Translations under genes and position numbers: made by a program
Notes under the pieces: generated by a model
What the model saw: only the letters and a program-made list of their open reading frames with translations
The model's database searches: none
Told to the model about the DNA's origin: nothing
Assembly: GCA_905234125.1 (NCBI GenBank)
Contig: CAJOGQ010000018.1
Coordinates: 1-52,707, forward strand
Source: an uncultured Bacteroidaceae bacterium
GTDB taxonomy: Bacteria > Bacteroidota > Bacteroidia > Bacteroidales > Bacteroidaceae
Length of the DNA: 52,707 bases
Direction of reading: 5' to 3'
In this document: piece by piece, positions 1 to 52,707 of the stretch
Position numbering within the stretch: the stretch's first letter is position 1
Layout: every line of letters starts with the position of its first letter

Positions 1-372
1 GTCAAGATGGGCATCACCAAAACCGACATCCTTGCCGGCAAGTGGAACGCGTCCAACTATGTGAAGGCCATCCACATCCGTTTCCGTCCAGAGGGCACCT
101 CTGATGATGACATCACCTCGCGCAACTTCAAGGATCAGTGTGTGCTCAGCACTTACGGCGTGGAGGAGAAGGTGGATCTGACACCCGAGGAGTCTGACCC
201 CAAGAAGAAGCAGTTCATCAAGCGCATCACTCCGCTCGATGACTGGATTGCCCAGCAGAAGAGCGCATCAGGCTCCGGCAGTGGTTCCTCCCAGTCCTCT
301 GGTGAGAACACCAACACGGGTGAGGATGAGGGCAACACGCCTCCACCTGAAGGAGGTGGATTCGGAGGGTAA
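1..372 (+). CDS. C-terminal part of a probable HU-like DNA-binding protein (5' truncated by the window edge)
   Basis: The frame is open from base 1, so the ATG at 7 need not be the true start. About 123 residues are visible. A segment reading YVKAIHIRFRPEG resembles the last strand and FRPG turn of the HU-related family of Bacteroidales (TIGR01201-like). It is followed by a charged stretch and a long Gly/Ser/Asn/Glu tail ending in PPPEGGGFGG. Low-complexity Gly-rich tails are common in members that sit upstream of a smalltalk peptide and an amidase, both present downstream here, although a GxxExxY gene and noncoding DNA lie between. The function would be nonspecific DNA binding in the nucleoid. 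The identification rests on a short motif plus context, so it is tentative. Confidence 0.45.
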   Translation, partial: VKMGITKTDILAGKWNASNYVKAIHIRFRPEGTSDDDITSRNFKDQCVLSTYGVEEKVDLTPEESDPKKKQFIKRITPLDDWIAQQKSASGSGSGSSQSSGENTNTGEDEGNTPPPEGGGFGG

Positions 373-390
373 AGCCTCTAAAAGAGGCTT
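372..390 (+). terminator. Perfect 8-bp stem-loop at the stop codon of the HU-like gene
   Basis: AAGCCTCT, loop AAA, AGAGGCTT. The stem begins on the last base of the stop codon. No T-run follows, so termination is only possible. The CCTCT/AGAGG core recurs near 27,710-27,732 inside the LytTR gene, so this may instead be a member of a dispersed palindrome family. Confidence 0.4.
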
Positions 391-421
391 GGGGCAGGGG
401 GCAGGGAGCAAGGAGCAAGAG
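391..421 (+). repeat. GGAGCAAG-type G/A-rich repeat
   Basis: A run of GGGGCAGGGGGCAGGGAGCAAGGAGCAAGA-like units directly after the hairpin. The same unit, on either strand, occurs at 2972-3068, in aroB (21,186-21,223) and in the ROK kinase gene (40,250-40,280). Confidence 0.7.
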
Positions 422-590
422 AATTCCTGACCCTAACTGACCCTGGGGAATATGTGAGGTAAGAAGGAAGATGTGGCCGGAGTGATGCAAGGACTACCCA
501 GTCAGCATATCATCTGAAACAAATCCAATCCCAGTCCTGTATGCAGCTTGAACCCTTTCTTCTTCCTCATCCCTCGCTCTTTGAAATTAT

Positions 591-1069
591 GTCACACAGA
601 AATCACGGAAAACACAGAAATGGAATGATTTGCCTATCAGGCTCTGCCTGCCTATCTTTTCTTGTTTCCATCAACTGAAAAACCAGCTCTTCGATTGATG
701 GCTCCAAGACAAGAGAAATAGTTAATAACTATAACAGCAAATTCATTCTAAAACCTCGCTACATACCACGCACAATGTATCATCGCTCTAAGTCTAATCC
801 CAAAGTTTCGTGAGAAACTCGGACTTGCGAAAGAAGTTCTGGGAACTTCGGTATCGTCTCTTTAGACAGGCAACATAGGAAGCTCGCTTACTGATTTGCT
901 GGATGAAGAGAAGATGAAGAACAAACAAGTTTGTTCAAGCAAGTCTATCTATCTGTGTAAAGATGTTGACTATCGTCTTCTTCCGTCGCGACTCGGCATA
1001 ATTCAAACAAGTTTGATTCTGCACTCGCTGCTCCGTCAGTTCTGTGAATATCTGTGATTTCTGTGTGAC
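591..1069. repeat. Noncoding block bounded by a perfect 16-bp inverted repeat
   Basis: GTCACACAGAAATCAC at 591-606 is the exact reverse complement of 1054-1069. The roughly 450 bases between have no plausible ORF but are rich in small perfect hairpins: 720-730 (AGTTA/TAACT), 804-819 (AGTTTC/GAAACT), 833-849 (GAAGTTC/GAACTTC), 919-936 (GAACAAAC/GTTTGTTC) and 1003-1016 (TCAAAC/GTTTGA). The last two share the core CAAACAAGTTTG. The right arm is 23 bases from the 3' end of the GxxExxY gene. The TCTGTGatnTCTGTGTGA phrase recurs at 3683-3717. The bases between 422 and 590 show nothing recognisable. Confidence 0.65.
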
Positions 1070-1092
1070 CTTTTGAAAAACTCCTGAGAGAT

Positions 1093-1464
1093 TCAAGCCA
1101 CCACACGCTCTATTGCGGAGAGGATGTTGTCTGTGTTGAAATTGACAAGCAACCCCACCTTCTTGTTCATCAGTCTGAGGTATGTAAGTAACTGTTTGCT
1201 GAACAACTTCTTCATCTCCCCTACAGATTTCAACTCAACAATCACAGATTCCTCCACCAGCAAGTCAAGGCGCAAATCAGTTGTCAATGTCACTCCTTTG
1301 TAGATTATGGGCACAGGCTTTTGCCGCTCTACCTTGAGGCCTCGTTTTTCCAACTCATAAACCAACGCCTCTTCATAGACAGATTCCAACAGGCCGGGAC
1401 CAAGGTTCTTGTAAACCTCGTAGATTGCGCCTCTTATCTCATAGGTAATGTCGTTGTCAGTCAT
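1093..1464 (-). CDS. GxxExxY family protein (PD-(D/E)XK-like fold)
   Basis: Small cytosolic protein of 123 residues. The signature GPGLLESVYEEAL gives the family its name, and D..LDLLVEESVIVELK resembles the D...ExK core of PD-(D/E)XK nucleases (PF13366, TIGR04256). Biological function is unknown. I start it at the second in-frame ATG (MTDNDITYEI) because an AAAGGA ribosome-binding site lies just upstream; an ATG 12 codons earlier is less likely. It stands alone, antisense to its neighbours, between an HU-like gene and a smalltalk/amidase pair, and its 3' end abuts a noncoding block bounded by inverted repeats. In other genomes this family is often found beside CTGTG-type repeats (from memory, not checked). 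Insertion as a small mobile unit is an inference. Confidence 0.85.
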   Translation of the reverse strand: MTDNDITYEIRGAIYEVYKNLGPGLLESVYEEALVYELEKRGLKVERQKPVPIIYKGVTLTTDLRLDLLVEESVIVELKSVGEMKKLFSKQLLTYLRLMNKKVGLLVNFNTDNILSAIERVVA

Positions 1465-1543
1465 AAAATTTCCTTTATTTCCCCAATTTCTGCGGGACAT
1501 TTTATAACTAAAAACGTATTATTAACGAAATTATTGTATCAAT

Positions 1544-1645
1544 ATGAAGAAAGAAACCTGGAAACAAATCATCCAAATCATCATCACCATCCTCACTGCT
1601 ATCAGCTCCACTGTGCTCGTCCAGAGTTGCCTCCCTAAACTCTAA
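1544..1645 (+). CDS. Smalltalk family peptide, 33 residues
   Basis: Reads MKKETWKQIIQIIITILTAI and then SSTVLVQSC plus a four-residue end. It is one hydrophobic helix after a basic start, with a Cys near the C-terminus in a possible lipobox-like context (VQSC). This matches the tiny smalltalk proteins annotated in Bacteroidales between an HU-like gene and an N-acetylmuramoyl-L-alanine amidase, and it lies 27 bases upstream of such an amidase here. Function is unknown. A holin-like partner of the amidase is a reasonable guess from size, hydrophobicity and position, but nothing in the sequence proves it. The spacer to the amidase consists of CCCTAAACTCTAAA units. Confidence 0.8.
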   Translation: MKKETWKQIIQIIITILTAISSTVLVQSCLPKL

Positions 1646-1672
1646 ACCCTAAACTCTAAACTCTTAAGCACC

Positions 1673-2107
1673 ATGAGGGAACTACAACATTCCAAGGTCA
1701 AGTTATTGATTATCCATTGTTCTGCCACTCGTTGCGATCGCCCTTTCAGTGTGGAGAAGCTGATTGCCACTGGGAAGGCGCGGTTTGGTCAGGTGTCCTA
1801 CCACTACTACATCCGTCGTGATGGGGAGATAGTGCCTACTCTGCCGGAGAGTGTCCAGGGTGTTCATGCCCGTCACTACAACCATTGCTCATTGGGTATT
1901 TGCTATGAGGGTGGGTATGATGAGAAGGGGCGTGTGGCTGATACGCGTACTCAGGCTCAGAAGGCAGCGATGTTTGCGCTGTTGAAGGAGCTTCGGGAGG
2001 AGTATCCTGATGCCCACATAATCGGACACAACGAGCTTCCTCACGTTGCCAAAGCCTGTCCCTGCTTCATCGCCAGCACTTACTATCGAGATTTGCAACC
2101 AATTTAA
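1673..2107 (+). CDS. N-acetylmuramoyl-L-alanine amidase, T7-lysozyme type (Amidase_2)
   Basis: Hydrolyses the bond between N-acetylmuramic acid and L-alanine in peptidoglycan. The 144 residues are one Amidase_2 domain (PF01510). IIHCSAT carries the first zinc His (H15), the HNELPH...KACPC segment supplies H119 and C129, and K127 fits the catalytic Lys of T7 lysozyme. YHYYIRRDG and HYNHCSLGICYEGG are also typical. There is no signal peptide, so export would need another route, as with phage lysins that depend on a holin; the preceding smalltalk peptide is the obvious candidate partner. The gene is not embedded in any other phage genes, so it is a domesticated or stand-alone cassette. Confidence 0.9.
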   Translation: MRELQHSKVKLLIIHCSATRCDRPFSVEKLIATGKARFGQVSYHYYIRRDGEIVPTLPESVQGVHARHYNHCSLGICYEGGYDEKGRVADTRTQAQKAAMFALLKELREEYPDAHIIGHNELPHVAKACPCFIASTYYRDLQPI

Positions 2108-2242
2108 TGGTTATGGGCTTATCAAGTTGACAGTTGATAGTTGACTGGTGACAGTTGAGAGCTTATCAAGTTGACAATTGACAATTGCCATGCGGGGTGT
2201 AAATAACGATAACCTTAACCCTTACCAAATGGTTTTTTCTTG

Positions 2243-2280
2243 AAAGAGGTGGGAGGCTTCGTGCCTTTCACCTCTTTTTT
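2243..2280. terminator. Strong stem-loop between amidase and LRR genes
   Basis: AAAGAGGTG pairs with CACCTCTTT through an inner AGGC/GCCT stem with a TTCG-containing loop and is followed by a T-run on the plus strand. The A-run on the other side lets it serve the convergent minus-strand LRR gene too. Confidence 0.8.
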
Positions 2281-2285
2281 GTCTT

Positions 2286-2900
2286 TTATTCCTTAAACAT
2301 GGATACAGGAAGATGCATCTTCTGAGAGTATTCTTCCGTTGTTCCTTTGGGAACCTTAATGGTTGTCAAGTTGACACATCCATTAAAGGCATGTTTGCTG
2401 ATGTCAACATCTGTACATCCTTCAGGAAAGACTACTTCCGTGAGATTACGGCAATGTGCGAAGGCTGCATCACCGATATACTTAATGGATGGAGAGAAAA
2501 TGATCTTCTCCATTTTAGCACCTACAAAATAACCAGACAAAGCACCAGTGCCATCACCATAGACAAATACAGCATCAGGGAGTGTTAATGTGCCCTCAAT
2601 AACAATATCAGTATGATCATAGACGGAAGGAAATCCCTGAATGCCCTTATATTCGTTCTTGCCCACAAACTCAAAGATATAATTCAAACCCTCAAACTCC
2701 ACCACGTTAAAGCCATTCACCTTTTTTGAGGCTTTCTCCATCGTGTATGTTCGAGGAAGATGCTTCTCGTTAAACACTGTCGCTTGAGCATATATTTTCC
2801 TTTTCTCATCTTTATACAAGCCGAAGTTGGAAGGTTGGGCAGAGAGGGTTGTCGACACCAAAATCAAAAGTGTCGTTAGAATTACCTTTGTTTTCATCAT
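2286..2900 (-). CDS. Secreted leucine-rich repeat protein, BspA-like (LRR_5)
   Basis: 204 residues. An N-terminal signal peptide (MMKTKVILTTLLILVSTTLS-AQ) sends it out of the cytoplasm. The C-terminal half contains BspA-type leucine-rich repeats (PF13306): KIIFSPSIKYIGDAAFAHC, LTEVVFPEGCTDVDISKHAF and LTTIKVPKGT. The middle part has no repeat I recognise. Related Bacteroidales surface proteins bind host proteins or other bacteria, but this one is short, with only two or three repeats, and has no sorting domain at its C-terminus. Two consecutive ATG codons open the frame; either could serve. It stands alone, with a terminator downstream and repeats upstream. Confidence 0.75.
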   Translation of the reverse strand: MMKTKVILTTLLILVSTTLSAQPSNFGLYKDEKRKIYAQATVFNEKHLPRTYTMEKASKKVNGFNVVEFEGLNYIFEFVGKNEYKGIQGFPSVYDHTDIVIEGTLTLPDAVFVYGDGTGALSGYFVGAKMEKIIFSPSIKYIGDAAFAHCRNLTEVVFPEGCTDVDISKHAFNGCVNLTTIKVPKGTTEEYSQKMHLPVSMFKE

Positions 2901-2948
2901 CTATGTATTAAACTTAATTCCAACGATTGTGTTATATTGTAATGGTTA

Positions 2949-3092
2949 CTCAACTTTCGCAAGTTGAGTTAAGGAGCAAGGAGCGAGGGGCAAGGAGCAA
3001 GAGGATACCTTGCTCATACATACCCAGATGGCAAACAAGCGAACATCTGCTCCTTGCCCCTTGCCCCTCAAAAGTTGAGCTTGCGAAACTTA
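2949..3092. repeat. Large imperfect inverted repeat made of dispersed repeat units
   Basis: The left arm has the hairpin CTCAACTTtcgCAAGTTGAG (2949-2968) and then GGAGCAAGGAGCGAGGGGCAAGGAGCAAG. The right arm reads TGCTCCTTGCCCCTTGCCCCTCAAAAG and then GTTGAGCTTGCGAAACTTAAAT. The last phrase recurs at 8723-8744 upstream of xseB. The rest of 2901-3267 holds GGTTAATGGTTAT-type and GTTGAGA-type repeats and no gene. Confidence 0.7.
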
Positions 3093-3180
3093 AATAATGG
3101 TTATGGGTTATTTCTTTGTAATGGTTAATGGTTATAGTTTATTGGTTATTGAGGGTTAATGAACGCCCCACGAAAATCAG

Positions 3181-3210
3181 TTGAGAGTTGACAGTTGATA
3201 GTTGAGAGAA
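3181..3210 (+). repeat. GTTGAGA heptamer array
   Basis: Units GTTGAGA, GTTGACA and GTTGATA in tandem, 7-bp period. The same family is at 2129-2190, 4801-4870, 6052-6126, 12,115-12,160, 13,039-13,110 and 19,191-19,222. Confidence 0.75.
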
Positions 3211-3267
3211 CACTGCAGAGGGTCAACTCTTGGGGAGTGACCATGTTGGTTGCGAAAATAATGTTTT

Positions 3268-3540
3268 TTATTTCATTGGGTTAATGGTATAGTAGCCACC
3301 AGCCTTTTTGCTTCCACGACGTTCAACGAGATGCAAGTCCAGCAATGTATGAATATGCTTATCTATGGTCCTAAAAGGTTTTCCTAATCCTTCTGCAACC
3401 ATTGTTGCATTACATCCTTCGTGATTTCGAATATATTCAAGCGTTTCCTTTTGGCTACTATTTAATTGACCATTTAATTGACCAATAATTGCCTTTGGTT
3501 GGATTCTACTCTTCATTTGATTGAAGCACTCTGAGAGCAA
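3268..3540 (-). pseudogene. Winged-helix C-terminal remnant of an AlbA_2-type ATP-binding protein
   Basis: About 90 codons are open. QLNGQLNSSQKETLEYIRNH followed by an HTH (ATMVAEGLGKPFRTIDKHIHTLLDLHLVERRG in two parts) and SKKAGGYY is the type of winged helix found at the C-terminus of AlbA_2/Schlafen-like ATP-binding proteins. The first 350-400 residues of such a protein are absent. The frame has no ATG until residue 9 (3516) and is open for about 10 more codons upstream of 3540 before a stop. So this is probably the tail of a decayed gene, though a short expressed DNA-binding protein starting at 3516 cannot be excluded. The family assignment is from memory of the motif. Confidence 0.55.
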
Positions 3541-3672
3541 GTCCTCAAGATGCTTCTTACAAATAAAGAACCTTTATTCACTCTGCAAGATGAATAAAGA
3601 TATTAGTTCTATTGAAGAGTATTGAAAGCGAGCTCTCATAAGCTCTTCCATTATAACGAATATGAATATCCA

Positions 3673-4870
<1,198 letters not shown>

Positions 4871-4894
4871 AGTTTTTGTTTACGGGTTCGTCTC

Positions 4895-4918
4895 CCCAGA
4901 CATCTTGTGATGTTTGGG
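4895..4918 (-). promoter_or_regulatory. Hairpin in the long leader of the NusG-like gene
   Basis: Read on the minus strand: CCCA-A-ACATC, loop ACAA, GATGT-C-TGGG. It lies downstream of the candidate promoter at 5099-5107. The remaining leader (4919-5098) shows no gene; a seven-codon minus-strand ORF starts at 4903. Confidence 0.4.
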
Positions 4919-5098
4919 TTAACTTTTTTATTTACAAATGGTTAGAAAGCAGAGTGACGTGAAATCATGTGACCGAAATTCGAGAATGGACTTAGCCCAT
5001 CTTTTCGGTTGCTCCCAACCTGTCTGCAACCATTCAGCACCCTTGAAAAAGCGTTTTTCAGATACGACTCTTATGAAGAGGTACAACGATTGCGGGCG

Positions 5099-5107
5099 CA
5101 AAGGTAC
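5099..5107 (-). promoter_or_regulatory. Bacteroidetes -7 box (TACCTTTGC) facing the NusG-like gene
   Basis: TACCTTTGC on the minus strand matches the -7 consensus TAnnTTTG. No TTTG is seen 20 bases upstream, so this is half a promoter by sequence. Confidence 0.5.
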
Positions 5108-5210
5108 GACTTTTTATTGAATCGGAAATGTTTTTTAACGATATATTGTCTGATTCCCGCTTTTTTATAGCGTTTGGGTGACAAAAACGAACTGTTTTTT
5201 CCTAAAAGCC

Positions 5211-5242
5211 TTTGTCATTATAAGAATAATGTGTAACTTCGC
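5211..5242 (+). promoter_or_regulatory. Promoter of the TIGR03915 gene
   Basis: TTTG at 5211-5214 and TAACTTCGC at 5234-5242, 20 bases apart, fit the Bacteroidetes -33/-7 pair. The ATG at 5267 is 25 bases downstream. Confidence 0.65.
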
Positions 5243-5266
5243 ACCCATCAAATTCATGAGGCATAA

Positions 5267-6052
5267 ATGTTGGTTTACACTTTCGATAGAACCTTGGACG
5301 GACTCTTGTCGGCTGTCTTTGACGCCTTCTCTCTGCATCAGCAACCAGAGATGCTGGTGGGGAAGGGAGAGCCTCTGCCGTTGTTCTGTGATGAGGTGCA
5401 TGAGGTGGAGACGGCTGATGATAGAGCTAAACGGGTGTGGACAGGACTGGAGAAACGCTTATCGAAAGAGGCGATGAAGTTGTTGGCCGTGAGTTATTTG
5501 TCGGAGTTGTCCGAGTTGGACACGCCTCTCTTCCAGTACATCTGCAAAGCGTTTCGTCAGGCAGAGGGGGCGAGGAGCATTGAAAGGAATTTCTCTGACC
5601 CCGATGTGCTGGCAGTAACGAACATCTTCAGAAGGGTGATGCACGAACGGTTGCGGATGATGCAGTTCATTCGTTTTCAGAAGGCAAAAGACGGGACGTA
5701 TCTGGGCGTGGTGTCGCCAGACCACAATGTGCTTCCTCTCGTGGTGCATCATTTTCAAGATCGGTTTGGAACCCAGCCTTGGCTCATCTACGATGCGAAA
5801 CGGCGCTATGGTTTCTATTACGACCAGCAGGAGGTGACACGCATTACGTTCCAAGATGAAGAAACTTTGCCTTTTGACCTCGACAACGGGAAGTTGAACG
5901 ATGAGGTGTTGAGTGAGGATGATAAACTCTTTCAGGAACTGTGGCGAACGTACTTCAAGGCCATCTGCATTCGTGAGCGGATGAATCCGAAGAAGCAGCT
6001 GAATGACATGCCGAGAAGATATTGGAAATATATGACGGAGAAGCAGGAATAG
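5267..6052 (+). CDS. TIGR03915-type putative DNA metabolism protein (DUF4130)
   Basis: 261 residues, cytosolic. The start (MLVYTFDRTLDGLLSAVFDA) and the C-terminal half are typical of TIGR03915/DUF4130. The C-terminal half contains FIRFQKAKDGTYLGVVSPDH, VVHHFQDRFGTQPWLIYDAK and RRYGFYYD, and it ends in RMNPKKQLNDMPRRYWKYM. In many genomes this family is paired with a radical SAM protein (TIGR03916) and a role in DNA repair or base modification is presumed. The DUF4130 region is distantly related to the uracil-DNA glycosylase-like fold of that pair in some annotations. The radical SAM partner is not in this window. The stop codon is immediately followed by, and partly made from, a GTTGAGA array. 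Confidence 0.8.
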   Translation: MLVYTFDRTLDGLLSAVFDAFSLHQQPEMLVGKGEPLPLFCDEVHEVETADDRAKRVWTGLEKRLSKEAMKLLAVSYLSELSELDTPLFQYICKAFRQAEGARSIERNFSDPDVLAVTNIFRRVMHERLRMMQFIRFQKAKDGTYLGVVSPDHNVLPLVVHHFQDRFGTQPWLIYDAKRRYGFYYDQQEVTRITFQDEETLPFDLDNGKLNDEVLSEDDKLFQELWRTYFKAICIRERMNPKKQLNDMPRRYWKYMTEKQE

Positions 6053-6126
6053 TTGAGAGTTGAGAGTTGAGAGTTGATAGTTGACAGTTGACAGTTGACA
6101 GTTGACAGTTGATAGTTGATAGTTGA
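6052..6126 (+). repeat. GTTGAGA heptamer array filling the spacer before vsr
   Basis: About ten 7-bp units (GTTGAGA, GTTGATA, GTTGACA) occupy the whole space from the stop of the previous gene to 7 bases before the vsr start. Confidence 0.85.
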
Positions 6127-6132
6127 AGCAAG

Positions 6133-6645
6133 ATGGCAGATAAGATGACTCCAGAACAGCGTAGCAATTGCATGCGCAGAATCAGGTCGAAGAATACGCG
6201 ACCAGAGATGCTCGTGCGCCGTTTTCTGTTCAGTCATGGTTTCCGTTATCGCATTCATGCCAAGACCCTGCCGGGCACTCCCGACTTGACGATTGTGGGG
6301 CTTCGTACCTGCATCTTCATCAATGGATGTTTCTGGCATGGGCACGAAGGGTGCTCCATGTATAAGACACCTCAGACCCACGTGGATTTCTGGACACACA
6401 AAATCTTGCGCAATCAGCAACGCGACCAAGAGAACCGTCTGGCACTCAAGGCACAAGGCTGGCATGTGGTGGAGATTTGGGAGTGTCAACTGAAACCCAA
6501 AGAAAGGGAGAACACCCTGCAAGGTCTCCTCCGTACACTAAACTATATAGTCCTCGAAAATCGAGGTGCCAAAGTCACTTACAACTTCGACGAGGAAGAG
6601 GAGATGAGCCTCGTCGCAGACACCACAGAAGGTTTGGAATCATGA
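6133..6645 (+). CDS. vsr: Very short patch repair endonuclease (Vsr)
   Basis: Nicks DNA next to T:G mismatches formed when 5-methylcytosine is deaminated. 170 residues. RIRSKNTRPEMLVRRFLFSH and FRYRIHAKTLPGTPDL match the family N-terminus. D51 corresponds to the catalytic Asp of E. coli Vsr, and FINGCFWHGHEGC carries the metal-binding and structural zinc positions C66, H69, H71 and C74, with C118 in WECQLK. The residue before the conserved Gly is Asn where E. coli has the THG motif. A cytosine methyltransferase (Dcm) normally sits beside vsr but none is in this window. The last codons overlap the next gene (ATGA), so the two are translationally coupled. Confidence 0.93.
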   Translation: MADKMTPEQRSNCMRRIRSKNTRPEMLVRRFLFSHGFRYRIHAKTLPGTPDLTIVGLRTCIFINGCFWHGHEGCSMYKTPQTHVDFWTHKILRNQQRDQENRLALKAQGWHVVEIWECQLKPKERENTLQGLLRTLNYIVLENRGAKVTYNFDEEEEMSLVADTTEGLES

Positions 6646-7334
6646 GCAACAAGGAGAAAGCACTTATGTTTGTCGGCATACGCGACTGGGAAGGACTGGA
6701 GCGAATGCTGAGGAGTCTGAGCAATATGGAGTTCAGACGGATGGAACGTGTGATGAGGGAAGAGGTGCTGACAGAATTGGACAACGAAGCGTTTTGGGAA
6801 ACGCTCCTACACATTATTATATATAAGAGAGCAGGATTCATCAGTGGAGCGACAGCAGTGGGACATTTGGCAACAGATGGAACGCTGAATTTTGAGGCGG
6901 AAGGAGTGAAACTGCTATATGAGCACCTGAAGGAAACGGATGAGGGCTCTATCGTAAAATTGTGCAACATGATGTTGCCAGCGTTACAGACAGAAGTGCA
7001 GGTGATGGGATTATGGAGTGCTTTCCATGTGGAGAATGAGGTGACGAGGTTGACGATGTTGCTGAAGGTGGACTCTCCCCTATCCTACTACCTCATCTTC
7101 AAGACACTCAAGTTGATAGAGGACAAGGTGGTGGCAAGGAAATGTTGCATGAGCCTCATCAAACGGCAAGATGACAGAGCCTTCAATGCTGTGTGCATCA
7201 TCAAGGCATATTTTGGATTGGATGACCTGCCAGGACGTTTCTCGATGAAGATTGAACCGTATGAACTGAGTCACATCGATCGGAACTATGACACGTTCTG
7301 TCATGTGTTGGATGGGAAAAGACCGAAGGTTTAA
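6642..7334 (+). CDS. Unknown helical protein coupled to vsr
   Basis: 230 residues starting at MSNKEKALMFVGIRDWEGLE. The ATG overlaps the vsr stop codon (ATGA), which sets the start and indicates co-translation. I do not recognise a family. The sequence is rich in predicted helices with Leu/Met-heavy amphipathic repeats of about 35 residues (for example WETLLHIIIYKRAGFISGAT, YYLIFKTLKLIEDKVVARKC), which suggests a HEAT-like solenoid. There is no signal peptide, membrane segment or catalytic motif. It precedes xseA by 47 bases. Its position between vsr and xseA hints at DNA repair, but that is only guilt by association. Confidence 0.75.
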   Translation: MSNKEKALMFVGIRDWEGLERMLRSLSNMEFRRMERVMREEVLTELDNEAFWETLLHIIIYKRAGFISGATAVGHLATDGTLNFEAEGVKLLYEHLKETDEGSIVKLCNMMLPALQTEVQVMGLWSAFHVENEVTRLTMLLKVDSPLSYYLIFKTLKLIEDKVVARKCCMSLIKRQDDRAFNAVCIIKAYFGLDDLPGRFSMKIEPYELSHIDRNYDTFCHVLDGKRPKV

Positions 7335-7381
7335 GTCTCCCGCGAAAGAGGGGATAAAGAGCCGTTAAAATTCAAAGAAAG

Positions 7382-8722
7382 ATGGAAGCATTATCACTAT
7401 ACGAACTGAATGGGCTGGTAAGACAGACGTTGGAACTGACTTTGGACAGTACCTATTGGGTGCAGGCAGAAATCAGCGAACTGCGCGTGAATCGCCATTG
7501 TTACATGGAACTGGTGCAGAAGGAAGCGAGAGGCGAAGGTTTGCTGGCCAAGGCGCGTGCACAAGTGTGGGCAAACCGATGGGCATTCATCAAATCCACA
7601 TTTGAGGGAATGACCGGACAGTCGTTAGTGGCTGGCATGCAGGTGTTGGTGGAGGTAGAAGTGACGTTTCACGAGTTGTATGGCTATTCACTGAACATCG
7701 TGGACATCGACCCCACTTACACGTTGGGCGACATTGCCAAAAGACGACAGGAAATCCTCCGAAAATTGGAAGAAGAGGGCATCAGCACGATGAACAAGGA
7801 ACTGCCTCTGCCACGACTGTTACAACGCATCGCCGTCATCTCGTCAGCAACAGCTGCAGGCTATGGCGATTTCTGCAACCAATTGATTCACAACAAACGA
7901 GGATTGGCATTCAAGACCCAATTGTTCCAGGCAACGATGCAAGGTAACGATGTAGAGCGTAGTGTGATTAGCGCCCTCAACCGCATCGCTGAGCAAATGG
8001 ACGCGTGGGACGTGGTGGTCATCATTCGTGGAGGTGGTGCCACCTCCGACCTGCAAGGATTTGACTCATTAGAACTGGCAGAGAATGTGGCACAATTCCC
8101 ATTACCCATCATCACAGGCATCGGACATGAACGTGACGACACCGTGATTGACATGATAGCCCACACAAGGGTGAAAACCCCAACGGCTGCAGCTGAGTTT
8201 CTGATTCATCATCAAGAAGAGGAACTGGATTTATTGGAAGACCTGGCAAGCAGGCTGATAGACAGCGTGACAGACACGTTGCAACAGGAGACCACCCGGC
8301 TGAAATTGATAGCGAGCAAGATTCCCCTACTCTACTCTGAAGTGAAAGCACGAGAGGGAATCCGTCTCCAACGCATAGCGAACGTGTTGGCTAACAGTAG
8401 CATACAGTATATCTCACAAGCCAAGGGGAGGGTGGATTTGCTCCATCAACAACTCATGCTCCATGCACCCATGTTACTCCAAAATGAACAGAAACGTATG
8501 GAACTGATGGAAAGTAAACTGAAGAGCGCCCATCCAGACCACATCCTGAAATTGGGCTTCAGCATTGCCCGCATCAACGGCAAGGCCATCAGAAATGCCA
8601 ATGATGTGAAGGAGGGCGATGAGATTGAGACAACGTTGGCTGTGGGAAAGATACGATCGAGGGTTGAAGGGTTGAATCGGGGGGAAAACCAACGAATACC
8701 AACAGAAGGGAGTGAAGGTTAA
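7382..8722 (+). CDS. xseA: Exodeoxyribonuclease VII large subunit
   Basis: Catalytic subunit of exonuclease VII, which degrades single-stranded DNA in both directions. 446 residues. The N-terminal OB fold (LSLYELNGLVRQTLELT and WVQAEISELRVNRHCYMEL) is followed by the catalytic domain, with IAVISSATAAGYGDF, VVIIRGGGATSDLQGFDSLE, GIGHERDDTVIDMIAHTRVK and TPTAAAEF, all hallmarks of the family. A long helical region and a C-terminal KLGFSIARING segment complete it. The last 15 residues (NRGENQRIPTEGSEG) look like an add-on. xseB follows after 36 bases, so the two subunits are cotranscribed. The start ATG has GAAAG 5 bases upstream. Confidence 0.96.
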   Translation: MEALSLYELNGLVRQTLELTLDSTYWVQAEISELRVNRHCYMELVQKEARGEGLLAKARAQVWANRWAFIKSTFEGMTGQSLVAGMQVLVEVEVTFHELYGYSLNIVDIDPTYTLGDIAKRRQEILRKLEEEGISTMNKELPLPRLLQRIAVISSATAAGYGDFCNQLIHNKRGLAFKTQLFQATMQGNDVERSVISALNRIAEQMDAWDVVVIIRGGGATSDLQGFDSLELAENVAQFPLPIITGIGHERDDTVIDMIAHTRVKTPTAAAEFLIHHQEEELDLLEDLASRLIDSVTDTLQQETTRLKLIASKIPLLYSEVKAREGIRLQRIANVLANSSIQYISQAKGRVDLLHQQLMLHAPMLLQNEQKRMELMESKLKSAHPDHILKLGFSIARINGKAIRNANDVKEGDEIETTLAVGKIRSRVEGLNRGENQRIPTEGSEG

Positions 8723-8744
8723 TGTTGAGCTTGCGAAACTTAAA
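8723..8744 (+). repeat. GTTGAGCTTGCGAAACTT repeat between xseA and xseB
   Basis: The phrase GTTGAGCTTGCGAAACTTAA is identical to one at 3071-3090. It lies right after the xseA stop. Confidence 0.6.
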
Positions 8745-8758
8745 TTAAAAATAAATAT

Positions 8759-8947
8759 ATGGAACAGAAAATGACGTATGAACATGCGATGAAACGTCTG
8801 GAGGAAATCGTGAAAAAAATCGAGAGCGGGGAGATGGATATCGACTTGCTGGCACAGAATTTGAAGGAAGCCCAAAGTTTGGTGGAGTTCTGCAAAGAGA
8901 AGTTGACAAAAGTGGAGGAAGAAGTTAAGAAATGCCTCGATATGTGA
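8759..8947 (+). CDS. xseB: Exodeoxyribonuclease VII small subunit
   Basis: 62 residues. MTYEHAMKRLEEIVKKIESG, followed by EMDIDLLAQNLKEAQSLVEF, is the standard two-helix XseB signature, and the length is typical (60-80). Several copies bind each XseA subunit and are needed for full activity. It sits directly after xseA. A small hairpin (GTGTAATTTTACAC, 8953-8966) follows the stop and the ndk promoter begins just beyond it. Confidence 0.94.
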   Translation: MEQKMTYEHAMKRLEEIVKKIESGEMDIDLLAQNLKEAQSLVEFCKEKLTKVEEEVKKCLDM

Positions 8948-8952
8948 AAAAA

Positions 8953-8966
8953 GTGTAATTTTACAC
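8953..8966 (+). terminator. Small hairpin after xseB
   Basis: GTGTAATTTTACAC is a 14-base perfect palindrome located six bases after the xseB stop. It is too short to be a strong terminator. Confidence 0.35.
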
Positions 8967-8974
8967 TCATATCC

Positions 8975-9007
8975 TTGTGTGACCCAATTTTTTTTCGTAC
9001 CTTTGCA
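8975..9007 (+). promoter_or_regulatory. ndk promoter
   Basis: TTG at 8975-8977 and TACCTTTGCA at 8998-9007 fit the Bacteroidetes -33/-7 spacing. The leader to the ATG is about 90 bases. Confidence 0.75.
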
Positions 9008-9100
9008 TCGAATTTTTGGAATTCAGCACGTTGTGCCTTATGCATGACGGTTCAATCCAAACAGTAATTCGAACAAATTAGGCGAATATCGGAAACAACA

Positions 9101-9562
9101 ATGGAGAAAACTCTCGTAATCTTGAAGCCAGGTGCAGTACAGCGCGCACTCGTCGGCGAAGTGACAGCCCGTTTTGAGCGCAAAGGCTTGCGTTTGGCAG
9201 GCATGAAAATGATGCAGTTGACAGATGAATTGCTCAATGAGCACTATGCCCATTTGGCAGGAAAACCCTTCTTCCAGCGCATCAAGAACTCCATGATGGC
9301 ATCTCCCGTTGTATGTTGCTGCTATGAAGGTGTTGACGCTGTGGAAACAGTACGTTCGATGACAGGCAGCACGAACTCAAGAAAAGCCGCCCCTGGCACT
9401 ATCCGTGGCGACTTTGGTATGAGCTTCCAGGAGAACATCATCCACACGTCCGACTCGCCTGAGAATGCAGTGATTGAGCTGAACCGATTTTTCAAGCCAG
9501 AGGAAATCTTTGATTATACTCCTGGCGTATTCCAGTACTTGTATGCAAACGACGAGTACTAA
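9101..9562 (+). CDS. ndk: Nucleoside diphosphate kinase
   Basis: Transfers the terminal phosphate of ATP to other (d)NDPs through a phosphohistidine. 153 residues, the usual length. The start EKTLVILKPGAVQRALVGEV and the active-site segment GDFGMSFQENIIHTSDSPEN place the catalytic His at H115 (NxxH). The middle SMMASPVVCCCYEGVDAVET is normal for the Bacteroidales form, where Cys residues replace the usual LVLE. It is a single gene with its own promoter (8975-9007). The next gene starts 42 bases downstream without an obvious promoter, so read-through is possible. Confidence 0.97.
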   Translation: MEKTLVILKPGAVQRALVGEVTARFERKGLRLAGMKMMQLTDELLNEHYAHLAGKPFFQRIKNSMMASPVVCCCYEGVDAVETVRSMTGSTNSRKAAPGTIRGDFGMSFQENIIHTSDSPENAVIELNRFFKPEEIFDYTPGVFQYLYANDEY

Positions 9563-9604
9563 TCTTCACACTTTATCAACAACCACTTAAAAAATTACAA
9601 AATC

Positions 9605-10312
9605 GTGAATTTCTCAACTCTCAAAAAAACACTCGGCATTGCCCTTCTTTCATTGGTATCCATCAACAGCTTCGCTCAGGACATCATCGCAAGACAGGCT
9701 CCATCCGACAGAAGACTCAAAGACATCCATAACGTTAAACTCAACAATACAGTGGCACTCACTTCAGCCGACCTGAAAGACCCTGCTGCCAACATCTATA
9801 CGGACTGGACAGACAACCTCCGCAGTTGCACAGGCGCAGTGCCAGCCAACTATAAGATTGACCTCCGTGGCTTCTGCATGCCCACGCCAAGTCGCAAGAT
9901 CAACTCACCCTTCGGTCCTCGTTGGGGACGCCAGCATGAAGGCCTCGACATCAAGGTCTATATTGGTGACACCATCCGTGCTGCTTTCGATGGCAAAGTA
10001 CGCATCTGCAAATATAATGGTGGTGGTTATGGCTACTACATCGTGATTCGTCACCCCAATGGCCTTGAGACCCTTTATGGTCACCTGAGCAAGCAGATTG
10101 TAAAGAAAGACCAGATTGTACGTGCAGGCGAACCAATTGGTTTGGGAGGTAACACAGGTAGGTCAAATGGTTCTCACCTCCATTTCGAGACTCGCGTGCT
10201 CGGACAGCCCATCAACCCAGCCCTCATGTTTGACTTCGAGAATCAAGACGTGACTGGCGATTTCTTCGTGCTCAAAGATGGCATCTCGAAAGGCAGTGTG
10301 GCGAAGAAGTAA
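9605..10312 (+). CDS. Secreted M23 family metallopeptidase
   Basis: Peptidoglycan endopeptidase (LytM/lysostaphin type) or a relative. 235 residues. The start is GTG. A signal peptide covers residues 1-25 (ending SINSFAQ). The M23 domain covers about 98-215: FGPRWGRQHEGLDIKVYIGD gives zinc ligands H111 and D115, TLYGHLS gives H160, and GRSNGSHLHFETR gives H191 and H193. All zinc and catalytic positions are present, so it should be active in the periplasm rather than a degenerate regulator. No LysM or SPOR domain is attached. It lies 42 bases after ndk and is followed by a long hairpin terminator. Confidence 0.9.
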   Translation: MNFSTLKKTLGIALLSLVSINSFAQDIIARQAPSDRRLKDIHNVKLNNTVALTSADLKDPAANIYTDWTDNLRSCTGAVPANYKIDLRGFCMPTPSRKINSPFGPRWGRQHEGLDIKVYIGDTIRAAFDGKVRICKYNGGGYGYYIVIRHPNGLETLYGHLSKQIVKKDQIVRAGEPIGLGGNTGRSNGSHLHFETRVLGQPINPALMFDFENQDVTGDFFVLKDGISKGSVAKK

Positions 10313-10321
10313 ATAGCAGAA

Positions 10322-10404
10322 AGAGAAAAGAGAAAGTGAAAAATCCAAGTTACGAACAATCCGAAAGGCACGTAACTTAGATTTTTCACTTTTCTCTTTT
10401 CTCT
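10322..10404. terminator. Unusually long inverted repeat (about 32 bp stem) after the M23 gene
   Basis: Left arm 10,322-10,354 and right arm 10,371-10,404 pair over about 32 bp with one bulge and one mismatch (GAGAAAAGAGAAAGTGAAAA, then ATC.AAGTTACG), around a 16-base loop. The T-rich right arm makes it a good rho-independent terminator. The next promoter starts 17 bases further on. Confidence 0.8.
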
Positions 10405-10420
10405 TTTCATATAAAATCCG

Positions 10421-10430
10421 TACCTTTGCA
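10421..10430 (+). promoter_or_regulatory. Promoter -7 box of the DUF1599-dnaG gene run
   Basis: TACCTTTGCA at 10,421-10,430, 19 bases before the ATG at 10,450. It sets the start of the DUF1599 gene and rules out the TTG at 10,426. Confidence 0.75.
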
Positions 10431-10449
10431 GAGATTTTCAGAACGGACA

Positions 10450-10992
10450 ATGGATACTCAGCAACAATTCAAGCAAGCGATGGCAGGTTGTCGTGACATC
10501 TTCAGCAAGAAGTTGCACGACTATGGAGCCGCATGGCGCATCATGCGACCCTCATCTGTGACTGACCAAATCTTCATCAAGGCCAACCGCATCAGGAGCC
10601 TCGAAGTGAAGGGAGTGTCGCTGGTGGGCGAAGGCATCTACCCAGAGTTTCAGGCCATCGTCAACTATGGCATTGTGGGACTCATTCAGTTGGAACTGGG
10701 TTATGCTGAGACGGAAGATATGACGGCTGAGACAGCTATGGAGTATTACGACAAATATGCCCAGACCGCCCTCGAACTCATGCTCCGCAAGAATCACGAT
10801 TACGACGAGGCTTGGCGCTCCATGCGAGTGAGCAGTTACACAGACCTTATCCTCATGAAACTCAACCGCACCAAGCAGATTGAGGGACATGACGGCCAGA
10901 CGCTCATCTCAGAGGGCATAGATGCCAATTACCTCGACATGATCAACTATTCCGTGTTTGGACTGATCAAACTATCCGAAGCGCAAAAATGA
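10450..10992 (+). CDS. DUF1599 protein with an internal duplication
   Basis: 180 residues made of two related halves. The first has KLHDYGAAWRIMRPSSVTDQ, IKANRIRSLE and GEGIYPEFQAIVNYGIVGLI. The second has KNHDYDEAWRSMRVSSYTDL, LKLNRTKQIE in the form LMKLNRTKQIE, and SEGIDANYLDMINYSVFGLI. This is PF07659 (DUF1599), grouped with nucleotide-modification-associated proteins in some classifications; the function is not established. The conserved HDY..AW and the Asp/Glu residues suggest a nucleotide-pyrophosphohydrolase-like helical fold, which is inference. The order DUF1599-DoxX-tpiA-SPOR-folE is familiar from other Bacteroidales. Its stop overlaps the next start (ATGA). Confidence 0.85.
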   Translation: MDTQQQFKQAMAGCRDIFSKKLHDYGAAWRIMRPSSVTDQIFIKANRIRSLEVKGVSLVGEGIYPEFQAIVNYGIVGLIQLELGYAETEDMTAETAMEYYDKYAQTALELMLRKNHDYDEAWRSMRVSSYTDLILMKLNRTKQIEGHDGQTLISEGIDANYLDMINYSVFGLIKLSEAQK

Positions 10993-12134
10993 CAAGCAAG
11001 GTTAAGGCACTGGGACTCACAATCGCTGTGAATGTGTGTCGGCTGCTTTTGGCAGCGACTTTCATCTTCAGCGGATTCGTGAAAGCCAACGACCCCCTCG
11101 GCATGGTCTATAAGTTGGAGGATTACATCCATGCGATGGCATGGTTCACACTGTCCGACACATTCCTGCTTGGATGTGCAGTGTTGCTCGCCCTCTTCGA
11201 GTTCACCTTGGGCATCTACCTCCTCTTCGGAATCAGAAGGAGACTAACAGCAAGCATCACGGTCATCTTCATGGTGCTGATGACGCTCCTGACAGTCTAT
11301 ATAGTCATTGCCAACCCTGTGTCCGACTGTGGATGCTTTGGCGATGTGCTGATATTGAGCAACGGTGCCACACTGGCGAAAAACATCGTGCTGTTGGCGA
11401 CAGCCATACTGGTGTTTCGTTACTACCGATTGCAAAAGGAGTTCTTTGGAGAGGGGCTTAAATGGCTCGTTGCGTTCCTGACGCTCTGTTCCATCATTGG
11501 CTATGCCATCTACTGCATCATCTGCCAGCCCGTGCTTGACTTCAGGCCCTACAAGATTGGGACCAATCTGCGAGAGGCTGTGGCCAGCACATCCAACCAG
11601 CAGTTTGAGGTGAAGATCATCTACGAGAAGGACGGACAGACGCTGGAATTGACGGCAGAGGACGATGATCCAGACGACACGTGGACTTACGTGGAGACCA
11701 AGCGCATCCCCAAGGGCGACACAAAGGAACTCGCCACAACAGACTTCTATGTGGAAGATGCAGACGGGGAAGACATTACGGAGGACATTCTACTGGCAGA
11801 CGGATATACCTTCCTGCTCATCATCCCCAACCTGAGGAATGCAGACGAGGGATGTGTGGACAAGGTGAACGAGGTGTATGACTACACACAAGATCACGAC
11901 ATCGGCTTCTACTGCCTCACGTCCTCTGCAACTCCAAGCGACCAACAATACTGGAGTGACCACACAGGAGCTGAATATAGTTATCATCTGGCTGAGGAAA
12001 GGATGCTGAAAACAGTGGTGAGAGGACAGCCAGGTCTGGTGTTGTTGCACGATGGTATCATCATCAAGAAGTGGAGCAATTACAACTTGCCCGACGAAGA
12101 GGAACTGAGTGAACAGTTGAGAGTTGACAGTTGA
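10989..12134 (+). CDS. DoxX-family membrane protein with a C-terminal periplasmic domain (BT_3928-like)
   Basis: 381 residues, overlapping the previous stop by 4 bases. The N-terminal part has four hydrophobic segments (LLLAATFIFSGFVKAND, LLGCAVLLALFEFTLGIYLL, ITVIFMVLMTLLTVYIVIA, then one after residue 155) and the DoxX/MauE-like signature ISGF.K..DP, with NPVSDCGCFGD between segments. A conserved C-x-C of that kind is found in MauE-like proteins that handle thiols. Residues 190-380 form a soluble domain with a thioredoxin-like look (YTFLLIIPNLRNADEG, FYCLTSSATP, GQPGLVLLHDGIIIKKWS). The reading frame ends inside a GTTGAGA array (EEELSEQLRVDS), so the native C-terminus may have been replaced. 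Confidence 0.82.
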   Translation: MTSKVKALGLTIAVNVCRLLLAATFIFSGFVKANDPLGMVYKLEDYIHAMAWFTLSDTFLLGCAVLLALFEFTLGIYLLFGIRRRLTASITVIFMVLMTLLTVYIVIANPVSDCGCFGDVLILSNGATLAKNIVLLATAILVFRYYRLQKEFFGEGLKWLVAFLTLCSIIGYAIYCIICQPVLDFRPYKIGTNLREAVASTSNQQFEVKIIYEKDGQTLELTAEDDDPDDTWTYVETKRIPKGDTKELATTDFYVEDADGEDITEDILLADGYTFLLIIPNLRNADEGCVDKVNEVYDYTQDHDIGFYCLTSSATPSDQQYWSDHTGAEYSYHLAEERMLKTVVRGQPGLVLLHDGIIIKKWSNYNLPDEEELSEQLRVDS

Positions 12135-12160
12135 GAGTTGACAGTTGAGAGTTGAGAGTT
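12115..12160 (+). repeat. GTTGAGA heptamer array at the 3' end of the DoxX gene
   Basis: GTTGAGA and GTTGACA alternate. It supplies the last codons and stop of the DoxX gene. It is followed by ACATTTAATATTTAACATTTAATA units up to 12,200. Confidence 0.8.
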
Positions 12161-12208
12161 TACATTTAACATCATACATTTAATATTTAACATTTAATAT
12201 CCGACATT

Positions 12209-12967
12209 ATGGCAAAGAAAATTGTTGCTGGAAACTGGAAGATGAACAAGAATCTCCAGGAAGGTATTGAGTTGGCAAAAGGTCTCAACGAGGCACTTGC
12301 TGCTGATAAGCCCAACTGTGGCGTTGTAATCTGCACACCATTCATTCACCTCGCAAAGGTGTCTGAAATCATCGACCACAACGTGATTGGTCTTGGTGCT
12401 GAGAACTGCGCAGACAAGGCTTCTGGTGCTTACACTGGTGAGGTTTCTGCCGAAATGGTGAAATCAACAGGTGCTGAGTACGTTATCCTTGGTCACTCTG
12501 AGCGTCGCGAGTACTACAACGAGACTCCTGAAATCCTGAAGGAGAAGGTTGAACTGGCTTTGGCTAACGGTCTGAAGGTGATTTTCTGCATTGGTGAGTC
12601 TTTGGCACAGCGCGAGGCCAACGAGCAGAACGCCGTTGTGAAGGCTGAACTCGAAGGTAGCGTGTTCCACCTCTCTGCTGAGCAGTTCAAGAACATCGTC
12701 ATCGCTTACGAACCCATCTGGGCTATCGGAACAGGCAAGACCGCTACGGCTGACCAGGCTGAAGAGATTCACGCTTACATCCGTTCTGTCATTGCAGAGA
12801 AGTATGGCAAGGAAGTAGCTGCTGAGACTTCTATCCTCTATGGTGGTTCATGCAAGGCATCCAATGCTCCTGAGCTCTTCGCAAAGCCCGACATCGACGG
12901 TGGCCTCATTGGTGGTGCATCCCTCAAGGTGGCTGACTTCAAAGGCATCATCGACGCTTGGAAATAA
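12209..12967 (+). CDS. tpiA: Triosephosphate isomerase
   Basis: Interconverts dihydroxyacetone phosphate and glyceraldehyde 3-phosphate in glycolysis. 252 residues, normal length. The active-site residues are all present: N9 and K11 in [10 protein letters not shown]96 in VILGHSERR, and E168 in [16 protein letters not shown], followed by the phosphate-binding [13 protein letters not shown] and [11 protein letters not shown]. Codon use is noticeably more biased than in its neighbours (GCT, GGT, AAG favoured), as expected for a highly expressed gene. It lies within the DUF1599-folE run. Confidence 0.98.
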
Positions 12968-13038
12968 TTAACATTCAAGAGGTAAGAGTTGAGAAGTGGG
13001 AGGTAAGAGAAATCCTCTCACCACTCACGTCTCAACTC

Positions 13039-13110
13039 TCAACTCATAACTCTCAACCCTAAACTCTCAACTCATAACTCTCAACCCTAAACTCTCAACT
13101 CATAACTCTT
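13039..13110 (-). repeat. Tandem CTCAACTCATAACTCTCAACCCTAAA array between tpiA and the SPOR gene
   Basis: About three copies of a 30-base compound unit (CTCAACTCATAACTCTCAAC plus CCTAAACT) derived from the GTTGAGA family. The spacer 12,968-13,119 contains nothing else. Confidence 0.8.
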
Positions 13111-13119
13111 ATCTTTCAC

Positions 13120-13617
13120 ATGAAACGACTTCTTATTTTCACACTCTCCATCCTTTTGTGTACCATCACCATGTCTGCGCAAAACTTCACTGACCATCTG
13201 CAAAGCAAGGTTCAGGGGCAAGGCACAGTGACAGTACATCAGGACTCTCTTCTTGACGACATGGTGAACGGAAAGAAGCAATTCGTTCCTGAAAAGAAGG
13301 ACGACGGGAAAGGAGGGATCACCATCGGAGGAGTGCTGAATGGCAAAAAGACCAAAGCACGGGGCTATCGTATCCAGGTCTATTGGGGAGGTAGCACACG
13401 CACCGACCAGACCAATGCCCAACGTGCTGGCAACAAAGTGAGCACCATCTTCCCTGAGCTGCAGGTTTACACCTCATTCGAGTCTCCTAACTGGCGATGT
13501 CGTGTGGGCGATTTTGTTACTCGACAGGACGCCAACGATTACCTCAACAAACTGAAAGAAGCGAGACTTGGACAAGGTGCCATCATCGTCAAGAGCGAGG
13601 TGTACATCCATCAATAA
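13120..13617 (+). CDS. Secreted SPOR-domain protein
   Basis: 165 residues. A signal peptide ([21 protein letters not shown]) is followed by a linker and a C-terminal SPOR domain (about 88-160): [37 protein letters not shown] and [14 protein letters not shown] domains bind septal peptidoglycan stripped of stem peptides, so the protein should sit at the cell wall, perhaps at division sites. No enzyme domain is attached. It lies just upstream of folE (16 bases) in the conserved tpiA-SPOR-folE order. The function beyond glycan binding is not evident. Confidence 0.88.
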
Positions 13618-13633
13618 CATATCAACAAGCGAA

Positions 13634-14200
13634 ATGAATAGAGAAGAACAGATTGAAATACTGAAAAGCACCTGCATCAAGAACCTCGAAGCCATCGGTG
13701 AAGATCCCAACCGAGAAGGACTGCAACGCACGCCAGAACGGTTGGCACGTACCTTCCTCGAACTCACCAAGGGCTATTCGATGGATCCCATTGCCACCCT
13801 CAAGTCTGCCATGTTCCATGAGGACTACGACCAGATGGTTGTGGTCAAGGACATCGAGTTCTATTCTCTCTGCGAACACCACATTCTGCCCTTCTTCGGC
13901 AAGGTTCATGTGGCCTACATCCCCAATGGCAATATCGTGGGGCTCAGCAAGATACCACGCATGGTGGACATCTTCTCTCATCGTCTGCAAGTGCAGGAGC
14001 ACCTGACCAAGCAGATTTGTGACTGCCTTCAGCAAGCCCTCAGTCCACTCGGCGCCATCGTGGTGGTCGAGGCACAGCACATGTGCATCCAAATGCGTGG
14101 CATCGAGAAGCAAGGCTCTGTCACCCAAACCATGTACTACACAGGCGTGTTCGAAAACATCGAAAAGCGCAAGGAATTCCTTAATCTGATTCGTCATTGA
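13634..14200 (+). CDS. folE: GTP cyclohydrolase I
   Basis: Converts GTP to 7,8-dihydroneopterin triphosphate, the first step of folate (and tetrahydrobiopterin/queuosine-type) synthesis. 188 residues starting [12 protein letters not shown]; an upstream in-frame codon at 13,568 lies inside the SPOR gene and is rejected. The zinc site is C80 and H83 in [18 protein letters not shown] and C151 in [19 protein letters not shown], all conserved. The stop codon TGA overlaps the first base positions of dnaG (TTGA), so translation of the two is coupled. Confidence 0.97.
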
Positions 14201-16344
14201 TACCACAATCCACCATCGACCGCATTGTCGACGCCGCCAACATCGTTGATGTCGTGTCCGACTACGTCACGCTTCGCCGGGCTGGCGCAAGTTACAAAGG
14301 ATTGTGTCCCTTCCACGACGACAAAACCCCATCATTCTCTGTCTCTCCTGCCCGTGGCGTGTGCAAATGCTTCAGCTGTGGCAAAGGTGGCAACGCTGTC
14401 CACTTCATCATGGAGATAGAGCAGATGAGCTATGTCGAAGCCCTCAAACATCTGGCTAAGAAATATGGCATCCCTGTCGAAGAAGAGGAGATGACTGACG
14501 AGCAACGGCAGAAGATGAACGAACGCGAGAGCATGTTCGCCGTCAACGAATGGGCAGCCAAGTATTTCAGTCAGACGATGATGACCAACCAAGACGGGCG
14601 TGCCATCGGACTTGCCTATTTCCGCAGTCGTGGCTTTCGCGACGACATCATTGCCAAGTTCCGTCTTGGCTTCTGTCTTGACTCTCCCGATGCCGTCTCG
14701 AAAGAGGCCAAAGCAAAGGGCTACAACGAAAAATATCTGGTTGACACAGGCTTATGCATCAAGCGTGACAACGGCAGCCTCTACGATCGTTTCCGTGGAC
14801 GTGCCATGTTCCCTTGGATAGCTGTCAATGGCAAGGTGGTCGCTTTTGGTGGGCGTGTATTGGATGCTCGCACCAAAGGCGTCAATCAGAAGTACGTCAA
14901 TTCCCCCGACTCTCTCATCTACCACAAAGCCAACGAACTCTACGGCATCTTCCAAGCCAAGAAGCAGATAGCCAAGGAGGATATGGTCTATATGGTCGAG
15001 GGCTATACCGATGTCCTGGCCATGCACCAGTGTGGCATCGAGAATGTGGTGGCCAACTCTGGTACAGCCCTCAACGAGGCACAAATCCACCTCCTCCATC
15101 GTTTCACCAACAACATCACTCTCCTCTACGACAGCGATGAGGCCGGCATCCATGCGGCTACACGAAGCACAGACATGCTCCTCGCCGAAGGCATGAACGT
15201 AAAGATTCTCCTCCTGCCCGAGGGCGATGACCCTGACAGCTTCTCTCGCAAGCACAACGCACAGGAGTTCAAGGCATACGTGGCGGAACACCAGACCGAC
15301 TTCATCCTCTTCAAGACCAACCTCCTGCTCAAGGATGCACAGCGCGACCCCATCAAACGTGCCCAACTCACGGAGGACATCGTGAAGAGCATCGCCGTCA
15401 TCCCTGACGAAATCATCCGTTCCACATACGTACACGAATGTGCTGAAATCCTCAACATGGACGAAGCCATCCTCATGCGAGGTGCCAACAAAAACCGGTC
15501 TTCCATCCTCGAAAACCTGAAAAAAGAAGCGCAACGTGAGATAGACAGACAAAACAGATTGCTGAACAATGGGACAGACAACGCTGGGACAGACAACAGT
15601 CCCGCCACTGGCACATCCAGCTCTTCCCCTGCGACAGACACCCCTGTCGGAGCCGATGATTCCTTCTCTGCCATCACTGCTGAGTCCGACACTACCCAAC
15701 AGCCTTCTGAGGCCGGACATACTGGTCTTGATTTCCAAAATATCATCACCAAACAGAGCCAATCAGAGCAACGCTTTTTGGGGATTGAACGCATGATACT
15801 GACCCTTGTTACTCGATATGGGGAGCAACCCCTCACCTCCCCCACCTCATCTGAAGAAGGCGAGGAAGCTACCTCCATCGAATTCCCCGCAGAAGAACTG
15901 ACCCTTGCAGAAGGCGTACAAAACGACCTCGACTACGATGGAATCACCCTCCGTTCGCCCCTCTACGCCAAGATGCTCCGCCTCACCTGCGAACATGTTC
16001 ACGACGAAGGTTTCATCGCCAGTAAGTTCCTCCTCAACAACCAAGATGAAGACATCAGCCGCGAAGCCGCCGACCTCATCGACGACCGCTACCAACTCAG
16101 TTCTGGCAATCAGATGGAAAAAAGCGAGGAGGAACTCAAACTCACCTACATCTCCCGTCTCCTTTGCGACTACAAGAACGCCATCATCGAAGAGGAACTC
16201 AAGCAGTACAACGCCAACCTCACCCTCCCTGAGGTGAAGGACAACCCTACCCTCCTGATGGACACCATGCGCCACATCAAAGAACTTGGCGAAATCCAAC
16301 GCCAACTCGCCAAGAGATTAGGTGACCGCGTAGTGGTGAAGTGA
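14197..16344 (+). CDS. dnaG: DNA primase, with TTG start overlapping folE
   Basis: Makes RNA primers for replication. 715 residues. The start [20 protein letters not shown] is the canonical DnaG N-terminus and its first codon is TTG, overlapping the folE stop; no ATG is nearby. The zinc finger is C37, H40, C58, C61 ([12 protein letters not shown] and [10 protein letters not shown]). The Toprim core has E268 in [12 protein letters not shown] and D312/D314 in [13 protein letters not shown]. After about residue 450 comes a low-complexity linker rich in Thr, Asp, Ser and Pro ([16 protein letters not shown] onward), then the helicase-interacting C-terminal helices. Inside that part, [14 protein letters not shown] is encoded by CCCCTCACCTCCCCCACC-like DNA that may be repeat-derived. 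Confidence 0.96.
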
Positions 16345-16436
16345 AAAATTCTATCGTTGAGCTTCGCTTGAACGCAGGATGCACCTCAGAAGACAAAATA
16401 AAATCGATTTTATTTTATTCTTCGCCCGTTTTTTGT

Positions 16437-16446
16437 TACCTTTGCA
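16437..16446 (+). promoter_or_regulatory. Promoter -7 box of the DHH phosphoesterase gene
   Basis: TACCTTTGCA, 19 bases before the ATG at 16,466. No clear -33 TTTG. Confidence 0.65.
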
Positions 16447-16465
16447 CTCAAATTCCAAATGCTAC

Positions 16466-17536
16466 ATGCTGAAGAGAGTGATAACGCCGCAGGAATTGGC
16501 GATTGCGAAGAAGGACTTTGGGGAGTGCCGGAACGTGGTGATTGTGTGCCACACGTCTCCTGATGGCGATGCGATTGGCTCGTCATTGGGACTGTATGAG
16601 TACCTGAAGCGGAAGGGAAAGCAGGTGACGGTCGTCGTGCCTAACTACTTCCCTGATTTCCTGCATTGGATGAAGGATGCCGACAAGATTGTGCGGTTCG
16701 ACCGTCAGAAGACGGCTTCGTTTACGGCGCTGAAGATGGCTGACCTCATCTGTTGCCTCGACTTTAATGATATGCGTCGCATTGACGACTTGGGCGTGGC
16801 CGTGTGCAAGATGCGTTGCAAACGTCTGCTGATAGACCATCACCTCGACCCAGACCGTCAGAATTTTGCTCATATCATCTCACATCCGGAATTGAGCAGT
16901 ACGAGCGAACTTCTGTTTCGACTGTTTGATGCCATGGACGAGACGAAGAACATCACCTTTGCCGGGGCAGAAGACCTCTATGCAGGGATGGCGACGGACA
17001 CAGGCTTCTTCTCGTTCAACAGCAATGACCCAGACATCTTCGTCATCATCAGCGAACTGCTGAAGAAAGGCATTGACAAGGATCGCATCAATCGCAACAT
17101 CCAGAACAACTATTCGGCAGACCGCATGAAGTTCATCGGTTATGTGCTGTATGAGAAGTTACAGGTGTTCCCCGATTTGCATGCCTCGCTCTTTGCCATC
17201 AAGAAGGACGAGCTGACGCAGTTCCACTATGTGAAGGGTGATATGGAAGGCATCGTGAACATGCCCTTGCAGATTAAGAAGCATAAATTGAGCATTGCCT
17301 TGCGAGAAGATACGGAGCGTCCCCTCATTCGTGTGTCGACACGTTCTGTGGATGATTTCCCCTGCAATGAGTTCTGTGCCGAGTTCTTCAATGGAGGTGG
17401 ACATAAGAATGCGGCAGGTGGAACCTTGGAATGTCCAATGGAGGAGGCAGTGGAACTGACGATGAAGGCCTTGGAGGCTTGGAGAGACCGTCTGGCGGAT
17501 GAAGAAGATCCTCAACTTTCAATACTAAACCAATAA
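16466..17536 (+). CDS. DHH/DHHA1 phosphoesterase (NrnA-like oligoribonuclease)
   Basis: Likely degrades short RNA (nanoRNA) or pAp to mononucleotides. 356 residues. Motifs in order: VIVCHTSPDGDAIGSSLGLY (H29, D33, D35), the CCLDFND segment, RLLIDHHLDPD (the DHH motif), a TDTGFFSFN motif, and a C-terminal DHHA1 glycine motif FFNGGGHKNAAGG. I start at 16,466 because the promoter -7 box lies just upstream, so an earlier in-frame codon cannot be transcribed. The last residues (PQLSILNQ) are encoded by CTCAACTTTCAATACTAAAC, which resembles the dispersed CTCAACTCTCAA repeat. Confidence 0.9.
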   Translation: MLKRVITPQELAIAKKDFGECRNVVIVCHTSPDGDAIGSSLGLYEYLKRKGKQVTVVVPNYFPDFLHWMKDADKIVRFDRQKTASFTALKMADLICCLDFNDMRRIDDLGVAVCKMRCKRLLIDHHLDPDRQNFAHIISHPELSSTSELLFRLFDAMDETKNITFAGAEDLYAGMATDTGFFSFNSNDPDIFVIISELLKKGIDKDRINRNIQNNYSADRMKFIGYVLYEKLQVFPDLHASLFAIKKDELTQFHYVKGDMEGIVNMPLQIKKHKLSIALREDTERPLIRVSTRSVDDFPCNEFCAEFFNGGGHKNAAGGTLECPMEEAVELTMKALEAWRDRLADEEDPQLSILNQ

Positions 17537-17547
17537 ATACAGATATA

Positions 17548-19563
17548 ATGAAAAGAATTCTATTACTTTTACCATTGAGTTTTTCGTTTCTGCTTTCCTC
17601 GGCTCAGGTGGCCAGTGTGACCAGTCCTGACGGAAAGTTGAAGGTGAATGTGGACGTGAAGGGTGGAAAGCCCGTTTACGAAGTGATGTACGACGGCATG
17701 CAAGTGCTTGACGAAAGTCCTCTGGGCTTTGTGGCTGATCATGGCGACTTTTCCACTGGTGTGAGTTTCGGCAGCAAGAAGGAGGCGCATTTGGAGTACA
17801 ACTACGACCTCTCGCGCTCGAAGTTCAGTCAGGTGCATGTGGATGCCAATCAATTGGTGGTGACTTTGAAGAACGACAAGGGAATGCCTTTCGATGTAGA
17901 TTTCCGTGTGTCGAACAACGATGTGGCATTCCGTTATGCAATACCCAATCATCCCAGTCGTGCGAACGAGAAGAAATTCTCTGTGCGCATCATGAAGGAG
18001 GCTACAGGCTTTGACTTCCCCAGTCAGACCACTACGTTCCTCACCCCTCAGTCACATGCCATGATTGGCTGGAAGGGCACGAAGCCCAGCTACGAGGAGG
18101 GCTATGGCTATGATGAGCCTATGAACAAGAAGAGTGGCTACGGACATGGCTATACGTTCCCATGCCTTTTCCACACAGGAAATGCTTGGATTCTCGTTTC
18201 TGAGACAGGTGTGGACTCTCGCTATTGTGCCTCTCGTCTGTCTGACATGAAAGGCGATGGTCTCTATACTGTAGAGTTTCCGATGGCAGAGGAGAATAAT
18301 GGCAACGGCACTGTGGAACCAGCTTTCGCATTGCCTGGGGTGACCCCTTGGCGCACCATCACTGTCGGCACTTCGCTGAAGCCTATTGTGGAGACAACCG
18401 TTCCTTGGGACTATGTGACGCCTCGTTATGAGACTACACATCATTATAAATATGGTAAGGGCACGTGGAGTTGGATTGTGTGGCAGGACAATTCCATCAA
18501 CTACGACGATCAGGTGAAGTACATCCAGCTGTCAAAAGCGATGGGCTTCCAGTATGTGCTCATCGACAACTGGTGGGACACGAACATCGGCAAGGAGAAG
18601 ATGGAGCAGTTGGTGAAGTATGCCCAGAGTCAGGGTGTGGATGTGTTCCTGTGGTATAGTTCCAGCGGTTGGTGGAACGACATCGAGCAAGGTCCCATCA
18701 ATATCATGAGTGATCCCATCGCACGCAAGCAGGCCATGCGTTGGATGCAACAGTTGGGCGTGAAGGGCATCAAGGTCGATTTCTTTGGTGGCGACAAGCA
18801 GGAGACCATGCGTCTCTACGAGCAGATTCTCTCTGATGCTGACGATGCAGGCATCATGGTCATCTTCCATGGTTGCACGATTCCTCGTGGTTGGGAACGC
18901 ATGTATCCTAACTATGTGGGCAGCGAGGCTGTGTTGGCTTCAGAAAACATCTACTTCAGTCAAGGTGCAGCCGACAAGGAGGCGAAGGATGCCGCCACGC
19001 ACCCCTTCATCCGCAATGCCATTGGCTGTATGGAATTTGGTGGTTGCTTCATGAACCGTCACATCCATAAAGGTAATACAGGTGGCAACACACGTCGCAC
19101 GACCGACTGTCATGAACTCGCCACGTGTGTGCTTTTCCAGAATCCTATCCAGAACTTTGCCATCACCCCCGAGAACCTTCCAGCCGAAGCAACTCTCAAC
19201 GCTCAACTGTCAACTCTCAACTATAACGCCCCTGGTGCTCCCGCTCCTGCCATCAGCATGGATTTCTTGCGTGAGGTGCCCACCACATGGGACGAGACGG
19301 TCTTCATCGACGGCTATCCGGGCAAATATTGTGTGCTTGCCCGTCGTTGTGGAAACACTTGGTACATCGCTGGCAACAACGCCACAGGTGCGCCACTCAC
19401 GCTGAAACTCAATCTTCCGATGCTCCAGAAGGGCGACAAGCCTGTGCTCTATAGCGATAACCTTAAGGATCGTGAGCCTCAGAAGTCAGAGCTCAAGGTC
19501 AGCAACCCCAAGGCTGTCAGTGTGACGATGGCCGATCAGGGTGGATTCGTGATTGTGAAATAA
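17548..19563 (+). CDS. Secreted GH97 family glycoside hydrolase
   Basis: Alpha-glycosidase of family GH97 (SusB relatives). 671 residues with a signal peptide (MKRILLLLPLSFSFLLSS-AQ). The N-terminal beta-sandwich (VTSPDGKLKVNVDVKGGKPV, GFVADHGDFSTGVSF) is followed by the barrel (TWSWIVWQDNSINYDDQVKY, VLIDNWWDTNIGKEKMEQLV). GIKVDFFGGDKQE places an Asp at D411. In retaining GH97 enzymes of the BtGH97b type an Asp in this position is the nucleophile, which would favour alpha-galactosidase-like activity over SusB-type glucosidase; that is inference. Around residue 551 the sequence ATLNAQLSTLNYNA is encoded by a CTCAACTGTCAACTCTCAAC repeat and interrupts a conserved stretch. No SusC/SusD genes are nearby. 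Confidence 0.92.
   Translation: MKRILLLLPLSFSFLLSSAQVASVTSPDGKLKVNVDVKGGKPVYEVMYDGMQVLDESPLGFVADHGDFSTGVSFGSKKEAHLEYNYDLSRSKFSQVHVDANQLVVTLKNDKGMPFDVDFRVSNNDVAFRYAIPNHPSRANEKKFSVRIMKEATGFDFPSQTTTFLTPQSHAMIGWKGTKPSYEEGYGYDEPMNKKSGYGHGYTFPCLFHTGNAWILVSETGVDSRYCASRLSDMKGDGLYTVEFPMAEENNGNGTVEPAFALPGVTPWRTITVGTSLKPIVETTVPWDYVTPRYETTHHYKYGKGTWSWIVWQDNSINYDDQVKYIQLSKAMGFQYVLIDNWWDTNIGKEKMEQLVKYAQSQGVDVFLWYSSSGWWNDIEQGPINIMSDPIARKQAMRWMQQLGVKGIKVDFFGGDKQETMRLYEQILSDADDAGIMVIFHGCTIPRGWERMYPNYVGSEAVLASENIYFSQGAADKEAKDAATHPFIRNAIGCMEFGGCFMNRHIHKGNTGGNTRRTTDCHELATCVLFQNPIQNFAITPENLPAEATLNAQLSTLNYNAPGAPAPAISMDFLREVPTTWDETVFIDGYPGKYCVLARRCGNTWYIAGNNATGAPLTLKLNLPMLQKGDKPVLYSDNLKDREPQKSELKVSNPKAVSVTMADQGGFVIVK
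19191..19222 (-). repeat. GTTGAGA-family repeat inside the GH97 gene
   Basis: Plus-strand ACTCTCAACGCTCAACTGTC followed by AACTCTCAACT is translated in frame as TLNAQLSTLN. Confidence 0.75.
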
Positions 19564-19615
19564 TTTCTTAAACCAACATTTTAATAACCATCTCAATTAA
19601 AAACTATTTCAGAGT

Positions 19616-20668
19616 ATGAAAAAGAACTTTTTGATGCTTGCAGTGGCACTGATGTGCTTCTTTGCAGATGTGAATGCACAGTGTTGCTGTGGTAAAGGTA
19701 ATGGTGGCATGAAGCGCCAGCCTGTCAACATGATTCTCGATGCCGACTTCGGCAGTTCTACTGACGACCTCATCGCACTGATGATGCTGAACCACTACAT
19801 CGACCAGGGTCTAGTTGACCTCAAGGGTATCGTAGTGGATCGCGAAGGTGAGAACAATGCAGGTGTGGTGGACATCTTCAACACCTACTACGGACACCCC
19901 TATATCCCAGTGGGTCTGGAGCGTAATGGTGTGAAGAACCCACGTGTCTTCATCCCCTACAACGGCATTTGCGACCTGAAGGACGCACAGGGCAATCCAC
20001 TCTTTAAGCGCTCTTTCGATGCCAGCAAGTGCATGGACGGTTGGAAACTCTATCGCAAGATTCTCAGCAAGGCCGAGGACAAGTCCATCACGATTGTGGC
20101 CATTGGTTTTGCCACTTCACTCGCTCAGTTGATGGAATCAAAGCCAGACGAGTTCTCCAAGCTCAACGGCGTAGATCTTTTTGAGCAGAAGGTGAAGGCT
20201 GTGTATGTGCAGGCTGGTCGTTTCGAGGAAGAAGACAGCACCAGTGGTTACAACATGCGTGCCGCATCCAAGCAGGCTGCCATCTTCTACGACAAGCTCC
20301 CTCAGAGCGTAGAACTCATCATGTCGCCCAGCTATGTAGGTGAGAGCATGAACTACCTGCCCGAAGACGTGGTTGCCGACCTCTCTTGGACTGAGACCAA
20401 CCCCATCAAGGCTGTGTACACCAACTACACTTGCGACACAGGTCAGCGCATGTGGGACGTGAACTGCGTGACCAACGCTATCTTCGGCGATGGCCAGTTC
20501 AACATGTCTGCCCCAGGTTTCGTCACATTTGTTGACAAGGGTGAGGAATCTCTTATGCTCTTCAAGCAGGATCCTTACGGCAATGCTCGCTACCAACTTC
20601 CCTTCGACACTTACGGAAGCATGGAGAAGTTGATGGAGATGCGTCGCCACAACCGCATGAGAAAATAA
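19616..20668 (+). CDS. Secreted nucleoside hydrolase-like protein
   Basis: 350 residues with a signal peptide (residues 1-22, ending DVNA-Q) followed by a Cys-rich patch (QCCCGKGNGG). MILDADFGSSTDDLIALMML is a variant of the D-x-D-x-G-x-DD calcium site of inosine-uridine nucleoside hydrolases; ITIVAIGFATSLAQLM and the late MWDVNCVTNAIFG correspond to the TNxA- and HDP-type regions. The final Asp is present but the usual His is Trp-Asp. So it belongs to the fold, but nucleoside cleavage is not certain. It lies 52 bases after GH97 and ends 15 bases from the convergent aroB. Periplasmic salvage of nucleosides or a related N-glycoside is plausible. Confidence 0.8.
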   Translation: MKKNFLMLAVALMCFFADVNAQCCCGKGNGGMKRQPVNMILDADFGSSTDDLIALMMLNHYIDQGLVDLKGIVVDREGENNAGVVDIFNTYYGHPYIPVGLERNGVKNPRVFIPYNGICDLKDAQGNPLFKRSFDASKCMDGWKLYRKILSKAEDKSITIVAIGFATSLAQLMESKPDEFSKLNGVDLFEQKVKAVYVQAGRFEEEDSTSGYNMRAASKQAAIFYDKLPQSVELIMSPSYVGESMNYLPEDVVADLSWTETNPIKAVYTNYTCDTGQRMWDVNCVTNAIFGDGQFNMSAPGFVTFVDKGEESLMLFKQDPYGNARYQLPFDTYGSMEKLMEMRRHNRMRK

Positions 20669-20683
20669 ATTAGAATTGAAGAA

Positions 20684-21760
20684 TCAACTTTCCCTAAAGA
20701 AGTCCAACGCCTCGAAGATCTCCTCCTTCGAGGCGGTTTGGTTGATACGGATATCGCCAACACCCCCTAACAGCGTGAAGTTGATGATACCCGCTGTGTT
20801 TTTCTTGTCGTGGGTCATGTAGGCGTACAGTTCCTCGTAGTCATCGCAGGTGATGCCCAACGTGCCATAGTTCTCCCTGATGAAGCGAACCGTCTGACGC
20901 ATCTTGTCTGTTGGGAATCCCGTCTTGATGCAGGAGAGGTATAGTTCGCAGATGAGTCCCCAAGCCACAGCATAACCATGCAGAACAGGCTTGCGAGTCA
21001 ATGCCCAGCTCTCGAACGCATGTCCCACCGTGTGTCCAAGGTTCAAAGCCTTGCGGATGCCATGTTCCAAGGGGTCTTCCTCCACGATGCGTTCCTTGAT
21101 GGCGACACTCCTGCCCACCATCTGTCCCAAGTGCAGATAATCCACCTTATCCAAATCGAAGTTGAGAAGTTCGGCAAGACTATTTTCCTCTTGCTCCCTG
21201 CTCCCGGCTTCTTGCTCCTTGCTGATCAGTCCATGCTTCAGCATCTCTGCATATCCTGAGCAGATGTTCTCGTGGTCGAGCGTCTTCAAGAATTCCGTGT
21301 CAATAATCACCGTTTCAGGAGCATTGAACACGCCAATTTCGTTCTTCAGACCATTGAAATTGATGCCAGTCTTACCACCCACACTCGCATCCACCATGCT
21401 CAGCAGAGTGGTGGGCACATTGATGTATTTGATGCCTCGCTTGAACGTGCTGGCAGCGAATCCGCCAAGATCCGTCACCATGCCACCACCAAGGTTCACC
21501 ATCAGCGAGTGGCGGGTGCCACCTCCATTGCCCATTTCCGTCCACACCTTAGCCAACGTGTCCAACGTCTTGTGTGTGTCCGTCGCACCTATCATAATAT
21601 GTATAGCCTCTTTTAGGCAGGGGATGTCCTTCACCACAGGCAAGCACAACGCCTGTGTCGTCTCATCCATCAGGAGGAACAGTTTGTCGTGCTTCACCTC
21701 CTCCACAGCCTCCGTCAGTGTCTGTGCGATATTCGTCGAAATAACAACCTTGTTTGCCAT
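20684..21760 (-). CDS. aroB: 3-dehydroquinate synthase with a repeat-encoded loop
   Basis: Second step of the shikimate pathway. 358 residues. NLGGGMVTDLGGFAASTFKR binds NAD and substrate, DASVGGKTGIN follows, and NLGHTVGHAFESW carries metal-binding His residues; LHGYAVAWGL adds another. The sequence LISKEQEAGSREQEENSLAELL replaces what is normally a short turn between helices. The bases encoding it are the GGAGCAAG repeat found in spacers of this window, inserted in frame and adding about 12 residues. A Bacteroidetes-type -7 box (TACCTTCGC) sits at about 21,777-21,786. The bases at 20,711-20,734 (CCTCGAAG/CTTCGAGG) form a hairpin inside the 3' coding end that might also terminate the convergent upstream gene. 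Confidence 0.95.
   Translation of the reverse strand: MANKVVISTNIAQTLTEAVEEVKHDKLFLLMDETTQALCLPVVKDIPCLKEAIHIMIGATDTHKTLDTLAKVWTEMGNGGGTRHSLMVNLGGGMVTDLGGFAASTFKRGIKYINVPTTLLSMVDASVGGKTGINFNGLKNEIGVFNAPETVIIDTEFLKTLDHENICSGYAEMLKHGLISKEQEAGSREQEENSLAELLNFDLDKVDYLHLGQMVGRSVAIKERIVEEDPLEHGIRKALNLGHTVGHAFESWALTRKPVLHGYAVAWGLICELYLSCIKTGFPTDKMRQTVRFIRENYGTLGITCDDYEELYAYMTHDKKNTAGIINFTLLGGVGDIRINQTASKEEIFEALDFFRES
21186..21223 (+). repeat. GGAGCAAG-type repeat inside aroB
   Basis: CTTGCTCCCTGCTCCCGGCTTCTTGCTCCTTGC on the plus strand, in parts of under 20 bases identical to spacer repeats at 3048-3068; translated on the minus strand as KEQEAGSREQEE. Confidence 0.8.
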
Positions 21761-21846
21761 AATTCTTGAATTTGGGTGCGAAGGTAGTGAAAAAAAACGA
21801 GTCCGTAGGTGAAAAAACGAATAAAACCTTGATTTATCTGTTTTTT

Positions 21847-24069
21847 TCAGCTGATTGCACCCCAGTTGATATTGCTCTTGCGGAGTTCACGAAGTCTGCG
21901 CCAGAGGATGTCGTTCTGGGGATTGCGTTCTTCAGGGTCGAAAGTGATGACAGCTTGGGCAGTGTCGCGGGCGATGTTGAGGATTTGACCATCGCGAGCG
22001 AGATTGGCAATCTTGAGGTCGAAGGCCATGCCTGACTGTTGGGTTCCTTCGAGGTCACCTGGGCCACGGAGTTTGAGGTCTTGCTCAGCAATTTCAAAAC
22101 CATCGGTGGTATCGACCATCACCTGAATACGCTTGCGGGTGGTCTCGCCAATCTCGAACTTGGTAACGAGAACGCAGTAGCTCTGGTCTGCTCCACGCCC
22201 CACACGACCACGCAGCTGATGGAGCTGGCTGAGTCCGAAGCGTTCGGCATTCTCGATAATCATGACAGAGGCGTTGGGCACGTTCACACCCACTTCGATG
22301 ACGGTGGTGGAGACGAGGATATGGGTCTCGTGGCTGGCAAACCGCTGCATCTCGGCATCCTTGTCGGCTGGTTTCATCTTGCCATGCACCTTGCCCACCT
22401 TGTAGTTTGGGAAGGCCTTGTTGATTTCCTCAAAACCTGCTTCCAAGTCCTTCAAATCCATCTTCTCCGTTTCCTTAATGAGCGGATAGACAATATAGAT
22501 TTGACGGCCAAGTTGCAGTTCACGGTTCATGAGTTGGTAGATGCGCTGACGATGGGCATCGAACATGTGGACAGTGTGGATGGGTTTACGGCCAGGGGGC
22601 AGTTCATCAATGACGGACACGTCGAGGTCGCCATAGAGGGTCATGGCCAAGGTGCGAGGAATGGGGGTCGCCGTCATCACCAGAACGTGAGGCGGGACGC
22701 TGTTTTTCATCCAAAGTTTTGCCCTTTGTGCCACGCCAAAACGATGTTGCTCGTCGATGACCACGAGTCCCAACTTGTTGAACATCACGTTGTCCTCGAT
22801 GACGGCATGGGTACCCACGAGGATGTGGATGTCGCCCGTGACGAGCCCCTCGAACACGGCTGTCCGCTTCTTGCCCTTCACCGTTCCTGTAAGGAGTTCG
22901 ACCCTGACGGGCAGGTCGCCCAAGAGTTCACGCAGAGTGTCGAGATGCTGTTCGGCCAAAATTTCGGTAGGTGCCATGATGCAAGCCTGATAGCCGTTGT
23001 CGATGGCGATAAGTGCCACCATGAGCGCCACAAGGGTTTTGCCGCTGCCCACGTCACCTTGGAGGAGCCGATTCATCTGTCGCCCCGTCTTCATGTCTGC
23101 ACGAATTTCGCGGATGACTCGCTTCTGAGCCTCTGTGAGTTGGAAGGGCAAGTGGTTGTAGAAGAAGCCGTTGAAATGCTCACCGATGGTGTTGAAGACG
23201 ATGCCCTTGTAACGCAGTTGACGATCTTTCACATAGCGCAGGATGTTCAACTGCACATAGAAAAGCTCCTCGAATTTAAGTCGCAACTGTGCATGTCGCA
23301 AGGCATCGGGCGAGGTGGGATAATGGATGTTACGCACGGCATCGTCGTAGGACATCAGATGATGCTGTTGCACGATGTAAGGAGGCAAAGTCTCAGCCAA
23401 CGGCTCCTTGAGCAGCTTGAACATGTTGGCCGTCAGTTTGGCGATGGCAGAGGAGTTGAGCCCACTCCGCTTCATCTTCTCAGAGGTGTTGTAGGAAGGA
23501 CGGAAGACAGACCCTCCCCTCACCCTCCCTATAGGGAGGGGGTTGTTGCCTTGTTCATCAGCATTCTCATTAGCAGAGAAATCATTCCCTCCCTGCAGGG
23601 AGGGTGAGGGGAGGGTCTCTATCTCCGGATGCGCAATCTGAATCTTCCCATTGAACACCGTTGGTTTGCCAAAGACGACGTAGTCCTTGCGGCAGTCGTA
23701 GTTCTTCGTAACATACTTGATGCCCTGAAACCACACCAAGTCGATGCTTCCCGTACCATCGGAGAAATGGCCGATAAGCCGTTTGTTGCGTCCTTCGCCC
23801 ACGGTGTCGAATGAGAAGATCTGTCCGCACAGCTGCACGTAAGGCATTGCGCCGTCTATCTCACGAATCTGGTAGAAGCGGCTCCTGTCCACGTACTTGT
23901 AAGGATAATACGCTAACAGGTCGCCCACGGTCTTGATGCCGAGTTCGTTGGCGAGCAACAGAGCGCGATTCGGTCCCACTCCTTGCAGATACTTGATATC
24001 TTGGCTCAGTATGTTCACAATCCCATTCCGTTTGCATGGACGATGGCGCATCATCCACGAATTCGCCAC
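21847..24069 (-). CDS. recG: ATP-dependent DNA helicase RecG with a palindromic repeat insert
   Basis: Remodels stalled forks and Holliday junctions. Up to 740 residues. LQGVGPNRALLLANELGIKT and LLAYYPYKYVDRSRFYQI are the N-terminal wedge, LLQGDVGSGKTLVALMVALI is Walker A, LVVIDEQHRFGVAQRAKL is the DExQ box, and QLRGRVGRGADQSYCVLV is motif VI. Homology starts about residue 18, where a GTG at 24,018 could be the true start; the ATGs upstream add an unrelated RHRPCKRNG-like stretch. Between GKIQIAHPEIE and SYNTSEKMKRSGLNS lie about 40 extra residues (TLPSPSLQGGNDFSANENAD and so on) encoded by a composite palindrome at 23,509-23,618. The gene ends near the aroB promoter. Confidence 0.95.
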   Translation of the reverse strand: MANSWMMRHRPCKRNGIVNILSQDIKYLQGVGPNRALLLANELGIKTVGDLLAYYPYKYVDRSRFYQIREIDGAMPYVQLCGQIFSFDTVGEGRNKRLIGHFSDGTGSIDLVWFQGIKYVTKNYDCRKDYVVFGKPTVFNGKIQIAHPEIETLPSPSLQGGNDFSANENADEQGNNPLPIGRVRGGSVFRPSYNTSEKMKRSGLNSSAIAKLTANMFKLLKEPLAETLPPYIVQQHHLMSYDDAVRNIHYPTSPDALRHAQLRLKFEELFYVQLNILRYVKDRQLRYKGIVFNTIGEHFNGFFYNHLPFQLTEAQKRVIREIRADMKTGRQMNRLLQGDVGSGKTLVALMVALIAIDNGYQACIMAPTEILAEQHLDTLRELLGDLPVRVELLTGTVKGKKRTAVFEGLVTGDIHILVGTHAVIEDNVMFNKLGLVVIDEQHRFGVAQRAKLWMKNSVPPHVLVMTATPIPRTLAMTLYGDLDVSVIDELPPGRKPIHTVHMFDAHRQRIYQLMNRELQLGRQIYIVYPLIKETEKMDLKDLEAGFEEINKAFPNYKVGKVHGKMKPADKDAEMQRFASHETHILVSTTVIEVGVNVPNASVMIIENAERFGLSQLHQLRGRVGRGADQSYCVLVTKFEIGETTRKRIQVMVDTTDGFEIAEQDLKLRGPGDLEGTQQSGMAFDLKIANLARDGQILNIARDTAQAVITFDPEERNPQNDILWRRLRELRKSNINWGAIS
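23509..23618. repeat. Composite palindromic element inside recG
   Basis: A 22-bp perfect inverted repeat (AGACCCTCCCCTCACCCTCC plus CT, 23,509-23,530; complement at 23,597-23,618) encloses two 18-bp perfect palindromes: CCCTCCCTATAGGGAGGG (23,523-23,540) and CCCTCCCTGCAGGGAGGG (23,587-23,604). The whole is in frame. Confidence 0.9.
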
Positions 24070-24204
24070 AAATTTATGGACTTCCCGTGAAAAGACAAAG
24101 AGAAAAGGCTTGTTTTCTGCCGAATATCCCCACTTTTCCCTCCGAAAGCCTCACTTTTTTGAAAATACTTTTGTTCTTCGCCCCGTTTTTAGATGAATTT
24201 TCAC

Positions 24205-24214
24205 TACCTTTGCA
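24205..24214 (+). promoter_or_regulatory. Promoter -7 box of the coiled-coil protein gene
   Basis: TACCTTTGCA, 20 bases before the ATG at 24,235. Confidence 0.7.
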
Positions 24215-24234
24215 GTGATTATTTGTAGAAACTC

Positions 24235-25158
24235 ATGGAAGAACAAAACAACATGCAAGAAGAAAGGCCTTCGAAGAAAGGCAGTATGATATTGATTATC
24301 TTGGGCATTCTGCTGGCACTCGTTGCCATTGCAACGGCTGTGCTGATTTATCATCAGGTATATACGAAGCCACTCATGGATGAGAATGCTGACCTGAAGG
24401 AACTGGCTGAGCTGGAGAAACAGGAGATGGAAAGCCAGTATCGAGATTTTGACCTGCAATATGAGATGTTGCAAAGTCAACTGAGCAACGACAGCCTCAT
24501 TGCACAGATTGAGAATGAGCGTCGCCACACTCAGCAGTTGCTCGAGGAACTGGAACGCACCAAGGCGACGGACGCGGCTGAAATCAAACGATTGAAGGCT
24601 GAGATTGCTTCGCTGAGAGAGGTGCTGAAGAGCTACATCATGCAGGTGGATTCGCTCAACCGCATCAACCAGTCGCTCAACGAGGAGAACATCCAGATCA
24701 AGGAGCAAATCTCTCAGGCCAACACGCAGATAACAAACCTCTCCACAGAACGTAATGAGCTGAAGGACAAGGTGAACATCGCTGCCCAGTTGGATGCCAC
24801 AGGCTTCTGGGTGACGCCCAAGGACAAGAAGAGCAAGGATGCCAAGAAGGTGAAGGACGTGAAGAAGCTCGCCTTCGGATTCACCATCGTGAAAAACGTG
24901 ACCGCCAAGAACGGACAGCGTATCGTCTATGCCCGCATCTTGAAGCCTGACAACTCGGTGATGGGAAAGAAAGGCACCTTCTCCTACGAGAACACGCAAG
25001 TGGAATATACAGAAAAGAAATATATCGACTATACAGGCGAGGAAGAGAAGGTGACCATGTACAGCGACGTGACGGAGTTTCTCGAGGCTGGCACCTACAA
25101 GCTCTTCATCTTCTGCGACGACCAAATGATTGGACAAACGTCATTCACCTTGAAATAA
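24235..25158 (+). CDS. Conserved Bacteroidales membrane-anchored coiled-coil protein
   Basis: 307 residues. After a short acidic/basic cytoplasmic start, a single membrane segment lies at about 18-40 (MILIILGILLALVAIATAVL). Residues 45-180 form a long coiled coil with heptads rich in Glu, Gln and Leu (for example IAQIENERRHTQQLLEELER). A C-terminal beta domain follows after a Lys-rich linker (KDKKSKDAKKVKDVKK): FGFTIVKNVTAKNGQRIVYA, then YKLFIFCDDQMIGQTSFTLK. The family is known in Bacteroidales genomes as a hypothetical protein next to rpe; no function is established. Orientation is probably N-in with the coiled coil in the periplasm. rpe follows after 12 bases, so the two are cotranscribed. 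Confidence 0.8.
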   Translation: MEEQNNMQEERPSKKGSMILIILGILLALVAIATAVLIYHQVYTKPLMDENADLKELAELEKQEMESQYRDFDLQYEMLQSQLSNDSLIAQIENERRHTQQLLEELERTKATDAAEIKRLKAEIASLREVLKSYIMQVDSLNRINQSLNEENIQIKEQISQANTQITNLSTERNELKDKVNIAAQLDATGFWVTPKDKKSKDAKKVKDVKKLAFGFTIVKNVTAKNGQRIVYARILKPDNSVMGKKGTFSYENTQVEYTEKKYIDYTGEEEKVTMYSDVTEFLEAGTYKLFIFCDDQMIGQTSFTLK

Positions 25159-25170
25159 TGTATCATTGAT

Positions 25171-25818
25171 ATGACCAAAGTATCTCCCTCCCTCTTGGCG
25201 GCTGACTTTGCCAACCTGACCAAGGACATCAACATGATTAACAGAAGTGAGGCCGATTGGCTCCACCTCGACGTGATGGACGGTGTGTTTGTGCCGAACA
25301 TCAGTTTTGGTTTCCCCGTGCTCGAGGCGGTGGCGAAGATTTGCAAGAAGCCTCTCGACGTACACCTAATGATTGTTGACCCAGGTAAGTTCACGGAACA
25401 GGTGAAAGCCCTTGGCGCCTACATGATGAACGTGCACTATGAGGCTTGTCCCCATCTGCATCGCACCATCCAGCAGATTCACGCCGCTGGCATGAAGGCT
25501 GGTGTGACACTCAATCCCCACACCCCTGTCAATGTGCTGGAGGACATCATCCAAGATGTGGATATGGTGCTCCTCATGACGGTCAATCCAGGCTTTGGAG
25601 GACAGAAGTTCATTGAGCACTCCATCGACAAGGTGCGCCGACTCAAGGAACTCATCCAGAAGACAGGCAGTCACGCTCTCATTGAAGTGGATGGTGGCGT
25701 GAATGGTGACACGGGCAAACGGCTGGTCAAAGCAGGTGTGGATGTGCTGGTGGCTGGCAGTTATGTGTTTGGCGCAAAAGAACCAGAAGAAAGAATCAAG
25801 GAACTTAAGGATCTGTAA
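25171..25818 (+). CDS. rpe: Ribulose-phosphate 3-epimerase
   Basis: Interconverts D-ribulose 5-phosphate and D-xylulose 5-phosphate in the pentose phosphate pathway. 215 residues, standard length. KVSPSLLAADFANLTKDI, WLHLDVMDGVFVPNISFG, DVHLMIVDPGKF, LMTVNPGFGGQKFIEHS, IEVDGGVNGDTGKRLVKAGV and LVAGSYVFGA are the family motifs, with the metal-binding His and Asp residues in place. The stop codon shares a base with the comEC start (TAATG), so the two genes are coupled. Confidence 0.97.
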   Translation: MTKVSPSLLAADFANLTKDINMINRSEADWLHLDVMDGVFVPNISFGFPVLEAVAKICKKPLDVHLMIVDPGKFTEQVKALGAYMMNVHYEACPHLHRTIQQIHAAGMKAGVTLNPHTPVNVLEDIIQDVDMVLLMTVNPGFGGQKFIEHSIDKVRRLKELIQKTGSHALIEVDGGVNGDTGKRLVKAGVDVLVAGSYVFGAKEPEERIKELKDL

Positions 25819-27305
25819 TGCATTGGCAGAACTATCCGCTGATTCGCCTCATCATCCCCTTCACGTTGGGCATGATTGGGGCGAATGTTTTCATCAGCCA
25901 CATGGACATGGTGGTGCTGTTCATCCTGTGTTGTGTGGTGCTTGCCTTCTCTTTCTTTTTCATCAAGACATCGTCAACTGACAAGGACGGAAAGTTTGGC
26001 TTTGTGGCGATGACGCTCTTCTTCTTGATAGGCATGACGCTCTATACGGGGAAATATCGCCACATCGAAAAGGGAATGCCTGCCGACTCCACAGTCGTAC
26101 AAGGAACGCTGGTGGAACTGCCGAAAGAGAAAGCACATTCGTGGGCCATCGAGGTGAAGCAAGAAAATGGGGTACACATTATTATATATATAGGGAACCA
26201 ACCTGAGTGTTTGGCTTTGGGTGACACCATCATGGCCAAGGTTCGTCATCTCAATGCCACTAACCATTGTGAGAATGACACCTTCAAGACCTACAATGAT
26301 TATTTGTTTTATCATGGCATCTGCGCTACAGCCTATACGCCACCTGGTCAGTGGCTTGTAAGACCTTGCACAACCCAACGTTCTTTGCTTCTCTCTGCCA
26401 AGACCTTGCAAGAACGGCTCCATCAGATTTATGAGGAACACGGCATCAGTGATGAAGCAGGCAGCATCATCGAGGCCATGACCATCGGACGAAAGACTGA
26501 CCTGCCTAAAGAGACTCGCAACGCTTTTGCCCATGCTGGCATCAGTCACATCTTGGCTTTGTCAGGATTTCATGTGGGCATCATCGTCCTGATGATACAG
26601 GTGTTCTTCTTCAAGACCTTTTTGCCCCTCCGTTGGCAATGGATCAGCAACATCTTCATCATCGTCACGCTTTGGGGCTATGCCTTCCTGACAGGATTTT
26701 CTCCCTCGTTAGTGCGTGCCACGACAATGTTCACTATCCTCTTGCTCTGCCAATCGCTGCAACGTGACGCCTTCTCTCCCAACTCTTGTGCCCTTGCCTT
26801 CTTCATCATGCTATGCATCAACCCATTTTATCTGCATGACATTGGTTTCCAATTGTCTTTTATTGCTGTGGGGAGCATCAGCATCTTCAATCGTCGCATC
26901 ATCACCTCATGCCCCAGCCATAACGCTTGGATTCGACTTTTATGGAGTACGGTTGCCATCACCCTGCTCTGCTCCATCTTTACAGCACCACTCGTTGCTG
27001 TTCACTTTGGACGTATTCCACTTCTCACCATCGTCAGCAACCTTGCAGTCCTTCCTTTCGTTTATCTCCTGATGTCATGCAGCATCCTCTGGTGGCTCTT
27101 CCTTTGGTGCGAACCCATCAACAACCTTCTCACCGATCTGCTCAACTGGACAGCCAACACGATGAACAGCATCACCCACCAAATCTCCACTCTACCCTAC
27201 GCCACCATCCATTGGCAGCCAAACGTATGGATCACTTTGGGCTGTTACGCTATCCTGCTCACACTCACCTACTTCATCCTCACCCACAAATCGACAAAAG
27301 CATGA
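25818..27305 (+). CDS. ComEC/Rec2-type membrane protein
   Basis: Polytopic inner-membrane protein of the family that forms the DNA uptake channel in competent bacteria. 495 residues. The N-terminal part (DUF4131-like; LIIPFTLGMIGANVFISHMD then more helices) is followed by an OB-like soluble part and the Competence domain starting at about 230: AFAHAGISHILALSGFHVGI, TGFSPSLVRATTMFTILLLC and DIGFQLSFIAVGSISIF. The C-terminal metallo-beta-lactamase domain present in longer ComEC proteins is absent, as in many Bacteroidetes. Whether this organism is naturally transformable is not known from the window. It overlaps rpe by one base. Confidence 0.9.
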   Translation: MHWQNYPLIRLIIPFTLGMIGANVFISHMDMVVLFILCCVVLAFSFFFIKTSSTDKDGKFGFVAMTLFFLIGMTLYTGKYRHIEKGMPADSTVVQGTLVELPKEKAHSWAIEVKQENGVHIIIYIGNQPECLALGDTIMAKVRHLNATNHCENDTFKTYNDYLFYHGICATAYTPPGQWLVRPCTTQRSLLLSAKTLQERLHQIYEEHGISDEAGSIIEAMTIGRKTDLPKETRNAFAHAGISHILALSGFHVGIIVLMIQVFFFKTFLPLRWQWISNIFIIVTLWGYAFLTGFSPSLVRATTMFTILLLCQSLQRDAFSPNSCALAFFIMLCINPFYLHDIGFQLSFIAVGSISIFNRRIITSCPSHNAWIRLLWSTVAITLLCSIFTAPLVAVHFGRIPLLTIVSNLAVLPFVYLLMSCSILWWLFLWCEPINNLLTDLLNWTANTMNSITHQISTLPYATIHWQPNVWITLGCYAILLTLTYFILTHKSTKA

Positions 27306-27369
27306 ATCATAACATGTTAGGCGGGTATCAGGGGGAGCCTTTTCTGCAAAAAGATTACGATGAAAAAGA

Positions 27370-28290
27370 TCACTTAATCGCTTCCTTCACCCCACTTATG
27401 TGGCTGCGGGAAACGGGGATGGATTCGTGGCAATGTTTGATGATGAGTTGCATGGTGCCGGAGTGAGAGACGATTTGCTCCACCTGGCCGAGGTTGACGA
27501 GAAAGGCACGGTGGCAACGGACAATCATGGGATAGGCATGCAGGTCGTCCTCCATCTGCTTGGAGGTGGCGCGGAGCATGTCAGAGCGCACTTGGCCGTC
27601 GTGCAGTTGATAAACTTTCACATAGTTGCCGACTGCCTCTATATATAAAAGATGAGAGATGTCGAGGGTGATGGACTCGCTGGTGGTGCCAGTGAGGGTG
27701 ACAGATTCCCCAAGCCTCTCCGAAAGAGGAGATTTCTGTCCATCGGAGGAGGCGAGCGCTTCTGCATTTTCGCCTTTTGACGGGATTGCGGAGGTCTCTT
27801 CCTGCATCCTTTTCAGTTGCTCGTTCAGCAGTTTGGTTTCCCTTAGTTCTGTAGCTAAATAGCGGCTGCGGAACTTGAAGCGCCAGTAGAGGCCGACGGC
27901 GAAGGAGCAGAAAGCAACAATGAGCAAAGTCTCGAAGAAGTTGCTCCATGAGAGCAGGTTGCCCGCCACCCGATCGTTCAGCATGAAGTGGCGATAGAGA
28001 CAAATCATCAGGGAAATCAGCGGAGTGTTGATAATCTGGAACCAAAGATTGCGTCGGATGATGTAGTCAACGCCTCGATCGAGCGAACCCGGTTTGCGCA
28101 GGATATACTTCAGGATGGCGTCTGTCAGCATGCAGATGCCGATGCCCATCGCCCACACGACCAACAGATGCACGTATGCCTGCCACTGCCAGGCTTCGAG
28201 TCCGAAGGGCTTGAACACCGCCAATGCCACCACCACAAACGTGGTGCTGAACACACGGATCATGATCGTTGTTTTGATGCCTTTGTTCAT
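27370..28290 (-). CDS. Membrane-bound LytTR transcriptional regulator
   Basis: 306 residues from the ATG at 28,290 (MNKGIKTTIMIRV). Four hydrophobic segments (VFSTTFVVVALAVFKPFGLE, AYVHLLVVWAMGIGICML, IINTPLISLMICLYRHF, FFETLLIVAFCSFAVGLYW) are followed by a short coiled coil and a C-terminal LytTR DNA-binding domain (ISHLLYIEAVGNYVKVYQL, LRATSKQMEDDL, MIVRCHRAFLVNLGQVEQI). The layout is common in Bacteroidetes. Between the coiled coil and LytTR lies GQKSPLSERLGESVTL, encoded by a CCTCT...AGAGG palindromic repeat. A start 21 codons upstream is rejected because the promoter -7 box lies within it. The mRNA would have almost no leader. Confidence 0.87.
   Translation of the reverse strand: MNKGIKTTIMIRVFSTTFVVVALAVFKPFGLEAWQWQAYVHLLVVWAMGIGICMLTDAILKYILRKPGSLDRGVDYIIRRNLWFQIINTPLISLMICLYRHFMLNDRVAGNLLSWSNFFETLLIVAFCSFAVGLYWRFKFRSRYLATELRETKLLNEQLKRMQEETSAIPSKGENAEALASSDGQKSPLSERLGESVTLTGTTSESITLDISHLLYIEAVGNYVKVYQLHDGQVRSDMLRATSKQMEDDLHAYPMIVRCHRAFLVNLGQVEQIVSHSGTMQLIIKHCHESIPVSRSHISGVKEAIK
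27706..27737. repeat. CCTCTccgaaAGAGG palindrome inside the LytTR gene
   Basis: CCCCAAGCCTCTCCGAAAGA then GGAGATTTCTG. The core matches the palindrome at 372-390 and resembles AAGTCTCCCGCGAAAGAGGG at 7334-7353. Confidence 0.6.
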
Positions 28291-28297
28291 ACGGTCG

Positions 28298-28306
28298 GCA
28301 AAGGTA
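28298..28306 (-). promoter_or_regulatory. Promoter -7 box of the LytTR gene
   Basis: TACCTTTGC on the minus strand ends 8 bases before the ATG at 28,290, leaving a leader of only a few bases. Confidence 0.7.
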
Positions 28307-28407
28307 CGAATAAAATGTGAAAAAACACTGCCATTCATCCCATTTTCTGCCATTCATCCCACAAAATCTGTCAGTCGTCACAAACGCAGGCCGTATATCC
28401 CAGATAT

Positions 28408-28440
28408 TTGCACGTTCGGAAAATACCTCATAACTTTGCA
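28408..28440 (+). promoter_or_regulatory. Promoter of the truncated M13 gene
   Basis: TTG at 28,408-28,410 and TAACTTTGCA at 28,431-28,440, 20 bases apart. The leader is about 55 bases. Confidence 0.7.
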
Positions 28441-28503
28441 CTCGAAAAAGTTCCAGCAAGGTAAAAAAATACATTAAGTTTAACTCTTTAAAACAACAAG
28501 ACA

Positions 28504-29193
28504 ATGAAAAAAATGATTTTCGCCGCTGCAATGGCACTCGCTTGCATGACCAGCACAGCACACAACAACGAAGAGACCTCTCAGAGCGTGAATAACCCCA
28601 GCACCGGTATGGAGGCCATCCAGTCCTACCTGCAACAAGTGCGCAACGCCCAGTCGCGTGACGAACTGCTCCAAATGATGTGCACCCTCGACGCCAAGGG
28701 CTTTGACACCGCCCTTTTCGACCTTGAGGTGAAGGCCAACCCCTTCGATGCCTCTGAATATATGATGCGCGTGGAGCCCAGCGCCGCCACCCTGCCATGG
28801 GAGTATTACGCCAAACCCGATGCCCGGCAACAGGCTGAGGTCGATGCCATCCGAAGCCAGAACAAGAAGCTTTTCAAGATGGCCGGCTACAGCGACGCTG
28901 AGGCTGAGCAGAAGATGCAGGGCGCATGGATCATCGAGCACCAGATGGCCATCAAAAGCCACGAAGACAAGCAGGCCTCCACGATGTCATGGGCACAGCT
29001 CCGCAACGATTACAAGGGCATTGACTGGGATGCCTACCGCGACCAGATTGGCTGTCCGAAAGACATCAACATGGTCATTGTTCCCCAGTCGGCTCCCCTC
29101 CATATGGCAGAGTACATCCTCGCCAACACTGGCATCGAAAGCCTGAAAGCCTACATCGAGCTCCACGTCCTCAAGACCAAGTTCGCTGGCTGA
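28504..29193 (+). pseudogene. N-terminal fragment of an M13 (PepO/neprilysin) peptidase
   Basis: 229 residues with a signal peptide (MKKMIFAAAMALACMTSTA). Residues 30-229 match the N-terminal lobe of peptidase family M13: IQSYLQQVRNAQSRDELLQM, EYMMRVEPSAATLPWEYYA, and SWAQLRNDYKGIDWDAYRDQ then IESLKAYIELHVLKTKFAG. A full-length M13 enzyme has about 670 residues with HExxH and ENxAD zinc motifs in the C-terminal half. None of that is present: the frame ends in a clean TGA followed by a perfect terminator and a tRNA. It has an intact promoter, signal peptide and terminator, so it may be expressed as an inactive domain. Whether it is a decayed gene or a deliberate binding protein is open. Confidence 0.75.
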
Positions 29194-29234
29194 ACAGGGA
29201 TTACGGAAGATAACGTACAACCGTTGAAATATCA

Positions 29235-29262
29235 AGAAAGAGTGGCCAATGCCACTCTTTCT
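29235..29262. terminator. Perfect 12-bp stem-loop between the M13 fragment and tRNA-Pro
   Basis: AGAAAGAGTGGC, loop CAAT, GCCACTCTTTCT, then CATTTTA on the plus strand. It can serve both convergent transcripts. Confidence 0.85.
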
Positions 29263-29272
29263 CATTTTATAG

Positions 29273-29346
29273 TCGGGAAGACCAGACTCGAACTGGCGAC
29301 CACGCGCCCCCCAGACGCGTACGCTAACCAACTGCGCTACTTCCCG
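29273..29346 (-). tRNA. tRNA-Pro, anticodon GGG
   Basis: Read on the minus strand: acceptor stem CGGGAAG/CTTCCCG, D-arm GCGCAGTTGGTTAGCGT, anticodon stem CGCGT/GCGCG with loop CTGGGGG (anticodon GGG), T-arm with TTCGAGT, discriminator A. The 3' CCA is not encoded. It has its own promoter upstream. Confidence 0.95.
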
Positions 29347-29384
29347 ATTGATTTGCTTGGAACAGGTCGTTCCGTGAAATCGGG

Positions 29385-29417
29385 TGCAAAGGTAATGCAA
29401 ATTTTAGACACTACAAA
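29385..29417 (-). promoter_or_regulatory. Promoter of tRNA-Pro
   Basis: Minus strand: TTTG at 29,417-29,414 and TACCTTTGCA at 29,394-29,385, 20 bases apart; a textbook Bacteroidetes promoter. Confidence 0.85.
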
Positions 29418-29570
29418 ATAAAAGAATACTTTTTTTCATTTTTAATGTCAAAATGTCCTCAACCTTATCCAACGACTCCTCTTCTTCATGTGTTTGAGTT
29501 TTTGAGATTGTTTATTATAGAATATGTGCGAAATCTGTCACAAAAGCAAGGATAATTGACGAGAAATCAT

Positions 29571-29580
29571 TACCTTTGCA
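29571..29580 (+). promoter_or_regulatory. Promoter -7 box of the HAD hydrolase gene
   Basis: TACCTTTGCA, 15 bases upstream of the ATG at 29,596. The rest of 29,418-29,570 holds nothing recognisable. Confidence 0.7.
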
Positions 29581-29595
29581 GGAAAATTTACATTT

Positions 29596-30342
29596 ATGGC
29601 TACATTTTGGACAAAAAGGAATGAAGATATCGAGGATGAGAAGACTGCGATGCCTTGGGGAGAACTGTTTGTGAAGGGCGATAGGAACATCCCTCGCAGA
29701 CGAAAAGTGAAGGTGGCGCTGTTCGACTTAGACGGCACATTGGTGGATACGGAAGATCAGTACACCATCTTTTGGGGTGCGACAGCACGCAAATACCGTC
29801 CTGATGTGCCCAGACTGGAGTTTCTCATCAAGGGAACGACCCTCACCAACATCTTCGCTACCTATTTCCCAGACCCTCAGTGGCAGAAGGACATCACCAA
29901 AGAACTCATTGTTTGGGAGGCACAAATGCGCTATGAGTTCTACCCTGGGGTGCTCCCCTTCCTCGAAGACCTAAAGCGGAATGGGGTGCAGTGTGCTGTT
30001 GTGACGAGTTCCGACCAATCCAAAATGGCCAGCGTGAGAAGGCAGATTCCTCAGTTGGACAGCCTCTTCGACAAGGTGCTTACAGCCGAAGACTTCACAG
30101 CGTCCAAGCCGGCTCCTGACTGCTATCTCTTGGGTGCCAAGACTTTCAATGCCGACATTGACGAGTGTGTCGTGTTTGAGGATGCCTACACAGGATTGCA
30201 AGCCGGCATGGCCTCTGGCATCTTCACCATCGGACTGCCCACAGGACACACGAAAGAGGAAATCAAGGACAAGTGCAACTATGTGCTCGACAGCTTCGAA
30301 GGCATGACCTTCGAACGCCTGACCAGATTGCTGGAGAAGTGA
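29596..30342 (+). CDS. HAD-superfamily hydrolase, beta-phosphoglucomutase/phosphatase-like
   Basis: 248 residues, cytosolic. Motif I is VALFDLDGTLVDTEDQYT (nucleophile Asp and second Asp), motif II is AVVTSSDQSK, motif III has the Lys in DFTASKPAPDCYLLGAK, and motif IV is VVFEDAYTGLQAGMASG. The helical cap between motifs I and II is C1-type as in PGMB and phosphoglycolate phosphatase. The substrate cannot be told. The first 36 residues (MATFWTKRNEDIEDEKTAMP onward) precede the domain; the start fits the promoter spacing, so the extension is real rather than a mis-start. It converges with the sigma-factor gene 9 bases away, and no terminator is visible between them. Confidence 0.9.
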   Translation: MATFWTKRNEDIEDEKTAMPWGELFVKGDRNIPRRRKVKVALFDLDGTLVDTEDQYTIFWGATARKYRPDVPRLEFLIKGTTLTNIFATYFPDPQWQKDITKELIVWEAQMRYEFYPGVLPFLEDLKRNGVQCAVVTSSDQSKMASVRRQIPQLDSLFDKVLTAEDFTASKPAPDCYLLGAKTFNADIDECVVFEDAYTGLQAGMASGIFTIGLPTGHTKEEIKDKCNYVLDSFEGMTFERLTRLLEK

Positions 30343-30351
30343 CCATCAAAA

Positions 30352-30945
30352 TTACGATGCCATGCTGATGCCACGTTCGTAGGCCATGTGGCGGAGGTTG
30401 AGGATGGCATAGCGCATGCGACCAAGGGCTGTGTTGATGCTGCACTTGGTCTTTTGGGCGATTTCCTTAAAGGAGAGTTCGTCATACACACGCATCATCA
30501 GTACTTCACGCTGTGAGTCTGGCAACAGGGCGATGAGCCCCCTCACCTCTTGCAGGGTCTGCTGGTCAATCATTTCCTGTTCTCGATTCTCATTGACGGC
30601 GATTTCGGCCTGACTGAAGAGATCCACTTCTGTATCGTCGTTGGACAGGATTTTCTCGGAAGGTGTGGTGCGGTAGTAGTCGATGAGGTGGTTGTGCACA
30701 ATGCGCATCAGCCATGAAGAGAACTTGCCGGTCTCTTCGTATTGCCCGTTCTTGAGACGCACAACAACCTTAATGAAGACATCTTGGAAGAGATCTTCAG
30801 CGAGTTCTTGACTTTTGACGGAGTAGAGGAAATAGGAGAATACCTTCTGCTCGTAGCGCTTCAACAAAGTGTCAAATGCACCATTATTACCTAATGCGTA
30901 CAGACCGACTAATTGTTCGTCGGTGAGTTCTGCTAAGTGCTTCAT
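30352..30945 (-). CDS. ECF-type RNA polymerase sigma factor
   Basis: 197 residues. Region 2 covers about 10-85 (LVGLYALGNNGAFDTLLKRY, AEDLFQDVFIKVVVRLKNG, FSSWLMRIVHNHLIDYYR). A linker with acidic residues precedes region 4 (LLPDSQREVLMMRVYDELSF, KEIAQKTKCSINTALGRMRY). This is the standard two-domain ECF layout. No anti-sigma factor is next to it on either side, unlike SusC-linked sigma factors, which normally come with a FecR gene. It is flanked by a convergent HAD gene and by fmt, so it is a lone regulator. The 3' end (residues after 185) diverges from the core. Target genes are unknown. Confidence 0.9.
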   Translation of the reverse strand: MKHLAELTDEQLVGLYALGNNGAFDTLLKRYEQKVFSYFLYSVKSQELAEDLFQDVFIKVVVRLKNGQYEETGKFSSWLMRIVHNHLIDYYRTTPSEKILSNDDTEVDLFSQAEIAVNENREQEMIDQQTLQEVRGLIALLPDSQREVLMMRVYDELSFKEIAQKTKCSINTALGRMRYAILNLRHMAYERGISMAS

Positions 30946-31075
30946 TATGCTTTTTGAATTGGTTTAGCGTAATGATGTTTCGATAGGCAAAAATGTTTTT
31001 TGAGCGTTAATAATTCTTTTATTTTGTCAAATGACGTTGCAAAGTAACAGCATTTATTTGAATCGTGCAAATTTT

Positions 31076-32038
31076 TTACACAAAAAATGCGTTTTCACCT
31101 AACTTTAGGCCTCTCAACAGGTCTTCTACGGGCATTTTTTTCTTTCCTTCAAGCTGTAGCACCTTTATATTGAGCCATCCGTCGGCTGTGGCAACACGAA
31201 GAATATTCTTTCCGTCAGAGCATAGCTCCCCAACCTCACCCCCTTGGGGGAACGGGGAACCAGGGAGAGGGTCTGCTTCATATATCTTGACCGATTTGCC
31301 CTCCAATGTTGTCCATGCGGCAGGGTAAGGGGAAAGGCCGCGTATGAAGTCATACACTTTCTTGGTGGGTTGGTTCCAATCAATGCGACAAGTCTCACGG
31401 AAAATTTTGGGAGCTGGGGTGAGGGGAATGTCCTTGAACTGGTCCTGAGGAATGGATGTGACGGTACCTGCGATGATGTTATCCACCGTTTCTGTGACCA
31501 ACTGTCCGCTCAATACCATCAGCTTGTCGTGTACATCACCTACGTTGTCTGTGTCGGCAATGGGAATACGAACTTGCTGGATGATGTCGCCTGTGTCAAT
31601 CTCATGTTTGAGGAAGAAGGTGGTGATGCCTGTTTCAGTCTCGCCATTGATGACAGCCCAGTTGATGGGAGCCGCACCCCGATACTTGGGCAGGAGGCTG
31701 GCATGGGCATTGAAAGTGCCGAGTGGGGGCATGCTCCACACGACCTCTGGCAACATACGGAACGCGACCACAATCTGAAGGTCTGCTTTCAGTTGACGTA
31801 GCTCCTCCACGAAAGCCGGGTCTTTGAGCTTCTCTGGTTGCAAGACTTTCAGACCGTGTTCAACGGCATATTGCTTGACTGGACTGGGTTGGAGCACGCT
31901 GCCGTGGCGCCCCATGGGTTTATCGGGCATGGTGATGACGGCCACTACGTTGTAGCCACCTTCGACTAAAGCACGTAGGCTCTCGACAGCAAAGTCGGGC
32001 GTACCCATATATACGATTCGTAAATCTTCTTTTGTCAT
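31076..32038 (-). CDS. fmt: Methionyl-tRNA formyltransferase with a repeat-encoded loop
   Basis: Formylates Met-tRNA for translation initiation. 320 residues from the ATG at 32,038 (MTKEDLRIVYMGTPDFAVES); seven codons further upstream come from an AAATGAGAAA repeat. Catalytic residues lie in FNAHASLLPKYRGAAPINWA (Asn, His) and the Asp follows in FFLKHEIDTGDIIQQ. The C-terminal domain begins near PYPAAWTTLEGKSVKIYEA, and then DPLPGSPFPQGGEVGELC interrupts the usual strand turn before SDGKNILRVATADG. It is encoded by CCTCACCCCCTTGGGGGAAC-type palindromic DNA (31,231-31,275). The downstream ClC gene is separated by an AAATGATA array. Confidence 0.95.
   Translation of the reverse strand: MTKEDLRIVYMGTPDFAVESLRALVEGGYNVVAVITMPDKPMGRHGSVLQPSPVKQYAVEHGLKVLQPEKLKDPAFVEELRQLKADLQIVVAFRMLPEVVWSMPPLGTFNAHASLLPKYRGAAPINWAVINGETETGITTFFLKHEIDTGDIIQQVRIPIADTDNVGDVHDKLMVLSGQLVTETVDNIIAGTVTSIPQDQFKDIPLTPAPKIFRETCRIDWNQPTKKVYDFIRGLSPYPAAWTTLEGKSVKIYEADPLPGSPFPQGGEVGELCSDGKNILRVATADGWLNIKVLQLEGKKKMPVEDLLRGLKLGENAFFV
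31231..31275. repeat. Palindromic G/C-rich repeat inside fmt
   Basis: Contains CCCCCTTGGGGG (palindrome) followed by GGGGAACCAGGGAGAGGGTC; translated as DPLPGSPFPQGGEVG. Confidence 0.75.
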
Positions 32039-32039
32039 T

Positions 32040-32112
32040 TTCTTTTTCTCATTTCTCATTTATCATTTGTCATTTCTCATTTATCATTTGTCATTTATCA
32101 TTTAGCGCAGCG
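32040..32112 (-). repeat. AAATGATA-type array with GCGCTGCGC head, between ClC and fmt
   Basis: Minus strand: GCGCTGCGCTAAATGATAAA and then ATGACAAATG units. Head at 32,101-32,112, just after the ClC stop; tail reaches the fmt start. Members of the same family: 34,499-34,538, 36,150-36,193, 36,563-36,597, 37,486-37,516, 38,085-38,112 and 38,873-38,917. Confidence 0.8.
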
Positions 32113-32113
32113 C

Positions 32114-33925
32114 TCACTCTTGGCTGAATTTGATGAGGGTTTCGCGATAACTGGTGAAGAGACCTGAACGGGAAACGAATCCGAGATAGTGGTGCTCTTC
32201 ATCGACTACAGGAAGGTTCCAGGCTTTGGTCTCCTTGAATTTCTCAATGGCAACCTTGGGTGAGTCGTTGACTAACAGTACAGCAGGAGGGTCTTTCATG
32301 AACTGACCAGCCGTGTATTGTCGGTAGAGTTCTGGACGGAAAATGTAGAGACGGACAGAGTCTAATGAGACCACGCCCAACAACTTCCCGCTGGAGGCGA
32401 CCACTGGAAAGATGTTGCGATGGGACTTGGCGATGGTGGACACGAACTTATTGAAGGGCATATCGACCGTGATGGGTTGGTAGTCGCGTTCGATAAGCGA
32501 TTCAAGATTCAACACTGTGAGGATGGCATTGTCCTTGTCGTGGGTGAGCAATTGCCCTTTACGTGCCAGACGCATAGCGTAGATGCTGTGAGGTTCGAAG
32601 AGGTTGATGGTCAGATAGGACACAGCCGATACTATCATCAGGGGAACGAAAAGGTCGTAACCACCTGTGAGTTCGGCAATAAGGAAAATGCCTGTGAGAG
32701 GAGCGTGCATCACGCCAGACATGAGTCCTGCCATGCCATAGAGCCCGCAGTTTTTAGGAGAGACATAACAGGAATCACCCATCGTCAGACCGAACCCCAT
32801 GTCCCAAAGGTTGGCAAAGATGAAACCTGCGATGCAACCCAGAAAGAGGCTGGGTGCGAACACACCACCACATCCTCCACCACCATTAGTGGCTGTCGTG
32901 GCAAACACCTTGAGGAGGAGCACGAGCCCTAAATAGATGAGCAGGTTGCTTTCGTTGCCGTAGAAGATGGTGTTGTGCATGATTTCCTTTTCAGGAGCCT
33001 CGTTGATGAGTTGGTTGATGACATCATATCCTTCGCCATACATGACTGGGAAGAAGTAAATCAGCACACCCAAAACGACAGCACCCAAGAGGAACTTGTA
33101 ACGCTTTTTCTGGATGCGTGCGAAGATGCCTTCGAACCAGTTCATGGCACGTGTGAAATAAAGGCTGACGAGTCCGCAGGCAATGCCTAAGACGATGCAC
33201 CCTGGGATGATGTCGATGGAGAAAGCCTTGTTGAGACTGAAATCAAATAGTGGTTCTGTCCCGTAGAAAGCATAGGAAACGCAAACGGAGGTGATGCTGG
33301 TGACCAGCAAGGGCAGGAGTGAGGAGAAACTCAAATCGAGCATCAGCACTTCGAGCACAAAGACCAAGCCTGCAATGGGGGCCTTAAACACGCCAGACAC
33401 GGCTCCTGCGGCTCCACAGCCAACCAGGAGCATCAGCGTCTTGGGAGGTAGATGGAAGCGTTTTCCAAAATCCGAGCCCCAGGCTGCACCAGTCAGTACA
33501 ATAGGTGCCTCGGCTCCCACAGAACCACCCATTCCGATGGTGATGGCAGAGGCAATCACGCTCGACCATCTGTTGTGGGACTTGATACGGCTTCTGCCTC
33601 GCGACATCGCATAGAGAATTTTCGTCACTCCATGGCTGATGTCGCCACGCACAATGTAATTCACAAACAGCAAAGACAGCAGAATGCCCACCGCAGGAAA
33701 GACAAGATAGAGCAGGTTCATGTTCTCGACCGCTAACTCAGAGGTCAGCAGGGTCTTCACCTCCTCAATCAGCCACTTCAGCACAAAAGCTGTCAACCCC
33801 GTACAAACACCTACCATCAGGCTGATCATCAGCACGATTTGTCGTTCTGTATGGTCACCCTTCAACCACTCCGTCAGGAAGTTGATCAGTTTGATTTCTT
33901 GGCGTCTAATTCCTATGAGGTTCAT
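32114..33925 (-). CDS. ClC-family chloride channel/transporter with CBS domains
   Basis: 603 residues. The membrane part (about 20-440) has the ClC signatures GVCTGLTAFVLKWLIEEVK, GGSVGAEAPIVLTGAAWGSD (the Glu of GAEAP corresponds to the gating Glu), GGGGCGGVFAPSLFLGCIAG (GxFxP) and GMAGLMSGVMHAPLTGIFLI. The C-terminal part holds two CBS domains (about 455-510 and 530-590), LIERDYQPITVDMPFNKFVS and FKETKAWNLPVVDEEHHYLG. It could be a channel or a proton/chloride antiporter; the second proton Glu is not evident to me. It lies 3 bases upstream (in transcription, downstream) of the sua5 gene, so cotranscription is likely. Confidence 0.93.
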   Translation of the reverse strand: MNLIGIRRQEIKLINFLTEWLKGDHTERQIVLMISLMVGVCTGLTAFVLKWLIEEVKTLLTSELAVENMNLLYLVFPAVGILLSLLFVNYIVRGDISHGVTKILYAMSRGRSRIKSHNRWSSVIASAITIGMGGSVGAEAPIVLTGAAWGSDFGKRFHLPPKTLMLLVGCGAAGAVSGVFKAPIAGLVFVLEVLMLDLSFSSLLPLLVTSITSVCVSYAFYGTEPLFDFSLNKAFSIDIIPGCIVLGIACGLVSLYFTRAMNWFEGIFARIQKKRYKFLLGAVVLGVLIYFFPVMYGEGYDVINQLINEAPEKEIMHNTIFYGNESNLLIYLGLVLLLKVFATTATNGGGGCGGVFAPSLFLGCIAGFIFANLWDMGFGLTMGDSCYVSPKNCGLYGMAGLMSGVMHAPLTGIFLIAELTGGYDLFVPLMIVSAVSYLTINLFEPHSIYAMRLARKGQLLTHDKDNAILTVLNLESLIERDYQPITVDMPFNKFVSTIAKSHRNIFPVVASSGKLLGVVSLDSVRLYIFRPELYRQYTAGQFMKDPPAVLLVNDSPKVAIEKFKETKAWNLPVVDEEHHYLGFVSRSGLFTSYRETLIKFSQE

Positions 33926-33928
33926 GTG

Positions 33929-34495
33929 CTACTCTCTGATAATTGTAAATTGTCCGTTAGCATCAATCTTGATGATACTGCTGGGCTTATGCTTCTCGCG
34001 ACTTTGCCGACTGTACTTCACCACATAATCCACGGCGTTCTTGATTTCGTCGCTGATCTCGTCAAAAGTCTGTGGAGTGGGTTCGCCACTGATATTGGCA
34101 CTGGTGCTCACAATGGGCTTCTGGAAACGGAAACAGAGTTCCTTGCTGAATTCCTCCTTTGTGATGCGCAATCCGGCACTTCCATCCTCTGCAATCACAT
34201 TGGGGGCCAAACCTGTCACATTGTCGAAGATGACGGTGAGGGGCTTTTCGCTCAACTCTATCATATCCCATGTGACATCTGCCACGTTGCGTACATAACG
34301 TTGCAGACGTATATCGCTATCCACCAAGCAGATGAGCGCCTTGCTGTCCTCTCTCTTCTTGATGGCAAATACCTTCTTTACGGCTTCTTCGTTGGTGGCA
34401 TCACATCCGATGCCCCAAACGGTGTCGGTGGGGTAGAGAATGATGCCCCCCGCCTTCATTACCTCAATGGCTTTCTTTACTTCGTCCTGTAACAT
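33929..34495 (-). CDS. L-threonylcarbamoyladenylate synthase (Sua5/YrdC family)
   Basis: First step of t6A modification of tRNAs that read ANN codons. 188 residues, single YrdC domain. GGIILYPTDTVWGIGCDAT, VFAIKKREDSKALICLV, KPLTVIFDN, GSAGLRITKEEFSKEL and PIVSTSANISGEPTP are the expected motifs for threonine, bicarbonate and ATP binding. No Sua5 C-terminal domain is present, so it is the YrdC/TsaC type. The ClC gene follows after 3 bases. Upstream is an AAATGATA array and prfC. Confidence 0.94.
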   Translation of the reverse strand: MLQDEVKKAIEVMKAGGIILYPTDTVWGIGCDATNEEAVKKVFAIKKREDSKALICLVDSDIRLQRYVRNVADVTWDMIELSEKPLTVIFDNVTGLAPNVIAEDGSAGLRITKEEFSKELCFRFQKPIVSTSANISGEPTPQTFDEISDEIKNAVDYVVKYSRQSREKHKPSSIIKIDANGQFTIIRE

Positions 34496-34498
34496 GCG

Positions 34499-34538
34499 CT
34501 ATGATAAATGATAAATGATAAATGATAAATGATAAATC
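34499..34538 (+). repeat. AAATGATA array upstream of sua5
   Basis: Plus strand: GCGCTATGATAAATGATAAA repeated to 34,538, about five 8-base units. Opposite orientation to the array at 32,040. Confidence 0.8.
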
Positions 34539-34556
34539 GCCCAGCGCGTGGGCTGG

Positions 34557-36149
34557 TTAAAACTCGCTGGTGAAGTGGAACTTGATATGTTTGAAATCTT
34601 GTTGCGCCATTTGCAGTACGTAGTTGGAGTCAGCCAAGAACACGTCGCGGTCTTCTTTGTCCTTCGCCATATACTGATATTTGCGCTTCTTGAAGGCTTC
34701 CAGTTCGGCATCATCATCACTCTCTATCCAGCAGGCTTTGTAGAGACTCACGGGTTCCCACTTGCACTTGGCGTTGTACTCGTTCTCAAGGCGATACTGG
34801 ATGACCTCGAATTGCAACTGTCCCACTGTGCCGATAATCTTACGATTATTGAACTGATTCACAAACAACTGTGCCACACCTTCGTCCATCAACTGGTTGA
34901 TACCCTTTTCCAACTGCTTGGTCTTCATCGGGTCAGCATTCTCGATGTACTTAAACATCTCTGGTGAGAAACTGGGCAGTCCCTTGAAGTGAAGTTGTTC
35001 GCCTTCGGTCAAGGTGTCACCAATCTTGAAGATGCCATTGTCTGGCAGACCCACGATATCGCCAGGATAGGCCTCGTCTATGGTGCTTTTGCGTTGCGCC
35101 ATGAACTGAGTGGGACTGGAGAAACGCACCGTCTTGCCATTGCGGACATGCAGATAGGGGGCATTCCTGACGAACTTGCCTGAGCAGACTTTGCAGAAGG
35201 CGGTACACGAACGGTGATTGGGGTCGATGTTGGCCGTAATCTTGAAGATAAAGCCTGTGAACTTGGGCTCTTCTGGTTGCACCATACGTTCCTCAGCTGT
35301 TGTGGGGCGTGGGTTGGGAGCAATCTCCACAAAGCAATCCAAGAGTTCCTGCACACCAAAGTTGTTCAGCGCTGAACCAAAGAAGACGGGAGCCACTTCA
35401 GCCTCTAAATAGGTGTTCACGTCAAAGGTGTCATACACCCCATCAATCATCTCCAAGTCTTCACGCAGTTTCTCCGCATCTTGTTCGCCTACACGCTCCT
35501 CCAGTTCCTTTGAATGGATGTCCACATTCACCTTCTCCGTCACCATTTGCTTGTTGGGGGTGAAGAGATTGAGGTTTTCCTCGTAGATATTGTAAACACC
35601 CTTGAAGCGTGCACCTTGGTTGATAGGCCAGGAGAGGGGGCGCACCTTGATTTGCAGTTCGCTCTCCACCTCGTCCAGAAGGTCGAAGGGGTCTTTGCCC
35701 TCACGATCCATCTTGTTGATGAACACGATGACTGGGGTCTTTCTCATACGGCATACCGTCATCAGTTTCCTCGTCTGTGCCTCCACACCTTTGGCACCAT
35801 CGATAACGATGATGGCGGAATCCACGGCTGTCAAGGTACGGAAAGTGTCTTCTGCAAAGTCTTGGTGACCAGGGGTGTCGAGGATATTCACCTTATAGGG
35901 TGGTAGACTTGGATCGAGATGTGGGGGCAGATAATCAAACTCCATCACCGATGTGCTCACAGATATACCACGTTGTTTCTCGATTTCCATCCAGTCCGAG
36001 GTGGCAGTCTTCTTGATTTTATTACTTTTCACTGCACCAGCCACCTGAATCTGTCCGCCAAACAGCAGCAGTTTCTCCGTCAATGTGGTCTTACCAGCAT
36101 CAGGGTGCGAGATAATCGCAAATGTTCGTCTTCTTTCTATTTCGCTATG

Positions 36150-36152
<3 letters not shown>
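34557..36152 (-). CDS. prfC: Peptide chain release factor 3
   Basis: GTPase that recycles RF1/RF2 after termination. 531 residues, standard length. [20 protein letters not shown] is the P-loop, [15 protein letters not shown] is switch [21 protein letters not shown] is G3, and [20 protein letters not shown] is G4. Domain II and the C-terminal domain follow ([37 protein letters not shown]), matching RF3. It is a single gene flanked by two AAATGATA arrays. Confidence 0.96.
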
Positions 36153-36193
<41 letters not shown>

Positions 36194-36194
36194 G

Positions 36195-36554
36195 TTATGC
36201 CATATTCTTCTTTGTCGTTTTTATGGATGCTATTAATATTCTTATTATTTCATCTAAATCTTGTTTCAATGACTCATAAAGTTTTTCTTCTAAAAAATTT
36301 GCTTTATGGAGTACAACGAGCCAATAGGAAGTTTCGCTGGCCTCTTTGAGGGCAATATTCAACTTACTAATAAAATCCGCTTTACTTTGTCCCTGAATCC
36401 CTTCGTGTATATTTGCCCCAATGCTTGTTCCGCTACGAAACAACTGTTTAGACATAATATCTTCCCGCTTTTCTTTCAAAAGAAATTTATAACAGTTTGA
36501 TATCCGAATAGCAAAGTCTACAGATTTATCAACAAGTATATTATCGTGTGTCAT
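36195..36554 (-). CDS. Four-helix-bundle protein (23S rRNA intervening sequence protein family)
   Basis: 119 residues, all helical. DKSVDFAIRISNCYKFLLKE, QLFRSGTSIGANIHEGIQGQ, SKADFISKLNIALKEASETS and YWLVVLHKANFLEEKLYESL are the TIGR02436/PF05635 signature. The family was first seen inside 23S rRNA intervening sequences but is mostly found, as here, as a free gene of unknown function; a role with diversity-generating retroelements is known for some relatives (Avd), but no reverse transcriptase is present. It is bracketed on both sides by AAATGATA arrays, which suggests insertion as a small unit between prfC and rfbD. Confidence 0.9.
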   Translation of the reverse strand: MTHDNILVDKSVDFAIRISNCYKFLLKEKREDIMSKQLFRSGTSIGANIHEGIQGQSKADFISKLNIALKEASETSYWLVVLHKANFLEEKLYESLKQDLDEIIRILIASIKTTKKNMA

Positions 36555-36562
36555 GACCTACG

Positions 36563-36597
36563 TTTATCATTTTTCATTTCTCATTTATCATTTAGAA
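36563..36597 (-). repeat. AAATGATA array with a hairpin head in the 3' end of rfbD
   Basis: Minus strand: the palindrome GAAGTTTGTGTGCACAAACT-TC (36,594-36,615) is followed by TAAATGATAAATGAGAAATG. The palindrome encodes the last residues of RfbD and the array provides the stop. Confidence 0.75.
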
Positions 36598-37465
36598 GTT
36601 TGTGCACACAAACTTCGAGCGAGTCTTCCCAATATGGAACCTCAATGCCATAAGTGCGCTTGATCTTCGTCTTGTCCAATACCGAATAGTGAGGTCTATT
36701 TGCGGGGGTGGGGTACTCTTCCGTGTGGAGCGGACGCACATGACAAGTGGTGATGCCTGCGAGGCGGTGTATCGCCTTCGTAAAGTCGTACCATGAAATC
36801 ACCCCTTCGTTGCTGAAATGATAGATGCCAGGCACGATGCCCTTGTTGATGGCCACGAAGATGACCGTCGCTAAGTCTCTTGCGTATGTGGGGGTACCCA
36901 CTTGGTCGAAGATGACACCCAACTCTGGCTTCTCCTTGCCCAAACGTATCATCGTCTTCACGAAGTTGTTGCCAAAGGTGGAGTAGAGCCAAGCTGTGCG
37001 AATGATGAGGTAGTTCTGGCAGTTTGCCTTCACGCTCTCTTCACCTTCCAACTTTGTGCGTCCATACACAGAATTGGGACACGTAGGCAGTTCCTCCGTC
37101 ATGGGTTTGTAGTTGGTGCCGTCAAAAACATAGTCTGTGCTGATCTGCACCATACTTCCACCTCGTTTTCCCACTGCTTTGGCCAAATAGCCAGGGGCGA
37201 TGTTATTAAGCAGATTGCAGAAGTCCTCATTGCTCTCTGCCTTGTCCACAGCCGTGAATGCAGCGCAGTTCACGATGCAGTCAATCTTGTTCTCCTCCAC
37301 GAAAGCCTCCACTTCAGCCTCGTTGGTGATGTCTAATTTCTGTGCCACAGAGCCTTCTGGGATGACGACATCCGTAAAGAAGTACTCATGCTGCGGGTTG
37401 TCCTTTGCCTGCAACTGCATCTCATTGCCGAGTTGCCCGTTGCATCCTGTTACTAAAATTCTCAT
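36581..37465 (-). CDS. rfbD: dTDP-4-dehydrorhamnose reductase
   Basis: Final step of dTDP-L-rhamnose synthesis (NADPH-dependent). 294 residues, short-chain dehydrogenase fold: ILVTGCNGQLGNEMQLQAKD binds the cofactor, CIVNCAAFTAVDKAESNEDF follows, and YGRTKLEGE carries the catalytic YxxxK. VQISTDYVFDGTNYKPMTEE supplies the Thr. C-terminal region: VISWYDFTKAIHRLAGITTC. The other rfb genes (A, B, C) are not in the window. The last residues VCVHKLLNDK are encoded by the hairpin head and start of an AAATGATA array, so the native tail may have been altered. The start is preceded by a poly-A/T stretch with AAAAAGGAATAG. Confidence 0.94.
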   Translation of the reverse strand: MRILVTGCNGQLGNEMQLQAKDNPQHEYFFTDVVIPEGSVAQKLDITNEAEVEAFVEENKIDCIVNCAAFTAVDKAESNEDFCNLLNNIAPGYLAKAVGKRGGSMVQISTDYVFDGTNYKPMTEELPTCPNSVYGRTKLEGEESVKANCQNYLIIRTAWLYSTFGNNFVKTMIRLGKEKPELGVIFDQVGTPTYARDLATVIFVAINKGIVPGIYHFSNEGVISWYDFTKAIHRLAGITTCHVRPLHTEEYPTPANRPHYSVLDKTKIKRTYGIEVPYWEDSLEVCVHKLLNDK

Positions 37466-37485
37466 ATTTAACTATTCCTTTTTTA

Positions 37486-37516
37486 TTATTTCTCATTTCT
37501 CATTTAGGCGCAGCCG
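37486..37516 (-). repeat. AAATGAGA array after the DUF4924 stop
   Basis: Minus strand: GCGGCTGCGCCTAAATGAGA then AATGAGAAATAATAAAA. Same head (GC-rich) and tail layout as at 32,040. Confidence 0.7.
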
Positions 37517-37517
37517 C

Positions 37518-38063
37518 TTAAAACTCCACCTCCCCCTCTTTGTCCTTCTGATAGTAGTCGCTCAACATACCGATGAACTTGGCAATATGGTCGATGGCTG
37601 TTGCTGTCTCTGCAGATATCTCCTTCTTCTGTGCTCTCAGCAGCATCACTCCATACAGTGCATCAAAGCAATTCTCTATCTCTCCCTTCTCTTGACTCTC
37701 CGGACTTTTTGCCCTCAACTCTACGATGAATGGTAAGGCTTTGTAGTACGATGCCGAATAGAAAGGATGTTTGCTCGATTTCAGCAACTGTGCATGCAAG
37801 TCGTTCAGGATAATCAAGATGTTCTTGTTCACTTGCAGATGCCCTTTCTTTGTCACCCCCTCCTCTCTCATCATTTGTATCAGGTTCTCATACCATCCTT
37901 TCAGTTCTTCGCTCTTTTCGGCATCGAGACCAAACATGGGGATATACTCCCTTTCCATCCTCTCCACATCCAAATCGTAGGCACGCAATGTGTCTTCCAC
38001 CTGCCACATGTACAGCAGATATTCTGCCACATTCTTCTTCTTCAGTTGTTCTGCTATATACAT
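37518..38063 (-). CDS. DUF4924 family protein
   Basis: 181 residues from the ATG at 38,063 (MYIAEQLKKKNVAEYLLYMW), chosen because AAAGAGG lies six bases upstream; seven more codons are open further up. All-helical, cytosolic, no membrane segment. VEDTLRAYDLDVERMEREYI, LHAQLLKSSKHPFYSASYYK and ALPFIVELRAKS are typical of this Bacteroidales family of unknown function. It sits between a LysE-type transporter (49 bases upstream) and rfbD; the layout suggests cotranscription but not shared function. Confidence 0.86.
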   Translation of the reverse strand: MYIAEQLKKKNVAEYLLYMWQVEDTLRAYDLDVERMEREYIPMFGLDAEKSEELKGWYENLIQMMREEGVTKKGHLQVNKNILIILNDLHAQLLKSSKHPFYSASYYKALPFIVELRAKSPESQEKGEIENCFDALYGVMLLRAQKKEISAETATAIDHIAKFIGMLSDYYQKDKEGEVEF

Positions 38064-38084
38064 CGCCTCTTTCCCATTTATCAT

Positions 38085-38112
38085 TTATCATTTTTATCAT
38101 TTCTCATTTAGC
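38085..38112 (-). repeat. AAATGATA array after the LysE stop
   Basis: Minus strand: GCGTGACGCTTAGCTAAATG then AGAAATGATAAAAATGATAA. The head encodes the last residues of the LysE protein. Confidence 0.7.
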
Positions 38113-38861
38113 TAAGCGTCACGCAGCGCCCCTCCTCCAAACGGTATGTAATGGAAGGTATGTCCTGTCAGGGCATACACAATCATGATGGCACTCACCA
38201 CCATCACGGTAATGCCGATGATGCGGTTGATGCGCCACAGCACCTGATGGCTGAATCGAGCCCTCACCTTGTCCACAATCCACGTTAAGCCAAACCACCA
38301 TGCCAGTGCGCCCACAACGATGAAGATGTAACCCACGGTCTGCACAATCCAGTTGCCGGCCAAAATAAAGGTGAACTGGCCGAACAAGGCCACGAACAGC
38401 AGGATAATCAATGGGTTGGACACCGTAATGATGAAGCCAGAGATGATGAAGCCGTTCAGTCGGTTCTTCGTCTCCACAGGCGAGGCTCTATCCACCACCT
38501 TTTGCTTGGGGATGCTCCTGAAGGTGTACACACCAAAGGCGAACAACAATACAGAGCCTATCACCTTGATCCATAAGGCGATGGTGGCATCCTCGATGAT
38601 GTCCACCACCAGATACATGAAGTAACCCGTGATGATGGCATAGAGGATGTCGCTGATGCTCGCACCGATGCCTGTGGCAAATCCTTCCCAACGTCCCTTG
38701 TTCAGGGTGCGTTGCACTGTCAGGATGCCCACTGGCCCCATAGGTGCAGAGGCCAACACGCCAATCAGAAAACCTTTCATCATTTCCTCAAACACACCCA
38801 CATCCTTCATCCATTCCTGGAAGTTCAGTTCGGGTATTTGAGGTATTGCTTGTAATATCAT
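38112..38861 (-). CDS. LysE family translocator
   Basis: Inner-membrane exporter of the LysE/RhtB family, which expels amino acids or related compounds. 249 residues. After about 25 soluble residues (LQAIPQIPELNFQEWMKDVG) come six hydrophobic segments, starting with FLIGVLASAPMGPVGILTVQ, where GP(V)GP-like Pro/Gly motifs are a family hallmark, then ATGIGASISDILYAIITGYF. The 25-residue lead may be extra: an alternative start is MMKGFLIGV. The substrate cannot be inferred. It is flanked by AAATGATA arrays on both sides. Confidence 0.85.
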   Translation of the reverse strand: MILQAIPQIPELNFQEWMKDVGVFEEMMKGFLIGVLASAPMGPVGILTVQRTLNKGRWEGFATGIGASISDILYAIITGYFMYLVVDIIEDATIALWIKVIGSVLLFAFGVYTFRSIPKQKVVDRASPVETKNRLNGFIISGFIITVSNPLIILLFVALFGQFTFILAGNWIVQTVGYIFIVVGALAWWFGLTWIVDKVRARFSHQVLWRINRIIGITVMVVSAIMIVYALTGHTFHYIPFGGGALRDA

Positions 38862-38872
38862 TCTTTACTCCT

Positions 38873-38917
38873 CATTTTTCATTTATCATTTATCATTTCT
38901 CATTTAGCGAAGCGCCT
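38873..38917 (-). repeat. AAATGATA array between the esterase and LysE genes
   Basis: Minus strand: GGCGCTTCGCTAAATGAGAA and ATGATAAATGATAAATGAAA. It begins at the esterase stop. Confidence 0.75.
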
Positions 38918-39786
38918 CATTTAGGGCTCTGCCCGCCTATCGTCTCTAACCACGCACTCAAATCATTCATCATCTCCTTGTGATATCTAAAGTTCTCCCT
39001 GATTCCCCAGCCGTGTCCACCAGAAGGGTAGATGCACATGGTGGCTTTGATGCCACACTTCTTCAATGCCAAGTAGTAGTTCACGCTGTTCTGCGATGGC
39101 ACCACACGGTCATCGTCGCTCAGCAACATGATGGCAGGAGGTGTCTGACGGGTCACCTGCAGTTCGTTGCTGTAGAGGTCGGCCATCTCCTGCGAGGCCT
39201 CTTCGCCAATCAGTCCATGACGGCTACCCTTGTGGGTGTACTGGTAGTTGAAGGTGACGACGGGATAGAACAGGATTTGGAAAGCTGGCACCGTGAGCGA
39301 GTCGCTGTGGGTGGCAACGGTTGTGGCCAGATGTCCACCTGCCGATGAACCCATGATACCCACCTTCTTGGGGTTGATGTTCCATTTCTGCGCATTCTCC
39401 CTCACCACTCTGAGTGCTTCCTTCGCATCGCTAATGGGTACATCGGGATTGGCATGTGGCATACGATACTTCAGCACAATCAACGCTATGCCTCGTTCGT
39501 TGAAGAAAGGTGCCCAGTCATACCCCTCATGTCCTGTGGCCAGATGGGTGTAGCCACCGCCAGGACAGCAAACCACGGCCAGTCCTGTGGCTTTCGAAGC
39601 CTCAGGCAGGAACACACGGATGGAGGGTTTGAAGTTCTGCTTCGAATCGTCAAACGGCCGGGTCTTGTCGATGCCGTTGCTGTTGGGCAGACCTTCTGGC
39701 CATAGGTCGATGTCGAAGGCCGGCTGTTGTGCCCGGACAGAGAGCAAACTGAGAATGCTGAACATAAAAAGGGCTATCTTTTTCAT
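38917..39786 (-). CDS. Secreted alpha/beta-hydrolase, acetyl-esterase-like
   Basis: 289 residues with a signal peptide (MKKIALFMFSILSLLSVRA-Q). VVCCPGGGYTHLATGHEGYD is the oxyanion region (HGGG-like CPGGGY), GIMGSSAGGHLATTVATHSD holds the nucleophile Ser in GSSAG, SDDDRVVPSQNSVNYYLALK carries the Asp and YPSGGHGWG the His. The relatives I recognise (BD-FAE, AXE1-like) deacetylate plant polysaccharides, which fits a gut or rumen Prevotella; the actual substrate is not determined. The gene has its own divergent promoter shared with the ROK kinase region. Confidence 0.88.
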   Translation of the reverse strand: MKKIALFMFSILSLLSVRAQQPAFDIDLWPEGLPNSNGIDKTRPFDDSKQNFKPSIRVFLPEASKATGLAVVCCPGGGYTHLATGHEGYDWAPFFNERGIALIVLKYRMPHANPDVPISDAKEALRVVRENAQKWNINPKKVGIMGSSAGGHLATTVATHSDSLTVPAFQILFYPVVTFNYQYTHKGSRHGLIGEEASQEMADLYSNELQVTRQTPPAIMLLSDDDRVVPSQNSVNYYLALKKCGIKATMCIYPSGGHGWGIRENFRYHKEMMNDLSAWLETIGGQSPK

Positions 39787-39815
39787 CTTTTCTGATGTTA
39801 TGTGATAAAATATTT

Positions 39816-39857
39816 TGCAAAGGTAAGGAAAATAAGTGAAAAATCCCTATCTTTGCC
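39816..39857. promoter_or_regulatory. Divergent promoters of the esterase (minus) and ROK kinase (plus) genes
   Basis: Minus strand -7 box TACCTTTGCA at 39,825-39,816; plus strand TATCTTTGCC at 39,848-39,857. Confidence 0.7.
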
Positions 39858-39887
39858 GATAAATCGTAAATACAAACAAAAGAAAAC

Positions 39888-39911
39888 AAATTGTAAATTG
39901 TAAATTGTTAA
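39888..39911 (+). repeat. AATTGTAA array at the ROK kinase translation start
   Basis: AAATTGTAAATTGTAAATTG in the leader, directly before the ATG. The same unit fills the spacers at 43,711-43,739 and 45,806-45,839. Confidence 0.7.
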
Positions 39912-39919
39912 ATAGATTT

Positions 39920-40921
39920 ATGGATACACAAAAGCCTTATGTGATAGGTGTGGACCTCGGAGGTACCAACACCGTTTTTGGAATCGTCGATGCCCGTGGT
40001 GACATTGTGGCACAGGACTCCATCAAGACACAAGCCTACAAGACTGCCGACGCATTTGTTGAGGCAGGTGTGGAATGTCTCAAACCGCTGATTGCACAAG
40101 TAGGGGGTCTCGACAAGATTGCCGGCATGGGCATCGGAGCTCCCAATGCCAACTACTACACAGGAGCCATCGAGTATGCGCCTAACCTCTCGTGGGCACA
40201 TGACGGGGTGGTGCCACTCGCCCAGATGTTCTCCGACCGTCTCTCAACTCTTGCTCCTTGCTCCTCGCCCCTTGCTCCGCTAAAAGTTCGCATCACCAAC
40301 GATGCCAATGCCGCTGCGATGGGCGAGATGACCTATGGAGTGGCTCGTGGTATGAAAAATTTCATCGTCATCACTCTTGGCACAGGCGTGGGGTCTGGTA
40401 TCGTCATCAATGGTCAGTTGGTCTATGGTCATGACGGTTTTGCTGGTGAACTGGGGCATGTGAAGGTGGATCATAGCGCTAATGCACGATTGTGTGGCTG
40501 CGGACGGCATGGCTGTCTTGAGGCATATTGCTCTGCCACGGGTATGGCTCGTACGGCTCGTGAGATGCTGCAACTGAGCGAACAGCCTTCTTTGTTGCGC
40601 GAGAAGAACCCCGACGACATCGAGTCGATTGATGTCTTTCTGGCGGCACAGCAGGGCGACGAAATGGCGAAAGGAATCTTTAACTATACGGGTTTCACTT
40701 TGGGTGAGGCATGTGCAGACTTTGCTGCCTTTTCTTCGCCCGAAGCATTCATCTTTTTCGGAGGGCTTTGCAAGGCGGGTGACCTCATCATGAAGCCCAT
40801 AGAGGAAGCTTACAACCGGTCTGTCATGCCCATCTTCCGTGGCAAGGCCAAGTTCCTTGTCAGTTCGCTGATGAACGCCAACGCCGCTGTCCTTGGTGCT
40901 TCTGCCTTGGCTTGGGAGTGA
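39920..40921 (+). CDS. ROK family sugar kinase (glucokinase-like) with a repeat-encoded loop
   Basis: 333 residues from the ATG at 39,920; a TTG five codons earlier is rejected. VIGVDLGGTNTVFGIVDARG is the ATP-phosphate site, GIGAPNANYYTGAIEYAPNL the sugar site, TLGTGVGSGIVINGQLVYG follows, and GELGHVKVDHSANARLCGCG with RHGCLEAYCSATG is the ROK zinc site. It most likely phosphorylates glucose. Between PLAQMFSD and VRITNDANAAAMGEM lie about 14 extra residues (RLSTLAPCSSPLAPLK), encoded by CTCAACTCTTGCTCCTTGCT and so on, a join of the GTTGAGA and GGAGCAAG repeat families, where relatives have a short strand. Confidence 0.92.
   Translation: MDTQKPYVIGVDLGGTNTVFGIVDARGDIVAQDSIKTQAYKTADAFVEAGVECLKPLIAQVGGLDKIAGMGIGAPNANYYTGAIEYAPNLSWAHDGVVPLAQMFSDRLSTLAPCSSPLAPLKVRITNDANAAAMGEMTYGVARGMKNFIVITLGTGVGSGIVINGQLVYGHDGFAGELGHVKVDHSANARLCGCGRHGCLEAYCSATGMARTAREMLQLSEQPSLLREKNPDDIESIDVFLAAQQGDEMAKGIFNYTGFTLGEACADFAAFSSPEAFIFFGGLCKAGDLIMKPIEEAYNRSVMPIFRGKAKFLVSSLMNANAAVLGASALAWE
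40240..40285 (+). repeat. Compound repeat inside the ROK kinase gene
   Basis: CTCTCAACTCTTGCTCCTTG then CTCCTCGCCCCTTGCTCCGC. It matches, in sequence and order, the right arm of the repeat at 3048-3075. Confidence 0.75.
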
Positions 40922-41149
40922 TTGCACCATCAGCGGAGCTCCCACCAGCGGGATGCCCAACCATATCCAGTTACACCAAAATTCGTGCCACACCAGCAGA
41001 GCCACAAATTCCACCAGCAGGAAGATTGCCGTTGGATAACCCCATACGAGAAACAAGTTCTCGCCTGTAGGTTCTCTATTGCTCATTACTTCCCCACGGA
41101 CGCGGGTGATGATGTCAAGTTCCTCTGAATAAGTCATTGGAATATCCAT
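40922..41149 (-). pseudogene. Truncated Bacteroidales membrane protein
   Basis: An intact promoter (TACCTTTGCAT at 41,157-41,167 region) and ATG at 41,149 lead into MDIPMTYSEELDIITRVRGE, then NLFLVWGYPTAIFLLVEFVALL and IWLGIPLVGAPLMVQ. This resembles the N-terminus, with two membrane segments, of a conserved four-segment membrane protein of about 180-200 residues. The conserved part ends where the convergent ROK kinase gene begins to overlap; the frame remains open for another 214 codons antisense to that gene, which do not look like protein. So the second half appears lost. The family identification is from memory and moderate. Confidence 0.5.
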
Positions 41150-41251
41150 TTTCGTATGCAAAGGTAGTAAAAAATTTGCACATGAAAACAATATGAAGTG
41201 CTTTTTCTCCATATTCTTGCGAAACGGAGCTAAAATAGCGGAAAGGTTAGC

Positions 41252-41995
41252 CTATCTTGGCGAGAGGAACGGCGTCTTAGTCAGTCCACCATAGCTCTTG
41301 GCTGCCACTTGCAGTGCCTCCTCCGTGGTGTACTGTTGATACAATGTACAGCGGGTGACGATGGACTGTGATGAACAGCGGTCACCCATCACCTTGACCA
41401 ATGCCCAACCCTTCATCACGTCTGCAAACTCCTCGCCCTTCAACACATAGCGCCCGTCAACCAGTGTCATGTCGCCCCACGATATTTTACGCATACTGAA
41501 CCGCACTCGTGGAACGGCATCCTCTCCCGTCTGCACGGCAGTATAGAGCCACAGCTCCTCCCAATAGTTATACTCGTCCTTCCCAAGGTCTGTCAGCAAG
41601 GCGGGCATACCATCCACCTCGCCCAATTCTTGCTTGATTGCCGGGAGTTTACCATCGCTCATCGGTATGCCCGGCATCAGAAACGACGCATCATCCATCC
41701 GTCTTCGCTCCACATACACCGCCGTCAGGCGGTTGGCCAACGATGCGAAGTTCTGATAGGCTGTCGGCCGTTCGGTAAACATCAATTCCTTACAACCAAA
41801 CCGTACCATCTTCCACAGTGCGGTCGTGTGACGCATCTTCTGCCGAGCAACGAATTGTGACCGTGTATTGCTCCGCTTCTGATCCGAGGTCGATACTCGG
41901 GTTATCAACTTTCCCTGCTTCATGTAGGTCGTGATACCGGCCCTACGCAGGCTGCCAACCATCATCAGCCCCTTGGCTGTATGTTTCTGTCGCAT
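41252..41995 (-). CDS. Hypothetical protein of a Bacteroidales multi-copy family
   Basis: 247 residues from the ATG at 41,995 (MRQKHTAKGLMMVGSLRRAG), with AGGAG upstream. No signal peptide or membrane segment. The N-terminus is basic (QGKLITRVSTSDQKRSNTRS) and the rest mixed (MPGIPMSDGKLPAIKQELGE, VRFSMRKISWGDMTLVDGRY, VMKGWALVKVMGDRCSSQSI). I recall similar proteins occurring in several copies in Prevotella genomes, some annotated near DUF6266, but cannot confirm this. The upstream 290 bases hold two arrays of 11-bp tandem repeats, an unusual setting. The function is unknown. Confidence 0.65.
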   Translation of the reverse strand: MRQKHTAKGLMMVGSLRRAGITTYMKQGKLITRVSTSDQKRSNTRSQFVARQKMRHTTALWKMVRFGCKELMFTERPTAYQNFASLANRLTAVYVERRRMDDASFLMPGIPMSDGKLPAIKQELGEVDGMPALLTDLGKDEYNYWEELWLYTAVQTGEDAVPRVRFSMRKISWGDMTLVDGRYVLKGEEFADVMKGWALVKVMGDRCSSQSIVTRCTLYQQYTTEEALQVAAKSYGGLTKTPFLSPR

Positions 41996-42029
41996 CTTCA
42001 ATGTCTCCTATGTTTAAGTTACACATTCT

Positions 42030-42095
42030 TTCGTTGTTCCTTCGTTATTCCTTCGACGTTCCTTCGTCTTTGCCTCGGTGTTCCTTCGATGTTCC
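42030..42095 (+). repeat. Six tandem copies of TTCGNNNTTCC (11 bp)
   Basis: TTCGTTGTTCC, TTCGTTATTCC, TTCGACGTTCC, then TTCGTCTTTGCC (12 bases), TCGGTGTTCC (10) and TTCGATGTTCC. It lies 35 bases upstream of the hypothetical gene's start. Confidence 0.85.
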
Positions 42096-42149
42096 TCCCA
42101 TTTGTTTTCGGTTCATACACTGTTCTTCTACACCTGTTTTACGGTCTAT

Positions 42150-42193
42150 AACCGTACATCAACCGTACAACAACCGTACATCAACCGTAGAAC
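42150..42193 (+). repeat. Four tandem copies of AACCGTACATC (11 bp)
   Basis: AACCGTACATC, AACCGTACAAC, AACCGTACATC, AACCGTAGAAC. The first copy also pairs with ACGGT at 42,141 to form ACGGTctataACCGT. A further hairpin, GGGAGCA/TGCTCCC, lies at 42,208-42,231. Confidence 0.85.
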
Positions 42194-42291
42194 AACTGTG
42201 CATAAATGGGAGCAACATCCTTGCTGCTCCCTTGGTACTTGGGGGGTACACCGAACTTACGTCGTGGCAGTGTCGGTACAAAAATACGAGA

Positions 42292-43701
42292 TTATTTCAT
42301 CGCATACACCACATCCATAATCTGCTTGCCTATCTCATCGGCTGATTCCATAGTGGAGGCTTCGGAATAGACACGGATGATGGGTTCTGTGTTGGACTTG
42401 CGGAGGTGTACCCATTTGTCGGGGAAGTCTATCTTCACGCCGTCGATGTCGTTCACTTCCACACCTTCCTTGCCTGTGTACATGGCCTTGACCTTGGCGA
42501 GGATGGCGTCCACATCGGTGGAGGCATCGAGGTCGATGCGATTCTTGGCGATGGCATAGTCGGGATAGGTGGCACGGAGCTGACTGACGGTGAGTCCGGG
42601 TTTGGCCTCACGTTCGTGTGCCAGATGGCTGAGGAAGAGGGCAATGCCAACGAGGGCATCGCGTCCGTAGTGGGCAGCGGGGTAGATGACTCCACCGTTG
42701 CCTTCGCCACCGATGACGGTGTTGGTCTCCTTCATTTTGGTCACCACATTCACCTCGCCCACGGCGGCAGCGTTGTATTGCTGCCCATACTTGCGGGTCA
42801 CGTCGCGCAGGGCACGGGTGGAAGAGAGGTTGCTGACGGTGTTGCCAGGAGTGTGTTTGAGGATGTAGTCAGCCACAGTGACGAGGGTGTATTCCTCTCC
42901 ATACATCTTGCCGTCCTCGCAGATGAAGGCGAGTCTATCTACATCGGGGTCAACCACAAAGCCTACGTCGTTGCCTCCTTTGGCCATGAGTCCCATGATG
43001 TCGGAGAGGTTCTTCTCAAGAGGTTCAGGGTTGTGCTGGAAGTCGCCCGTAGGTTCTGCATAGAGTGGAGTGACGTGCTCCACACCGAGTGCCTGAAAGA
43101 GTTTGGACAGGATGATGCCACCCACGGAGTTGATGCTGTCGAAGGCGACACGGAAGTTCTGCTTCTTGATGGCTTCCACATCCACGAGGTCGAGACCCAA
43201 CACCATGTCGATGTGCTTCTGGTCGTAAGAGTTGTCTTCGATGTATTTGCCCAGTCCGTCCACATCGGCATAATCGAAATCTTCTGCCTCAGCGATGCGA
43301 AGCACCTCGTTGCCCTCGACGGCGTTGAGGAATTCCCCCTTCTCGTTGAGGAGCTTGAGGGCGTTCCAATGACGGGGGTTATGGCTGGCTGTGATGATGA
43401 TGCCACCACAGGCCCCTTCCATCGTGACGGCAATTTCTGTGGTGGGAGTGGAGGCAAGTCCGATGTTGACCACATCGAAGCCCATGCCCATGAGGGTGCC
43501 ACACACCACGTTCTTCACCATCTCGCCTGAGATGCGTGCATCACGACCCACCACAATCTTGTTGCTCTCAATCTTCGTGGTGCGACGGATAAGGGTGGCG
43601 TAAGCACTGGTGAACTTGACAATATCGAGGGGATTCAGACCCTCGCCGGCACGACCACCGATGGTGCCCCGGATGCCGGAAATGGATTTGATGAGACTCA
43701 T
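42292..43701 (-). CDS. glmM: Phosphoglucosamine mutase
   Basis: Converts glucosamine 6-phosphate to glucosamine 1-phosphate for UDP-GlcNAc synthesis. 469 residues. ISGIRGTIGGRAGEGLNPLD starts domain 1, IIITASHNPRHWNALKLLNE carries the phosphorylated Ser S106, VGFVVDPDVDRLAFICEDGK is the metal loop, VIGGEGNGGVIYPAAHYGRD is the sugar loop, and RKSNTEPIIRVYSEA is the phosphate loop. All are intact. Phosphomannomutases share the fold, but the length, GEGNGG loop and the DUF4827-glmM order seen in other Bacteroidales favour GlmM. The spacer from DUF4827 is an AATTGTAA array. Confidence 0.9.
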   Translation of the reverse strand: MSLIKSISGIRGTIGGRAGEGLNPLDIVKFTSAYATLIRRTTKIESNKIVVGRDARISGEMVKNVVCGTLMGMGFDVVNIGLASTPTTEIAVTMEGACGGIIITASHNPRHWNALKLLNEKGEFLNAVEGNEVLRIAEAEDFDYADVDGLGKYIEDNSYDQKHIDMVLGLDLVDVEAIKKQNFRVAFDSINSVGGIILSKLFQALGVEHVTPLYAEPTGDFQHNPEPLEKNLSDIMGLMAKGGNDVGFVVDPDVDRLAFICEDGKMYGEEYTLVTVADYILKHTPGNTVSNLSSTRALRDVTRKYGQQYNAAAVGEVNVVTKMKETNTVIGGEGNGGVIYPAAHYGRDALVGIALFLSHLAHEREAKPGLTVSQLRATYPDYAIAKNRIDLDASTDVDAILAKVKAMYTGKEGVEVNDIDGVKIDFPDKWVHLRKSNTEPIIRVYSEASTMESADEIGKQIMDVVYAMK

Positions 43702-43710
43702 ATTTTTATT

Positions 43711-43739
43711 TGCAATTTGACAATTTACAATTTACAATT
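43711..43739 (-). repeat. AATTGTAA array between DUF4827 and glmM
   Basis: Minus strand: AATTGTAAATTGTAAATTGT then CAAATTGC, immediately after the DUF4827 stop. Confidence 0.8.
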
Positions 43740-44414
43740 TTAGTCATTTGGTGAAAGCTGATACGTGATCTCGTAGTAGAAAGGCATCACCTTTCCAGAT
43801 GCGTTGGTGGTGCCTGAAGAGTGGGGCACAATGAGTCGCACCTTTGCTTCCTCGCCTGCCACTTTTGTCAGACGGATGAAGTCGAGGGGCTTGAGCCATC
43901 CCTTGGGCACGATGGAATTGTACTTGCTCAGCATGAGGCCTGAAGTGAACGACGCTGAGTAGCTACGGCCAAAGTGGTTGTAGGTGCATTGCATCTTGTC
44001 CACGATGCTGGGCATGTAGAAGTTGGTGTAGGTGGTGTCACCATTCTGGATGTCGTATTCGAGGAACTTGCAGAGCAGAGGACGGGTGACGGTGGAGTCA
44101 GTCCGAGCCTTGGCCAGTTCCACGATCGTTGGCCCATTGCTCTTGCGGACAATCTGCATATAGACACCATCGTCGTTGAAAAGAACGAACTGGTTCTTCG
44201 ACACGTCGGTGGTGCTGTCCTGGGCATAGAACTGCTCCTCTTCAATCACGTTGATCTTGCCCACGAAATCGTTGTCTTCCAAGAAGCGAGCTATGTTCTT
44301 CTTCTCCTTTTCTTTCTTCTCTGCGTAGGTCTCGCCATCGCTACAACTGGTGGCTGTCAATACGGAAGTGCTCACGGCACACACCATGAGCACTAAATAA
44401 AGTAATTTCTTCAC
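43740..44414 (-). CDS. DUF4827 lipoprotein, GTG start
   Basis: 224 residues. The start codon is GTG (MKKLLYLVLMVCAVSTSVLT); no ATG is close. A signal peptide with a lipobox (LTATSC) makes it a probable lipoprotein. The following EKEKKNIARFLEDNDF, then KGWLKPLDFIRLTK and VPHSSGTTNASGKVMPFYYE, are typical of DUF4827, which is thought to have an FKBP-like fold. The exact role is unknown. It sits 19 bases after the flotillin gene and before glmM, forming a run NfeD-flotillin-DUF4827-GlmM. Confidence 0.85.
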   Translation of the reverse strand: MKKLLYLVLMVCAVSTSVLTATSCSDGETYAEKKEKEKKNIARFLEDNDFVGKINVIEEEQFYAQDSTTDVSKNQFVLFNDDGVYMQIVRKSNGPTIVELAKARTDSTVTRPLLCKFLEYDIQNGDTTYTNFYMPSIVDKMQCTYNHFGRSYSASFTSGLMLSKYNSIVPKGWLKPLDFIRLTKVAGEEAKVRLIVPHSSGTTNASGKVMPFYYEITYQLSPND

Positions 44415-44433
44415 TTTCTTATGAGGTCTTTAA

Positions 44434-45804
44434 TCATTCTTCTTCTTCCACATCTTCTTCTTCCACAGGCTCTTCCTTCTTCTTGGCCAGATATTCTGGT
44501 AAAGCCAAACCAGCCTGGTCGAAAAGTTCGTGGAGCGGGGGAACGCTCTTCATCAAGCCACTGAGGAAATTGGCGGTACTGCCCTTTCCGTCGGCTGAAT
44601 TGCCTGAATCCCAAACGGTGACGTGGTCGATGTTGATGCCCTTGACGGCTTCCACCTGGGTCTTGACGAGTTCTGGCAACTTCTCCAAGAGCAAGAGCAT
44701 GTAAGCCTTGTTGGCATCGCCTCCAGCGGCCTGCACCATCTTGTCATAACCTGATGCCTGGCGACTCAGAATCTCGAAGAGACCGCGTGCCTCAGCTTCC
44801 ATCTTGGCATAGGCGGCATCGGCCTCACCCTTGGCGTTCACACGAATCTTCTCAGCCTCAGCTTCAGCCTCGATGATCTTACGCTTCTTCTCAATCTCCT
44901 GACTCACGAGCACGTTGGCACTCTGAGTGGCACGTTCACGGTTGGCACGGGCTTCTTCGGCTTTCTGCTCAGCAGAATAAGCCTCTTCCAAAGCCTTGGC
45001 GGCTGCCACCTTCTCGGCTGCGATGGCTTTGCGCTGTGCCTCAGCCTCACGCTCACGACGGTCAGCGTCAGAGTTGGCAATCTGAACTTTGGCCTCGTTC
45101 TCACCCTGCACAGCCTGTGCATTGGCCTCTGCTGTACGGATACGGGTCTCTCGGTTGGCATCAGCCTTACCGATTTCACCAAACTTCTCCTGCTCAGCCA
45201 CACGTACCTTGGCCTCGTTGATGGCTTTGGCAGCAGCTTCCTGGCCCAATGCCTCGATATAACCGCTCTCATCGTTGATATCGGTCACGTTCACGTTGAT
45301 GAGACGCAGACCAATCTTCTTCAACTCCACTTCCACGTTGCTGGAGATGGCCTCAAGGAACTTGTCACGGTCAGAGTTCAGCTCTTCAATGCTCATGGTA
45401 GCGATGACCAGACGCAACTGACCGAAAAGAATGTCTCGTGCCAGTTCCTGAATCTGACCAGCTGTGAGACCCAACAGACGCTCGGCTGCTGCTGTCATGC
45501 TCTCTGTGTCAGTGGAGATACCGACGGTGAATCGGCAAGGCACATCGACACGGATGTTCTGACGCGACAGGGCATTGGTCAGGTTGGCGTCAATGCTGAT
45601 AGGCGTCAGGCTCAGGTAGGCATAGTCCTGAATGATAGGCCACACGAAGGTACCACCGCCATGCACGCACTTGGCAGAGCCCTTGTTGCCTGTGGTTCCA
45701 TAAACTACCAGAATCTTGTCCGAGGGACATCTTCTGTAACGATTGATGATCGAGATCAGAAGCACAATGGCTACGATCACTGCTACAACGATAAGATATA
45801 CCAT
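44434..45804 (-). CDS. Flotillin-like SPFH-domain membrane protein
   Basis: 456 residues. A membrane segment at 1-20 (MVYLIVVAVIVAIVLLISII) leads to the SPFH/Band 7 domain (about 30-190): CPSDKILVVYGTTGNKGSAK, GTFVWPIIQDYAYLSLTPIS, ALSRQNIRVDVPCRFTVGIS and LKKIGLRLINVNVTDINDES. A long Ala/Glu-rich coiled coil follows (EKFGEIGKADANRETRIRTA onward), then a short C-terminal region ending in EEEDVEEEE. This is the flotillin/YqiK layout; such proteins form membrane scaffolds. It follows an NfeD-like gene, the standard partner. The spacer is an AATTGTAA-type array. Confidence 0.92.
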   Translation of the reverse strand: MVYLIVVAVIVAIVLLISIINRYRRCPSDKILVVYGTTGNKGSAKCVHGGGTFVWPIIQDYAYLSLTPISIDANLTNALSRQNIRVDVPCRFTVGISTDTESMTAAAERLLGLTAGQIQELARDILFGQLRLVIATMSIEELNSDRDKFLEAISSNVEVELKKIGLRLINVNVTDINDESGYIEALGQEAAAKAINEAKVRVAEQEKFGEIGKADANRETRIRTAEANAQAVQGENEAKVQIANSDADRREREAEAQRKAIAAEKVAAAKALEEAYSAEQKAEEARANRERATQSANVLVSQEIEKKRKIIEAEAEAEKIRVNAKGEADAAYAKMEAEARGLFEILSRQASGYDKMVQAAGGDANKAYMLLLLEKLPELVKTQVEAVKGINIDHVTVWDSGNSADGKGSTANFLSGLMKSVPPLHELFDQAGLALPEYLAKKKEEPVEEEDVEEEE

Positions 45805-45805
45805 A

Positions 45806-45839
45806 TTATTTACAATTTAACAATTGACAATTTACAAAT
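45806..45839 (-). repeat. AATTGTAA array between NfeD and flotillin genes
   Basis: Minus strand: AATTTGTAAATTGTCAATTG then TTAAATTGTAAATAAT, ending at the flotillin start. Confidence 0.75.
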
Positions 45840-45889
45840 TCCTTTCTTCTATTGATGTTGATTACCTTGGGTTTTCCCCAAGATCCTCT

Positions 45890-46462
45890 TCATTTCACCA
45901 GCACGGTCGATCCATCTATCACACTCACCACTTCCACCTTCTGTCCGCTGGCAATGGCTTCGCCCTCCGTCAGCGCTTCGAACTCATGCACCGACCCATT
46001 CAAACTCACCTGCACCTTTCCTTTGCCACTTTTGTTGCCTGGGATGCGCAGATAGACATCCACCGTCTTGCCCACGCAGTCGGCAATGTTGAAGGCGCCA
46101 TTATGTTCCAGCTTCTTGGTCTGCTTCTTGATGAAGAAGAACATGAAGACGAAGGCCACACCCACCAGCACAGCCACGAGGGTGAGCAACCATTTGTTCT
46201 CAATCACCCCGCTGAAGCAGACACCAGCCCAGCCGAAGCCCACGATGAAGTTGACAAAGTTCTTGATGCTGAACAGCGAGATGCCTCCACCCAGATCCAT
46301 CGTGTCGGCTCCATCGAAGTCCACATCCATGTCACTGCTGTCCATGCCCACCAGCGTCAGCACCATCTGCACAATGAAGACGAGTGAACCGATGAGAGCA
46401 CAGCCCCAGAACACCTGCATCCAGGTGTCCATCGATTGATACATTTCCCAATACGTTTGCAT
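45890..46462 (-). CDS. NfeD-like membrane protein
   Basis: 190 residues from the ATG at 46,462 (MQTYWEMYQSMDTWMQVFWG), chosen because the promoter box is only 29 bases upstream; 11 earlier codons are rejected. Three hydrophobic segments (GCALIGSLVFIVQMVLTLVG, FVNFIVGFGWAGVCFSGVIE, LLTLVAVLVGVAFVFMFFFI) precede a C-terminal OB-fold (CVGKTVDVYLRIPGNKSGKG, KVQVSLNGSVHEFEALTEGE). An OB-fold C-terminus is the NfeD signature. It is cotranscribed with the flotillin gene 85 bases downstream, and the pair is thought to act in membrane organisation. Confidence 0.88.
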   Translation of the reverse strand: MQTYWEMYQSMDTWMQVFWGCALIGSLVFIVQMVLTLVGMDSSDMDVDFDGADTMDLGGGISLFSIKNFVNFIVGFGWAGVCFSGVIENKWLLTLVAVLVGVAFVFMFFFIKKQTKKLEHNGAFNIADCVGKTVDVYLRIPGNKSGKGKVQVSLNGSVHEFEALTEGEAIASGQKVEVVSVIDGSTVLVK

Positions 46463-46490
46463 AGTTCTTGCCCTTTCATTAAAAATTCGC

Positions 46491-46500
46491 GACAAAGATA
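46491..46500 (-). promoter_or_regulatory. Promoter -7 box of the NfeD/flotillin gene run
   Basis: TATCTTTGTC on the minus strand. Confidence 0.65.
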
Positions 46501-46501
46501 A

Positions 46502-46608
46502 GAAGAAATTAGGAATTAGGAATGATGAATTAGGAATTATTTGTCATAATCGTGTTTTTTTTTGAAAAAGTAACAATTCCTTATTCCTAATTTCTCATTC
46601 CTAATGAA
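46502..46608. repeat. AATTAGGAATTAGGAATGA repeat as an inverted pair
   Basis: AATTAGGAATTAGGAATGAT at 46,508 onward and ATTCCTTATTCCTAATTTCT at 46,575 onward form an imperfect inverted repeat around 46,555, between two divergent promoters. Confidence 0.7.
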
Positions 46609-46615
46609 AAAATTG

Positions 46616-46625
46616 TATCTTTGCA
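46616..46625 (+). promoter_or_regulatory. Promoter -7 box of the DUF1846 gene
   Basis: TATCTTTGCA, 24 bases before the ATG at 46,650. Confidence 0.7.
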
Positions 46626-46649
46626 GCCGAAAAAGCAAAAAAGTACATT

Positions 46650-48113
46650 ATGAAGATAGGATTTGACAACGAGAAATATCTGAAAATTCAGTCAGAGCAC
46701 ATCCGTGAACGCATCGCTCAGTTCGATGGTAAACTCTACCTCGAGTTGGGAGGTAAACTTTTTGACGACCATCATGCCTCGCGTGTGTTGCCTGGTTTCA
46801 AGCCTGACAGCAAGCTCCGCATGTTCGCACAGCTGCGTGACAGCCTGGAGATTGTGATTGTGATCAGCGCTGAAGACATCGAGAAGAACAAGATGCGTGC
46901 TGATCTGGGCATCACCTACGACGAAGACGTGTTGCGTCTGCGCGAAGAGTTCATGAACCGCGACTTCTACGTGGGTTCTGTCGTCATCACCCACTACGAT
47001 GGCCAGCGTGCCGCCGACCAATTCCGTCATCGCCTCGAACGCATGGGCATCAAGTCCTATATACATTATATTATAGATGGCTATCCCCATAATGTGGAAC
47101 TGATTGCCTCCGACGAAGGATTTGGAAAGAACGATCATGTGGAGACCACCCGTCCCCTCGTCATCATCACAGCTCCTGGGCCAGGCAGTGGCAAGATGGC
47201 CGTGTGTCTGAGCCAGCTCTATGGCGAGAACAAACGTGGCATCCGTGCTGGTTATGCCAAGTTCGAGACTTTCCCTGTGTGGAGCCTTCCCCTGAAGCAC
47301 CCTGTCAACATCGCCTACGAGGCTGCCACAGCTGACCTCAACGATGTGAACATGATTGACCCCTTCCATTTTGATGCTTATGGAAAGGTGGCCATCAACT
47401 ACAATCGCGACATCGAGATATTCCCTGTGCTCAATGCCCTTTTCGAAGGCATTTATGGCGAGAACCCCTACAAGTCGCCAACTGACATGGGCGTGAACAT
47501 GGTGGGCTTCTGCATCAGCGACGACGAGGTCTGCTGCCAAGCCTCCAAGGACGAGATCATTCGCCGCTACTACGATGCCACCAACAAACTGGCTGATGGC
47601 GCCTGCAACGAGAACGAGGTGAGCAAGATTCAGATGCTCTTCAATCAGGCCAAAATCACCACAGCCGACCGTCGTGTCACAGTGGCCGCCAACGAACGGA
47701 AAGCACAGACAGGCGTGCATTGCGCAGCGATGGAGCTGGAAGACGGCACCATCATCACCTCCAAGACGGGTTCCCTCTTAGGATGCTGTGCCGCCTTGTT
47801 GCTCAACGTGATGAAGCATCTGGCTGGCATTGACCATGATGTCAAACTCATCCCTCAGAGCATGATCGAACCCATCCAGAAGACCAAGATTGACTATCTG
47901 CGTGGCACCAATCCACGTCTCCACACCGACGAAGTGCTTGTGGCCATCTCCGTCCTCTCCCAACACGACGAGAACTGTCGCAAAGCCCTGGAGCAACTTC
48001 CCAAACTTCGTGGCTGCCAGATGCACACCACCGTCATGCTGGGCGAAGTGGACAGAAAAATCCTGAAGCGCTTAGGGTGCGGCCTCACTTGCGACCCCGT
48101 GAAGAAGAAATAA
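46650..48113 (+). CDS. DUF1846 family protein
   Basis: 487 residues, cytosolic. GFDNEKYLKIQSEHIRERIA and FDGKLYLELGGKLFDDHHAS open the family (UPF0371/DUF1846). LVIITAPGPGSGKMAVCLSQ is a P-loop-like glycine-rich segment, and YPHNVELIASDEGFGKNDHV and PFHFDAYGKVAINYNRDIEI are well conserved. The function is not established; a nucleotide-binding enzymatic role is likely from the GxGSGK loop. The length is standard (about 490-500). The gene is monocistronic, with a convergent metY 11 bases past its stop. Confidence 0.9.
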   Translation: MKIGFDNEKYLKIQSEHIRERIAQFDGKLYLELGGKLFDDHHASRVLPGFKPDSKLRMFAQLRDSLEIVIVISAEDIEKNKMRADLGITYDEDVLRLREEFMNRDFYVGSVVITHYDGQRAADQFRHRLERMGIKSYIHYIIDGYPHNVELIASDEGFGKNDHVETTRPLVIITAPGPGSGKMAVCLSQLYGENKRGIRAGYAKFETFPVWSLPLKHPVNIAYEAATADLNDVNMIDPFHFDAYGKVAINYNRDIEIFPVLNALFEGIYGENPYKSPTDMGVNMVGFCISDDEVCCQASKDEIIRRYYDATNKLADGACNENEVSKIQMLFNQAKITTADRRVTVAANERKAQTGVHCAAMELEDGTIITSKTGSLLGCCAALLLNVMKHLAGIDHDVKLIPQSMIEPIQKTKIDYLRGTNPRLHTDEVLVAISVLSQHDENCRKALEQLPKLRGCQMHTTVMLGEVDRKILKRLGCGLTCDPVKKK

Positions 48114-48124
48114 GAGATAGCGTT

Positions 48125-49405
48125 TTACATCTTCGCCATGGCTTGTTCGAGGTCGGCAATGATGTCATCGGCATTCTCGATGCCGATGGAGAGACGCACG
48201 AGGTCTGGAGCCACGCCTGCTTCGCGCAGTTGCTCGTCGGAGAGTTGGCGATGGGTGTGGCTGGCAGGATGGAGCACACAGGTGCGAGCATCGGCCACAT
48301 GGGTGACGATGGAGATGAACTCGAGGTTGTCCATGAACTTGATGGCTTCCTCACGACTGCCCTTCAGACCAAAGGCAATCACGCCACAAGAGCCGTTGGG
48401 CATGTACTTCTGTCCCAGAGCATAGTACTTGTTGGAGGGTAAGCCACAGTAGTTGATCCAACCCACCTTGGGATTCTTCTCTAACCATTCTGCCACCTTC
48501 TGGGCATTGGCACAATGCTGGCGCATACGGAGGTGGAGGGTTTCCAAACCGAGGTTGAGGAGGAAAGCGTTCTGAGGTGCAGGAATAGAACCGAGGTCAC
48601 GCATCAGCTGAGCAACGAGCTTGGTCATGTAAGCCATCTTGCCAAACGCCTTGGTATAAGTCAGACCGTGATAGCTCTCATCTGGCGTGGTCAAACCTGG
48701 GAACTTGTCAGCGTAGGCATCCCAATCGAAGTTGCCGCTATCGACCACACATCCACCTACTTGGGTTGCATGCCCATCCATATACTTGGTCGTGGAATGT
48801 GTCACGATGTCGCAACCCCACTCAAAAGGACGACAGTTGATAGGGGTGGCGAAAGTGTTATCGACGATGAGAGGCACCCCATGCTTGTGTGCCATCTTGG
48901 CAAAACGTTCGATGTCGAACACATTGCCACCAGGGTTACTGATGGTTTCGCCAAAGAAGCACTTGGTGTTGGGACGAAACTCCTTTTCGATGCGCTCATC
49001 ATCCCAATCAGGGTCAATGAAGGTACACTCGATGCCGAGCTTCTTCATCGTCACACCAAAGAGGTTGTACGTGCCACCATAGATGCTGTTGGCCGTGATG
49101 AAATGGTCGCCAGCCTGACAGATGTTGAAAATGGCATAGAAGTTAGCCGCCTGTCCGCTGGAAGTCAGCATAGCACCCACACCGCCTTCGAGGGCTGCAA
49201 TCTTCTTGGCCACCATATCGTTCGTGGGGTTGGCCAGACGGGTGTAGAAATAGCCACTATCTTTCAAGTCGAAGAGACGAGCCATCTGCTCGCTGGTGTC
49301 GTACTTGAACGTGGTGCTCTGATAGATGGGGAGCTGCTGTGGCTCGCCCTTCGTTGGTTTCCATCCGCCATGAATGCAGATGGTCTCAAGGTTTTTCTTG
49401 TTCAT
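48125..49405 (-). CDS. metY: O-acetylhomoserine aminocarboxypropyltransferase/sulfhydrylase
   Basis: PLP enzyme that makes homocysteine (or methionine) from O-acetylhomoserine and sulfide, in methionine synthesis. 426 residues, standard length. TICIHGGWKPTKGEPQQLPI, YQSTTFKYDTSEQMARLF, YTRLANPTNDMVAKKIAALE, MLTSSGQAANFYAIFNI and IVTHSTTKYMDGHATQVGG place the PLP Lys at K207. Cystathionine gamma-synthases share the fold but lack the 60-residue insert seen here and the length. No regulatory riboswitch is visible upstream: only 10 bases separate it from the CotH gene on the same strand, so it is probably cotranscribed or lacks its own promoter. Confidence 0.93.
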   Translation of the reverse strand: MNKKNLETICIHGGWKPTKGEPQQLPIYQSTTFKYDTSEQMARLFDLKDSGYFYTRLANPTNDMVAKKIAALEGGVGAMLTSSGQAANFYAIFNICQAGDHFITANSIYGGTYNLFGVTMKKLGIECTFIDPDWDDERIEKEFRPNTKCFFGETISNPGGNVFDIERFAKMAHKHGVPLIVDNTFATPINCRPFEWGCDIVTHSTTKYMDGHATQVGGCVVDSGNFDWDAYADKFPGLTTPDESYHGLTYTKAFGKMAYMTKLVAQLMRDLGSIPAPQNAFLLNLGLETLHLRMRQHCANAQKVAEWLEKNPKVGWINYCGLPSNKYYALGQKYMPNGSCGVIAFGLKGSREEAIKFMDNLEFISIVTHVADARTCVLHPASHTHRQLSDEQLREAGVAPDLVRLSIGIENADDIIADLEQAMAKM

Positions 49406-49415
49406 ATTGCTATAT

Positions 49416-51308
49416 TTATTTAATTGTGAATGTCACTATCACGTCAACTTTCTTGTTCCCAGACTGATACCGCATCATGACGGTATGTTGGTCTCCTGCG
49501 CGACAATTATCAGGATGACAACCGAATTTCCACGAATAGAGGTCGTTGCTTTCAATATACACATGCCCCCAGCCCCATTCGTTGGTGTCGCCCCATTCGT
49601 CGAACCATGCGCCATAGGTGCCTGCAGCCGTATTCCGTCCAACACTACCATCGTTGTCCAAGGACACCAAGGATCGGGGTTCTCCCCCTAAGAGCGCAAC
49701 CACATCGTCCTTGGCAATCTTGATGCGATAGTTCTGGCTATAACCACCAGCAAAATCCATCGTGGCACTGACAAGTATCTTTCCATCCTCCACCTTCACG
49801 GTCGGCTCCTTGATTTCCACCACAGCCTGTTCGTCTTCTGGATAGCCGGCGATGATGTTATCCAGATATTTCTTGCGATTCTTCAGCCATGTGGACATCT
49901 TCGCAATCTCCTCATCCACATCGTAGTAACCTCCCCACCAATCGGGGTTCTTGAGTGGCCACTTCTCCACATCACGCTGGTAAGCACCACACGCCTTCAT
50001 CTCATCGATGTACTTTTGCGTCTCTGCCCACGGCTGGATGAACATCGAATCGCTCTTCTCTGCCCAGACCTGCTTGTACTGCTTCACAAAGGTTGAGTTG
50101 CCAAACATGTCGCGGAAGAATTTATTGATATGGTAGGCTGCACTTGTCGCCTTCAAGGGGTCTTTGCCATAAATCAGTTCCTTGTAATTGGAGAAATAGG
50201 TGTGATTCTCTGTCCAGTTGTTCCAGTCGAAGTCGTAGGCCGCATCGTAGTCCCACACAGGTCCGAACGTATATTTCCCATCCTTGTCCCTATAGACATA
50301 GAGGCTTCGAGGCGCATCAATCTCCACATTATATACAAACTCATGCAACTGCAAGATGCTGATGAACGACGGGATGTCCACCAACTGGTTCAGTTGCTCA
50401 TAATCACGTCGCTTAATGACATTCTCAAGGATAGCGAACTCACTCTTGATGGAATCGATTTGCTCAGGCGTCAAATCCTCTGGCTCCTTCACGCACATCG
50501 GCAAGTTGTACACCTCACTCCAAAAATTGTCGTGGGCATCAGGACTGAGATTGGGTCCATCGTCCTGATCGAACACCATCAGCAAGCCCCGTTCCTTATC
50601 AATATCCACTCGATTCTTCTGAATCTCAATCTTCTCCGTCAACTGATACACGCCTATATACTCGCCATTGAGAAAAACCTCCACAAAACGCGTATGATTT
50701 GTGTGAGGCATGCCCATCCAATGTGCCGTCTCGAATGCAAACACATTCATCATGTCGGTCACGTCACGATAATTAGACAGCAAGTTCCAGTTCTTCGCCT
50801 TCTCCAAACCCAGCAACTTGCTCTTCTCGTCAAGTTTGAACTTATAGGGCTTCTTTTTGTAGTAGAGCCAGCTGGAATTGCCTCGTCCTCTGATGCGACC
50901 TATACCTGAAAAGTTGGAATACTCTCCCTTCCCATCGATGGAGATGTAGCAGTTCATCCAATCCTCTTTCGTTTGAATGGGGGTTCCATCCTCTGTCGTG
51001 ATGTTCATGGTGAACACGCGATACTTGTTGTGACCCTTTTCCTCATCAGTCAAGGAGGGGGAGAAGTCGATGCTGTCCACATCAGCCAAACTGAACGGCA
51101 CCACCAATTCCGAGTCATCCTCTTTCTTCGTGATGGCTCGCAAGGTCTTTCCATCGGCAGAGAAATCAAACTGCAGGAACTGCTTCACCTGTAAAGGGAA
51201 CGACCAGTCTTGCCCGTCGTAATGGCGGTGCACATTCATCCAGTCCTGTGCATGCGTACTCACACAGACGGACAACAGCAACATTGTCAGTAAAACACTT
51301 GTTTTCAT
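49416..51308 (-). CDS. Secreted CotH kinase family protein
   Basis: 630 residues with a signal peptide (MKTSVLLTMLLLSVCVSTHA-Q). After a beta-rich 90-residue lead, the CotH domain spans about 95-470: FTMNITTEDGTPIQTKEDWM, RIRGRGNSSWLYYKKKPYKF, LLGLEKAKNWNLLSNYRDVT, and the putative catalytic FGPVWDYDAAYDFDWNNWTE with paired Asp residues. CotH proteins of spores are atypical protein kinases; in Bacteroidetes the extracellular members have no proven substrate. The C-terminal 150 residues form an Ig-like beta domain (VVEIKEPTVKVEDGKILVSA, TVMMRYQSGNKKVDVIVTFT). No C-terminal sorting signal is apparent. Confidence 0.87.
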   Translation of the reverse strand: MKTSVLLTMLLLSVCVSTHAQDWMNVHRHYDGQDWSFPLQVKQFLQFDFSADGKTLRAITKKEDDSELVVPFSLADVDSIDFSPSLTDEEKGHNKYRVFTMNITTEDGTPIQTKEDWMNCYISIDGKGEYSNFSGIGRIRGRGNSSWLYYKKKPYKFKLDEKSKLLGLEKAKNWNLLSNYRDVTDMMNVFAFETAHWMGMPHTNHTRFVEVFLNGEYIGVYQLTEKIEIQKNRVDIDKERGLLMVFDQDDGPNLSPDAHDNFWSEVYNLPMCVKEPEDLTPEQIDSIKSEFAILENVIKRRDYEQLNQLVDIPSFISILQLHEFVYNVEIDAPRSLYVYRDKDGKYTFGPVWDYDAAYDFDWNNWTENHTYFSNYKELIYGKDPLKATSAAYHINKFFRDMFGNSTFVKQYKQVWAEKSDSMFIQPWAETQKYIDEMKACGAYQRDVEKWPLKNPDWWGGYYDVDEEIAKMSTWLKNRKKYLDNIIAGYPEDEQAVVEIKEPTVKVEDGKILVSATMDFAGGYSQNYRIKIAKDDVVALLGGEPRSLVSLDNDGSVGRNTAAGTYGAWFDEWGDTNEWGWGHVYIESNDLYSWKFGCHPDNCRAGDQHTVMMRYQSGNKKVDVIVTFTIK

Positions 51309-51349
51309 ACTTTCTTCATTAAGTTAGCCAATCTATAACAAATCTGCCA

Positions 51350-51381
51350 CAAAGGTACAGCCTTTTTTCCAAACCACCAAA
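51350..51381 (-). promoter_or_regulatory. Promoter of the CotH gene
   Basis: Minus strand: TTTG at 51,381-51,378 and TACCTTTG at 51,357-51,350, 20 bases apart. Confidence 0.75.
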
Positions 51382-51391
51382 AACCAAAGCA

Positions 51392-51433
51392 AAAAGAAAG
51401 CGCATCGAACCAAAATTCGATGCGCTTTCTTTT
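51392..51433. terminator. Perfect 18-bp stem-loop downstream of gdhA
   Basis: AAAAGAAAGCGCATCGAA, loop CCAAAA, TTCGATGCGCTTTCTTTT. It lies 52 bases past the gdhA stop on the minus strand, with an A/T tail on both sides. Confidence 0.9.
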
Positions 51434-51484
51434 ATTTTTAGTATTTATAGTAGAACTAGTGTCACTGGTTTTCCTAGTTTCTCA

Positions 51485-52707
<1,223 letters not shown>

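What the first reader, a model, noticed from the sequence alone, without database searches (positions are those of the whole stretch)
19191..40285. Dispersed spacer repeats are translated in frame inside conserved housekeeping proteins
The short repeats that fill spacers in this window also lie inside the reading frames of aroB (21,186-21,223), recG (23,509-23,618), fmt (31,231-31,275), a ROK kinase (40,240-40,285), a GH97 enzyme (19,191-19,222) and a LytTR regulator (27,706-27,737). In each case they give a short, low-complexity, in-frame peptide between recognisable conserved motifs. At least four unrelated repeat families do this. In-frame palindromic elements of this kind are known from Rickettsia, and short G/C-rich inserts encoding PLP..P.GG peptides occur in some Bacteroidetes, but several families acting together in one stretch of this density points to a general mechanism (element insertion tolerated at surface loops, or a maturation or mobilisation activity) that may not be described.
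Basis: partly seen in the sequence, partly recalled or inferred. Interest (0 to 1): 0.8.

Follow-up and report, generated by a model that had tools for sequence, protein, structure and literature searches.

The report
Roaming repeats inside essential protein loops
In an uncultured group of gut bacteria, short repetitive DNA elements that mostly sit between genes have also landed, in frame, in loops of essential enzymes, with sister species carrying different unrelated elements at the same spot; this resembles a phenomenon known from Rickettsia.

Summary
Four of six sites (aroB, recG, ROK, GH97) hold dispersed repeats read in frame; the fmt and LytTR stretches have no second copy in the genome. 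The spacer repeats are mostly tandem arrays of 7-nt units, about 1 array per kb of spacer and 0.044 per kb of coding DNA. Another 400 kb of the genome gave 15 more intragenic arrays, in TrpE, CydB, HypD, CbiET, AcrB and others. Homologs show lineage-specific insertion. In sister species one loop is empty, or carries a TCAACT array, a GGAGCAA array, or one of several palindromes (RecG, Mfd, CTP synthase, ROK, MtaB, RlmB-like). In one relative, 15 of 15 complete GC-rich palindromes examined lie in ORFs of 198 aa or more, 14 in one frame, with lengths stepping by 12 nt. Heptamer arrays are often inverted arms of hairpins. Best explanation: non-autonomous elements spread through the genome, and selection keeps only stop-free, frame-keeping copies in flexible loops. 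How they move is unknown. Closest known: Rickettsia palindromic elements and heptanucleotide repeats, of which one case inside a Bacteroidetes gene is in print. New, within the papers searched: unrelated families converging on the same loops, and the scale.

The parts
21186..21223 (-). GGAGCAA-type heptamer array inside aroB (gene 20684-21760 -), read as EAGSREQEEN
   Evidence: NCBIfam TIGR01357 aroB over cut-off
23509..23618 (-). composite GC-rich palindrome (two inverted arms) inside recG (gene 21847-24069 -), read as ETLPSPSLQGG...PLPIGRVRGGS; takes the place of a linker that is 43 aa in 18 of 30 homologs
40240..40285 (+). TCAACTC + TTGCTCC heptamers inside a ROK-family protein (gene 39905-40921 +), read as LSTLAPCSSPLAPL; coil 110-122 between helix 100-109 and strand 123-127 of the model
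19190..19222 (+). TCAACTN heptamer array inside a GH97 enzyme (gene 17548-19563 +), read as LNAQLSTLNYN
31231..31275 (-). G/C-rich stretch in fmt (gene 31076-32059 -), read as PLPGSPFPQGGEVGEL; loop varies among relatives but no other copy in the genome
27706..27737 (-). short inverted repeat in a LytTR-domain protein (gene 27370-28353 -); variable linker, no other copy in the genome
2970..3070 (.). intergenic hairpin element: GGAGCAA heptamer arm, core, inverted TTGCTCC arm; core also in L154 and in G000:C51 (L011/L012)
10315..10412 (.). intergenic hairpin element with inverted AAAAGAG/AAAAGTG heptamer arms
46500..46606 (.). intergenic inverted pair of AATTAGG heptamer arrays; the same spacer in G032/G035 has other units
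4771..4874 (.). AGTTGAN array, intergenic by my gene calls
6051..6126 (.). AGTTGAN array that begins at the stop codon of gene 5267-6052; absent in G032 and G035, the two relatives compared
12115..12160 (.). AGTTGAN array overlapping the 3' end of gene 10989-12134
13015..13109 (.). TCAACTN/CTAAACT array (intergenic)
32045..32104 (.). TCATTTN array upstream of fmt, reaching into its longest-ORF start; a TCATTT array at this place also in G037, none in G022, G043, G018, G035 or G032
34501..34537 (.). AAATGAT array (intergenic); also in G037, not in the six other relatives compared

Best explanation
Several unrelated non-autonomous repeat elements are copied around the genomes of this uncultured Bacteroidaceae/Prevotellaceae gut genus. 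They include heptamer arrays (many of them the inverted arms of small hairpin elements) and GC-rich palindromes. Most heptamer arrays sit in spacers. A copy in a gene survives only if it is stop-free in its orientation, leaves a length that keeps the frame, and lies in a flexible loop or linker. For a 7-nt array with enough units the entry frame does not matter, because 7 is not a multiple of 3 and all three frames give the same cyclic heptapeptide (TCAACTC gives STLNSQL). The same permissive loops are therefore filled again and again by different elements in sister species, and old native linkers can be replaced. The peptides need no function. SHOWN: lineage-specificity, in-frame reading in conserved proteins, dispersal, alternation of families at one site, depletion of heptamer arrays in coding DNA, inverted arms. 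INFERRED: that copies move between loci rather than arise in place, that selection does the filtering, that the peptides are made and stay in the protein. UNKNOWN: the enzyme or repair process that moves them.
For: Empty loops in relatives: aroB (none of 29 other aligned homologs has the insert); ROK loop 10-11 aa in 78 of 92 distinct homologs against 15-26 aa with heptamers or remnants in 13 and a palindrome in 1 (the 78 include L396, whose loop match was mis-cut and which I set to empty by hand). Same loop, different element: CTP synthase, Mfd, GT2, RlmB-like, MtaB, MutS2 and UvrA, that is 7 of the 10 GC-element sites that had a comparator (DNA); RecG linker with a GC palindrome (G000), a different GC-rich insert (G022) and a degenerate palindrome (G036, both by eye), and TCAACT-like arrays with 12-13 of 14 lag-7 matches in G018, G020 and G039; LytTR response regulator with TCAACT in G000 and GGAGCAA in G022. 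Spacers turn over in the same way. Density 0.996/kb intergenic against 0.044/kb in CDS; TCAACT family inside genes 10 of 10 in the stop-free orientation, 7 of 7 in the stop-bearing one at gene edges. G031: 15 of 15 complete GC elements found in the 30 held of 45 arm matches lie in ORFs of 198 aa or more, 14 of 15 in one frame, core lengths 100 (8), 112 (5), 124 (1), 99 (1). Inverted arms: 9 of 23 neighbouring array pairs against 5% of random pairs. The empty sites of TrpE, CydB, aroB and ROK show no copy of the unit (by eye).
Against: No target-site duplication, excision footprint or mobilising gene was found. At two of the empty sites (HypD in G018, TonB in G022) a native CAACT lies beside the insertion point, which in-place slippage or microhomology could use. 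Two of the six window sites are not dispersed repeats. Some loops called repeat-derived are too degenerate to prove it (ROK L133, L134, L384, L385: 6-8 of 14 lag-7 matches). No expression or protein data. The stop-free orientation inside genes is partly forced by how genes are called. The AroB model is poor, so loop position rests on the ROK model and on alignment gaps.
Confidence: 0.78

Rival explanations
1. The heptamer arrays arise in place by polymerase slippage on short native sequences, with no movement between loci.
For: Heptanucleotide repeats are the commonest class of long simple repeats in most of the genomes surveyed and slippage has been proposed for them (Mrazek 2007 as told in PMC4679880). 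Unit number varies among loci. A native CAACT lies beside the insertion point at two of the empty sites looked at (HypD G018, TonB G022).
Against: The same few units recur at unrelated loci and in unrelated genes; one loop carries different units in different species; the empty sites of TrpE, CydB, aroB and ROK show no unit (by eye); hairpins with a shared core recur. It does not explain the palindromes. Slippage may still change copy number.
Confidence: 0.12
2. The loops were long in the ancestor and the short loops are deletions.
For: Some sites are filled in many relatives (HypD loop in 7 of 11 genomes).
Against: All 43 rows of the ROK-tree clade that holds Prevotella and Xylanibacter have short loops; different unrelated sequences at one site cannot come from one ancestor.
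Confidence: 0.04
3. The inserts are selected for a function of the peptide or of the mRNA hairpin (for example regulation of translation).
For: Long hairpins; hosts include several DNA-repair proteins (RecG, Mfd, UvrA, MutS2), a bias also remarked on for REPs (PMC3733652, passages).
Against: Inserts at a given site are absent or of another family in other species, and occur in many unrelated proteins. Host-class enrichment was not tested.
Confidence: 0.05
4. The elements are skipped by the ribosome or removed from RNA, like mobile bypassing elements or introns (recalled, no call).
For: Stable hairpins inside essential genes.
Against: The 15 complete copies examined are stop-free in the host frame, and 14 of them share one frame with lengths stepping by 12 nt, which bypassing would not require.
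Confidence: 0.02
5. Assembly or binning artefact of draft genomes.
For: The genus genomes are drafts of 40-380 contigs.
Against: Inserts at the same places recur in separately assembled species, in frame in the alignments made.
Confidence: 0.02

Closest known systems
Rickettsia palindromic elements (RPE), Ogata et al. 2000/2002 (known here only through passages of PMC10969869 and PMC3733652)
   Same: Palindromic elements of about 150 bp in several families, many inserted in frame in ORFs of unrelated conserved proteins, encoding a conserved peptide.
   Different: Here a Bacteroidota gut lineage; the elements include tandem heptamer arrays as well as palindromes; unrelated families alternate at the same loop in sister species. 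Sequence kinship with RPE was not tested.
Heptanucleotide tandem repeats: TAACTGA repeats of Beggiatoaceae, cyanobacteria and five Bacteroidetes (MacGregor 2015, PMC4679880); cyanobacterial STRR
   Same: 7-nt units, mainly in spacers, sporadic among related genomes, one orientation translatable (LSVISYQ there, STLNSQL here), some copies in ORFs, including one near the end of PurC in a Bacteroidetes species.
   Different: Other units; several families per genome; copies lie inside conserved housekeeping enzymes, whereas there they are mostly at protein ends or in hypothetical proteins; here many arrays are inverted arms of hairpins.
REP/BIME elements and RAYT transposases (PMC3733652, passages)
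   Same: Short palindromes often paired in inverted orientation; some copies in ORFs, repair genes among them.
   Different: No Y1 transposase match in this genome; the complete GC elements examined in G031 are all intragenic.
MITEs
   Same: Small, inverted-repeat, non-autonomous, dispersed.
   Different: No target duplication or parent transposase established.

Membership tests
Rickettsia palindromic elements | palindromic element inserted in frame within conserved ORFs, same frame in most copies | tested here: met
   15 of 15 complete copies (in the 30 held of 45 arm matches) in ORFs, 14 of 15 in one frame; hairpin z -8.5 for the recG copy
Rickettsia palindromic elements | sequence homology to described RPE families | not tested
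   no RPE sequence was fetched
Heptanucleotide tandem repeats (LSSR/STRR type) | dispersed tandem arrays of 7-nt units, mainly intergenic | tested here: met
TAACTGA repeat family | unit TAACTGA | tested here: not met
   the consensus list of the 96 arrays holds no rotation or complement of TAACTGA
REP elements mobilised by RAYT | REP-associated Y1 tyrosine transposase in the genome | tested here: not met
   no PF01797 match in G000 (84% complete), nor in G041 or G043; G031, richest in the GC element, has one (29.9 bits, cut-off 23)
MITE | terminal inverted repeats | tested here: met
   for hairpin elements; not for solo TCAACT arrays
MITE | target-site duplication and parent transposase | tested here: inconclusive
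   one search shows no clean duplication at heptamer sites; GC-element ends were compared at protein level only

The most novel reading that the evidence does not exclude
Being translatable has become a selected property of the elements themselves. The GC palindrome keeps one open frame and steps in length by 12 nt, and heptamer arrays are frame-indifferent by arithmetic, so these families can use permissive loops of essential proteins as safe harbours that purifying selection protects from deletion. Several unrelated families would have converged on this life style in one lineage, making selfish DNA a main source of new protein loops.
Probability: 0.3. Interest if true: 0.85.

Novelty: new variant of a known kind. 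Interest (0 to 1): 0.68.

Why it matters
It shows in-frame selfish-looking DNA outside Rickettsia, from several unrelated families at once, in gut bacteria whose many sequenced species allow gains and losses to be dated. About a third of the distinct protein indels of 4 aa or more between this window and seven relatives (5 of about 15, my merging by eye of the 33 rows) are made of such repeats, so they could be a major source of loop variation. The natural replicates (one loop, many different inserts) are a ready map of insertion-tolerant sites in essential enzymes such as CTP synthase, Mfd and TrpE.

Tried and rejected
Y1/RAYT transposase as mover: absent in G000, and by eye not tied to element number over the genus. 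fmt and LytTR inserts as members of dispersed families: not supported. Pure hairpin explanation for fmt: not supported. AroB structure: model too poor to place the loop. The search tool's reversed-pattern control is no control for TCAACT, because TCAACT is its own mirror image. A chance reading of inverted array pairs is unlikely, but neighbouring pairs are not fully independent. Gene names changed on checking: what I first called PflB is trans-4-hydroxy-L-proline dehydratase (HypD), and 'TrmH' scores best as RlmB but below cut-off. An enzyme that adds heptamers (for example reverse-transcriptase templated) was considered and not tested. Whether repair genes are over-represented among hosts was not tested.
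Full report
SETTING. The window is contig C18 of a draft genome (2.695 Mb, 107 contigs, 84% complete). Relatives matched by the ROK gene are uncultured Bacteroidaceae/Prevotellaceae genomes, mostly from ruminant and other animal guts (record titles).

THE SPACER REPEATS. At a strict threshold the window has 13 tandem arrays of period 7, none at periods 4-6, 8 and 10, one at 9, and none at period 7 in 20 shuffles (arrays at 14, 21 and 28 are multiples of 7). Main units are TCAACTN, TCATTTN, GGAGCAA/TTGCTCC, AAAAGTG and AATTAGG. In 452,707 bp (window plus the first 20 kb of 20 other contigs, not a random sample) a gene caller of my own gave 338 genes, 85.6% coding, and 96 arrays: 65 intergenic, 14 at gene edges, 17 inside genes (one further 'inside' row is a run of N). 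Density is 0.996 per kb of spacer and 0.044 per kb of CDS. Repeats of periods 6, 9, 12 and 15, which keep the frame, number 10, 17, 14 and 15 inside CDS, against 1-3 for periods 5, 8, 10 and 11. The exact pattern TCAACTNTCAACTNTCAACT occurs in 26 of 45 genus genomes, from 0 to 220 hits, overlapping within arrays, and in 38 of 295 sampled genomes of the order. In the G000 sample the free position is C 28, G 26, A 11, T 0, while for example all 10 listed hits of G290 have T, as expected if arrays spread within each genome.

INSIDE GENES. Besides GH97 and ROK, arrays lie in TrpE, DsbD, trans-4-hydroxy-L-proline dehydratase (HypD), a regulator with propeller and HTH domains, CydB, an outer-membrane efflux protein, an AcrB-type pump, a LytTR response regulator, a histidine kinase, a flippase, a TonB receptor, CbiET, a VapE-like protein (two arrays), and one N-terminus not named. 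All 10 TCAACT-family arrays inside genes are in the stop-free orientation; at gene edges 7 of 7 are in the stop-bearing one, and 13 of 14 edge arrays are at 3' ends. A heptamer array of enough units reads as the same cyclic heptapeptide in every frame (arithmetic).

INSERTIONS, NOT CONSERVED LOOPS. aroB: the 10-aa insert is in none of the other 29 homologs aligned (loci were held for 30 of 42 genomes with a match). ROK: 110 loci gave 92 distinct proteins; 78 have the short loop (77 by the script, plus L396, whose match was mis-cut and set by hand), 13 have 15-26 aa with heptamers or remnants, and one has a 66-aa palindrome-bearing loop. Four of the 13 (L133, L134, L384, L385) are too degenerate to prove origin. 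The tree needs at least 5 gains or losses (starred branches force 2), and the TTGCTCC array of G037 lies in a 4-row clade (100/95) whose other loops I labelled TCAACT-like. One search compares 13 G000 proteins with up to 10 relatives: for example the TrpE loop is empty in 4 of 10, has TCAACT in G000, long other inserts in G037 and G043, and intermediate lengths in the rest; the CbiET loop has QLSTLNSQLST-like peptides in G000, G035, G032, G043 and G030, an AATTCCT/GGAATGA element in G018, is empty in G012, G022 and G020, and is different in G044 and G037. For OEP and AcrB only one homolog was found. In 120 ortholog pairs of window genes (4 with a stop codon in the matched stretch) there are 33 indels of 4 aa or more, which I merge by eye to about 15 sites, 4 made of heptamers (11 or more of 14 lag-7 matches) and one of the GC palindrome.

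THE GC-RICH PALINDROME. Two inverted arms around a variable core. In G031, 45 arm matches were found and loci held for the first 30. These hold 15 complete elements, all in ORFs of at least 198 aa; 14 are read in one frame (mostly QTLPSPSLQGG...GRVRGGS) and one (CobQ) in another; core lengths 100 (8), 112 (5), 124 (1), 99 (1). Hosts named by NCBIfam over cut-off: CTP synthase, ArgS, MutS2, MtaB, CobQ, and MnmA in G000 (N-terminal part-copy); Mfd, UvrA and UbiE as best but below cut-off, on truncated ORFs. Unpaired arms were not assessed, so the 15 of 15 speaks for complete copies only. If coding density is like that of G000 (86%), it shows lack of avoidance rather than preference; the one-frame bias is the stronger fact.

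ONE LOOP, MANY ELEMENTS. I prepared 11 sites (9 of the 15 G031 elements, and UbiE and UvrA of G000). Flank-only queries were run for 8 of them in 10 genomes; the second Mfd site, GT2 and RNase H were compared only through loci that happened to overlap, and not every match had its DNA held. Ten sites had a comparator, and 7 of the 10 carry a different insert in another species (DNA). CTP synthase: GC palindrome in G031, a second palindrome (TAATGGGGAG...CTCCCCATTA) in G030 and G012, a third in G043, short in G000, G007, G022, G037, G041 and G044. Mfd: GC palindrome in G031 and G041, TCAACT array in G000, GGAATGA/TCATTCC hairpin in G030, another palindrome in G012, short or nearly so in G022, G037, G043 and G044. 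GT2: GC palindrome in G031, TCAACT array in G000. RlmB-like: GC palindrome in G031, TCAACT array in G030. No different insert was seen for ArgS, UbiE or the second Mfd site (one comparator); RNase H had none. The RecG linker (43 aa in 18 of 30 homologs) is replaced by the GC palindrome in G000, a different GC-rich insert in G022, a degenerate palindrome in G036, and partly by TCAACT-like arrays in G018, G020 and G039. So elements also replace native linkers.

WHAT THE HEPTAMER ARRAYS ARE. At a looser threshold 129 arrays form 23 neighbour pairs within 250 bp; 9 share inverted 8-mers and 1 shares direct ones, against 5.1% and 6.4% of random pairs (binomial 9.5e-7). The 9 pairs enclose 29-189 nt and those folded form hairpins. 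One core recurs at window 3000, in L154 and in G000:C51; another motif (ACCTTTAGCTCG...) occurs in the G030 inserts of Mfd and the RlmB-like gene and in loci of other genomes. Many arrays are therefore arms of mobile-looking hairpins, although of the inverted pairs only one is of TCAACT arrays. In synteny the spacers differ from species to species.

STRUCTURE. The ROK model (mean pLDDT 78) has the insert as a coil between a helix and a strand, and matches ROK kinases in the PDB. Against solved anthranilate synthases the alignment opens gaps at the TrpE insert; against 3-dehydroquinate synthase the profile, which leaves the insert out, has a one-residue gap close by. The AroB model is poor.

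MECHANISM. The empty sites of TrpE, CydB, aroB and ROK show no copy of the unit; those of HypD (G018) and TonB (G022) have a native CAACT beside the insertion point (by eye). Unrelated loci share units and cores, and one site holds different families; copying between loci followed by selection fits best. Slippage may set copy number and could seed some arrays. No mover was found.

LITERATURE. MacGregor 2015 (PMC4679880: abstract, passages, sections 9, 12 and 15) describes TAACTGA repeats, their translation in one orientation, ORF copies mainly at protein ends, and one set near the end of PurC in the Bacteroidetes species F. litoralis. PMC4692102 (passages) on G-rich heptamers; PMC10969869 and PMC3733652 (passages) on Rickettsia elements and REPs in ORFs. 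Ten full-text searches listed no paper whose title or abstract start describes several repeat families in frame at the same loops in Bacteroidota; PMC5771137, on repeats in Porphyromonas gingivalis, was listed and not opened. The library holds only open-licence papers, so this is weak evidence of absence.

VERDICT. A real phenomenon, wider than the finding claimed, with two of its six examples unproven. It works like Rickettsia palindromic elements, adding heptamer elements and convergence of families on the same loops.

Noticed in passing
window 6048-6128, 12113-12164 and 12 other arrays: Arrays at gene edges are nearly all at 3' ends (13 of 14); the AGTTGAN orientation supplies or abuts the stop codon, so repeats may set C-termini.
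   Followed up: partly
window 32045-32104: The start codon of the longest fmt ORF lies inside a TCATTT/AAATGA array, whose units contain overlapping ATG and TGA; true starts may be misjudged there.
   Followed up: no
RecG (window 21847-24069), UvrA (L001), Mfd and MutS2 (G031): Several hosts are DNA-repair proteins, a bias that PMC3733652 also remarks on for REPs; enrichment not tested.
   Followed up: no
window 42026-42096 and 42150-42203: Tandem repeats of 11 nt (TTCCTTCGTTG; AACCGTACATC), a period otherwise rare here.
   Followed up: no
window 46500-46606 versus G032/G035 (L194, L190): The spacer holds heptamer-like arms on both sides in all three genomes but with different units, as if the hairpin were kept while the unit changes (by eye).
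   Followed up: partly
TCAACT arrays, all genomes: TCAACT is a mirror palindrome, and the seventh base is free with a genome-specific preference (no T in the G000 sample, T only in the listed G290 hits).
   Followed up: partly
L140:891-923: An AAGTGAA-type array in a VapE-like gene stays open although its unit holds TGA; one unit reads AAGGGAA, which may be what keeps the frame open.
   Followed up: no
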